Source of the DNA: Ricordea florida
Lineage: Eukaryota > Cnidaria > Anthozoa > Corallimorpharia > Ricordeidae
Reading direction: 5' to 3'
Assembly: GCA_949710005.1 (NCBI GenBank)
Contig: OX453279.1
Coordinates: 26,741,762 to 26,805,761 of the forward strand
Length of the DNA stretch: 64,000 nt
The notes beneath the pieces were generated by a model. The model was not told where the DNA came from and searched no databases. It saw only the letters and a list, made by a program, of their open reading frames with translations. The translations under genes were made by a program, and so were the position numbers. This document shows positions 1 to 64,000 of this stretch, piece by piece. Numbering within the stretch: position 1 is the first letter of the stretch; every line of letters begins with the position of its first letter.

Positions 1-859
1 CTACCCAAGTGACAAATTGAATGTAAAGTATTAATGAGTCAAATGAGTCAGTCAGTCAAGAGTCATAAGTCAATGAATCAATGAGTCAGGTCTGACAAAA
101 ACGTTTTGTAGAAACAATAAAGTTAAGCGCTATTTTTACTTAGTTTGCATACTTTCTTTACTAGTTTTCACAGTTTCAAAGCCACTGTGAACTAAAACAA
201 ATAGTGAATGCAGATTTCAGTTTTTTAAAACTTTTGGTGCACACTAAAGGAAAAGCCAAAATGAATAGCTTTTAAAATACTGGGCCTTTAATTCTCAAAC
301 TTATGAATAATTATAATTTCCTTAGAGAGTGGAATTGAATTGAAATTGGATACCTTGTATGGCATAAACGTCAACTTAATCATGTGCCCAAACAGTTAAT
401 TTTGATCTGATTATGCCTTTAACAAATTCGGATTCCTTTGAAGGAAGTCTTCAAGTGTCAACAATACAAAGCCATTGTGCTTCCTTTTGTCAAGACGTCT
501 TTTGTGCTGTTTCAAATGCAAATTAAACTCACAGTACTTGAAAGCAATATTAGTGGATGAAATGTGTTACTGTAATTAAAATCATGCTACAAAACAATGC
601 CTTAAGAAAAGGATTTCTTTTGACTGGAAGACTAGAAAAATCCAATAAAACAATGCCCGGACTTAAACTTTATATGTCATAAAAGCCTAATTTGGGCATA
701 AAATAAGCATGTCCTAGCAGATGGACAAGAATTTGACTCAGCTCATGCTTCGCTGATTTGTCCGCCATTTGGGTTGGAAGTCAGCGATCCAATATTTTTA
801 TGAAAAACTGCTGATCCGACCTGTTGATGCAAGGTTCATGTCTCACAACTCATTGGAGA

Positions 860-1039
860 AAAATCTCATGTATATAACCACCACGAGTCCCCAACTACGT
901 AACACACATTAAATTATTCAATGCACCATTCATTTACGTCAACGTACCATTCAATTACATACAGGGGGCTACTGGTGGGTATATACGTAAGATCTCTGCA
1001 TGTAAAGGGAAACAATTACATACAATGGGACTCATGGTG

Positions 1040-1045
<6 letters not shown>
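860..1045. repeat. Small inverted/direct repeat cluster
   Basis: A unit resembling GGTGGGTATATA preceded by GGGACT occurs inverted at about 866-890 and direct at about 961-985 and 1027-1045. The first two copies form inverted termini roughly 25 bp long, so this may be a MITE remnant with a third solo end. Confidence 0.4.

Positions 1046-1078
<33 letters not shown>
1040..1078. repeat. (TA)n microsatellite
   Basis: An uninterrupted run of about nineteen TA dinucleotides. It lies about 110 bp upstream of the death-domain ATG. Confidence 0.95.
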
Positions 1079-1082
<4 letters not shown>

Positions 1083-1165
1083 TCTCTGCCACTCATTGAC
1101 TCATTTGACTCATAAAACATCAGTTCTCTGACAAATATAAATACATCATTTTCCCAATAATCTAG

Positions 1166-1522
1166 ATACTCCTGTCAAAGAAATTTCATTCATGGTGCGA
1201 AGCAAAATTGAGCGGCTGTTAGAGCCCCTTGATTCAAGCCACCATGACTGGAGGGGCGTGGCCTCGGTTATGGGTCTGTCATCCGAAGATGTCAGACAAC
1301 TGGAGAGTTGTTGTGATAGCAGAGGAAAGATGTCTGCATTGTTTGAAAAGATGGTACAGACTAAGAAGACTGTGCAAGATCTAGTAGGATGGCTACAACA
1401 TGATGATGTACAGAGATTTGATGCAATTGATGAGCTGGAAATGGGTGGTATTATTACTGGCAGAAGCTCCACCAAGGGGGAACTGGGAGAGGGGGGTGAA
1501 CAACAAGGAGTATCACATCATG
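1166..1522 (+). CDS. Exon 1: death domain
   Basis: The frame from ATG 1192 gives an amphipathic six-helix pattern typical of death domains: IERLLEPLD, then HDWRGVASVMGL (the conserved W-R-x-x-A-x-x-x-G core), then LFEKMVQTKKTVQDLVGWLQ and a closing helix with RFDAIDEL. The TVQDL...LQ block resembles the MALT1 death domain more than FADD or TNFR ones, which is a judgement by eye. The exon ends CAT G before GTAAGC (phase 1). The start is ambiguous: a pyrimidine-then-TCTAG acceptor at 1161-1165 would add DTPVKEISF in frame before the Met, which suits a death-domain first helix. Confidence 0.75.
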
Positions 1523-2091
1523 GTAAGCTTATTTAATTACTTACTCTAAATCCTCTATTAAACTCCCATCACCCAAATAAGCCGTTTTCCAGGAATAATT
1601 AAGCCACCCCTTTTTAAAAGAAGAAATTTATTTGCCACCCCCTCCCTTCAAGATAAAAATATCATGCACAACTCGGTAGTGAAATTAAGTACTAGATGTG
1701 TTCACATCTAAGCAGTCCAATTTGTTAAAGTGTCAAGCAAAAATCATGCGGAAGTGAACTTTAAAGTAAGGATTTATAAACAGTCCTTTGGCTGGTTGTT
1801 TACTGGAAACATAGAACAACAGAATTTGTCAAATTTCAGGCCTTGAAAACAGTGGCACTGCATGGTCACTTATGGAATATGACAAGTGGTTGCTTTGTAC
1901 GGTTTCGAGTTCAATGTGGAATTAATTTGCAGAGTGAGTTTTTCAAAAAGCTGAAATTGCACAAGCCGCTTCAGCGAGTGCAATTTCAGCTTTTTGGAAA
2001 AACTCACAAGTGCAAATTAATTCCAAATTGAACGAGAAAAACCATATGATTACTTATTAATAATATAATAATATACATGAAAAAATTACTC

Positions 2092-2124
<33 letters not shown>

Positions 2125-5100
2125 TGTAACACTAGTGCAAATTACACATCGATATTCTGAATTATGATATTCTTTATTTTTAAACGGACCGCTTTGAGTT
2201 CGTAGCCTTATCAGCTGATCTTCATCAGCCAATCAGTAAATAGTGTCAAATCCGCGTCAAATGCTCACTTCCTGTCCGCAATGTGATCTTCCGGCACTTC
2301 TTCCAGGCGAATTTTTTCATGTTTATATTATTAATAAGTATTCATACGGTTTTTCTCGTTCAATTTGGAATTACTTTGCACTTGTGAGTTTTTCAAAAAG
2401 CTCACTCGTGGAAATTAATTCCAAATTGAACTCGAAACCGTATGATTACCTTTACTAAACATGAAAAAATCTGCCTGGAGGAAGTGCCAAAAGATCTCAT
2501 TGCGGACAGGAAGTGAGCATTTGACGTGGATTTGACACTTTATTTACTGATTGGGTGATGAAGATCAGCTGATAACACCACGAATTCAAAGCGGTTCGTT
2601 TAAAAGTAAAGAATATCATAATCCAGAATACTGATGTGTAATTTGCACTGGCACTGGTGTTACACTTTTTGCACTGGTGTTACATCTGAACTGCACTGCT
2701 CTCAACCAATCAGAATCGAGTAATTTTTTCATGTATATTAATATTAAGAGTGTAACAAGAAGATGCCTGAAGGCATTTACGCGGGATGTGTTGGTTTAAA
2801 ATTGCTGACGCAGTATGTTTTTTTGCTGATTGTGCGTTCATGGATGCCCATGGTGCAATCCAACCTGACTTGCATGTGATTCGGAGTTACAGCCAATAAC
2901 TAGAAGGGCACTCGGTAGAGCGCATACCTCCACCCTGCCACATAATTGTTGTCTTTAAGAGTTTGGATCCACAAGTAAGAGCTATTTGAAGAAAAGTATA
3001 TCCGATTGAGGAGTAATATTGTTATTTTTCCCACATATCGCTTCTTCGCCTTCGATAACTTGGAATCAGATGAATGGCATCAAGTTTCACAACTGTTTTC
3101 TACCGTGGGAACCAAGAAAACTGATTGGTCAACATTAATTTGATTAGTAAACAAACCCAATTATCACTGAAATTTCTGTAAAACCTTAGAAAACTTCTGA
3201 TAAAATCGCTCAGCTTAAACACGACAAGAATTTCGGTGCAATATACAATTTGGTAGGTTTTTTGCGGTCATGGAACCAGCCATATAGTATATCGGCTGCA
3301 GTGCAGGCGTCTCATTAGGGCGAGTTAGCGTGACAACCTTGCGACCGCCATGTTAGACCGCCATGTTAGACAGTGGGGGAAGGGGAGGGGGGAAATGAGA
3401 TTTTCTTCGCCCCACCCCCTCCCCTGTCCTTCGTCTTGCTTATCACTCACCCCCTTGGTAAAACTTTCTTTCTCTCCCCAGTCTTCCACTGCATGAAAAA
3501 TTCAAGATGGCGGCTAAACTTTTTATGATGTGAGCGCTCGCTCGAAAAAATCTCGCCTGCTCTGCTGGCTATATAGTATACAATATATACAAAACTTAGG
3601 CGTAAACTGACATTCACGTTTGTTCGAAGCCGTATTATCAAGTGTAGCCTGAGTGAACGCTCCCGAGAGCGTCTAGTCTGGATCTGAGATCCGGAATTTA
3701 ATCCGGATAAATCCCAAATTTTAATCGATTGATCCTGGGTATATTTGCGACCTTTCCACCAAATTTGATGCAAGTCCGTTGAGTAGTTTTTGCGTAAAAC
3801 GATTAAGAGACAGACAAACAGAAAGGCGTGAAAACATAACCTCCTTGGCGGAGGTAAAAATCACACAATTTTTTCGGGACGGGCTCGGGATACGGAAAGT
3901 TAAAAAAACAAGGCAATTTTTGACTCCCAAGACGACGAAAGGAATGCCCTACCGAATTTTATACGCTGGCTGACTACGTCATCCCGCGTAATAAGGATTT
4001 ATTAAGGATTTTTTTCTCGTACTGAATCGTACAGGACGTGCTTGATGTATGGGACATTACATGTCAATCAAACACAGGATATACGGGTATTATTATTACA
4101 AAGAGAGAATTTTTGAAACAGTGTTTGACTGCATGAGAAACAAAATGATTCTTGGCAAGGTGGTGGCTTAATAGAGGGGTCATTAAGAGAGAGTTGACTG
4201 CATAATTATTACAGAACTTACAGATCTATCTGTTTTGAAATTAGGTGCCTTGTTTGTTATATGCCCCCAATCAAAATACTGTAAGTACATGTACTTAAGT
4301 TGGCAGTCAGTTTAGCAAAAGCCCTCCTTACTTGTAATATAGCATTTCATTATTAATTCATATGTGGCAAAGGAAGTCACTAAAGTATATGGAGGTATAT
4401 GCAGAGTTTGTCGAACCAGCACACCGCTGGCCAACATGAGACATTACACAACTGAACACACCACGGACTTACCCCTTAAGGGAATGTCCGCAGACCATGT
4501 CGGTATACTCGGCCATTTTGTTGACTAATACCTTTGTATTGTTTTATTGAGAAACTCTTCAGGACTAAAGCACTTTTTATTACATTTGTAAGTACATTGT
4601 CAGCTGGTACAATGTCGGCCGTGCTTTATTTTGTTTTCAGTGTATTTATATTACTATACGTTTTCCCGTAGATTCGCTTTTACATCGTTGTTGCGATAAA
4701 TAAAACCGTTCAACACCGAGGAGAATTCTTCAGTATATGGTCTTTTTGTTTCCTATCATGAAGGATGATATAGTCAATAGTATGTAGTTAAAAATAGATC
4801 TTAGATGTAAGGTAAAGTGTGGTATATTGTCTGCACAACAATGCTTTTCACCAATAAGTAAAAGCAGTTTTTTTTGCAAATTTATGCAAAAAGGCATGTT
4901 TTAAAGTTTGATTATTATTGTTACCTTTTTATTATTGTTATTATTAAAGCCATGTCACCACTTCCACAACAAGCGTCTAAAACATTGATGGCTCCTGAGA
5001 AGCCAAGCAGTTGTATACCCAGTCAAGTGGAAGAACAAGGGGACAATACCTCTAAAGACACCTGTATCCTGAGTGAAGAGGAAGAACAAGAGAACAGTAG

Positions 5101-8100
5101 TAGCTCTCAAGATACTCGTATCCCAAGTCAAGAGGAAGAAGGGGACAGTTGCTCCAAAGACGCCCGTATCCCGAGTCAAGTGGAAGACACATCTTTCAGT
5201 GAGAAATTAAGCATCAGTCAAGAGGAAAAGAGTGATCGTTTCCCCAGCCAAGAAGAGCATGTTATTGATGAGGACGATGAAGTGTTTGGAAATGCCGGTA
5301 ACAAATATTTAACAATTGATTATCCTCTGAAATCAAAGTGAGTAGTGGCAGAATGTGTACCAAGCTGCGGAGCAGGGAGGTATCATTTCTAACAAGACAC
5401 TTATTACTGAGATTGAAGAGAATGATTCATTTAGTGTATAGATGTGCCATTGAGTCAACCTGGGTCTCATTAACCCTTTAAGTCCCAGTAGTGACCAGCA
5501 TCCAATTTCTCATTACAATATTCACTGTTCATCAGCTAACTGCCACTTGGTTAGCTCAGTTAGAAGAGCACCAGCCTGTCAAGCCGGAGGTCGTGAGTTC
5601 AAAACCTCGGCCAGACCAAAACTCAAGGTCTTAAAATTAGAATGTGCTGCTTTTGTTATGACATCTACAAATGGTTAGACATTCTAGTCTTCTTGGATAA
5701 GGACAAAAAACTGTAGGCCCCATCTCACAGCACTTTTCTTGTGGGACGTTAAAGATCCTACAACAATGTTTGAAAAGCGTAGGGGACATAGACCCCGGTG
5801 CTGTGGTCAACCGTTGTAAAAAAAACCTTTTTGCAATTAATAAAAGAATTGATGTAAATAGCACCTTTGAACATTTCCATGTGAAAAAGTGTGCTATACA
5901 AATTCGTTATCCTTATCAGCCATTCAGGTTATGAGAATAATGATAATGATCAACAAAGAGTTGTATTGATATTTAAACAAATTCTTCTCACTATAAGTGC
6001 CATAATGAGCATATTCATGAGAATAGGTAGGAGAAAATTAATATTGATATTGGGGCTTAAAGGGTTAAAGTAACTGTGAAACTTAGTTTGCTTCATAATT
6101 AGGCCATTTTACATTTAATTTAGCAAAGCGTACTTGCCCAAGGCTTTGACAGAAATCCTGACACTATATTCACCTTGTGTTAGGTGAATAGTGTTGAATA
6201 TCTTGGGAAAGTTAGCCAAACAGATTACCCAAATGCCAAGGCTGCTGCATTAGTATAATATTTATAGAAATATGAAATTTGTCATCTTGTCACTTCATCC
6301 CTGCAGCTTTAATATGCTTAAGATGTTTAAAGAAGAACAAGGATCAACATCTCCCTGGCAAGAAGTGTTGTAACTACATAATTGTGAACATGGACTGGCC
6401 TAGAATTTAATGAATAAATATGATAATCATCAACAAATTTATCAAGATCAGAAATAAAATTTATGACCTTTTTATGATATTTAATATTAAAGAAAAGGTC
6501 ATCAAATAATGGTCATTTCCATGCCAGTCTTTTTTCTGGGTTACTTATCTCTTGAAATACAAAATCAAAGTTTTATTTGGACTTTGATTTGTACCTTAAT
6601 CAATTTCCTGATCAATGACAATTGTCATATCCCTGCATTTTATTGGGTTTAAGTATCATCCTCTTTTTCTTTTTCTTTTTCTGTTGTAAATCATATCAGT
6701 TCTGTACCAATTAATTGCTATTGACAGGTGAAATGAAAAAGGTTGCTTTGCTGATCAGCTGTGTTAATCACAAGGAACATAATGCAGAACTCCGAAATCT
6801 GGATGACGCTCTGGATAGCACAGAATGGGAAGGCATGTACTTGATTTAAACCTTTCACTGCCAAGATCTGAGTAGCAACTCTTTTAAGTGACTGTCATAC
6901 TGTTTATAGGTTAGAAAATTTGGTGTTAGATCAATTTATGTCTGAGTTAATTGATCATTTCTGTGATTCTCATTAACAGTTAGCCATGCATGCATACATT
7001 GCATTTTTCTTGTATGGAGAAGTTCCATGTTGATCACATTTGGTAGTGAAAGTGTTAAAAACTGTCTCATTGCACAATGTTCCTTGTGTATTTATTAGTT
7101 GAGATTCTATAAAGAGCAAACTGGGAAGAAGCATTAAATCCAAGCTCTTCCAGCTATAGGTGTTGAACCTAAGACCTTCCGATTACTATAGTTCAGATGC
7201 TCTACCACTGAGCTGTTAAGGAGACTGTACTATCTCAACGGATTAGTACGGATTGAGAAACCTATAACAACTGTTTCCTGCAACACGCCATCTTTATTCA
7301 ACCAGGATCCTCCGGTTCTTACCCACAATGCATGCTGATACAACTCAATGGTATTTTGCTAATACAAAGACACTACAATCCCTCCCCTTTTAGAAGAATA
7401 ATCATATGCCTTTGTGAAAAACTTAATAAACAACAACAAAGTCAAAAGCGGTTGTTATGGTCTCTAACAAAGTTCATCAAAGAGTTTCAAGTTCTCAAAG
7501 GTCAAAATCTTTAAATGTTGTTCACTTGTAAAGTTCAAAGTCTTTAAATTTTGTTGGCACTTTTCTCAGCCTCGTAGGTCGAGTAAAACTCTCTTCTTCA
7601 GGTGTAGCAACCTCACTGTCATGGAGATTACTCTGGATACGCACAGTTGCCTCGTTGGATGCAGCATTTCCTGTTGAGTCAGGTTGTGTCCGTGTAGATG
7701 GTTCATCACGTGAGTTATCTCCCTTGCTTTCCTTTGTTTCAGGTGTTTCTTCACAGTTGACTTTCCCTTCTTTGCCTTGCCAAGGTGATTCTGGCTCATT
7801 GAAAATCTTTACATGTGAGGAATTCCTCTTATACTGTGCTCCACTCGATGATTGAACTGTGACACTATTTCCAGCTTTAGACACCACTCTGTATGGCTGC
7901 GGGTCAAACGGCGGCGTCATTTTGCTGAGGGACTTCTGCTTTAGCAAGACCAAATCTCCTTCTTTGATCTCACTTGTCTTAGCTTGACGTCTCTTGTCAA
8001 TGTAGATCTTTCCTTTCTCCTTTGCTTCGCTGTCTCTGTCTTTGACTTCTAAATCTTCTACTGTATTCTCTTCAATTCCAGGTAGACGGGTGCGTAACTT

Positions 8101-11100
8101 GCGACCAAACATTAACTCGGCTGGGCTCACACCTGTGGTGCTGTGGGGTGTGGTCCTGTACATGGTTAAGTAGGCTCCAAGTTCCTCTTTCCAGTCTTTC
8201 TTCTCAATCTGTGCAATTCTAATACGCTTCAGCAAGGAACGGTTCTGACGTTCTATCTCACCATTTGCCTGAGGCCAAAGGGGTGTAGTCGTACGATGAT
8301 GGATCCCTTCACTTTCCACAAAATTTCTGAACTCCTCGCTGATAAACTGTGGTCCGTTGTCCGTCACAATACTCATAGGCAGTCCATGTGTCAGGAACAT
8401 GTGTTTCAGACTTGCAATTATCTTGCCAGTTGTTGTTGATCTCATGACCTGTATTTCAACGTACCGACTATAATAGTCCACAACAGCAAGGACATGGTCT
8501 CCAGATGGTAAGCATGGTGTCATGAGATCTACTGCTAGGTACTGCCATGGTCCATTCGGTAACTCTGTTCTCTCTACAGGTTCTGGTGGGTTGGGGGCTC
8601 CGACCACTTGACAAGGATGGCATGTCCTACATAGCTCTTCTGCCCCTTTGTCTAGTCCCGGCCACCACACCTTTGTTCGAAGTCTGCGTTTCATAGAAAC
8701 TATGCCTGGATGTCCTTCATGGGCAATCTGCAGTACTTTCCCTCGAAGGCTGGCAGGGATGACAATCCTTGTTCCTCTCAGCACGAGTTTTCCAATCACT
8801 GATATCTCGTTCTTCACTAATAGGTATCTCTTGTTCTGCAAATTGTTCCATTTGTTTTCTCTGTAACACTTTCTCAAGTTGGACAACTCTTCATCATTAG
8901 CGGATGCTTCTTCTATTTCTCTAGTGGACATGGCTTTAGGTGTAGCACTTGCAGCGACATAACGTACATAGTTTTCGGTGCTCAGGTCTGGCTCAGAGAC
9001 TTCAGTAGTCAGGCGTGAAAGTGAATCTGCAATGTTACTCTTTCCAGGGATGTGTTTTACAACAAACGTATAGGGCTGTAATCTCAGTACCCATCGGTTT
9101 ACTCTTGCACTAGCATTAGACTTCCTCGAGTAGATAAACTCTAGAGGCTTATGATCTGTCAGGAGATCAAAGTCAACTCCATATACATACATATGGAAAC
9201 GTTCACAAGCCCAGACAAGAGCTAGGGCTTCCTTCTCTGTTTGGGAGTATCGCCTTTCTACATCAGACAAACTCCTACTAGCATAACAGATTACTCTAGG
9301 CTCACCCTTCTGCGTCTGTACGAGTACGGCACCCAAGCCAACAGGGCTGGCATCGGCGATGATTGCTGTCTTTGCCTTGAGATCAAAGTATGCAAGTGTC
9401 TCAGCGTTCGTGAGCCTCTTTTTCAGTTCCTTAAAAGAGTGTTCGTGTTCATCTTTCCAGACAAATGGTACCCCTTTTCTTGTCAATTTCCTCAAGGGAT
9501 CAGCAACTGTAGCTAAGTCAGGGATAAACTTTCCGCAGTAATTCACTAGCCCGAGAAAACTTCTGACCTCTGATACTGAGTCTGGCCTCCTGGTGTTGCT
9601 GACTGCTTCAACTTTGCTCTTCATCGGTCCAATCCCTCTTGCAGATAATAGATGTCCCATGAACTCCAACTCAGGTATGTAGAACCTACACTTCTCTTTA
9701 TTGAGAGTCAAACCTTTGTCTTGGATTCTTTGCAGTACTTTCTCGAGGCGTTCATCATGCTTTTCTTTTGTTGCTCCATGAACTACAATGTCATCGTAGA
9801 TGTTTCTCGCTCCTTCGCAACCTTGCAGGACTTGCTGTATGACTCTTTGGTACATCTCTGGGGCGCAGCATATTCCGAACATCAGACGTTTATAGCGATA
9901 AAGTCCTCGATGTGTTGCAAAAGTCGTGATACCTCGTGATTCTTCTTTCAATTCAATCTGATGGAAGGCCCATTTCACATCTAACTTACTGAAGACTGTA
10001 CTCTGGTTAAGCTCTTGTAATACTTCATCTACTGTAGGTATTGGGTGGCGTTCCCTGATGACTGCTTCATTGGCCTGTCTCATATCAACGCAGAGCCTGA
10101 TGTCATTCTTCTTTGGTACAATCACAACAGGTGACACCCATGGTGTTGGTCCTTCTGCCTTCTCAATTATGTCTAACTTCTCTAATTCATCTAGCTTCTC
10201 TTCTAGCTTTGCTCTCTGGCTTAAAGGTATTCGTCGAGGTTGTTGAGCTACTGGGTTGACAGTCTTGTCTATCGGTATCTCGAGTTGGAAATCTTTTAGC
10301 TTGCCAATTCCTTGAAAGCATTTTTCATATGTCTTGAGTAGCTTGTCACGGGTGTTTTCCTCGTCTACAACGTTGACACTAGAGCTGTTAGGGTCAGTGA
10401 TCTTTAAAACACCGAGCTGTGTTGCTGTATGTCGACCTAGAAGAGCTTGGCCTTTCCCTTCGATAACAATGAATTCTGCATTCTGGGTTTGTTCTCCAAG
10501 CTGGATGGATGCTGTGAAGCTTCCTGCTACTTTAAGTGGTTTGGTACTACCATAGGCAAACAGCTTCTTCTGGCATGTTCTTGACACACACTTCACTTTA
10601 CTTTTCTTGAGTGTCTCCCATAATTCTCGGTCAATCACATTACAGCTTGCTCCAGAGTCGATTATGAACTTGACACTTGGTACACCACCAACATCCAATA
10701 CCAATTCAGGTTGGGCTTTTCCACACACAACAAAAGCAAATTCCTCCTCTTCTGTCTCGATAAGATTAGCTGTATGTTTACCTCCTCTGGGTTTCTGATC
10801 ATTGTGCTTTTTCTTACTTTTGCAGCATTTTGCAAAATGTCCATTTCCGTGACATTTGTTACACCTCTTTCCTCTTGCAGGGCATTTTTCATCTGAACTT
10901 AGATGTCCTAAGTTATCACATCTGTAGCATCTCCTTTCTTTATCATCCAACCTTGGGTTTCTCTGTTGTTTGGGCTTTTTACGCTTGTGTTGGACTCTAT
11001 TTACTTCATGGGTTGTATTAGAGCTAGCAATACTATCAGCCTGTGTAGTACTCGCTTCCATAGCTCGTGCCATTGTTTGCAGCTGACTTAAGGTAAGACC

Positions 11101-14100
11101 GGCGCCTTTCTCAAGGAGCTTTGTTCGCAGGCTGTTCGATAAACACTTCTCTATCACTTGATCTCTGATGTTTTCATCTATTTTCTCTTCAAATTGACAG
11201 TAATCTGCTTTCTGTCGAAGTCTTGTAACGTACTGGTCGATAGATTCAGTGGGAAGTTGTGCCATATTTCTAAACAAGTGTCGCTCAAATGGGACATTCA
11301 CTTGAGGTGTGAAGTGCTGCTCGAGTTGTTTCATAGCGACAGTAAACACGGTTTCGCCTTCCCCTGGTTCTGGGGCTGCAGGTAACGTGAAATATACATC
11401 TTGTAAATCCATACCTCCACAGTGAAGGAGTAAAGCTTTCATCTGCTTCGGATCCTTAACTCCTTTTCCTTCTACAAAAAACTCAAATGCTCGACGCCAT
11501 TTCCTCCATCATGCTCCGACTGTCGTGGGTTCTCCTTTGCAGTCAAATAAAGGTATCCCTCCCAGATCTGTCTGTATTGCTGTCGTCATGCTTTCTGATG
11601 ATAATCCTCGTCGCCAAATTGTACTATCTCAACGGATTAGTACGGATTGAGAAACCTATAACAACTGTTTCCTGCAACACGCCATCTTTATTCAACCAGG
11701 ATCCTCCGGTTCTTACCCACAATGCATGCTGATACAACTCAATGGTATTTTGCTAATACAAAGACACTACAGAGACTTATTGGAGCAAGGCCAAGATTTA
11801 TGGGACAAACATCCTGGATTTCAATGTCAAAATCAAAGGGTTGTTAAGTAAAGAAAATGGCATATTTTGACCATGAAGAATTTAATATATGTAATTTTCT
11901 GAGGCTCAAACTTAGATATCTTAATTATCTCATAATCCTCACTTAGTAGTGTTACAATGTTGTGACAAGATTCAAAACTACCTTTTTAAAAATACAGTAA
12001 TGTAATACCTAATACAATAGTCAATTAGCATCAATCATTATAGTTAATTTTCTTTTGTCAATTTAATTAATGAAAATGAAATTATTACTAAACATTATGG
12101 GTAATTTTTACCAATGCCAGCAATTACTTAACGTGAAATAGCCTAATTTATTTTAAGTATGCTTTCCTTGAGTTATTGAAAATTGTTTAATTTTTCACAA
12201 AATTGTGGCATTTTGAAAAGCAGGTATGTAAGTTTACAACATGAATTAATTTCTGAATACACCAGTTATAATGTATTCATTTTGTAAAAATATCTTTTTG
12301 TCATTTCTCTTACAGTGACAATTGAAACCAAATGCAAACTTGCAAAGCTGTTATCATCTGTAGAGGCATTTTTAAAAGAAGCTGACGGAAATACCTGCTG
12401 TTTTGTTTATCTCGTGGGAGTTGTAATAAATGTACGTATAATTTTCATAGTTACAATTTAGAAAGTAATTGTTAAAGGCTTAGCTTACCAATCAACAACT
12501 GTCAACAAACAATTATAGCGAAGAATGCCGACAAGCAGAAAGAGTCCGGGCTCGAGAAAACAGGCAAAATGTTAACAAAGAACGCCGAGAAGCGGAAAGA
12601 CTCCGTGCTGTGGAAAACAGACAAAATTTTAGCGAAGAACGCCGAGAAGCGGAAAGACTCCGTGCTGTGGAAAACAGACAAAATTGTAGCGAAGAACGCC
12701 GAGATACCCTGCTAAAAGCCATGCAAGAGAGAAACCTCGGCTCGTAGGGTAAAGCAGAGAAGTTTAAAGTGAAATGAAATTAGTGCTAAACGGGAGCCCC
12801 GCTTTTAGGCTTGGCTAAATCTATATATTATGTATAATTATTGTCTTTAGCCTCCAAAAATGCAGAGAATTTTTTTTTATTGTTGCCATTTTTGCATGGT
12901 TAAATCTCAGGAAATTTCAGGAGGAATTTTATTTCCGAAAAAAAAAAGACGTGGTAGCCTTGCATTAATTTTGTCATATTTTTTTACAATCATGAATTAT
13001 TTGTGAACGTGGTTTCATTTAAGGTCATTAATTTTGAAAAATACACGTGATTGAATCAATAGATATCAAGTATTAAACTTTAATGAAAGAATAAGTATAA
13101 GAATATAGTACTGCACGAGCCCTGTAAATAAATAGATTATGATAAAGGAGAAAATTCTGAGGGCATCAAACAAGGGAATTTTTTTGGACACAGCAATGAA
13201 ATAACAAACTGTTTCACTTTAACATTTTAACCCTTTCCCTCCTTAACAGTAACTTTATAGAATTTACTCTCGCTAACACCAGACGATTTTAGGGGGGACC
13301 CCGTAGAAGTTAAAGGGTTAAAAACTATCTCTCTTAACCCTTCCCCTCCTAAATGTGACTTTATAGATTTTACTGTGGCTAGTGTCAGATGATAATTTTA
13401 CTCATCAAAGGGAGACCCCTTAGAAGTTAAAGGGTTAAGGAGTGAATTATTATGTTATGTATCATTACAAAATGTTATTTTCATACAGTGAAAATCTGCG
13501 AGATTTTCACGTGTGAACATATCATATTTTTACTCCTAAGCTCACCCGGATTTTTTTAAGTCCCAATATCAATATTCATTTTTAACTCGTGGATACGCGA
13601 AGCGCATTTGCGAGTTTTTGTGGGGACTCCGATATGCAAATTGTCACTCACTCACTCACTCACTCACTCACTCACTCACTCCAGTGTAGACACTCTTCGT
13701 AATTAGTCGGAAAGAACTCGGGAGGACCGATATGAAGACGACAATTGTCGTCACCGAAGTCTACTGATCAAAGTTCACGCTGAAAGCGTATCGTACCGGT
13801 GCCAGACTTTGTAATGATTTTGTACGATTAGCGAGGCCCTGTTAGGGGTAAATTTCGACAAGCGACATGGCCTTGAAACGGCAACATGGAGGAGCTGAAA
13901 TGGCGACGAACGACGAGCGGCTCACAGGACATTACGACAGCGACCTTCGACCTTCGGAAATTGCGACGTGAAAAGGTTTGAAACTCAGACGTGCGACATA
14001 AAGAACCTCACTAACAGGGCCTCATTAGCGGTCTTACTAAAATCAAAAGGAGTTTAAATGTTTCCAGTTAGGACAATGGCCAACTTGGAGACTGAATTTT

Positions 14101-17100
14101 ATGAGCCTTTGACTCGGCCAGGCGCTAAACGTGAACAGATGATAACTATTCGCTCTTCCGACGTTGACCACCCCCAAGATTACAAGCAGTAAATGAATTT
14201 CATTTGGCTCGAAAGTGATCTGAAGATGAGAAAATCTCTTGCTAATGTAGTAAGCTTTGATGAGAACTCATAGAGCGAAATGAGCACTTGAATGAGAACT
14301 TATATGAGCGAAATGAGCTCTTGGTATTGAACGAAACGACTCCGACTGAAAACAGAATAAATTGACGAATCCATGATGTGAAACCGAAGAACTTCTGTGG
14401 CCAACCAGGATAAGAAACATCGCATGGAGGACTTTTCTACTGATTTAAGTGTTAGTACTAACAGGAATGGAGTTGGAGAAGTATGTCAACATTTACCATT
14501 TTAAAAATATGGAGGCGCATGCCGTGACGGAGAACCATGAAGATTACAAATTATGTAAGAAAGTCATTAAAGGGTTCGAAAAGAGTAAGTCATATAGAAA
14601 TGTATTAAGCGTTATATTATATACAATACACCACAAGCCGTTACAACGAAAAGTTTTCTGTCTTGATTTCCGAATTACCTTGAAGTGAACTAGATTGTGT
14701 TGAAGTAGACATGTTGGAAAAATAGGCTTACCTGTTTTGCTTACTGTTGTGTGACTCATCATATTTTATTGTAAAAACAAGAAGTTATAAGGATAAAAAC
14801 AAAGATGTATTGCTGTATTAATGATGGCAAGTGTGATTCAGCCTTTTAAGTGCAACCCTGAATATATATACCACTGATAACCTAAAATGAGATGATAATG
14901 TAAATAAACTAATTCAACTTGATAAAGGATTGAGAGTCTTAAAGATCATCACTAACATACTTTGCAAAAATGCAAGAAAGACTTGTTTGGTATGATTCGT
15001 CAGCTGGGCAATCCTACATGGTTTTGTTCATTATCAGCTGCAGAATCAAAGTGGATATTTCTGTTGAAAACATTGAATAGACTTGTAGACAACAAAAACT
15101 ATAATGATGATAAAATTGACAATGTCATATTGGCAACAAAATTCAGACCTTATTCAGAAGGACCCTGTTACATGTGTTAGAAACTTTGAACACACAGACA
15201 GTGAGCAGCAGGATACCAGAACTACATTTGGTTTCAGTACCATTTAATCCTGTATCCTTATGTTAAGTTATCAAATTTTTTAACAACTGTATGCTTGCCA
15301 CCTGCCTTATAACTGATGCCTAGTGTAGTCAAATGATTGGCGTCATGTACTCACTGTATGTTTATTTCAAAAAGCTACTCAGCTCCCTGGTCACTTTTAT
15401 GTTGTGATTACAGATTATTAAAATTATCTTCAAGTTCATTCAATCACAACTCTGAAAAAAAACCTCGTTAATTTTTAAATTATTTATTTTTTCTCTGTTT
15501 TGTGAACATATCCACGAGTTCACCATAGTCCTACTTTGATTTCCTAACTGTTCTCATGTACGTGTTTATGTTGAATATCAATACAACTCTTTTTGGGTGA
15601 TCATTTTTGTTATTCTCATAACATGAATGGTTTATGAACAGTGAATATTGTAATGAGAAATTGGATGCTGGTCACTGCTGGGGTTAAAAGGGTTCAGTAG
15701 GTTTTTGCACGTCACAGTTTAACTCAGAAAAAAAGGAATTGAAGTTCCCCCATTATAGTGGAAGATAAAGCTATGATTCGTGAAAATAAAGCATTTGATG
15801 ATCAAGGAATTTTTGTTTATAATCATCAAATACTCCCTTTTCTCTTAATTCTAGGTAAATGGAGATAACTACCTTCTTCCAGCTGATATTAGGGACATTT
15901 CCTGCAGAGCTGATCTGATTCACGGTGCACTCAGTATTAATCAGTTGGTAAAACAACTTAGCAGTGCTTTTGTAAGTATACCTCTGAAGAAAAATGTTAT
16001 TCAGCAACCCCTCCATCTCTCCATGTGCAACTCCATTATGAAACTACGCACTCTGACTTATTCATGTCTAAGTAGTTTAGTTTGTGATATGTTAATTCAT
16101 ACATACATAAGTTATAATACACTTGGGCAGCCTGCTAGACCACTCTCTTTTAAGTTTAGTTGGTAATTTGTATATTCAAAGGCTCTGAATTCTTGTAGGT
16201 GCACAAACAACAGTGAGGAAACTCTCATATCTACGAAAATCTCCAAATAAACCCGTATTATATTAGTAAAAATCTACTTGTAGACTAATGCAAATGCCAT
16301 AATCTGTTTGGCTGAGCTACTGCAAACTATCAGCCATTTAAGGTCGTTTTCAAAATGGTGACGTATGGGTGCTTTTAGTGAAGCTTCACAGGAAGATTGA
16401 GTATTTTGGTGTTTTTTTCACTGACACATGATTTGTTTATTATGATTTTCACTAAAACAATTAGATTATTTGCTCTCGATTTCCATGAGGTGATAGGTAG
16501 TTTATTCGGCCTTCAGCCTCATCAACTATCACCCATAGAAATCTTGAGCTCATAATTTAATTCATAAATATGTTGCAGTTATATGTAGCTACATGTAAAT
16601 CCATCTAACCTCTCTATCAAGCCACCGACAAAGGTACCTTGAATAAATACATAAATACATAGAGGATTTATAGCAAGTTATGCATTGTTACAGCAATTCT
16701 AAGCTTACTGGACTCTTTTAGGTAAACTTACCAATTTGAATTTTTAATGTTGATTACTGCCAGTACTGTAACCATTATTGTTTAATGTTAATTGAAGGGG
16801 CACCTGGAATAAGCCAAGTGATTTCTGATCAGCTGGTCAATTCTCCTTCCAATCTATCCAGTATTTGCATGGAAACTGGGCAGAGAATTTAACACTGGAA
16901 CAGTAATCACTTATAGGGTCTTATTCCACACACCCCTTTAATAATAATAATAATTATAATAATGATAATATTATTATTATTAATTTATTACTGGTATTAT
17001 GATTATTGTTATTATATTATGTACGGTCACTTCTCTAAATGATGATTATTCAATTCAGATTAATTATCACCAGTCATTGCACTTAAAAAATGATGTCAGC

Positions 17101-20100
17101 AGCCTGCACCTGGTCTATCTTGTGGCTGATTAAATAATGGCCACTGAAAATTCAGCTAAAAAAAAGACCAAGTAAAACTGTGAAGAAGGTAGAAGTATGT
17201 CTACGACTGACTGCCTTTTGCAAAATAAATCAGAGTAATTAAAAGGCTCAGGACTCAAACAACTCCTTAAATTCTTGGTCATTTTAAAAGTGCTCAAAAA
17301 TGGCTGAAATTTCAATGGCACACTTGATTTTTTAGGATTTCTTGATTTTTTTCTTGCTTCTGAAGTTTTTTCGAAGGTTTGTGCTGCCTTTTTGAGGACA
17401 TATTAAGTATTTTTTTCTTTTTAGATGCAAATCGTGATGGTGGATAATGTCAAGCAGGATGGGGGTGAATCAGTACCTTTGAATTACCTCAGTAATCCTT
17501 GTGGATTGACTCCAATTTGTCCTCCACCCAATGCAGTCATTTCCTTCCCATCTGCTCCAGGAAAGCAACTTCCAGATGAAAAAAGGCTGTAAGTATCCAA
17601 AAATTATAATTTCTTTAAAATATAGCAACTTGTTTCAACTGGTCGAGCTACATTTGGGTTATTGAAGTCAAGATGGCTACTGCACAGTGGGCAAGTTCTC
17701 TTTTACATTTTTGTTGTCCGAGATGTGGTAAAGTTCAATAAAGACCCAACAAAGAACTCCACAAATATGCAGCCATCTTGATTGAACAAGCATGGTCAAT
17801 AAAGGATTATATGGGCATTTTGTGTTGTCTCGCATAACAAAGCAGGAAATCCGAAGCACTGGCAAGATAGGCCCATATCTTGCCCAACCAGGTGGCCTAT
17901 CAGAACTCAGGATTTGCCTCACCTTGCCACTTGCAGAACCAACCCTATAATAAAAGAACTTATGGCAACCATCTTTAGACCAGCAACTGAAAGTCTTAAA
18001 GTGTGAGCTAAAATAATTTTGAGTTTTGAAGTGTAGCTTACAAAGACATAAGTGATGACAAATAATAATTGCATTTATTATGTTGCTGGTTCTACTAACA
18101 GGCAAAGTGAGATGAATCCTGTGTTCTGATTGGCTGCCTGGGCAGACAAGATGGACCTATCATGCCCACTCAAAACAAAATGACCGTATAATACAAGTAA
18201 ATCCTTTATTGACCAAGCTTGTTCAGTCAAAGTGCTTTGCTTTGTTTTGTTTTACTTTATGTTATGTTTTGATTTATACAGGAATGTAGAAATGTATCAC
18301 TCCATTTTCCCAAGACCTGTTTATCATTAGACTTGATTAAAAAAAGTCTTTTTTTCCATATTTGTGAACATTTGTTCTTGGCAGTAGCTCCCGATACCTC
18401 AAACTCCCGATAACTCAAACATTTTTTTCCAGTTTCCTTTAGTTTGAATTGCAAATTGCAAATTTGCATTATTAGCCTACTTATAGGAATAGTAACTTAA
18501 ACAATAACATAAACAAAAATGATGCAAATGAATATATGAAAGACCATATATTTGAACTGCGGATTAATATGTAATAACATTAAATGGTCATTGCAGTTAT
18601 GTACACAACTTCAGCAACTGTGAAATTAAAGCCTGAAAAAAAAAATCCAGGCCTGAACGGGATTCGAACCCATGACCTCTGCGATACCGGTGCAGTGCTC
18701 TACCAACTGAGCTATCAAGCCAACTGGGAGTTCGTAATATACCCGTAGATGAAGAAGAATGATGCAAATGAATATATGAAAGACCATATATTTGAACTGC
18801 GGATTAATATGTAATAACATTAAATGATCATCGCAGTTATGTACACAACTTCAGCAGCTGTGAAATTAAAGCCTGAAAAAATAAAATCCAGGCCTTAACG
18901 GGAATCCAGGCCTTAACGGCCTTAATAGCTCAGTTGGTAGAGCACTGCACCAGTAATACATAATTACCTTCTTCATCTACGGGTATATTACGAACTCAAA
19001 ACATGACCAGCTCCCAGTTGGCTTGATAGCTCAGTTGGTAGAGCACTGCACCGGTATCGCACAGGTCATGGGTTCGAATCCCGTTCAGGCCTGGATTTTT
19101 TTTTTCAGGCTTTAATTTCACAGCTGCTGAAGTTGTGTACATAACTGCGATGATCATTTAATGTTATTATAAACAAAAATATAATATTAATAAGATAATC
19201 AAACTAAATATGGCTTTGAGAGGAGACTGCATTTACCATATTTTGATTTAATCCACAGGTTGTTCATAAGAAGTGCCATAAAGCATGTGCCTGCACAAGA
19301 AATTTCCCTCATAGAGTTCTTTGATAATATCAGACATGATGTGAGCCAGGAAAGCAGCTGCTGTCCTGTGGAATTTACCCTTCATATGCCTTCTTATCGC
19401 CAGTTGTGCCAATCTCCTGCAACAAGCCAAGGTTAGTAAGGCATTTAGAAATTATTACAAGGCACCATAACTCGCCAGGGGCTGTTACGTTTTGAATTAT
19501 TGGGTGTTAATGCTCAGCTGGGACCCCCCCCCCCCCCCCAACCCTTAGACTCAACTCCCAAATCTATCTCTTATAGCCAGATCTAGTGTTTCCAGTGAAA
19601 GCCATCTATTGACAGAGGCTTTCTTTGCTATCAAACTGAGTTGCAGGTAAATTTAACTTTGCGTATTTTATTTTTTTGAGTGGTAATTCCCAGTTTCCCT
19701 TGTCTAATCTTCAACCACTTGATCAGTTTCCTGGAAAATGATACTCAATTCTAGAGCCAAACTCTGATTTCTGTACCCAGACTTAACTTTTTGGAACCCA
19801 ATGTACTCCTTACAGCAGCACATAGCTGCATAACCCCATACATGGCTGTATAAAACTGGACAACTTCTGTTTTTTTTGTTTTCCTTGAAGGTTTGCCATG
19901 TCATGCCATAATATTTGCAAACTCAAAGTATCAAAAACACAACTTTGGACCCAGCGTATATGCAGAGACATCAAATCTGCGCGCTGCTTTGTTAAAAGCT
20001 GGCTGGAACTGTGGTATGTGTTATTGAGGGACACATTTAACACCAATTTTGTTGGTGAGATTTGCGTTAGGAACAGTCTTTGTGAATAAGACTAATAAGA

Positions 20101-23100
20101 TTAATTACTAGTGTAGCCAGGGCTATGAAAGTGCGATCGTAGTAGGAAATTCGATTCTCCCACTGCGTATTGCCTCGGAAGAGGCTCACTTTCTTAGCAT
20201 CAAAAAGGCCGTGCAATCGGAAATAAATGACATAGATAGTTGTAAGCGTTGAATCTCATAATTGAGAAACGAAGATATTACCAACACAGATGCAATCTCG
20301 AACTGCTAGCATTGAATACTGTGCTGCATTATCCTACAAGAGTTGGTTGACCTCTGACACGTCAACGCGCGACACAGCCCCAGACCGTGAATCAAGTCTT
20401 TGGGATAATCAAACGAATTGATAATTAACAATTAGATTATGGGCTCGAGATTTCTATGGGCTGATAGTTGATGAGGCTATCACCTCTTAGTATCACCCAA
20501 CCAGTGGACTGATACAAATGCCGCAATCTGATTGGCTACGCTACTAGAGGACTATCAGTAATAGTCCTCGAGTAGCGAAATTCGTGGCGCTTTCTTTTGT
20601 TTTATTCCCAAATAAATCTTTCTTCAACTTGCATTTGCTAACTTTATTATTGCTTTTTCTGTCCGACTAGTTGGGTGATACTAAAACAATTAGACCCTTC
20701 GCCCTCAAGGGCTGCGGGTCTAATTGTTAAATAGAAATCTTGAGCTCATAATCTAATTGTTTTAGTAAAAATCATAACCAACAAATTATGTATCGGTGAA
20801 AAAAAAGTACAAAATACTCAATCTTACTGCGAGACTTCGCTAAAAGCGCCCAGACTTCGCCATTTTGAAAACGATCTTCAACCAAGTGCTGTCGAATGGT
20901 TATGACTGGAATGCATACTTCAAGATAAGGTGAGGCATTTCGTGACACATATTCAATAAAGGTTATTTCAAAATAAGGCGAGAAATTTGGTCACGTTACA
21001 TGGTATATCGCGTTGTCATCGTGTATAGGCCAACATACTCTGCGGAGCATCCCGTGACTACGAGTGTTTTCTTTCATGAATTCTCAGTCTATCTCGAGTC
21101 GTTAGTCATGTGTAATGAGTTACTGTTAATATGTGGTGATTTTAACATTCATGTGGACGTTCCATCAGACGCTGACACCATCCGGCTCAAGGACCTGTTG
21201 AACTCTATGGGTCTGGTACAGCATGTCAAACGACCCACGCACATACATGGCCACACCTTAGACTTAATTATCACACGGCAGGCTGACGATATTGTGGACG
21301 TTGAGCCCCTTCCTGAGAGATATTTCTCTGATCATGCTGCCGTGATATGTAAGCTGAGTGAGGGGGACATTGGGGGGAACCCAATACCGCAATACCGTAA
21401 GAAAAAAATGCAAATACCGAAATACCGAGTGCAAAATCTACAAAATACCGATACCGCACTTTTAATCGGCCACGCTTAAAGTTGTATCCACCTAGTGCGT
21501 TCAGTTATCTCTCTTATGTGCCGATGTTTTCGTATCAAAGAAATTTTTGTAGAGCAACAATGATATGAAACAAATCACGATTGGTTTGCTATGTTACGCA
21601 AACTTCGGAACTAGTTATGACGAGAAGTGTGAACACCGTGACTTCAACTGAACCGCAATACCGCGAAATATGTTTTTTTACCGATCACCGTCAGTCAAAA
21701 CGACGAAAAACCGCATACCGTAGGGCTACCGCATACCGCAATACCGTAGCTTGGGACTTGAATTGCCGAAATACCGCCTGAAAATAAACCCAATACCGCA
21801 ATACCGTAAACCCCAATGTCCCCCTCCTAAGTGTGGCGAAGCCTCCGCTAAGAATTTAACATGCTGAATACAGGAAACTCAAATCAATTGATATACGAAA
21901 CTGAAAGAAGATATCCGTAATTCTCAGCTATATTAAGACCCGCCTAATGATTTGAACATGCTGCTCGACTGTTATAACACGACTTTAAGATCACTATTAG
22001 ATGATCACGCGCCCGTTTGTTTTCGTCATGTCTCCGGTCGACCCAGGCCCCCATGGTTCAATGAAGACATAATTCAGGCCCGTAGGGACAGGAGGAAGAC
22101 CGAGAGAAGATGGAGGGCAAGTGGTCTCCAAGCAAATCTTGTAGTATTTAAAGCTAAGCGAAATTATGTCATACATTTGATGAATGAAGCTAGATGTACT
22201 TATTACAAGGAATTCATTGACAAGAACAGTTCGGACTAATGAAAGCTGTTCCGGGCTATCAAGAGCCTACTAAATCTGCAAGCGGACAAGTCTCTCCCAC
22301 CTCACACTGACGCCTCTGTTCTTGCAAATGAGATGGGTGAATACTTCATCCATAAAATAGTGGCTATTAGATCAAAGCTAGCTGGTGACACGGTCTCTCC
22401 TGCGGTTACTGAGCGGGCGCCTCACGGTTCATCGAGTAGTGATGACCTTGTCACGCTATCAGAGTTTCAGCCTTTCTCTGAAGAGGCTGTAAGGAAGATG
22501 GCTGTGGCTTCTATGAAGACATGTACTCTGGACCCTCTTCCATCATCCGTCTTGTTGGTTAGTATAGAGGAGTTACTTCCAGTGATTAGTAGGATGGTGA
22601 ACGTATCACTAGAGAATGGCTGCTTTGTAGATAACTGGAAAAGGGCAGTAGTACATCCTCTGCTCAAAAAATCTGGTCTTCAACTGATAAACAAGAACTT
22701 TCGGCCTGTGAGTAATTTACAGTTCACGTCCAAACTCACAGAGAAAGCGGTTGCAGTACAATTACAAGAGCACATGCTAGTCAATGGCTTGTTTTCAGTA
22801 TTGCAAAGTGCTTACCGCCAACATCATAGCACTGAAACCGCACTACTCAAGGTGAAGAACGATCTCCTAATGGCGATGGATAAAGGTCAAGTTACGCTGC
22901 TGGTGCTTCTCGACTTAAGCTCTGCATTCGACACCGTCGAACATGAGATCCTTCTGGAACGACTGAGGTCAACAATTGGATTGCGGGGGAAAGTACTTTC
23001 ATGGTTTGAGAGTTTGTCTATCAACGGAACTCTCTCAAAGCCGTTTGATTTGAAGTGTGGAGTTCCTCAAGGATCGTGCCTGGGCCCGCTTTTATTTACC

Positions 23101-25503
23101 CTATACGTGAGTGAGCTGTTCCAGATTCTAAAACCCCATCTGCCCTCCGTTCATACTTATGCTGACGATACTCAGTTGTATTTGTCATTTAAGCCCTCTT
23201 ACTCTTCCATTGAAGTCGAAGCTGTATCAGCCATGCAGAAGTGCATCTGCGATGTCCGAGCATGGATGAGGGAGGATCAACTGATGCTCAATGATGACAA
23301 GACTGAGTTCCAGATTATAGGTACTCGTCAGCAGCTCTCAAAAGTTTCAATCCAAAGCATCAAGATTGGGCAGACTGAAGTCTCTCCTGTAGCCTCTACG
23401 TGCAATTTAGGCACATGGTTCGATACTCATCTAGATATGGGAACTCGCATTACTTGACTTGTAGCAGCGCTTTCTATTATTTATACAATAAACGTCATAT
23501 TAGGAAATATGTATTAAGACAATCAACTGAGAAAGTAGTTCATGCTTTTATTAGTAGTAGATTGGATTATTGTAAAAGCCTTCTGCATGGAATCCCGGAA
23601 TATCAGACTATGAAATTGCAACGTGTTATGAATGCGAGTGCAAGACTTATATATCGTGCGCACAAGTTCTGTCATATAACACCTCTACTCGCAGAATTGC
23701 ATTGGTTACCAGTGCGCGCCAGGATACATTATAAGATACTCGTGATAACTTTTAAAATTTTGCATGGCCTATCACCTAAGTACCTCTCAGATTTAATTAG
23801 TATTCAACAGCCTTCGTCCTACCATTTGAGGCGCAACGACAATGGTCGTTTGTTGGAAAGACCAAGTGTGAAAGCCAAGAAAACATTGGGAGACAGAGCT
23901 TTCCAGTTAGCTGCCCCTTTCCTATGGAATAAGCTGCCAAGGTCCGCGCGCGAAGCAACGAACTTAGAATCTTTAGAACTTAGACTTTAATTAAGACATT
24001 TTTATTTAAGGAATCATTTCAGTTATCTTAGCATATCTATATCTTTATTTGTAATCATCTTTTACCCATTTAATGTAATTAACAAATAAAGAAGCCTAAG
24101 CTGTGTATTACACTGTGATAAAACACGACGGGCATTTGAGAACACGAGTGAAATGTAGAAAACACGAGCCGCAGGCGAGTGTTTTCTACATTTCTCGAGT
24201 GTTCTCAAATGCCTGGAGTGTTTTAATCACAGTGTAATACACGGCTTAGGCTTCTTTATTCGCTTTATGATATATATTTTACATGCCGCGAGTAGAAACA
24301 ACAAAGCACACAGATCGACAAACCGACGCCATTTAATACCAAATTCTCGACTTTTTTCGCTTCTTCTTCTTTATTTGTTTTATTATTCTCAGCTTCAAAA
24401 CTTTCTGCTGCTTCGCAGAGAATTCCAACATGAATTTCTTCAAAGAAAAATGTTTTTCGCCATCTCTTAGAGAATTGTCGACTAGAGGTATGTGACGAAA
24501 AACAATAAAACACGCTTTTTCTATGTTTTATACTCTGATAAAACATAGGTTTTTTACCAATCAGAGCGCGCGTAAGAACGTAGCTATATTATAAATATTT
24601 TTTATGATTTTGATAGAAAGATTTGTAAAATTTTAGTTATTAATTACTGTTGTGATGCGCTTTTGAATATTTTATAGAAAAGGCGCAATACAAATAATAA
24701 ATGTTGTTGTTATTATTGTTATGGAAATCCCTGATAACCTCAGTGTTAACCAGCTTCGGCAGATAAACAACACTGTTTACGCAGAGAATAACTGCTGGGT
24801 TAGGCACTGATCTGTAGTGATTAGGGTTAAGCGCTCACTCGAAATTGTCGACTTTCACATATTGTTGTGGTGATACCATAGAGATAACCTTCATTGTATA
24901 TGTGTCACGGACCACAATGCTTTAAGCTGCGGTAGAGCCTGGTTTTCAGCGGACTGCAATGCTCTGCGCTGTGAAAGAGCCTCGTTTTCAGCGGACCAGA
25001 ATGCAATGCGCTTTGGTAGAGCCTCGATTTGAAACAAAGACAACAACAAGAAAGGCCAGCACTATCATCTTACTTTTCGAGAAAGATTGACTTGTAGACG
25101 TATCATTTGTATATTGTAAAACCGTGCGAGTCGAAATGATGAGATTGAGACGGCGCTCTGTGGTTCTTTGGCTTATTTATTTTGCGACGCTGTGATCAAT
25201 GGCTGTTGCCTTGGTGGGGAGACGTGATTCACGGTCTTGCGCTGTGCCGCGCCGTGCCGTGCCGAGTCAGAGATCAGCTAACTCTTGTAGCATAATGCAG
25301 CATAGTATTCAACGCTAGCAGTTCGAGATTTAATGTCTGTTGTTAATATCTTCGCTTCTCAATTATGAGATTCAACGCTTACAAGTATCTATGTCATTTA
25401 TTTCCGATTGTACGGCCTTTCGGCATGTTAAGAAGGCGAGCCATTCTTCCTACAACGATCGCAGTCATAAATTTCCGCAGCACTTTCATAGCCCTGGCTA
25501 CAC

Positions 25504-25541
<38 letters not shown>

Positions 25542-28500
25542 TAATAGCATTCACTTATACACAGTAAAATCAAACAGCTAGGTAGCTGATGTGGCTGTGT
25601 TACTAACCCCGTGCTAGCTAGGATGGGTGGGCCATTAAAATTGTGCCTACACAAAATTCGATTTTTCTGGCCTACCCTCCCGCGTTCTTTATGAGCAGTC
25701 TCTAACAGCCAGCGGAAATCGGCCGGCTATCGGTTGCTATTGACAACCCTGCAAAGCTTGGGTTTGGATTTTAATAGAACAGTTCTATTAAAAGAGTGAG
25801 ATTACTCAGTACATGTGTTTTTTGACAGATCTTCTGAAAATGTTAAGATCTTTGTTAGAAAAGTAAATCAACTGACAATAACTGGCTCCACGGTTTACCG
25901 ACATACATACATACATATTAAAATTAAAAATATCCCCTGATGAGTGGGCAACCACGAAACAGGCTTGTAGGGATAAACCTGTAGTTTGTTTGTGTGTTTT
26001 TTTCTCCCGCAACAACTACATCCATACATATATTTATTTCACCTCCCCTCGAAGCTTTTCAGTGGATTATATAACAAATCACACTAACTGTAAAGTTAAG
26101 AAACCCAACTGGTGGGAGACAGAGCAGTTGGCTATTTACAAGCATGGTCGAGGATCTGAAACTAGGGATTACCGTATTACATATCCAGGTAGTGATCAGG
26201 ACGGGAATTGAACCGGGGTCCGTGACCAGATTACAAGTCCAACGGTCTAACCATTTAGTCACGCTGACTTTGTAGACATTCATTGTCCTTTGGAGTGTTT
26301 CAGTTTATGATAGTGGAAGTGAAACTTTATTTTTTGGTTTAAACACAGGTAAAATAATCTAAAACACCATGTATGAACAATAATTTTACAATCATTGTAA
26401 GTGGTTTCAAACCTGAGGAATCTCACTAGTGGTTTGTCGAGCTCGGTCGCTCCCGGTGTTGGTAGTTCTAAGAAAAAACTCCTTTTCATTGACTTCGTTC
26501 TTTCAACAACTGGATGAAACATATGACTATGTAAACCTCACCTGGCACTACTTAATGACAGCTATAATTGCTCCTCAGATTGCGGGAGTGAAGTGACCAA
26601 GAGTAATTTTTTGGCTAAAATCATTGACCAGATTCATTCCCATCGGAAAGAAAAAAACGCCTTTTACATGACTTTGCTTTTCAATGTACTGTGCATCAAT
26701 TTGAAAATTTGAAAATTTAATGTAAACTTCAACCATAACTTACTATTTTCCTTGATATACTTCTACCAACTTTTAGAAACCATATTCATTTGGGAACAAG
26801 GTAATTTTGAAGCAGAGCTTCCGCCCTAACCTACTGTCGGCTGATTGTCCTGATAAACTGTCGACTGACAGCTAGTTCACCGACATACATACAGACATAT
26901 AGAGATTACTCCATGGAAAATGCGCGCGTACGATTTTTATTCACGAGTTGAGAAGTATCAGAATACGAACGGGTGAGCGCAGCGAACGAGTGAGTTTTCT
27001 GATACAACTCAACGAGTAAATAAAAAATCGTACAAAGCATTTTCCATGGTGTAATTTGTTTATTTTATAGAAACTGAGATTTTTGAAAAGCCAAATTTTG
27101 TCAATCTTACGCGCGTGTTTAGGGAACCCATTCAACTGCAATGTATGCGTGTAAAACTAGAATAACTAAAACATCAGTTTCTCTTTCAAAATCAAATATT
27201 TAATGAAGTAACACAAGAAATAAAACGTCAGTTTATACTTTCACAACTTTTATAAACATTTTTCAACTGAAAAAAAAAACCTGACTGAGGCTTATAGGTT
27301 CAAATTTAATCGAAATCGCGATGCGATGTTGTTCACTAGTGAGTTTTCGTCGTTCGCGTTTGTGATTGGACGAACGACGTTTTTTCACTAGTGAGTTTTC
27401 ATCGTTCGCGTTTCCTATTGGCTAATGCATTTTACGTATCATTTTTACGCACTCTTTCTTTCGTGAGGAAATCTCAGTATCTATGATATAAACATACATA
27501 CGTTACTTTATTTACCCTCGGATTTTAGAGTAGCTTATGCAGCTAATATCTCCGAGCATTTAACCATCAGATGAGAGATTGACCACAACACCGGGAACTA
27601 CGTCCCCTACTCTTTTCGAACAGGGTGTGGGTTCTTTTACGTCCCACGGAATCAATTATGAAGAGTTGTGAGACGAGGCCTACGGTTTATCGTCCTTATC
27701 CGAGAAGACTAGAAAGTCTAACCATTTGCAGATGTCATTACAAAGGCAGCACTTTCTCCTCAAATATTTAAAGACCCTGAGTGTTGGTCCGGCCGGGGTT
27801 TGAATCCACGACCTTCCGCACGTCAGTCCGGTGCTCTACCAACTGAGCTAACCGGTCGGTCGGTCGAAAAGTAACCGACAGGCAACGGACTCATCAATTC
27901 AACTGTCAGAACAATACAGTAACAAAAATAACAAAATCTAAAGAGCAAGTAAGCTTATCAGTCTGGTTGAACAGTCCACGAACTCCATTTCATCGCATTT
28001 AGTCGTCTATCTCTCGACAGACAACCGACAGTCGGCCGACAATTTTTTTATTTTGACGGGGGGAGCTCTTCTTCAAAATTATCGAAAACACAAACAACCA
28101 GTTAAATGTAGCTAATGTGATTTCATTCTTTTCGAGGACCAGATGCCGAGTTTTGTGATTTAAAAGCCAAGCCAATATCACAGAAGTTAAAAGAAATTGT
28201 GGATAAGTTAGCAGATAAGAAGTTGAAGGCGGTGATGGTGTATTTCATAGGCTACACACAGAAGGTATAGTATATAAATATAGGCTGGATTTCCATATCA
28301 CCCCATACTGCATTATGCATGCTGCATAGTAGCTGTATCGTTTGGTTCTTCGAAAACAACAATTAATTGCACGTGCATCATTTGGCAATACAGCCAAAGC
28401 ATGCATTATGTGAATTTAGCCTAAATATGCATTTTGACCAAGCTTGATGCCAAGTCAAGGCTATACATCAGCAAATCTGTTTTTGCGTTATTATTGACCG

Positions 28501-31500
28501 CGACTTAGTCGAAGACAGGAAGAACGGAAATTGAAGCACCTAGAGACACGTGTTCTGTAAACAAGTCTTAATTACTCCGGCATAAGTAGTTACCATTTAT
28601 TCTTTAGCGGTTTAGGCAATCCCTCGTAGTGATGTATGTTTGCGGACCAAAACGGTTCAACTGGAACATAGATAGAAACAATTCATTTCTCCCATTATAC
28701 CTCGCAAAAACTTCCCTTCAAATTTGCGCGGGCTTTTTGTTACGATCTCGTGTTGAATAGCTCGATCGTCACTTGACGCTACTAAATTTGGAGTTTTACC
28801 TTCGCCAGAAGCTTTGAACTTTTTGCAGTGCCTGCTTCGAAGAAATCATGCGCTTGCTCTCGAATTGCTACCCTGTACTAGACTCAACTGCCAAAATCGC
28901 TACCCATGTCCAGTAATGTTTTCTATGATAGCCACCTATCGCCGATTTTGTTTTTATTTTTTTTATTATTTATTTTTTTGCTATTAAACGGAGTTGCGGG
29001 TAAATTTTAATTTGAGGATTTAGTCTAAACTAACATCTTCAACCAACTGATCAGTTTCTTGGAAAATGTAACCCTATTCTAGACCCAAACTCTCTGATTT
29101 CTATGCCCTGACCCAAACTTTGTTGTTGTTGTTGTTATCATCCGTCTGTCTCGAGAAACAATGGCGTCTTCATCTGGGTCAGTGTGTGGTTGAGTTGCAG
29201 TGCTCTCTGTGGCTGAAGAACCCGATGTGGGAGCCGCAGATCCACTGGCACTTGCTACAAGTGTAGTCGGTGGTTTGTTATTTCATTCCGTTTCAGATCA
29301 ACGATTCAAATTACTTCTTTGGAGTGGACTACTCTGTGGAAGATTCTCCTCCGACCATAACGGACATCCGTAAAGCAGTCAAGCTACAGTGGGTGCTGGA
29401 TCTCATTTGTGAGAAAATTTACGGCGTAAGTTCGGTTTATCTCGCTTAATGCACCTATCAATGTTAAGCCGGCGGGGGGGAGTCAGGGCATGGGGTGGGG
29501 ATTTGATTGTCTTTGTTAGCCCTGGGGTAGGGCATTTGACTGACCTTGTTCTCTCGGGGGAAGGAATATTTGAATCTTTCTTTGGGTCCAGCCTTGGGAT
29601 ATTTGACAGCGATTTGCAGCCCGGGGTGGGGAAATTTGGTTGCATTTGACTGGAATGATTTGCCCGTGGGCAGGGAATTTGACGGCTTAACATTGATAGG
29701 TGCATAATATCACGCTCAGACAGAGTAAAATTTAGTTTATAGTAATTTGTTATGAAAACGTAATTAAATTGCCAGAAGACCTTTCGCGCGAAAACATGAT
29801 ATCTTCACGCGTGAAAACAACTGTTATTTTCACACTTGAAACTGTTACGTTGTTATGGTATCACAATACTATGAATATCACCGAACCGTGGAATAGGCAT
29901 AAATTTTCATAGCCCTCCCACTTTGTTTGACAGCCACACCCACTTTCTGTTTTGGTCTAAGCGTCAACACGTGAGGTAATGTGAATAAGAGGTCGATGAA
30001 AACAAGTTTTTAGCTTTTACGGGTTCACGATGGAAAGGGCTCCTTCTCCAGGTACCGGCACAGATGACGTAGCGCATTGTTTCACCATTGTGTGTAATTA
30101 ATTATTCAGTAACACATTTTTATTGTATGGCCCTGTTTCACGTCATCTGTGCCGGTACCAGGAGAAGCACCCCTTAGGTAAGGGACCAAAAGAGAAATGA
30201 GTAAACTCACCCTGTCATGGTCATGTGCGCCATCGTGCACACAGCGACTGTGGTCAAATTATTGGAATTCTTTGAGAAAAAAGGGCGGGGCACCAACAAA
30301 AATTGGGTGTGACAGCAATATACAAATTTGCGCCCATTCCACAGTTCGGTGATTTTAGTAATAAATGGCGCCTTAAAATGTTGAAGTAAAATGGTTTGAT
30401 ATTCTTTCGTATGTATGTAAATTTCATTAGTGTTTCGAAATATTCTTCCGCACTCGAGAGAGAGAAATGTCGTATCTCACGGCCAAATATCCTTTATTTC
30501 GGAGAAATTCAAACATTACTTCTACTGCTGATGTCTCACTTTGCTAATTTATTGCAGCAGGAATCCCTTCACTTTTCATTTTTTTTATGATTAATGGACT
30601 GTATGATATTGTGAAAGATTTATTTTCAGCACTGCCTCTAGTCTCCTCCGCAGCCGTTATTAGGATCGTCACGCAACGCTTCCCCCCTGCGTTGCGTGAC
30701 GATCCTAATAACGGCTGCGGAGGAGACTACACTGCCTCACGCAAACTCAGAAAAAGCAAATTCAAGTTCAAGTTCGAGTCGATCGCTAGTTCGGATGCCC
30801 TTCAGCTGAGCCATAAGATACTTGTGGGAGCAAGCCTATTTGATAAAGCCTATTCTCGGTATTTACCGACGTTTTTTTCTCTCTTTTCCTGTAATAGCCC
30901 AAATACCTAATTGTCGATGACCTTAACAAGTGTTTTAATGGTGGACTGGCAGAGATGACCGTCCCTCAAGAAGTGTTGGTCAGTTTGCCAAAGTCAAGCG
31001 GGGATGGCGGGTTTGTTGTTTTTACTTCAGGGAGTGTTTAAATAAACACGGACCGCGCGAGTTCCACCCTGGCGCGAGTTCACTTGAGTTCTCCCTGTAG
31101 CTTTGTGAATTTGTTTACTTGGTACCACTAGTAAAAGACATGACGGAGCGACTCATCGGGGCGAGTTCACCCTGGTTCCTATTCCGAGAATCTCGTTCCG
31201 GTACTAGATCTAGATCGACAAACTAGATTGCTTCTAGGTTTGTTCTGTAGACAGTATTAATTGACTTTTAAATTGTTTTTTGCTCTTTTGCCCGCCTCGA
31301 ATAGCCCTCGCTAATCGCGGGCAAAAGCTCTCTAATGTTAAATTCTTGTTTAGATCTAATGTTTAGATCAATTTAGATCAATTTAGATCAATAAAGGATT
31401 TGTGTACAGATCTCGTACCGGTATCATGTGAACGAAGAACAACCATTCGATTTTGGTAGGGAATCGGTATTTCCCTGTATTGAAACGGGTAGCACATGCG

Positions 31501-33056
31501 TAATTTAGTCAATGCTTTTCTCACTCGTATTTACAGTCATCATGTAAACACGAAACGAAATCAAATTGTCATCCCGGTATGAAACTCGTCCTGGGACGAG
31601 TTTTCTCGTGTAAACACCCCCTTAGCTGCGTTGTGTGCGAGAGGAGAAGTGAAGGAAGTTAGTTGTAATTGCAGAGGGGAGGTGAAGGAAGTTAGTTGTA
31701 ATTGCAGAGGGGAGGTGAAGGGGGTTTGTTAAGAAAAAAATGCAGTTTAGTATATTCACTGTAAAACAGAAGACATGGTACAAATAGAAACACTCGAGGG
31801 TGGGGTAGAGGGTGGTACTACCAGATATGGCTTGTATAGGTATGTGCCGCTGTGAAGGGTATGGTCTTCAAGCAGTTTAGTCTGAGATGAGGTAAAGAAA
31901 TCAGAGAGTTTGGGCCTAGGATGGGCTATCATGTTTTATGAAACTGATCAACTGTTTAAAGATTTTAGTGCAGACGTGGGAAATCAGGAATCGCTACTCA
32001 ATGATTTGGAGTTTAGTCTAGTATACAGCGTATGCACATGATGTCACGGCAGCCATGTTGGTGTCCCCAAACAAAGAAAAGGCGGCCATGTTGGTGTCCT
32101 AAACTGATCCCCCTGGAATTAGTTCTATTCTTAAGCAAACATCTTTCTTTGTTTTCGTTAAAAACAGGGACGCCGATCACGTGAGTGAAAAGGTTCTATA
32201 GGGTAGCAAAATTCGCCTGAACTAGGTCTAATATAGGCTAAGTATTCCAACGTTCTACTGGCGCATCATCACCCAGGCATTCCGTAAGCACCCTCTCTGG
32301 AAGAAACGTTACACTGAAGGTAGAGCGCCAGCCTGTCGAGCCAGAGGTCGTGAATTCAAAACCTCGGCCAGACCAAAACTCAAGGTCTTAAAATAACTAA
32401 GAATGTGCTGCCTTTGTTATGACATCTACAAATGGTTTGCTATTCTAGTCTTCTCGGATAAGGACGAAAAACCGTAGGCCCCGTCTCAAAGCACTGTTCT
32501 TGTGGGACATTAAAGATCCTCCAACAATGTTCGAAAACGGTAGGGAACATAGACCCTGGTGCTGTGGTCGACCTTTGTTAAAAAAGAATTGATGTAAAGC
32601 GCCTTTAAACATATCCATATGGAAAAGAGCGCTATACAAATTGATTATTAAGCCTTTTTACTCGGGCTTTCCAGGAGGGAACGCCCGAGTTTAAATTTGG
32701 GCTTCGTTGTTTCAGTTGCGAATGGCCTTCTTGGTCCTAATCCGCAATCATGGTCCTTGATGAGCATGCGTGGTCCTGATGCGCTTGCGTGGTACCGATG
32801 CGCTCGCTTTAAGTCGGAGGTTCACTGGGACGAGGTGTAAAGGGAAGTGGTTCAAAAACAAAGCTCAAGATTTACAAGAGTAAGCCCAAGTTAACGTAGA
32901 TATGCGTCTATTTCCTCTTTCAGGACCCCCGACGTCAGTTTCACAAGCAGCTTCACGAAACATTTCGAGGCCAATCGAGATCTATCTTTGAAGGAAATCG
33001 TGCAAAGGGCCTCATTCGCTCGGCACCGCGTCAACTCCAAACTATTTTTCACCTAA
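1166..33056 (+). CDS. MALT1-like death-domain protein with two tandem inactive caspase-like domains (11 exons)
   Basis: Exons by splice sites and phase: 1166(or ATG 1192)-1522, 4950-5297, 6728-6832, 12316-12431, 15855-15971, 17425-17588, 19259-19431, 28137-28264, 29297-29425, 30898-31010, 32924-33056 (TAA). From ATG 1192 this gives 618 residues. Intron phases are 1,1,1,0,0,2,1,0,0,2 and every junction closes in frame. Domain order: death domain, acidic linker, caspase-like domain 1 (KKVALLIS...FVYLVG...NGDNYLLPAD...IVMVDN), Pro-rich stretch, caspase-like domain 2 (VMVYFIGY...SNYFFGVD...YLIVDD). The blocks align with paracaspase strands, but the His of the GH pair is V or Y and the Cys after the Asp strand is V or L, so proteolysis is unlikely. 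Known MALT1 proteins scaffold BCL10/TRAF NF-kB signalling; a scaffold or regulatory role here is inference. Ig domains of MALT1 are absent. AATAAA lies at 33164-33169. Exon 3 uses a GC donor. A counterpart of exon 3 for domain 2 was not found. Confidence 0.75.
1929..2745. repeat. Nested palindromes / foldback element
   Basis: Two arms of about 260-285 bp (about 2064-2324 and 2458-2743) are reverse complements with scattered mismatches; the outer ends contain CATGAAAAAATTACTCG and its complement. The spacer (about 2338-2452) is itself a palindrome around CATACGGTTT. A diverged copy of that inner palindrome precedes the element at about 1899-2045 and carries a third hairpin in its loop (CTGAAATTGCAC and its complement). 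The short open frames over this stretch are products of the palindromes. Confidence 0.85.
2756..3996. mobile_element. DNA-transposon-like repeat, long copy
   Basis: The left end, with GAAGGCATTTACGCGGGATG, and the right end, with CTACGTCATCCCGCGTAATA, carry inverted TTACGCGGGATG termini. A copy of both ends joined together is found at 38500-38790. The interior holds the tract GGAGGTAAAAATCACAC and no intact transposase frame. It lies in intron 1 of the death-domain gene. Confidence 0.55.
4950..5297 (+). CDS. Exon 2: acidic Ser/Gln/Glu repeat linker
   Basis: The acceptor TTATTAAAG ends at 4949 and the donor GTAACA starts at 5298; both are phase 1, so the exon can be skipped without a frameshift. 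It encodes about 116 residues of low-complexity acidic sequence. A degenerate unit of about 20 residues recurs around IPSQVEEQ, ILSEEEEQ, IPSQEEEG, IPSQVEDT, SISQEEKS and FPSQEEHV. Several fit the TRAF1/2/3/5-binding consensus (P/S/A/T)-x-(Q/E)-E. No fold is expected. Inclusion rests on phase and composition rather than homology. Confidence 0.55.
5471..6073. mobile_element. TIR element with TTAACCCTTT ends, split by a SINE
   Basis: Left end TTAACCCTTTAAGTCCCAG and right end GGGCTTAAAGGGTTAA are inverted repeats. The interior (CAGCATCCAATTTCTCATTA...) matches a shorter inverted copy at about 15490-15695. The SINE at 5537-5914 interrupts it, with the 6-bp duplication ATCAGC at 5531-5536 and 5915-5920. 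The unsplit copy lacks the SINE, which confirms the insertion. Confidence 0.7.
5537..5914 (+). mobile_element. tRNA-headed SINE, copy 1
   Basis: The head contains an A box (TTAGCTCAGTTAGAAGAGC) and a B box-like GAGTTCAAAACC, with CTGTCAA in anticodon-loop position (GTC, Asp-like). The body includes CTAGTCTTCTTGGATAAGGAC and the 3' end is GCTATACAAATTCGTTATCC. Target duplication ATCAGC flanks it. Related copies are at 27575-27860 (-), 32316-32652 (+) and 37405-37697 (-). Confidence 0.85.
6728..19431 (+). CDS. Exons 3-7: caspase-like domain 1
   Basis: Exon 3 (6728-6832) gives the first strand KKVALLISCVNHKEH, as in paracaspases. Exon 4 (12316-12431) gives the helix and strand FLKEADGNTCCFVYLVGVVIN. 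Exon 5 (15855-15971) gives VNGDNYLLPADIRD. Exon 6 (17425-17588) gives MQIVMVDNVKQD followed by a Pro-rich stretch. Exon 7 (19259-19431) gives FIRSAIKHVPAQEISLIEFF, equivalent to the small-subunit region. Spacing from the G of the G-H pair to the following P-x-D equals that of MALT1, which puts V at the His position. The Cys after the VD strand is V. The exon 3 to exon 4 intron is interrupted by the Ty3/gypsy element. Confidence 0.75.
7130..7225 (-). repeat. tRNA-like SINE fragment, target of the Ty3 insertion
   Basis: On the - strand the sequence CAGCTCAGTGGTAGAGCATC (A box) is followed by GGTTCAACACC (B box), with CTATAGT in the anticodon-loop position. The retrotransposon inserted in the segment just 5' of the A box; the other half of the broken repeat continues after 11776. 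Confidence 0.6.
7226..7377 (-). repeat. 3' LTR
   Basis: 152 bp, TG...CA ends, identical by eye to 11620-11771. Preceded on the coding strand by the polypurine tract 7378-7391. Confidence 0.97.
7522..11442 (-). CDS. Gag-Pol polyprotein of the Ty3/gypsy element
   Basis: 1306 residues from the first Met after a stop. Gag lies at 1-145, followed by two CCHC knuckles (about 172-206). The aspartic protease motif is DSGA (262-265). Reverse transcriptase spans about 385-600 with YDD at 549-551. RNase H spans about 690-810 with D696. The integrase zinc finger is HX2H...CX2C (908-944), and the core triad is D972, D1028, E1064 with 35 residues between the last two. The tail is basic and acidic. The order PR-RT-RH-IN is that of Ty3/gypsy (Metaviridae-type) elements. 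The gag start is broken: a Met at 11589 opens the same frame 26 codons upstream, but TGA at 11511-11509 interrupts it before a conserved WRKWRRAF block. The copy therefore makes a truncated Gag at best unless it reads through or starts at 11442. Confidence 0.96.
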   Translation of the reverse strand: MKALLLHCGGMDLQDVYFTLPAAPEPGEGETVFTVAMKQLEQHFTPQVNVPFERHLFRNMAQLPTESIDQYVTRLRQKADYCQFEEKIDENIRDQVIEKCLSNSLRTKLLEKGAGLTLSQLQTMARAMEASTTQADSIASSNTTHEVNRVQHKRKKPKQQRNPRLDDKERRCYRCDNLGHLSSDEKCPARGKRCNKCHGNGHFAKCCKSKKKHNDQKPRGGKHTANLIETEEEEFAFVVCGKAQPELVLDVGGVPSVKFIIDSGASCNVIDRELWETLKKSKVKCVSRTCQKKLFAYGSTKPLKVAGSFTASIQLGEQTQNAEFIVIEGKGQALLGRHTATQLGVLKITDPNSSSVNVVDEENTRDKLLKTYEKCFQGIGKLKDFQLEIPIDKTVNPVAQQPRRIPLSQRAKLEEKLDELEKLDIIEKAEGPTPWVSPVVIVPKKNDIRLCVDMRQANEAVIRERHPIPTVDEVLQELNQSTVFSKLDVKWAFHQIELKEESRGITTFATHRGLYRYKRLMFGICCAPEMYQRVIQQVLQGCEGARNIYDDIVVHGATKEKHDERLEKVLQRIQDKGLTLNKEKCRFYIPELEFMGHLLSARGIGPMKSKVEAVSNTRRPDSVSEVRSFLGLVNYCGKFIPDLATVADPLRKLTRKGVPFVWKDEHEHSFKELKKRLTNAETLAYFDLKAKTAIIADASPVGLGAVLVQTQKGEPRVICYASRSLSDVERRYSQTEKEALALVWACERFHMYVYGVDFDLLTDHKPLEFIYSRKSNASARVNRWVLRLQPYTFVVKHIPGKSNIADSLSRLTTEVSEPDLSTENYVRYVAASATPKAMSTREIEEASANDEELSNLRKCYRENKWNNLQNKRYLLVKNEISVIGKLVLRGTRIVIPASLRGKVLQIAHEGHPGIVSMKRRLRTKVWWPGLDKGAEELCRTCHPCQVVGAPNPPEPVERTELPNGPWQYLAVDLMTPCLPSGDHVLAVVDYYSRYVEIQVMRSTTTGKIIASLKHMFLTHGLPMSIVTDNGPQFISEEFRNFVESEGIHHRTTTPLWPQANGEIERQNRSLLKRIRIAQIEKKDWKEELGAYLTMYRTTPHSTTGVSPAELMFGRKLRTRLPGIEENTVEDLEVKDRDSEAKEKGKIYIDKRRQAKTSEIKEGDLVLLKQKSLSKMTPPFDPQPYRVVSKAGNSVTVQSSSGAQYKRNSSHVKIFNEPESPWQGKEGKVNCEETPETKESKGDNSRDEPSTRTQPDSTGNAASNEATVRIQSNLHDSEVATPEEESFTRPTRLRKVPTKFKDFELYK
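11620..11771 (-). repeat. 5' LTR
   Basis: 152 bp, identical by eye to 7226-7377. Flanked outside by GAGAC (11772-11776). Confidence 0.97.
12511..12835 (+). pseudogene. Helitron-like fragment with 19-residue coding repeats
   Basis: An open frame from 12511 to TAG 12745-12747 encodes four iterations of a 19-residue charged unit (NRQNFSEERREAERLRAVE), 57 bp per unit. The same coding repeat occurs at 36116-36451 on the - strand. Both copies are followed in their coding sense by ACGGGAGCCCCGCTTTTAGG and GGCTAAATCTATATATTA, so they belong to one mobile family. Such Arg/Glu repeats precede the Rep/helicase region in some animal Helitrons, which is why I call it Helitron-like; no helicase is present. 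It begins about 80 bp after exon 4 of the death-domain gene. Confidence 0.5.
13227..13438. mobile_element. Dimeric TTAA-ended TIR element, old copy
   Basis: Two units with TTAACCCTT... and ...AAAGGGTTAA ends are separated by AAACTATCTCTC. The same dimer, inverted and far less diverged, is at 45782-45997. Confidence 0.7.
13642..13681. repeat. (CACT)n microsatellite
   Basis: About nine to ten CACT tetranucleotides in intron 4 of the death-domain gene. Confidence 0.95.
15490..15695. repeat. Inverted copy of the TTAACCC TIR element
   Basis: Reading the complement, it matches the element split by the SINE at 5471-6073, including CCAGCATCCAATTTCTCATT and TTATGAGAATAA, and is uninterrupted. Confidence 0.65.
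16240..16570. repeat. Interspersed repeat (AACAATTAGA family)
   Basis: Shares CACTAAAACAATTAGATTAT and ATAGAAATCTTGAGCTCATAA with 20430-20890 and with the inverted copy at 63605-63860. Confidence 0.6.
18518..19170. repeat. tRNA-like SINE cluster, direct and inverted copies
   Basis: A tRNA-like head is on the - strand at about 18652-18722 and on the + strand at about 19019-19091 (GATAGCTCAGTTGGTAGAGC ... GGTTCGAATCCC), with a partial + head at about 18923-18952. The body (ATGTACACAACTTCAGCA) occurs direct at about 18600 and 18840 and inverted at about 19130. The acceptor stem pairs, but position 33 is not T and the copies are embedded in repeat body, so these are SINE heads rather than tRNA genes. 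Confidence 0.75.
19539..19800 (+). repeat. Interspersed repeat, copy A
   Basis: Matches 28861-29115 with many differences, sharing AGACTCAACT, GAGTTGC(A/G)GGTAAAT and TTGATCAGTTTC(C/T)TGGAAAATG. No coding capacity. Confidence 0.6.
20430..20890. repeat. AACAATTAGA-family repeat with hairpins
   Basis: Contains a hairpin of the type GAGGACTATCAGTAATAGTC (20546-20575) and another around GACCCTTCGCCCTCAAGGGC (20694-20740). An inverted copy with the same hairpins is at 63605-63860. Confidence 0.65.
21361..21826. mobile_element. TIR element filled with an AATACCG array
   Basis: The ends AGGGGGACATTGGGG and CCCCAATGTCCCCCT are inverted repeats. The interior carries about fifteen copies of TACCG, mostly as CAATACCG or AAATACCG, on one strand. 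Flanks CTGAGTG (21354-21360) and CTAAGTG (21827-21833) look like a 7-bp target duplication with one change, and removing the element and one flank restores the LINE endonuclease frame. Confidence 0.75.
22333..23457 (+). pseudogene. Reverse transcriptase segment of the LINE
   Basis: A 374-residue open frame with RT blocks in order: HPLLKKSG, NFRPVSNLQ, DLSSAFDTVEHE, GVPQGSCLGPLLF, HTYADDTQLYLSF, LNDDKTEFQIIG. The frame is lost near 23420 and continues in another frame from 23400 to 23990. Dead fragment of the element at 21000-24720. Confidence 0.9.
24085..24260. repeat. 176-bp palindrome
   Basis: The arms run from AATAAAGAAGCCTAAGC to its complement at 24244-24260, meeting near GAGCCGCAGGCGAG. 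A nearly continuous hairpin; foldback element in the LINE 3' region. Confidence 0.85.
24905..25033 (+). repeat. Tandem repeat, three ~44-bp units
   Basis: Units start at GGACCACAATG, GGACTGCAATG and GGACCAGAATG and contain GTAGAGCCT(G/C)G or a variant. Confidence 0.7.
25504..25542. repeat. (AAT)n microsatellite
   Basis: About twelve AAT units directly outside the right arm of the 5.4-kb inverted-repeat block. Confidence 0.9.
25931..25975 (+). ncRNA. Type I hammerhead ribozyme (retroelement-type)
   Basis: The conserved core is present in order. Stem I is TATCCC (25931-25936) with GGGATA (25970-25975). CTGATGA follows the first strand. Stem II is GTGG with a GCAA loop and CCAC. Then GAAA, and a minimal stem III ACA-GGCT-TGT. 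The predicted cleavage is after A25969 (GTA/GGG). Such minimal stem III hammerheads are known from Penelope-like elements and related retroelements. Nearby CATACATACATA tracts fit a retroelement end, but no Penelope coding sequence was seen. Confidence 0.8.
26190..26270 (-). repeat. tRNA-Thr-like sequence (SINE head or tRNA pseudogene)
   Basis: On the - strand, TAAATGGTTAGACCG (D arm), CTTGTAA (anticodon TGT) and CGGTTCAATTCCCG (T arm) are recognisable, but the acceptor stem pairs poorly. Not called as a functional tRNA gene. Confidence 0.45.
26903..27057. repeat. ~150-bp palindrome with CCATGG ends
   Basis: The arms start ATTACTCCATGG and ATTACACCATGG on opposite strands and run through CGTACGATTTTTATT and AGTATCAGAATAC-type blocks. 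Foldback element in intron 7 of the death-domain gene. Confidence 0.75.
27575..27860 (-). mobile_element. tRNA-headed SINE, copy 3
   Basis: On the - strand the head contains GTTAGCTCAGTTGGTAGAGC and GGATTCAAACCCCGGCCGG. The body TCTAGTCTTCTCGGATAAGG is shared with the other copies. It lies about 275 bp upstream of exon 8. Confidence 0.8.
28137..33056 (+). CDS. Exons 8-11: caspase-like domain 2
   Basis: Exon 8 (28137-28264) encodes LKEIVDKLADKKLKAVMVYFIGYTQK. Exon 9 (29297-29425) encodes INDSNYFFGVDYSVED and a helix. Exon 10 (30898-31010) encodes PKYLIVDDLNKCFNGG. Exon 11 (32924-33056) encodes VSFTSSFTKHFEANRDLSLKEI and the stop. The order of strands and the phases 1-0-0-2 match exons 4-7 one for one. 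Y replaces the catalytic His and L falls at the Cys position; a Cys three residues on is out of register. The first strand of this domain is missing or lies in an exon I could not find between 19432 and 28136. Confidence 0.7.
28280..28425. mobile_element. MITE, family shared with the INSIG intron
   Basis: Inverted ends TAGGCTGGATTTCC and GTGAATTTAGCCTA enclose GCATTATGCATGC and its complement. The interior (CTTCGAAAACAA, CAAAGCATGCATTATG) matches the element at 41506-41646. Confidence 0.55.
28861..29115 (+). repeat. Interspersed repeat, copy B
   Basis: Diverged copy of 19539-19800 (see there). It lies within intron 8. Confidence 0.6.
29449..29705. mobile_element. TIR element filled with a GGGCATTTGAC array
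   Basis: Perfect 23-bp inverted ends at 29449-29471 and 29683-29705 (starting ATGCACCTATC). The interior has seven degenerate units of the type GGGNATTTGA(C/T)TG, G-rich on the + strand, spaced about 30-40 bp. No clear target duplication. The left end is only 23 bp beyond the end of exon 9 of the death-domain gene. Confidence 0.8.
29877..30357. mobile_element. Nested TIR elements
   Basis: The outer ends (ATCACCGAACCGTGGAAT and the inverted ATCACCGAACTGTGGAAT) are about 30 bp long. Inside, about 30051-30162, a second inverted pair is built on GGTACCGGCACAGATGACGT. Confidence 0.75.
30639..30729. mobile_element. 91-bp snapback MITE with perfect 40-bp arms
   Basis: Arms 30640-30679 and 30689-30728 are exact reverse complements with a 9-nt loop (TTCCCCCCT). 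The direct repeat CACTGCCTC flanks it (30630-30638 and 30730-30738), a 9-bp target duplication of the size made by Mutator-like transposases. It lies 168 bp before exon 10. Confidence 0.9.
31640..31725 (+). repeat. Short tandem repeat
   Basis: About two copies of a ~41-bp unit containing GTTAGTTGTAATTGCAGAGG in intron 10. Confidence 0.7.
32316..32652 (+). mobile_element. tRNA-headed SINE, copy 2 (5'-truncated)
   Basis: Matches copy 1 from within the head (CCAGCCTGTC(G/A)AGCC) to the 3' end GCTATACAAATTGATTATTA. It ends about 270 bp before exon 11. Confidence 0.8.
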
Positions 33057-33163
33057 GAAGCGATCACCAGGAAGAAAAGAGCTGCAACGCGAAAGCATTC
33101 TACGTCATGATTCTCTTTATTATACAAACACTGCGTTAGCCTTAAAGGCACACTCAAATTTTT

Positions 33164-33169
33164 AATAAA
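33164..33169 (+). terminator. Polyadenylation signal AATAAA
   Basis: The first AATAAA downstream of the death-domain gene stop codon (33054-33056), about 108 bp away. Confidence 0.5.
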
Positions 33170-33346
33170 TAGAAAATAGCCTATAGTCAATAACGTTTTT
33201 AAATATATGTTAACAGGCGAGTAGCCAGGATTTTTTTTTCAGGTACGCCAAAGTTGGATATTAATTGTCTGAGCAATTCGTCGGGTGATGTATAATTGCC
33301 CGAGCAATATATTCCTTCAAAATTTCAGGTACGCCATGGCGTATTG

Positions 33347-33550
33347 GAGGGTCTCAATGGGGTTAACCGTTAGCCGTAAAACGGGCCGAAATTTTAGCCG
33401 TTAGGCGTAAAAATTGGAAAATTTTAACCGTTAGCCGTGAAAAATGTTAACCGTTAGCCGTAAAACAGTCAAAAAGATTAACCGTTAGCCGTAAAACAGC
33501 CAAAAATATTAACCGTTAGCCGTAAAAGTCACCACCCCATTAAGACCCTC
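33347..33550. mobile_element. TIR element filled with an AACCGTTAGCCG array
   Basis: Ends GAGGGTCTCAATGGGG and CCCCATTAAGACCCTC are inverted. The interior is six units of TTAACCGTTAGCCGTAAAA with small changes. The flanks GTATTG (33341-33346 and 33551-33556) are an exact 6-bp duplication, which supports a real insertion into an older repeat. Confidence 0.85.
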
Positions 33551-34270
33551 GTATTGGCGTACATGTAGCTATGCGATTGGTTAAGAACATTTTGTTATCA
33601 CTATTTAAGATAGTCAGACACGGGGGGGCATTGCTAGGATTTTTAAGAAGGGGGGTCACATCATATCACACCCAGGGTACCTACCAGATTGTTATGTTGA
33701 CATGCAATCTTTGTGTCGCTTTAAGTGGCCTTTTTTGGGATGAGCCGTGAGCGAATTGGGGCAAGAAGAAACCTCCGAAATCGCTGTTTAAATGAGGTCA
33801 ACTTCTTTGAAACATAGATTACTCTCAGTTCTAGTCTTATTTGTTGACAATATAACTAGGTTTTAGCTGTGGATCCTATTTGGGTATATTTTAAGTTAGG
33901 ATCACCGAAGAGGAAAATTCGTAGTCAAGACAAAGGACAGCAGATCACTTAACATTTTAGTGTTAATTTCGAGTAGTAATATTGATTGCTAATATGACAG
34001 CAAGAACTTATAATTAATAGAATATTGAAATAAAAAGAATTTTGAGACTTTAAAAACTGTCGCACTAAGTTTACCAATGGTGCTGGAGCGCATTTTAATT
34101 ACCGGGGCCCAGCCGAAGGCTGGCACCTGTTATAAAATCCAGACGGTTTCTGTCGTTTTTTCAACGTTACATTGTTGGGGATATACCGCTGACTGAGATA
34201 TATCGCTGGCTCGTTACTTTTGCTCGCTGGTTCATTGAAATTTTATACGCCATTTTGAAAAGCACGAGGC

Positions 34271-34492
34271 ATGGAGGACAGTCAAGAGAAAGATTATAGC
34301 TTTTTGTTCCCCAACCTTTACAATGCACTAGTTTATGAGCGAAAATTTAAGAGTGAATATTTGGAAAGACAGATTTACGAGCGATCACTTAAGAGTGAAC
34401 TTTCCATCGTGAAACTTATCGAGAATAAGAGCGACTTATCAAAGCTATCTACATTGAGTGAACCTTCCATCGCGAGAGGTGCGAGAGGTTAA
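34271..34492 (+). CDS. Small unclassified open frame
   Basis: 73 codons (MEDSQEKDYSFLF...), rich in Lys/Glu/Ser with a possible amphipathic helix (ERKFKSEYLERQIYERSLKSE). No family recognised. It lies between GGGGCCCAG-type inverted sequences (about 34103 and 34520), so it is probably carried by or created by a repeat. Reported only because it starts cleanly and is not low-complexity. Confidence 0.2.
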   Translation: MEDSQEKDYSFLFPNLYNALVYERKFKSEYLERQIYERSLKSELSIVKLIENKSDLSKLSTLSEPSIARGARG

Positions 34493-34823
34493 CTATATCT
34501 ATGCAATCCTGTGTCCCACTGGGCCCCAGTAAGTTCCACGTAGTGGTTCTCGTTCTCATTAAGATGAACAGTGGTCATGGACAACTCGGTATTTAAATAG
34601 GGTCGGAATAGTGAAACTGAAACAATTATTCAACATTCCACGACAAATTCGATGATCTGTTGTTGTAACTTGACGCTGGAAAAGGTTGTCCTTTGGGTCC
34701 AATCCTTTGAGCTTTTTTTTGTTTTGTTTTGTTTTTTTTTTTTTTTTTTTTTTCATGTTGGGTTGGTGGGGGAGATAGGATGATATAAAAAAAAATTGAA
34801 AGCAGTATTGGATTCGGGATAAA

Positions 34824-35082
34824 ATTAATCTAATGCCCCATTCACACCAACTAAACTTGTTTGGTTAAACCAGGTTTTAAAACGTGAAAATTGGTAACCG
34901 AATACTGGACACGGTCTTTTACACAGGATTTCAATAAACTTTAACACGTTCTTTCCGTTTGTGCTGAATTTCTAGTCGACAACGTCAGTAAACAGCTTTT
35001 ATAAAAACAATTTTGAATCGTGTTTAACTAAACAGCACTTAAACATGTTTAAGCTTTGTTTTGAACGGGGTATTAGATTAAT
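34824..35082. mobile_element. TIR element, ATTAATCTAATGCCCC ends
   Basis: Left ATTAATCTAATGCCCC and right GGGGTATTAGATTAAT are inverted with one change. No coding sequence. It abuts the Helitron-like element on its right. Confidence 0.65.
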
Positions 35083-36954
35083 ATATAGATTTAGCCAAGC
35101 CTAAAAGCGGGGCTCCCGTTAGTACTTTCATTTCACTTTAAACTGTAAAAGCATTCTAAAATATTGCGAAGGAATTCACAAACGTTTTTAACTATAGTTA
35201 AGTGTCGAGGTCGGTTAACTTGCTATGATTTTTGTCTAAACTTTCGTCTGCCATAAGTACGGTCTTTCTACCTACAAAGTCATGGAGTATATTCTACAAA
35301 AAACACAAATTATCAATGTACTGTACTTTATTCCTGATGAAATTAACCATTTTATTTGCGTAAATGTATTTAAAAGATTTGTACACGCTACTGGGAAATG
35401 TAGAACACAACTCTTGTCATTTTCGTGGTAAAACGAACACCTCGGTAAAATAAATGTTTACTCCAAGCAGGGTGCAAAGAAAATTAATTTTACAGATTGC
35501 CCTTCGGGCAAGCTGTAACCAACATCTACCAGCCCGAAAAACATTTTTCACGAGAATGAAAAAATAATTATTAATTATTCTTTTCTTAATTATATTGTAA
35601 GTTTAAAAAATTACTGCCTTCATTTATTCACTACAATCAGCTGTAGTTACTTAAACAAAAGAAATAAATAACCGTAAAAGTGTGAACTATAAGTAGACCT
35701 GGTCCAACGCAACACGTGAATGACTAACATACATTTGAGACATTTTACAATTTAGAAGAACATTTTTTTACGAAAACAACGGCGTTGAAACCAAAGTTCT
35801 CAATCGACACACTAAATGACAACGTCGACAACGCGAAAGGCTGCCAGTGAAAGCGCTACCAAGAGAAAATTCCCGCGGGAGTATTTCTTAGCCGTCGACA
35901 GGGGAGATGTTTATATGATTAAAGGACATAAAAATTTGAAATCTTTCATCAGTTTGCTTCTCATTCAAAAGTAGTGCATTCAGAAGATCATTTTTCTGAA
36001 GAAGGTTTGTTTAGAAGTCGGTTTTCCAAGTCAAGTGTCAAGTTTAATTTAAAGGAAAGTGGAAAGTGCGAGTGCTGAGTCACGCATCAGTGAGCAAATA
36101 TTATGCAGACAAAACTTATGCAAATTTAGCACGGAGTCTTTCCACTTCTCGGCTTTCTTCGCTACAATTTTGTCTGTTTTTCACAGCACGGAGTCTTTCC
36201 GCTTCTCGGCTTTCTTCGCTAAAATTTTGTCTGTTTTCCACAGCACGAAGTCTTTCCGCTTCTCGGCATTCTTCGCTACAATTTTGTCTGTTTTCCACAG
36301 CACGGAATCTTTCCGCTTCTCGGCGTTCTTCGTTAACATTTTGTCTATTTTCTCGATCCCGGACTCTTTCTGCTTGTCGGCGTTCTTCGCTATAATTTCG
36401 TCTCCTTTCTCTTTCCCGAGCGCGCCTTCTTTGGCGATCTACTTCGCTCATTCTTCCTCAGTTAATTCTTGCTCTCTTTCCCGTTGCTCTTCACCTGAAC
36501 CCTGTGTTCTGCAAATTATATTTTCTCTGCTATTGTTTGTTGACATAGCAATAGAAATTGTTTCGTTTATCCTTTAGTAAAACTTTAACAGTGTAGAGTA
36601 GTAATATTGTGTCTCAAAAAGACAATGAACTGAAAATTTCTTTTTCAGTCGTCAACGCAATTTCCCGCCAAAAATATGCGGGCTACCAGAACAGCTTCCA
36701 AATAAATCACGTCACCTCGATGAGTTGACACATGAGCCCACAATATGGTCATGTGATGCTGGTCAGTGGCTATCCCGTTTTGACAGCTGTCAATTGACCA
36801 TATTGTGAATGTCCAATATAAAACATGTGGATTTGCCAAGACAAGCCTGAGATACCCCTCCCTTCGTTTTGATAGTCTCCCCTACCCTACCCGCACAATC
36901 TGTAGACGCGTACGTCTGCTCCACGCGCGCTTCGCGCGCGGGAGCCCCGCTATA
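35083..36954 (-). mobile_element. Helitron-like element
   Basis: Short inverted ends AGCGGGGCTCCCG (35106-35118) and CGGGAGCCCCGCT (36939-36951). A GC hairpin, CGCGCGCTTCGCGCGCG, abuts the latter. The 35083-35160 end matches the end of the fragment at 12511-12835. The only coding part seen is the repeat frame at 36116-36451. Short termini plus a subterminal hairpin recall Helitron2/Helentron ends. No Rep or helicase domain was found, so it is non-autonomous or misclassified. Confidence 0.4.
36116..36451 (-). CDS. 19-residue repeat protein fragment of the Helitron-like element
   Basis: 111 codons starting MSEVDRQRRRARERERRR, followed by five iterations of the unit NRQNCSEECREAERLRAVE. All-charged and predicted helical. 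The + strand frames over the same stretch are shadows of this repeat. The paralogue at 12511-12747 shares unit and order. It probably encodes a truncated N-terminal part of an element protein. Confidence 0.55.
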   Translation of the reverse strand: MSEVDRQRRRARERERRRNYSEERRQAERVRDRENRQNVNEERREAERFRAVENRQNCSEECREAERLRAVENRQNFSEESREAERLRAVKNRQNCSEESREVERLRAKFA

Positions 36955-37404
36955 ATTCAAGATACCCAGTCGCCGGCTTAATAACGTCATCTATCTTCAA
37001 CATAATCGTTTTTTCAATGTAACCAGGAGAAAGAAAAATGACCGATGCCATTTTTCTCTCTAGGGAAAAGCCCTGGGAACGAGGCTAGGTGTAACCGATT
37101 TTTGTCAGCGGCCCATCAATAGGATTGGCGGGGTTATCGTTGGTTGAAGATTTTAGTTTAGACATAAGTGCAAGGGAAACTGGATTATGTTCCTAAAATA
37201 ACAAAATCCGCATATTTATATACGATACGCGTAACTTTGTGTATTGGTGACTTCACTATTTTCTGAAAAATAGCGACTCCAGGACAAGGAGTGATTTCGG
37301 GAGTTAAGTATAGGCCTGATCAACATACATACACATTTTCTTGGACAGTTCTGACCAAGGGGGAAAGGTGCAATGAGGTTATCACGCCTATGTGACGCGT
37401 CAAC

Positions 37405-37697
37405 CCAAAGGCCAGACCACAACACCGGGAACTTTGTCCCCTACTCTTTACGATCAGTGTGGGTTCTTTAATGTCCCACTAAGTTATCATGAACAAGGGC
37501 TGTGAGACGGGACCTACTGTTTATCGTCCTTATCCGAGAAGACTAGAAAGTCTAACCATTTGCAGATGTCATTACAAAGACAGCACTTTCTCCTTGGTCA
37601 TTTAAAGACCCTGAGTGTTGGTCCGGCCGGGATTTGAACCCGCGACCTCCTGCGCGGTAGTCCGGTGCTCTACCAACTGAGCTGACCGGTCGGCGTT
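37405..37697 (-). mobile_element. tRNA-headed SINE, copy 4
   Basis: On the - strand, GTCAGCTCAGTTGGTAGAGC, GGGTTCAAATCCCGGCCGG and the shared body TCTAGTCTTCTCGGATAAGG. Confidence 0.8.
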
Positions 37698-38499
37698 GAG
37701 CTCATTTGAGGGAGAGAATGAGGTAGCTTATGCTCTCTTTGTCTGATATATATATAGGAGTTCCACGCTCCCAGCGGCACATCCCCACCCAAAGCACACG
37801 CCTCTAGCGGCTTTTGGCTTCGTCATTATCAACTGAAATTGATTTCAACTTCTTTTGGCGTTTGTCCTGACAAAGTGCTGTTGTTCTATGATGAAAAGAC
37901 TGGTCGTTTTGGTAAATGCTCTTATGCATGTTGGCGCGACTTCAGTGGTCCACATCGCGAGCTAGTGACGCACGACCTGAGAGACTACATGGCTGATAGC
38001 GTGGGTTATTGGCATTTAAAGGGGAGGGGAGGTTAGGGGCTCGAGGAGTTCCGGTTCGACGCGCATCCGAACTTGCCTCCTCCTCCCCTCAAAACACCGG
38101 CTACATAGGCTACTATACATCGTTCTTCAAATCTCAATTTCCTGACAGAAAAAAACATTTTATAATCATATTAAATTTCAAAGAGGTCGTGTTAATCGTA
38201 CATTTTCATTACAAACAATGGAATAAAATTTTTTCGACAGTCACTCAGTGTGAGTAGGAGCCCATTCCTTCCTCCCTCCCTCCAAAACATTTAACGTCCT
38301 AATTTAAATACACTCCTTGAGCCACTTGATATAAGAATCGTATCAAAATTGACAGGAGTGCGGTGTAATTATACTTTTTCATAGAAAAAAGATATTTGGT
38401 TTTACAATCTCTGTTAATTTGAGGATTTTACTTTATGTTTTTTGGTCTCAAAGACATTAGCTTATATTAGTTACTCTGAATTTTTGAGGCGAAATAAAG

Positions 38500-38790
38500 T
38501 ATAACAAGAAGACGCCTGAAGGCGTTTACGCGGGATGTGTTGGTTTAAAATTGCTGACGCAGTATGTTCTTTTGCTGATTGTGCGATCATGGATGTCCAT
38601 GGTGCAATCCAACCTGACTTGCACGTGATTCGGAGTTACAGCCAATAAAAATCACACATTTTTTTCGGGACGGGCTCGGGATACGGGAAAGTTAAAAAAA
38701 CAAGACAATTTTTGACTCCCAAGACGACGAAAGGAATGCGCTACCGAATTTTTTACGCTGGCTGACTACGTCACCACGCGTAATTATCAG
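38500..38790. mobile_element. Internally deleted copy of the 2756-3996 element
   Basis: The first ~150 bp match the left end and the last ~140 bp match the right end of the long copy, joined directly. Flanking differences show independent insertions. Confidence 0.65.
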
Positions 38791-40501
38791 GATATGTGTT
38801 TTAGTATAGTATGGTTGTGACATGACACTGATATGGCGCCATTACTCCTTAACCTTTTACTTCCTGAGTAAAATATACAACTTAAAACCACTTAATATGA
38901 CAAACATAGCAAAATTTAAAGAAACGATGAAACAGACCACCAGATTGTTATTACGAGTACGTATTATTGACTGATTTTGTTATGACGTACAGACCTTGCG
39001 CCAGGAGGTACTTGTGTCATGACCGAATGTTTCCCGCGGTTGCCCGACCGAACTCAGTCAATGAGCATTTCATTATATCTGACCATCGCTTTTTTCTTCT
39101 CCCATTTTTTCCTTTTTGCAGAGGTGGCATCTCGGGCGGCCATACATTGTGCCGTGCGGCTTTTTTTGGCCCCCAGGTCGCGCCACCACCTACGGCCCTC
39201 ATACGCGGATTTTTATGGTGTTTCAAGGCAATGGTATCGCGCGAGGGCCAAACACGTCTTAGAAATATTCCCATTATCTCTGTTACAATTATTATTTTTT
39301 CTTTGTTTCCTCGTGAAGGAGTTCCTTGTAGCGGCTTAGAGTCCGTTTGTTTCTATTGCGTGTTGTTATTATATTTTTTATTGTACATGTTAAAAGTCCT
39401 ATTAATAACCCCTTCTGAGCTAGTGCGAAGAAATTTGATGAACAATTTATCTCGAGGGGCGGAATGAACAATATCAAACATCTTTGTTTGAAAAAAATAG
39501 CGAGAGATTATCCGGGAAATGACCAGCCCAGTGTACGAATACAGTTCTATTTGAAGTTCTATCTCGCGTTCCCGAATCATAATGATTCTCAAGCTTTGGT
39601 CATCCGTAGTGTAGGGGTTGCGTAGTAAATAAACCAAAAACAAGCTGGGTTGTTTGCATTTGTTTTCATATGAAATTTTGAGTTTAAAGGTATTAGCCCT
39701 GTATCATTAGGAACAAATTTTTCTGTCAGTGTGTGGAAAATACAATCGAACACTGTTTAAAATCAGGTGATATGTAACTCCACAGGCATTTAAAAGTGAC
39801 ATTTAATACGGTGTCAGTCAGAGGCGTGTCGGCTGCCATAATACCACAATTCAAACCTAGCAACCTGCTTAAGAACTAGTTCGACCAGTCTCATTTCCAG
39901 TTTGAAATCGGATGCAAAGAATAAATGAAATTTATTTGCTTTAAAGAGGCGACGGTTGCAGTTGGTCGCTGAATTCTTTAAATTGTAGTGAATCTCCAAG
40001 AATATAGACGTATCATAACGCAACGCGCCGCTCAGCTCGCGACAAAATAAAGAATCGAAACAAAACCGTTCGTGAACCCCCGTTATTGTGCAACATGACG
40101 CAATTGAAACAAAACTATATTTTTAAGACCTGCTTGAATTCCGTTCGATATTTCTGTACCTACTTTGTGACAAGCTTTTCTTTGTTTTTTTTTTTTTTTC
40201 ACTGATTAATTTTTCATTGTTAATACCTCTCACTCTGAGAAATAGCCAAAGAGAATGTAAATATCTTGGGTAACATTTTGTGCCTCTGCCAAAATCGCGC
40301 GAGTTGCAAACTGCGTTCCTATTGGTTCATTTTTTGCCAGCATGTCATCTGATCGCCCCTGAGTACGACCACATATTTGGAACAATTTGATTGGTCAGTT
40401 TTCATCAGGCCACTCAGGCCATCCAAAACAAAGTTCAGCGAACAGTTGTGGTTCGGCTTATTTATGCGGTAAATTGCCTCGTTTCTTTCTTTTCTTTCTT
40501 T
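38791..40501. other. Intergenic, no gene recognised
   Basis: The open frames here have no recognisable domain. The stretch 39,000-39,640 has no repeat structure that I can see. Sequence just before 40502 is the likely INSIG 5' region and holds a TTTCTTTTCTTTC pyrimidine tract. Confidence 0.5.
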
Positions 40502-43500
40502 ATGGGCTTTCCGATGCATTGCCTACGGTGTGAGAGGCGCTCTACTTCAAGTGGGCAATTTCTTCTAAGCATGTATCGGAAATGCGCCCCTTCTGTTGTG
40601 AATATTTTCGTTCGTGGAGTAGTGTTGTTTATCCTCGGAGCGTGTTTCGCTATTGTCCTGTTTGTACATTCCGTTTTACCTGAAGCGAGAAAAAAAGAAA
40701 TTCGAGCCTTGGACTTTGGAATAGTAGCCAGTTTGTTCGGTTCTGTGTGGTGGATTGCTCCTTCCTGTGGTACAGCGGCGGCAGTGGTTGGACTGATCTA
40801 TCCATGCTCCGACATACGACTAGGAACACCACACAAGCTAAAACGAGAATGGTCTAGTGTTGCACGCTGTGTAGTTTTGTTCTTGGGCATTAGCCACGCT
40901 TGTGCAGTATCCTTTTTACTGGTGTAGTGGGTAAATATTCTGAATTTAATCAGCTCGAGAAAAACGACTTTGTAGCCTAGTATTGCAAACAACATGAACC
41001 GTTGTACGTGCTAAGAGTACGACCCAATTATTTCCGGTTGTGCGAAAACAAATCTCGTGTTTTAACTTTCTCGAGGAACAGTCCACTATGACTGTTTAGT
41101 TAATTTATGAAGAATTCGTTCACAGCTATATTTTTGTTATTTGTCAGTTTGTCTTTGGATGTCTTACAATGAAATTATTTTTCAATTTGTCCACGTATTT
41201 GTATCCATTTGTCTTTTGTCGGACCATAGCGATGCAAATTGTTCGTGGAAAATCAGAGAAAACTTCAAGATAAAAAGGAGGGTATTGTATATTGTACACT
41301 TAAAATGCACTGTGAAGAGGCAAATATGTTAAAAAGTTGTTTACAAATTCCGCCAGCAAATTTTTCGACAGATTCTTGACTGTTTTTTATCAGTATTGTG
41401 GCAGTATTGTCAGATAATGGATGGATTGAGTCAAAGAGATAAACCTATTCTTATTCTTATGCTATGGTATCAATCTCAAATAGGCTTTTAGATTTTTTTG
41501 GTAAGATTTCCGCACAGATCCCTACTTCATTATGCATTCTGTAACTATACTATTTCATTCTTCGAACACAAGAAATATTTGCGTGTGCATTACACCAGAC
41601 AAGGCAGCTTCAGCATGCATAATGAAGTAGGGACCTGTGCGGAAATCATTCCATTTTTTTAACGTTTCGTTAATTTGAGAATTAAATATTTATAGTTCAC
41701 ATCTGAATAAATTTTGTATTTCTTCATGCAACATTTTAATGAACAGCTATCCCTTTTCTTATGTCTTTACGTACCCCGGGTAGTTCTCCAATGTTTTGTT
41801 TTCTTATTATCAGCTTTCTTGTTTGCAAATTTTGAATGACCATTTTAAGCATGTTGATGCCCTCTTGATATAGTTCCTTGACCCTTGAGTAGAAAATATC
41901 ATTTAACAGTTCAACACACTTGACTATTTTCATGGCCCTGTGCTCTGTGCTTCTTTGGTGGCTGTTTGATCGTTCAAAGAATGGCTTTGGTTTGGGGGTC
42001 CTTGTTACTATTGGTGCTTGTATTGTTCTACAGTCATTGATCTACCTTGGAGTGTTCAGGTAATATCTAGACAGTAGATAATAAAAGATTACAAAGTGAA
42101 CTTATCTTGTGTGTTACGATAATATGTAACAAGGCAGTATTTTCACACAGGAATATAACTTGTTATTTTCATTCAGGAAAATTTCACTTTTTGAGATATC
42201 ATGTTTTCACACAAAAGACCACCTAGTATTTCACTGGTTTTTATATAACTGTGATATTGTACTTTTGACTTGATTCTAATGGTCTGCACTGTTTTCCCCA
42301 TGTTAGACGTAATGAACCTGACTTCCTTTATGCAAGATCATGGATTCCCACATTCTTTTTCTCTGGTGTTGTAACTTTTGGAACCATAGGGAGACAGCTT
42401 GCCATGGTAAGTAGTGCACCCTAAGTGATGAGTGTAGAATTTCTTGAGGCTTTATTGCCATCCAAAATGAGCAAACAGGGCCAAATTTTGTCCTTTTCAC
42501 ATCACCTCACAGCTATCTTATTCATGGTTTTCGCTAGAATTTAGATTGTGTATGACTGAATAAAAGTAGAAGGCTGATTTGTGAAGTGCAAAAGGAAAAT
42601 GTCATTTCATTTCAAGTTCTTTGGAGGAAGTACCCACAGTAGCTACAATCCTGGCCAAAAACTTTGGGACACTGCAAAACAAGGTAACCCAAAAGCAGTA
42701 TCTTCCCCCTCCCCCACATTCAATGTTGATTTGTTGCCATGAATGATGGTGGTTGTAATAACAGCAAAAAGCTGCAAACAATGTTTTCCAGGCTTATTAT
42801 TTCAATCACTACAATACATAAATGCATCAAAGGCAGGTCATTCCTTTAGTGTCCCAGATAGTTTTTGCCTGGATTGTAGCGCAATGTGGTTTAACAATTT
42901 CCGCCAGCTACCAACTTCTATTGACAACCCTACTTATTTGTCCACATTTTTGCCACAGTGATATCCACACAATAGGCAATCAAATGCTCCAACACTTATT
43001 GGTAGAAATCCTGTTTACCTTTTTTAGTATATACCAACTCAGCAACCTTGGCATTTTGAGCAATCTGATTGGCTCTTCACCATGGGATATTGAACACTAT
43101 CCACCTCCTAGAAGGTGAATAATGCTAGGACGAATAGTGCAGAATATTCATTGAGCTGCGAAGAACACAAAGTAACAATTGTTTTAGTATATACTAATGA
43201 TTGCTCAAAATGTGTTTTATTTATTTATTTATTTATGTACTCCACGTTAACACGTTAAATACAATAAATACAAAGATCAAGGCAAAGTGGAGAAGGGCAT
43301 GATATAGCTAGACTAATTATATATGCCATTTTTAATGAATACATTTTTTAAGATAAAAAAGGAAAGCTTACTATAAACAAAGGAAACAAGGAACAGAGAG
43401 GAAAGCTGATTTTACGAAGGTCTTAATGTGACAGAAATTAATACTGAGCAAAATAACACTGGAAGAGAGCTCTTTTAAATGATCGTTTTGTTGAGTTTTG

Positions 43501-43861
43501 GCGAATAGAAAGAGGAATAGCATTCCAGTAATAACAACAATGGAGTACTGATCGGCATCTAGTGTTTCCTTATGTTTATTCTGAAGGGACTGGGATTACT
43601 CAAAATGCCAAGGTTGCTGAGTGCATATATACTAATTGTTAACTATTCACGTCTTATGAGTGTCGGGGAGTCTGGGAAATCTTTGTGCAAGTGAGATTTG
43701 GTTGAAGATATAAAATGGCTTGCTTTGCAGCTGTTTCAGGGAGATGTGTCTGAGTTTGCTTTATTGGTATATGCTAAACTAATAATTGTTAAATATTACC
43801 TTTCCTTGCATTTCAGGTTGAGTATAATTTTGGCAAAAGTGCTAAAGAGCATATTGATTGA
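40502..43861 (+). CDS. INSIG: INSIG family ER sterol-sensing protein (4 exons)
   Basis: Exons: 40502-40906 (phase 0), 41893-42059 (phase 2), 42307-42406 (phase 0), 43817-43861 (TGA). This gives 238 residues, against 225 for human INSIG2 and 277 for INSIG1. Hallmarks: [16 protein letters not shown] (TM1), [69 protein letters not shown], and the short tail [14 protein letters not shown]. The family is a six-helix ER membrane protein that binds oxysterol, retains SCAP-SREBP and recruits ubiquitin ligases to HMG-CoA reductase. D161 in FDRS corresponds to the functionally required D205 of human INSIG1. The start could also be ATG 40514 or 40571. Introns 1 and 3 hold MITEs. The gene converges with PIP4K2 downstream. 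Confidence 0.95.
41506..41646. mobile_element. MITE in INSIG intron 1
   Basis: Inverted ends of about 30 bp (ATTTCCGCACAGATCCCTAC on each strand, one change). The interior is related to the element at 28280-28425. Confidence 0.8.
43025..43634. mobile_element. TIR element in INSIG intron 3
   Basis: About 41-bp inverted ends containing CTCAGCAACCTTGGCATTTT. A third partial copy of the end is internal (about 43187-43217). An ATTT repeat runs at about 43220-43240. No transposase. Confidence 0.8.
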
Positions 43862-45781
43862 GGAATTTGGAAGGCTTTACAGCAAGACACAGCAAGTGAA
43901 ACAATTTACATAAATAATTGATGGGTAATTTATAAGGGCATTGAATTTCCATTGAAAGTATTTTATTAGGAGAGAGAACTTCTTTTTGAACAAATCTTGG
44001 TAAAAAAAAGTAGTGAATTGGCTTAAATGTGAGGTGAAATGTTGATGCACAGAGTTTTCATTGTTCATGTTATAAGTAAGATGTTGGTTCTCCGGTCATC
44101 CTCTCATCCAAAACTTTTTTCTTGTTACGGTACTAGTAAAATAACAGGGATCCAAGTACAAAGTTCTATTTAGTTATTGGCTGCCAGTTAAAAAAAAATC
44201 CAGCCACACTCACTTTTAAGCTGCATAATTACTGTACTATGTGGTGAAGTAGATTAAGCACTCGCTTCCTAAAGCTGTCTGTTAACTGAAACATTTGGTT
44301 GCTCATGTTTGCTTAATGTGAAACGTGTAAATTATTTCAGCCATCAAAGGAGATGTTGGTTGCAGCCATTACTGCTAGCTTAGGCAGAGAAGCAGTTTAA
44401 TGCATAATGTTTTGGTGGAGTAATTTGACTGCGGGCTAGCTAGGGTTGGTTTAAATGTCAGATTCAATAAGAAGCAGCAATAAGCTGTTGACTAGAAAGC
44501 TGTTTGAATCTTAAAGCTGCATTTGTGTAATACTATTATAAAGGACCAATTTGGTGCTTATTTCCTAATTGAGTCCATTCATTGTTTTTTAGTGGCCTGT
44601 TAATTTTGTCTTCTCCAGTACTGTGTTCAGAAACAAAGTGAGCACTGCAAACAAATATTGTAAGGAATTGGTATTAGGATGTCTTAACCTTATGCGAGCT
44701 ACTCTGATCAAATGATGTTTTACTTAAATCCATGTCAAAGGATTTCCATGTTTTTGTTTACTTTTATTGTGAACCTACCAATATTTATTTTGGTCTTTTC
44801 AAAGGAACCCAGACTGTTATGTAAATTGTTTAAAGTTTTATTCATAGTTGGCGCCATATGCTTACTTCCTCTATTGTGCCCAATGGCACTTTTAGGAACC
44901 AGTACTGATGACAACCTCAATAGGGAGCTTAATTAAGCAAAACATGGCAGGGATGTCCACTAGGAAAGTACTAATTAAAAGAGTAACGCCAAAGGATGAC
45001 ACAGTGAAACTGCGTGTGCCAAATTTAGTCTAGTAGGTTTCTGTCCTCTGCAAAACAACAACATGGAATGACTGTACATGTTTTTCAAGTTTCCTTGAAG
45101 AGCTGAGTGTGCAAAAGCTAAATATCCCCAAGAAATTTGGAATAAAATGCGAATGACAAAAACTGATAATCTCTACAATTTGAAAGAAATATGGAAAGGA
45201 AATAAAACAAGCCGGCCATTATTAGTATGGGAGGAAAACAAATTCATGTTTTTGCTGTTACCATTTTTGGTGTTGTCATCATGTATGCTTAATCTCCCTT
45301 GGCTAATGATAACTAGCTACAGAGTTCACACAGTACAGGTACATGTGAAATGCCAAACAGGTCACAGCAATCATTTTTTTGTAACTTGTATTTAGAGGTC
45401 ACGCTTGCTTGTTCTGATCTGTGTTGATATCAAAGTACCAAGATATTGGCTCATCCTTGGTGTGAAAACCTGAAACACTCACGAGTGACGTAGAACAAAG
45501 GAAACAAAGGAGACAAAACAATAGAGACTAGGAAAATAATAGAGAAATAACAAAGAAAAACTTCACAGGTTTTTACACCGAGGATGACCCAAGATATTAT
45601 TTGGCGGGAAACATTGTTATTGTGATTTGCAAATTCTCCTGTATTGAAATCATTTTAAAAGCTGTCGGTTTTAGCTGGTCGAAACTGACGGAGTACTTTC
45701 GATAGCCTTGCTTATATCTATGTTGCCTGCACCTTGTGTGAGTTTCTTGGCAGCAAAGCAGAGTAGAGAGCTGTTTGACCT
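43862..45781. other. Intergenic between convergent INSIG and PIP4K2, no gene recognised
   Basis: AT-rich sequence with only short frames; I see neither conserved coding blocks nor clear repeats. INSIG 3' UTR is expected at its start, but no convincing AATAAA lies close to the stop. Confidence 0.5.
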
Positions 45782-45811
45782 TTAACCCTTTCACTCCCAA
45801 GGGGTCTCCAT

Positions 45812-45852
<41 letters not shown>

Positions 45853-45925
45853 GTAAAGTCACTCTTGGGAGTGAAAGGGTTAAGGGAGATAGTTTTTAAC
45901 CCTTTCACTCCCAAGGGGTCTCCAT

Positions 45926-45966
<41 letters not shown>

Positions 45967-45997
45967 GTAAAGTCACTCTTGGGAGTGAAAGGGTTAA
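45782..45997. mobile_element. Dimeric TTAA-ended TIR element, young copy
   Basis: Two identical ~102-bp units (45782-45883, 45896-45997), each TTAACCCTTTCACTCCCAAG ... GGGAGTGAAAGGGTTAA, are separated by GGGAGATAGTTT. TTAA ends recall piggyBac/Kolobok target sites. Confidence 0.85.
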
Positions 45998-47295
45998 ATA
46001 GTTCTTAAAGCTCCCCATATAGTATATCCAGAGAAAGGCATGGCATGGTTTTCTCTTTGCATGAGTTAGCTATGTGTGTTCTCAGCTAAAACCCTCATAA
46101 TTGCAGGGGTTTCAATAGAAGCTGGCAACCAGCGAATTTTGCCACCTACTTCCCAAATCATCGCCGCCTACTTTCTAACATTAAATTTCTTTTTGGTCCC
46201 TTGAGTTTCTTGAGTCACCTGTTACAGCCACCTACTTTAATATGGTCAGCCGTCTAGTTTTGAACTTATTGAAACCCCTGTAATTGAACAACATACTTGA
46301 TGTTAAAGAAGGAAACAGTTTCTCACAAGCAAAACTGCCCTGAAGTGCCCTCATACACTGACCAGGCTGGTCCTGGCAAGGATCCATATTGGCAGTGCCA
46401 TACAGAGTTTTCAGTATGTTGGGCCTTAACGTTTAAAACCCCCGTGTCAAATTACAAATTCTGCTTTCTGATCCTCATGCAATTTACACAATACCAGTAA
46501 CGAGAATGTGTAGGAGTATCAACACACTTCATTGTTGATGATTTTCTGAAATTTTCATGGGTATTCATTACTGTGTGTTGATACCACTGGGAGAAATTGT
46601 ATGCTGATCACTGTTGGGACTTGAATGACCTGTTGTAACTTTAAGTGATGTTTTTGTGGTGGCAAGGGAGCTCAAGAATGGTTAAGTTTCTTGCAGGGCA
46701 AGAATCTTAGATTTCAATATCTGCTAGCTCCTTTGTTTGGTGGCCAAGAAAACAAACCTTAACAATGTAATGTATAAATTATGTTTAGTAAATTTTGACT
46801 GATTCAGTAGTAAATATTTTTGATCAGTTACACATTTAGGTGGTACATGATTAAAGCTTGTAAATAATTGTTATCAATAGGAAGTAAACAAACAAAGGAA
46901 CACTTTGTGTATTGCTGTGGTGTGATCTATTGTCTGATAATTGAGACATCGGTTGTAATACTGAGAGCAACACACAGCCCTTGACCAATGAGATCCATAG
47001 GGTTTCAGTTAAATGTATAATAGGCAAAACATCCGTTAATTATATCATCATATTGTTTTAATGATTATAGGTGAAACGTCCATGAAAAGAGAGATTAACA
47101 TAGGGCAGTTAAAAACCGTCCCGCCTTTCCATGTGCATCCGAGTAGACAGACAGGAAAACGCCCCACTTTCCAACGTAAGAAAATCTGTTAAACCATGGC
47201 TTAATTGCAAACTGTTGGCGGGTAAGGACACTTGGTAATCAGGGGTGTAGGTGGGTTTTTCAATGGGCGGGAAGTGGCGTCACTTGTCACATCCT

Positions 47296-47693
47296 GGCCC
47301 GGGGTGGGGTACTCCCTTACAGGAGCCTAATGGGGATGTGCCGCTGGATGGGGTCGCATTTTCAATAGAGTTACTAGAATGGGGTCGCAAATTTTCGAAT
47401 TTTGGGGTAAATAGGGAATCAAAATGGGAAGATTCTCGGTTAAAAAGATCAGAAAGTTGTTTGTTAAATTTAACAATAAGCTTGCATTGACCGCATTGCA
47501 TTCCGTTCTTGAAACCACAACTTAAATATTAACCAGCTACTCAAAAGCACAAAACCACGTGTCCATTTTCCAAAAAGTGACTAAGATGGGGTCTATAATT
47601 GGCCAAAAAATAGACTAAAATGGGGTGGGGGCTCTGAGAGGCCAGCGGCACATACCCAGCAAACATTAACCCAAGTACCCCCCCCCCCGGGGC
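47296..47693. mobile_element. TIR element filled with an AATGGGGTC array
   Basis: Left GGCCCGGGGTGGGGTACTC and right GGTACCCCC...CCGGGGC are inverted. The interior has four units of (G/A)ATGGGGTC. Flanks ATCCT(GG) at 47291 and 47694 form a 5-7-bp duplication inside an older repeat (CACATCCTGGGTACCTACC). Confidence 0.75.
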
Positions 47694-49912
47694 ATCCTGG
47701 GTACCTACCAGATTGTCATGTTCACGCTATTCTTTACTTCAAATGAAACTTTTTTTTCGGATGAACGGTGAACAAGTGGTAAAGAAAAAAAGCCTACAAC
47801 GAATCGGCAAAGAAATGTTAAGTTCCTCGAAACAAATTTCCCTAATCTAATCTCGGTAATCCCGTTCGCTGACCACAACGGAAAGGGGATCACGGGCACC
47901 CTTGGATCCCCGGATATTTTAGACGCGCTACTTTCGTACTTCCTCGATTGACTGCGTTAATTTCAAAACCAAACTACTTTACACTAGCATATCATAACAG
48001 TGGACACAGCCCAATGAACCAATCAAAAGCGTGCAAAAAAACGAGTGAGACCTGTTCACAATTGCTGCTATTTTGGCCGCTGACTGATCGAGAAAGTCGC
48101 TCGAGACTGTTCAGCCAATCCTATTGAAGAAATACAAAACCGATGCAATGAAAGAATATAAAACTTTTCACAGTCATTCGCGAGACACCCACCATTGTTT
48201 ATTTAATTTTTTATTGTCTTTTCTCGGAGGGAAGCATAGATTCAATTCATTTTCAGTTGTGTGGTTTTGTACCACAGCAGGGGAAATACAATGGACTATT
48301 CGGTAGTTAAATTAAATATAAAGTTATAGTGAAAACAGCTCTGACAGATAAAGGGAAAAATTCTAACTCCTATAGACCAAATGCATAAATAGTGGCCAAA
48401 AATGTATTGTTTTGTTTATATGCTAAATAAAGTCACTAACCTCGCTCTCAAGCAACATTTCTTTTGAATTTTGTCCATGCAAACGATGCTAGTGAGTCTA
48501 ATTAGCACATAAACAAAAGAATAATTTTTTGGCCGCCATTTATGCATTCAGTCTATGCTGCTAATGGCTCCATATAAATGAAAACTACAGTATTCTCGAC
48601 TGTTCAAAACACCTTCAAACGTGCCTGAACACTAATGATGTCAAATCTTTAATAACAACCTTATATAGACCTTTTACAAAATGGCGACAAAAAACAGCTT
48701 TATCTACTAAAAAAGTTTATCCTTCATGAAGCAAACGCACGGTTTTGAAGAAAGCACAAAGCTACGAACAAACCAACTACATTATATACCCTGATCCTAC
48801 AAATTTTTTAAAAAATTGTCAAGCTTTAAACGTCTTTTTTTTATCATGATTCTTTCGACTCATACAATACCTGGGTGAAAGAAAGTTTGTAGAAGGGAAC
48901 TTGCTTGGGCTCTCATTTAAATTCACGTAGTTAAATGACTAGTTGGATAAATTTTCAGCCGCCATTTTGGAGAACGGTCTACAGACTTTTGCAATGACTC
49001 TTTCAAGGAAACATTATTGTGCATCATGGATGAGACTCTAAACCGTCTCTTTGTTCATTTTGTTTTTTTTTTTTAGTTTATTTCTCAAGTTAACAATTTT
49101 TAAATAACAAATGCAATGCACAGTTTGCACGACATTAAGAAAAAAACATAGTGCCTCTTAAGTGTGTTTGAAAAAAAAAAAGCATATTAAAAGGGTACAT
49201 CTTGAAATCCTCGCCAGTCAAACAAATGAAAAGTGACTACTTTTTTTGTGGTCACTGAAACATTTTCTTTTGATTTGTAGAATCTTCCAGTATCCTAGGG
49301 TACCCTCTGTTTCAAGTCCAAGTGAAACACATTGCTAGTAAAACAAACAATACCAAAGTCATGTAATGTTCAGCAGTTTTCCGAAGACTGATGCACCTTC
49401 ACTCTTGTCAGTGCGCATTACACCAAAATGCAGCCATCTTGGACTCACGTTTGGTCAAGAACGCACATTTCTACGAACCAACCGCTGATAAGCAGAGGGT
49501 GCCCTAACGGCTCATTACTAAGATAACCGTAATTAAATAATTCTCGACTTCGAAAAGACGCATCGAAAAACCTGACTCACGCAAGTCTGAAAAATATAAA
49601 GGCCTGTAAAGAAAGTGGGGGTATTCAGCAACAGCAGAGAAAATATCTTCTCAAAAATAACCTTCCTTGAAGATGTTGTGTTCGCTTAACGTTTTAGCTC
49701 ACAAAACTTCTCAAGGTGAGAACTACCTTGAAATGGCAATAAAACGTTAATAAGCATACACGTCACGAAAATCCAAAAAAAATTAACCGATCTAGCACCG
49801 AATTCTCCTAACTATTATATGGAGAATGAACCACCCTCCCTAAGGAGAATTTCTCTCAGATCATTGGAAAGAAAAGGCGTTGCTTCACTGTGAGCTGATT
49901 CCACCGCTGGAA

Positions 49913-50207
49913 CAGGGGCGTAGCTGGGGGGGGGGGGGGGGGGTTGAAGGGGGGTCTGGGGTGCCTGTGGCATCCCCCACCCTTCGCGAGGTAATTTACG
50001 TCTTGAGGAGCTCAACTCATCTAAGAACCTATTTTGTAGGCTTCTCTCTGCTCCTCCCTTGCCTCCACGTCACCCACTCTCCCCACCCACCTCGCTCACT
50101 ACTCATCCGAAAAATGTCGCTTTAAGCAAAACAGAACGGGTATGTAGGTAGGTACCCTGGGTGTGACTCGGTGTTACCCCCCGCTGAAAATCCTAACTTC
50201 GCCCCTG
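49913..50207. mobile_element. TIR element with CAGGGGCG ends and poly-G
   Basis: Ends CAGGGGCGTAGC and CTTCGCCCCTG are inverted. There is a run of 18 G near the left end, and the internal tract GTACCCTGGGTGTGAC is shared in inverted form with 33660-33740 and 47690-47720. Confidence 0.65.
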
Positions 50208-50451
50208 TAGGAAAACCGCTATGTCGCTGCAGAAAGCAAGCGGTGCCAACGATAAACATTTTTGCCTGCTCGAGAACAATCCCACCACTTAACAGGCCAT
50301 AAAAAAAGAACAAAGTAACCATGGTAACTTATAACTTACTGTACATGTTTTGCAGTTTTTGATATTTTATGGAATTGAGATTGAGCGATTAATCTGTACA
50401 AAGTGTTGTACTTGGCACTAACGCAGAATGTCAAAATTTGTATTTTTGATT

Positions 50452-63961: not shown

Positions 63962-64000
63962 GGCGTTAACCCAGTTGGTAGAGCATCGCACTGTTATTCG
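63962..64000 (+). repeat. tRNA-like SINE head cut by the window end
   Basis: CGTTAACCCAGTTGGTAGAGC is an A-box region followed by an anticodon-arm-like CGCACTGTTATTCG. The window ends before the B box. Confidence 0.4.

Follow-up and report, generated by a model that had tools for sequence, protein, structure and literature searches.

The long form of c-FLIP carries tandem DEDs and a single protease-dead caspase-type domain, RAIDD/CRADD consists of a CARD followed by a death domain, at which it ends, and MAVS combines a CARD, a proline-rich stretch and a C-terminal membrane anchor, with no known death domain or paracaspase fold. Type 1 paracaspases, the class of MALT1, are described in the excerpted text of Staal 2018 (PMC5978004) as having kept their domain structure since Cnidaria, where paralogues A–C occur. 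According to the same excerpt, human cells given either of two type 1 paracaspases of Nematostella showed no NF-κB induction, with or without Nematostella TRAF2/TRAF6, and no cleavage of human CYLD, and a MALT1 homologue of Orbicella goes up during bleaching (PMC5978004). Coral caspase-X proteins (AmCaspase Xa–Xd) have an inactive caspase domain joined to an active one, as excerpted from Moya 2016 (PMC4715348), and bacterial pseudo-orthocaspases are presented in the excerpt of PMC6426788 as caspase homologues without the His/Cys dyad, with Tyr in place of His and Ser in place of Cys.

None of MALT1, c-FLIP and coral caspase-X has the architecture of the gene described here, whose product is predicted to run CARD, PPPPY linker, death domain, TRAF-type motif array, pseudo-paracaspase 1, pseudo-paracaspase 2. 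This architecture was not found described in the open-licence literature, a scope outside which most subscription papers lie. Like the long form of c-FLIP, the protein places death-fold domains ahead of a protease-dead caspase-type region, but c-FLIP has tandem DEDs and one caspase-type domain. With RAIDD/CRADD it shares a CARD followed by a death domain, and the RAIDD CARD is a weak profile match in the PDB (E 0.02); unlike RAIDD, the window gene continues past the death domain. The likeness to MALT1 extends to the NYLxPxD motif in domain 1, of which MALT1 is the top fold match, and the TRAF recruitment proposed below would correspond to the scaffold function of MALT1. A death domain combined with a paracaspase-type domain is common to the gene and to MALT1 and the cnidarian type 1 paralogues (PMC5978004, in excerpt); in contrast to these, the window gene has no detected Ig domain, two paracaspase domains, no His/Cys dyad and an extra CARD, and its motifs are of the TRAF1/2/3/5 type, not the TRAF6 type. 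Coral caspase-X likewise has tandem caspase-fold domains of which the first is without His and Cys, but its second domain keeps the active-site residues, whereas the second domain of the window family is without Cys in 11 of 11 and without His in 8 of 12 sequences, and neither a CARD nor a death domain nor a TRAF array is mentioned for caspase-X in the excerpt of PMC4715348. Bacterial pseudo-orthocaspases share the missing dyad and, with domain 2 of the window protein, Tyr for His; unlike it they are prokaryotic and carry Ser for Cys, and CARD or death domains are unmentioned in the excerpted PMC6426788.

The sequence examined is a window of 64 kb, that is, the whole stretch of DNA analysed (C8:26741762–26805761), from a genome of 537.8 Mb in 48 contigs. 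Within it, 12 exons that join in phase on the forward strand (1166–33056) encode a death domain and, behind it, an acidic linker and then a tandem pair of paracaspase-type domains. Because homologues start with a CARD, 20 kb upstream of the window were searched as well, and two further exons found there encode the CARD and the PPPPY linker (Table 1). The 14 joined exons comprise 2487 nt and 828 residues with an intact frame and one stop, which is terminal, and the gene spans about −2869 to 33056 (0 being the last base before the window). All introns are GT–AG except for a GC donor after 6832 (GAAG/GCATGT), which was accepted because the frame is kept only with it; donors at 5337 and 6836 each break the frame. 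The gene model thus predicts one intact gene holding both halves. The first-pass annotation had likewise proposed a single gene, at 6728–33056, with 11 exons and a product of 618 residues; the single gene stands, but its extent and exon number do not, the 348-bp linker exon (4950–5297) and the two upstream exons having been overlooked. The 618-residue product could not be reproduced, since translation from MVRSK gives 657 aa if the linker exon is counted and 541 aa if it is not, in place of the full 828 aa. Splicing the death domain exon straight to 6728, the sole join giving 11 exons, is phase-compatible, yet the exon at 4950–5297 was preferred and included because it is also phase 1–1 and its end (DEDDEVFGNAG-EMKKVALL) matches homologues. 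An isoform without this exon may exist.

Table 1. Exons of the CARD, death domain and twin pseudo-paracaspase gene, in window positions (negative values lie upstream of the window).
Feature	Position	Strand	Evidence
Exon 1: CARD, Met start	-2869..-2572 = L009 7131-7428	+	Pfam CARD_2 39.1, CARD 30.6 bits
Exon 2: linker with LSPPPPYTSP	-998..-810 = L009 9002-9190	+	Upstream search
Exon 3: death domain, phase 1 to 1	1166..1522	+	Pfam Death 28.2 and 29 bits
Exon 4: acidic linker, phase 1 to 1	4950..5297 (348 bp)	+	Five PxQ motifs
Exon 5: start of pseudo-paracaspase domain 1, then GC-AG intron	6728..6832	+	
Exon 6: domain 1, YLVGVVIN, V468 (12420-12422) at His position	12316..12431	+	
Exon 7: domain 1, NYLLPAD	15855..15971	+	
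Exon 8: domain 1, MVDNVKQ, V519 (17449-17451) at Cys position	17425..17588	+	
Exon 9: end of domain 1	19259..19431	+	
Exon 10: start of pseudo-paracaspase domain 2	19891..20013	+	
Exon 11: domain 2, YFIGYTQK, Y701 (28253-28255) at His position	28143..28264	+	
Exon 12: domain 2, NYFFGVD and LQWVLDLICEKIYG	29297..29425	+	
Exon 13: domain 2, YLIVDDLNK, L756 (30922-30924) at Cys position	30898..31010	+	
Exon 14: end of domain 2 and stop codon	32924..33056	+	

Repeats and a neighbouring exon were also recorded in the window. The intron between exons 5 and 6 contains an unbroken 1328-aa retroelement polyprotein frame (7522–11508, reverse strand) in which a zinc knuckle, protease, reverse transcriptase and integrase were recognized by eye, and which is flanked by similar sequences near 7230–7375 and 11625–11775. 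Between exons 10 and 11 lies a LINE-type element (20946–23990, forward strand; endonuclease PF14529, 32.2 bits; reverse transcriptase PF00078, 109.6 bits). RREAERLRAVENRQNxSEE-like repeat units occur in an intron (about 12510–12745, forward strand; by eye) and downstream of the gene (36116–36457, reverse strand; no Pfam match). Repeats resembling tRNA (GCTCAGTTGGTAGAGCAC) lie in both orientations in one intron at 18640–19110 (by eye) and are possibly tRNA-derived SINEs; similar stretches occur near 5550 and 27830. A phosphatidylinositol phosphate kinase exon at 51553–51906 (reverse strand; PIP5K, 32.6 bits) likely belongs to a neighbouring gene.

Three protein searches, each scoring roughly 8,000 candidates sharing most words, were used to find homologues. 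The first yielded four and the second ten, three of them already known, giving 11 in all (P0001–P0011); the third, with a profile of six sequences, returned three known homologues and P0012. The four named sources, Montipora capricornis, Porites evermanni, Acropora digitifera and Stylophora pistillata, are stony corals, and Montipora and Stylophora belong to different suborders of Scleractinia. No anemone or octocoral relatives were among the candidates scored, which does not imply a real absence. The same order, which the first-pass annotation had proposed to seek in other anthozoans, was found whole (CARD, death domain and both paracaspase-type domains) in 8 of the 11 homologues, the other three being partial: P0004 and P0006 are without the N-terminus and P0010 stops inside domain 2. 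P0011 has two CARDs. In the homologues with an N-terminus (n = 9), a CARD was found throughout, above a cut-off in six (P0001, P0003, P0005, P0007, P0009, P0011), and Death was found in all nine at E ≤0.1 and in none above the Pfam cut-off, with P0001 narrowly under it. Five whole-order products of 842–905 aa are encoded on contigs of 3.0–4.0 kb, which we infer to be spliced transcripts because they are too short for a 36-kb gene layout. As these five transcript-sized contigs carry both halves in frame, both halves are argued to form one mRNA, and the separation into two transcripts that had been named as a test of the single gene was not what these homologous products point to.

Pfam scans of the N-terminal part placed both CARD_2 and CARD above cut-off, and Death scored 28.2 bits in the window product and 29 bits in the N-terminal part against a cut-off of 22.6. 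Peptidase_C14 reached 46 bits across two stretches of the window product (cut-off 21.4) and 30.7 bits, above cut-off, with domain 1 by itself, and domain 2 by itself gave no Pfam match at E 10. Two tandem paracaspase-like domains are thus present in the sequence behind a death domain exon, as first annotated; no Ig family appeared in Pfam scans of the window product, four homologues and seven more, in line with the Ig-less architecture initially described, which had however missed the N-terminal CARD. Among the homologues, Peptidase_C14 was undetected by Pfam in 5 of 11 (P0002, P0003, P0004, P0010, P0011), in which the paracaspase-type domains were placed by alignment with other homologues. 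A sequence search of the PDB with the window product gave no match at E 10, all NCBIfam matches were below cut-off, and a genome search with PF00656 returned 10 exon matches, none from the window gene. The family profile matched the IRAK3 death domain (E 0.0059), the RAIDD CARD and RIG-I CARDs (0.05–0.41) in the PDB, as well as SacC and a cytidine deaminase (0.54–1); neither a caspase nor a MALT1 chain was matched at E 10.

Structure prediction, suggested with the first annotation as a check on the caspase fold, did not refute it: models of homologues have caspase/MALT1 folds in both domains, and the top VIA match of domain 2 is other than MALT1. The model of P0010 (pTM 0.36) was used solely for its CARD and domain 1. 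By these models, a paracaspase fold is predicted to be present, and so is the CARD fold. The link to paracaspases by sequence is weak because of the negative PDB, Pfam and hhalign results and the homologues in which Peptidase_C14 went undetected. In hhalign, the domain 1 profile matched a paracaspase exon of the same genome with 82% probability over 44 columns, versus 0.3% for the single caspase tried, and the domain 2 profile had no significant match to either; domains 1 and 2 matched each other with 96.5% probability. Each domain starts behind a phase 1 intron and holds introns of phase 1, 0, 0 and 2, which in a joint alignment fall at columns 57/59, 104/104, 145/147 and 207/198 (domain 1/domain 2), so that three places agree to within two columns, the fourth being in a region with gaps. 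Because they share these intron phases and places, both domains are best read as products of a tandem duplication of a five-exon unit. We consider with fair confidence, from profile and intron comparison, that the pair is paracaspase-derived, domain 1 directly and domain 2 via domain 1.

The catalytic residues are replaced as the first-pass annotation had read them, with V468 (domain 1) and Y701 (domain 2) at the His position and V519 and L756 at the Cys position. The equal spacing it had noted through P-x-D holds too, the His position and the D of PxD being 14 residues apart in each of the two domains, as in the genome's intact paracaspase exon; from this D to the Cys position there are 37 (domain 1) and 41 residues (domain 2) versus 35 in the intact exon, and domain 2 carries GVD where PxD is expected. 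In the alignment of 12 sequences, the His of domain 1 is absent from all 12 (V, A, S or P instead), as is its Cys (V or A instead). The His of domain 2 is absent from eight (Y or C instead), H being found in P0002, P0003, P0004 and P0011, which form one clade, and its Cys is absent from all 11 sequences covering the position (L or V instead). The reading as a plain active protease is rejected, as Cys is absent from both domains in every sequence covering the position.

Conservation of the domains is otherwise considerable, with a mean column identity of 65% for domain 1 (over 8 of 12 sequences) and domain 2 (over 7 of 12), near-copies and the truncated P0010 having been excluded from these figures and from the domain profiles. 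The window protein is 35.5–46.6% identical to the homologues and forms a long branch of 1.29 changes per column in a tree with its root drawn at midpoint only. On this distance and branch length, the architecture may already have existed before the sampled corals separated from one another, although the window gene could instead be a diverged paralogue; no second copy was found in the genome at the sensitivity of the homology search used. Three death domain exons (L023, L024, L025; G000:C8 27251389–27288675, reverse strand) about 0.5 Mb downstream are 30–33% identical to the window death domain, with weak E values of 0.03, 0.27 and 1.2. The lost catalytic residues, the long branch and the retroelement frames inside introns would suit a decaying gene, an old paracaspase losing its function, or a model mis-joined from two genes, but 14 exons run without a stop or frame break, the order recurs in the homologues (five on transcript-sized contigs, with the three exceptions partial), and conservation persists outside the lost residues; we regard decay or mis-joining as very improbable.

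The exon 4 linker of the window gene holds five PxQ motifs (LPQQ, IPSQVEE, IPSQEEE, IPSQVED, FPSQEE). TRAF1, 2, 3 and 5 bind the consensus Px(Q/E)E and Px(Q/E)xxD, the D of PxQxxD being unimportant where a PxQxT-type contact is made, according to the excerpt of PMC6125299, which also names TRAF complexes of MAVS. Strict matches in the window linker number three (two PxQE, one PxQxxD) versus 0.16 expected, by a consensus that is mammalian and may not be that of coral TRAFs. Over the 12 sequences there are 47 PxQE/PxQxxD versus 2.46 expected, counts of short motifs that are inflated and not independent, with significance overstated by the shuffles, because repeats within the linker follow one another in tandem and three of the sequences (P0003, P0004, P0011) are near-copies. 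Expectations derive from 2000 shuffles of each linker, which never reached 47, and motifs were counted with Q only. At least three PxQ occur in each of the 11 sequences in which the stretch from death domain to domain 1 is complete; P0006, with an incomplete linker, has no PxQE/PxQxxD, and 0–2 occur outside the linker in the four proteins checked. The TRAF6 consensus is not enriched in the linkers (6 versus 4.8 expected, 12 sequences). The linker is accordingly rich in candidate TRAF1/2/3/5-binding motifs. A PPxY motif between CARD and death domain is present in 6 of 10 complete linkers (window, P0005, P0007–P0010) and absent from P0001, P0002, P0003 and P0011, and is therefore not universal. 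The CARD, the proline-rich stretch and the proposed TRAF recruitment recall MAVS, and an antiviral or pattern-recognition adaptor of that kind, whose CARD would take the signal of a RIG-I-like receptor, whose TRAF motifs would relay it and whose pseudo-paracaspase pair would be a structural tail, is conceivable but quite unlikely; unlike MAVS, the window protein has no transmembrane anchor (top 19-residue Kyte–Doolittle mean 1.31, at residue 461 of 828).

Elsewhere in the genome, a locus on contig C2 (L027) has the paracaspase exon with intact GH and DICR and, upstream of it, an Ig-like exon recognized by eye, so a catalytic partner probably exists in the same genome. Between these exons (L027 2000–5060), two LINE-type frames for reverse transcriptase, 512 and 542 aa long, were seen by eye. 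The GH and DICR exon counts in favour of a c-FLIP-like modulator, in which the pseudo-paracaspase domains would form heterodimers with an active paracaspase or a caspase and thereby adjust its activity, with the TRAF-like motifs in a secondary role. So do the conservation of both domains, the caspase folds of the homologue models, and coral caspase-X, which pairs an inactive with an active domain and for which a c-FLIP/procaspase-8-like pairing is proposed in the excerpt of PMC4715348. The same chain is however without an active partner domain, and the motif array is left unexplained; we rate such a modulator as rather doubtful.

We lean instead, with some reserve, towards a protease-dead paracaspase scaffold that assembles via its CARD and death domain and recruits TRAFs, the architecture being read from sequence and the function proposed from it. 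The role of the gene product is probably to assemble signalling complexes and not to cleave proteins, because the cutting residues are lost and two assembly domains and likely docking motifs are present. The CARD and death domain would polymerise or bind matching BCL10-, RAIDD-, MAVS- or IRAK-like adaptors, and this clustering would make the linker multivalent for TRAF2/3-type ubiquitin ligases, the recruitment of which may feed NF-κB or JNK. The inactive paracaspase pair would serve as a dimerisation or protein-binding module, for example by engaging an active paracaspase of the same genome, and the scaffold half of the job of MALT1 would be carried by a separate gene. Of the decoy or scaffold in BCL10/MALT1-like signalling that was first suggested, the scaffold-like role is plausible and a plain decoy less favoured, because the TRAF-motif array, together with the CARD and the PPPPY linker, favours a TRAF-recruiting scaffold. 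Cnidarian wiring may differ, since the two Nematostella type 1 paracaspases had no NF-κB scaffold activity in the excerpted Staal 2018 (PMC5978004).

As a tentative possibility, corals and their kin might split the jobs of MALT1, with active paracaspases that cut and the CARD, death domain and twin-dead-paracaspase protein with its TRAF array as a single-chain scaffolding signalosome, perhaps in immunity or bleaching. A conserved dead paracaspase with a CARD, a death domain and a TRAF1/2/3/5-type array is a direct candidate for a cnidarian paracaspase route to NF-κB and, if this holds true, would offer a natural example of enzyme and scaffold roles being parted in evolution.
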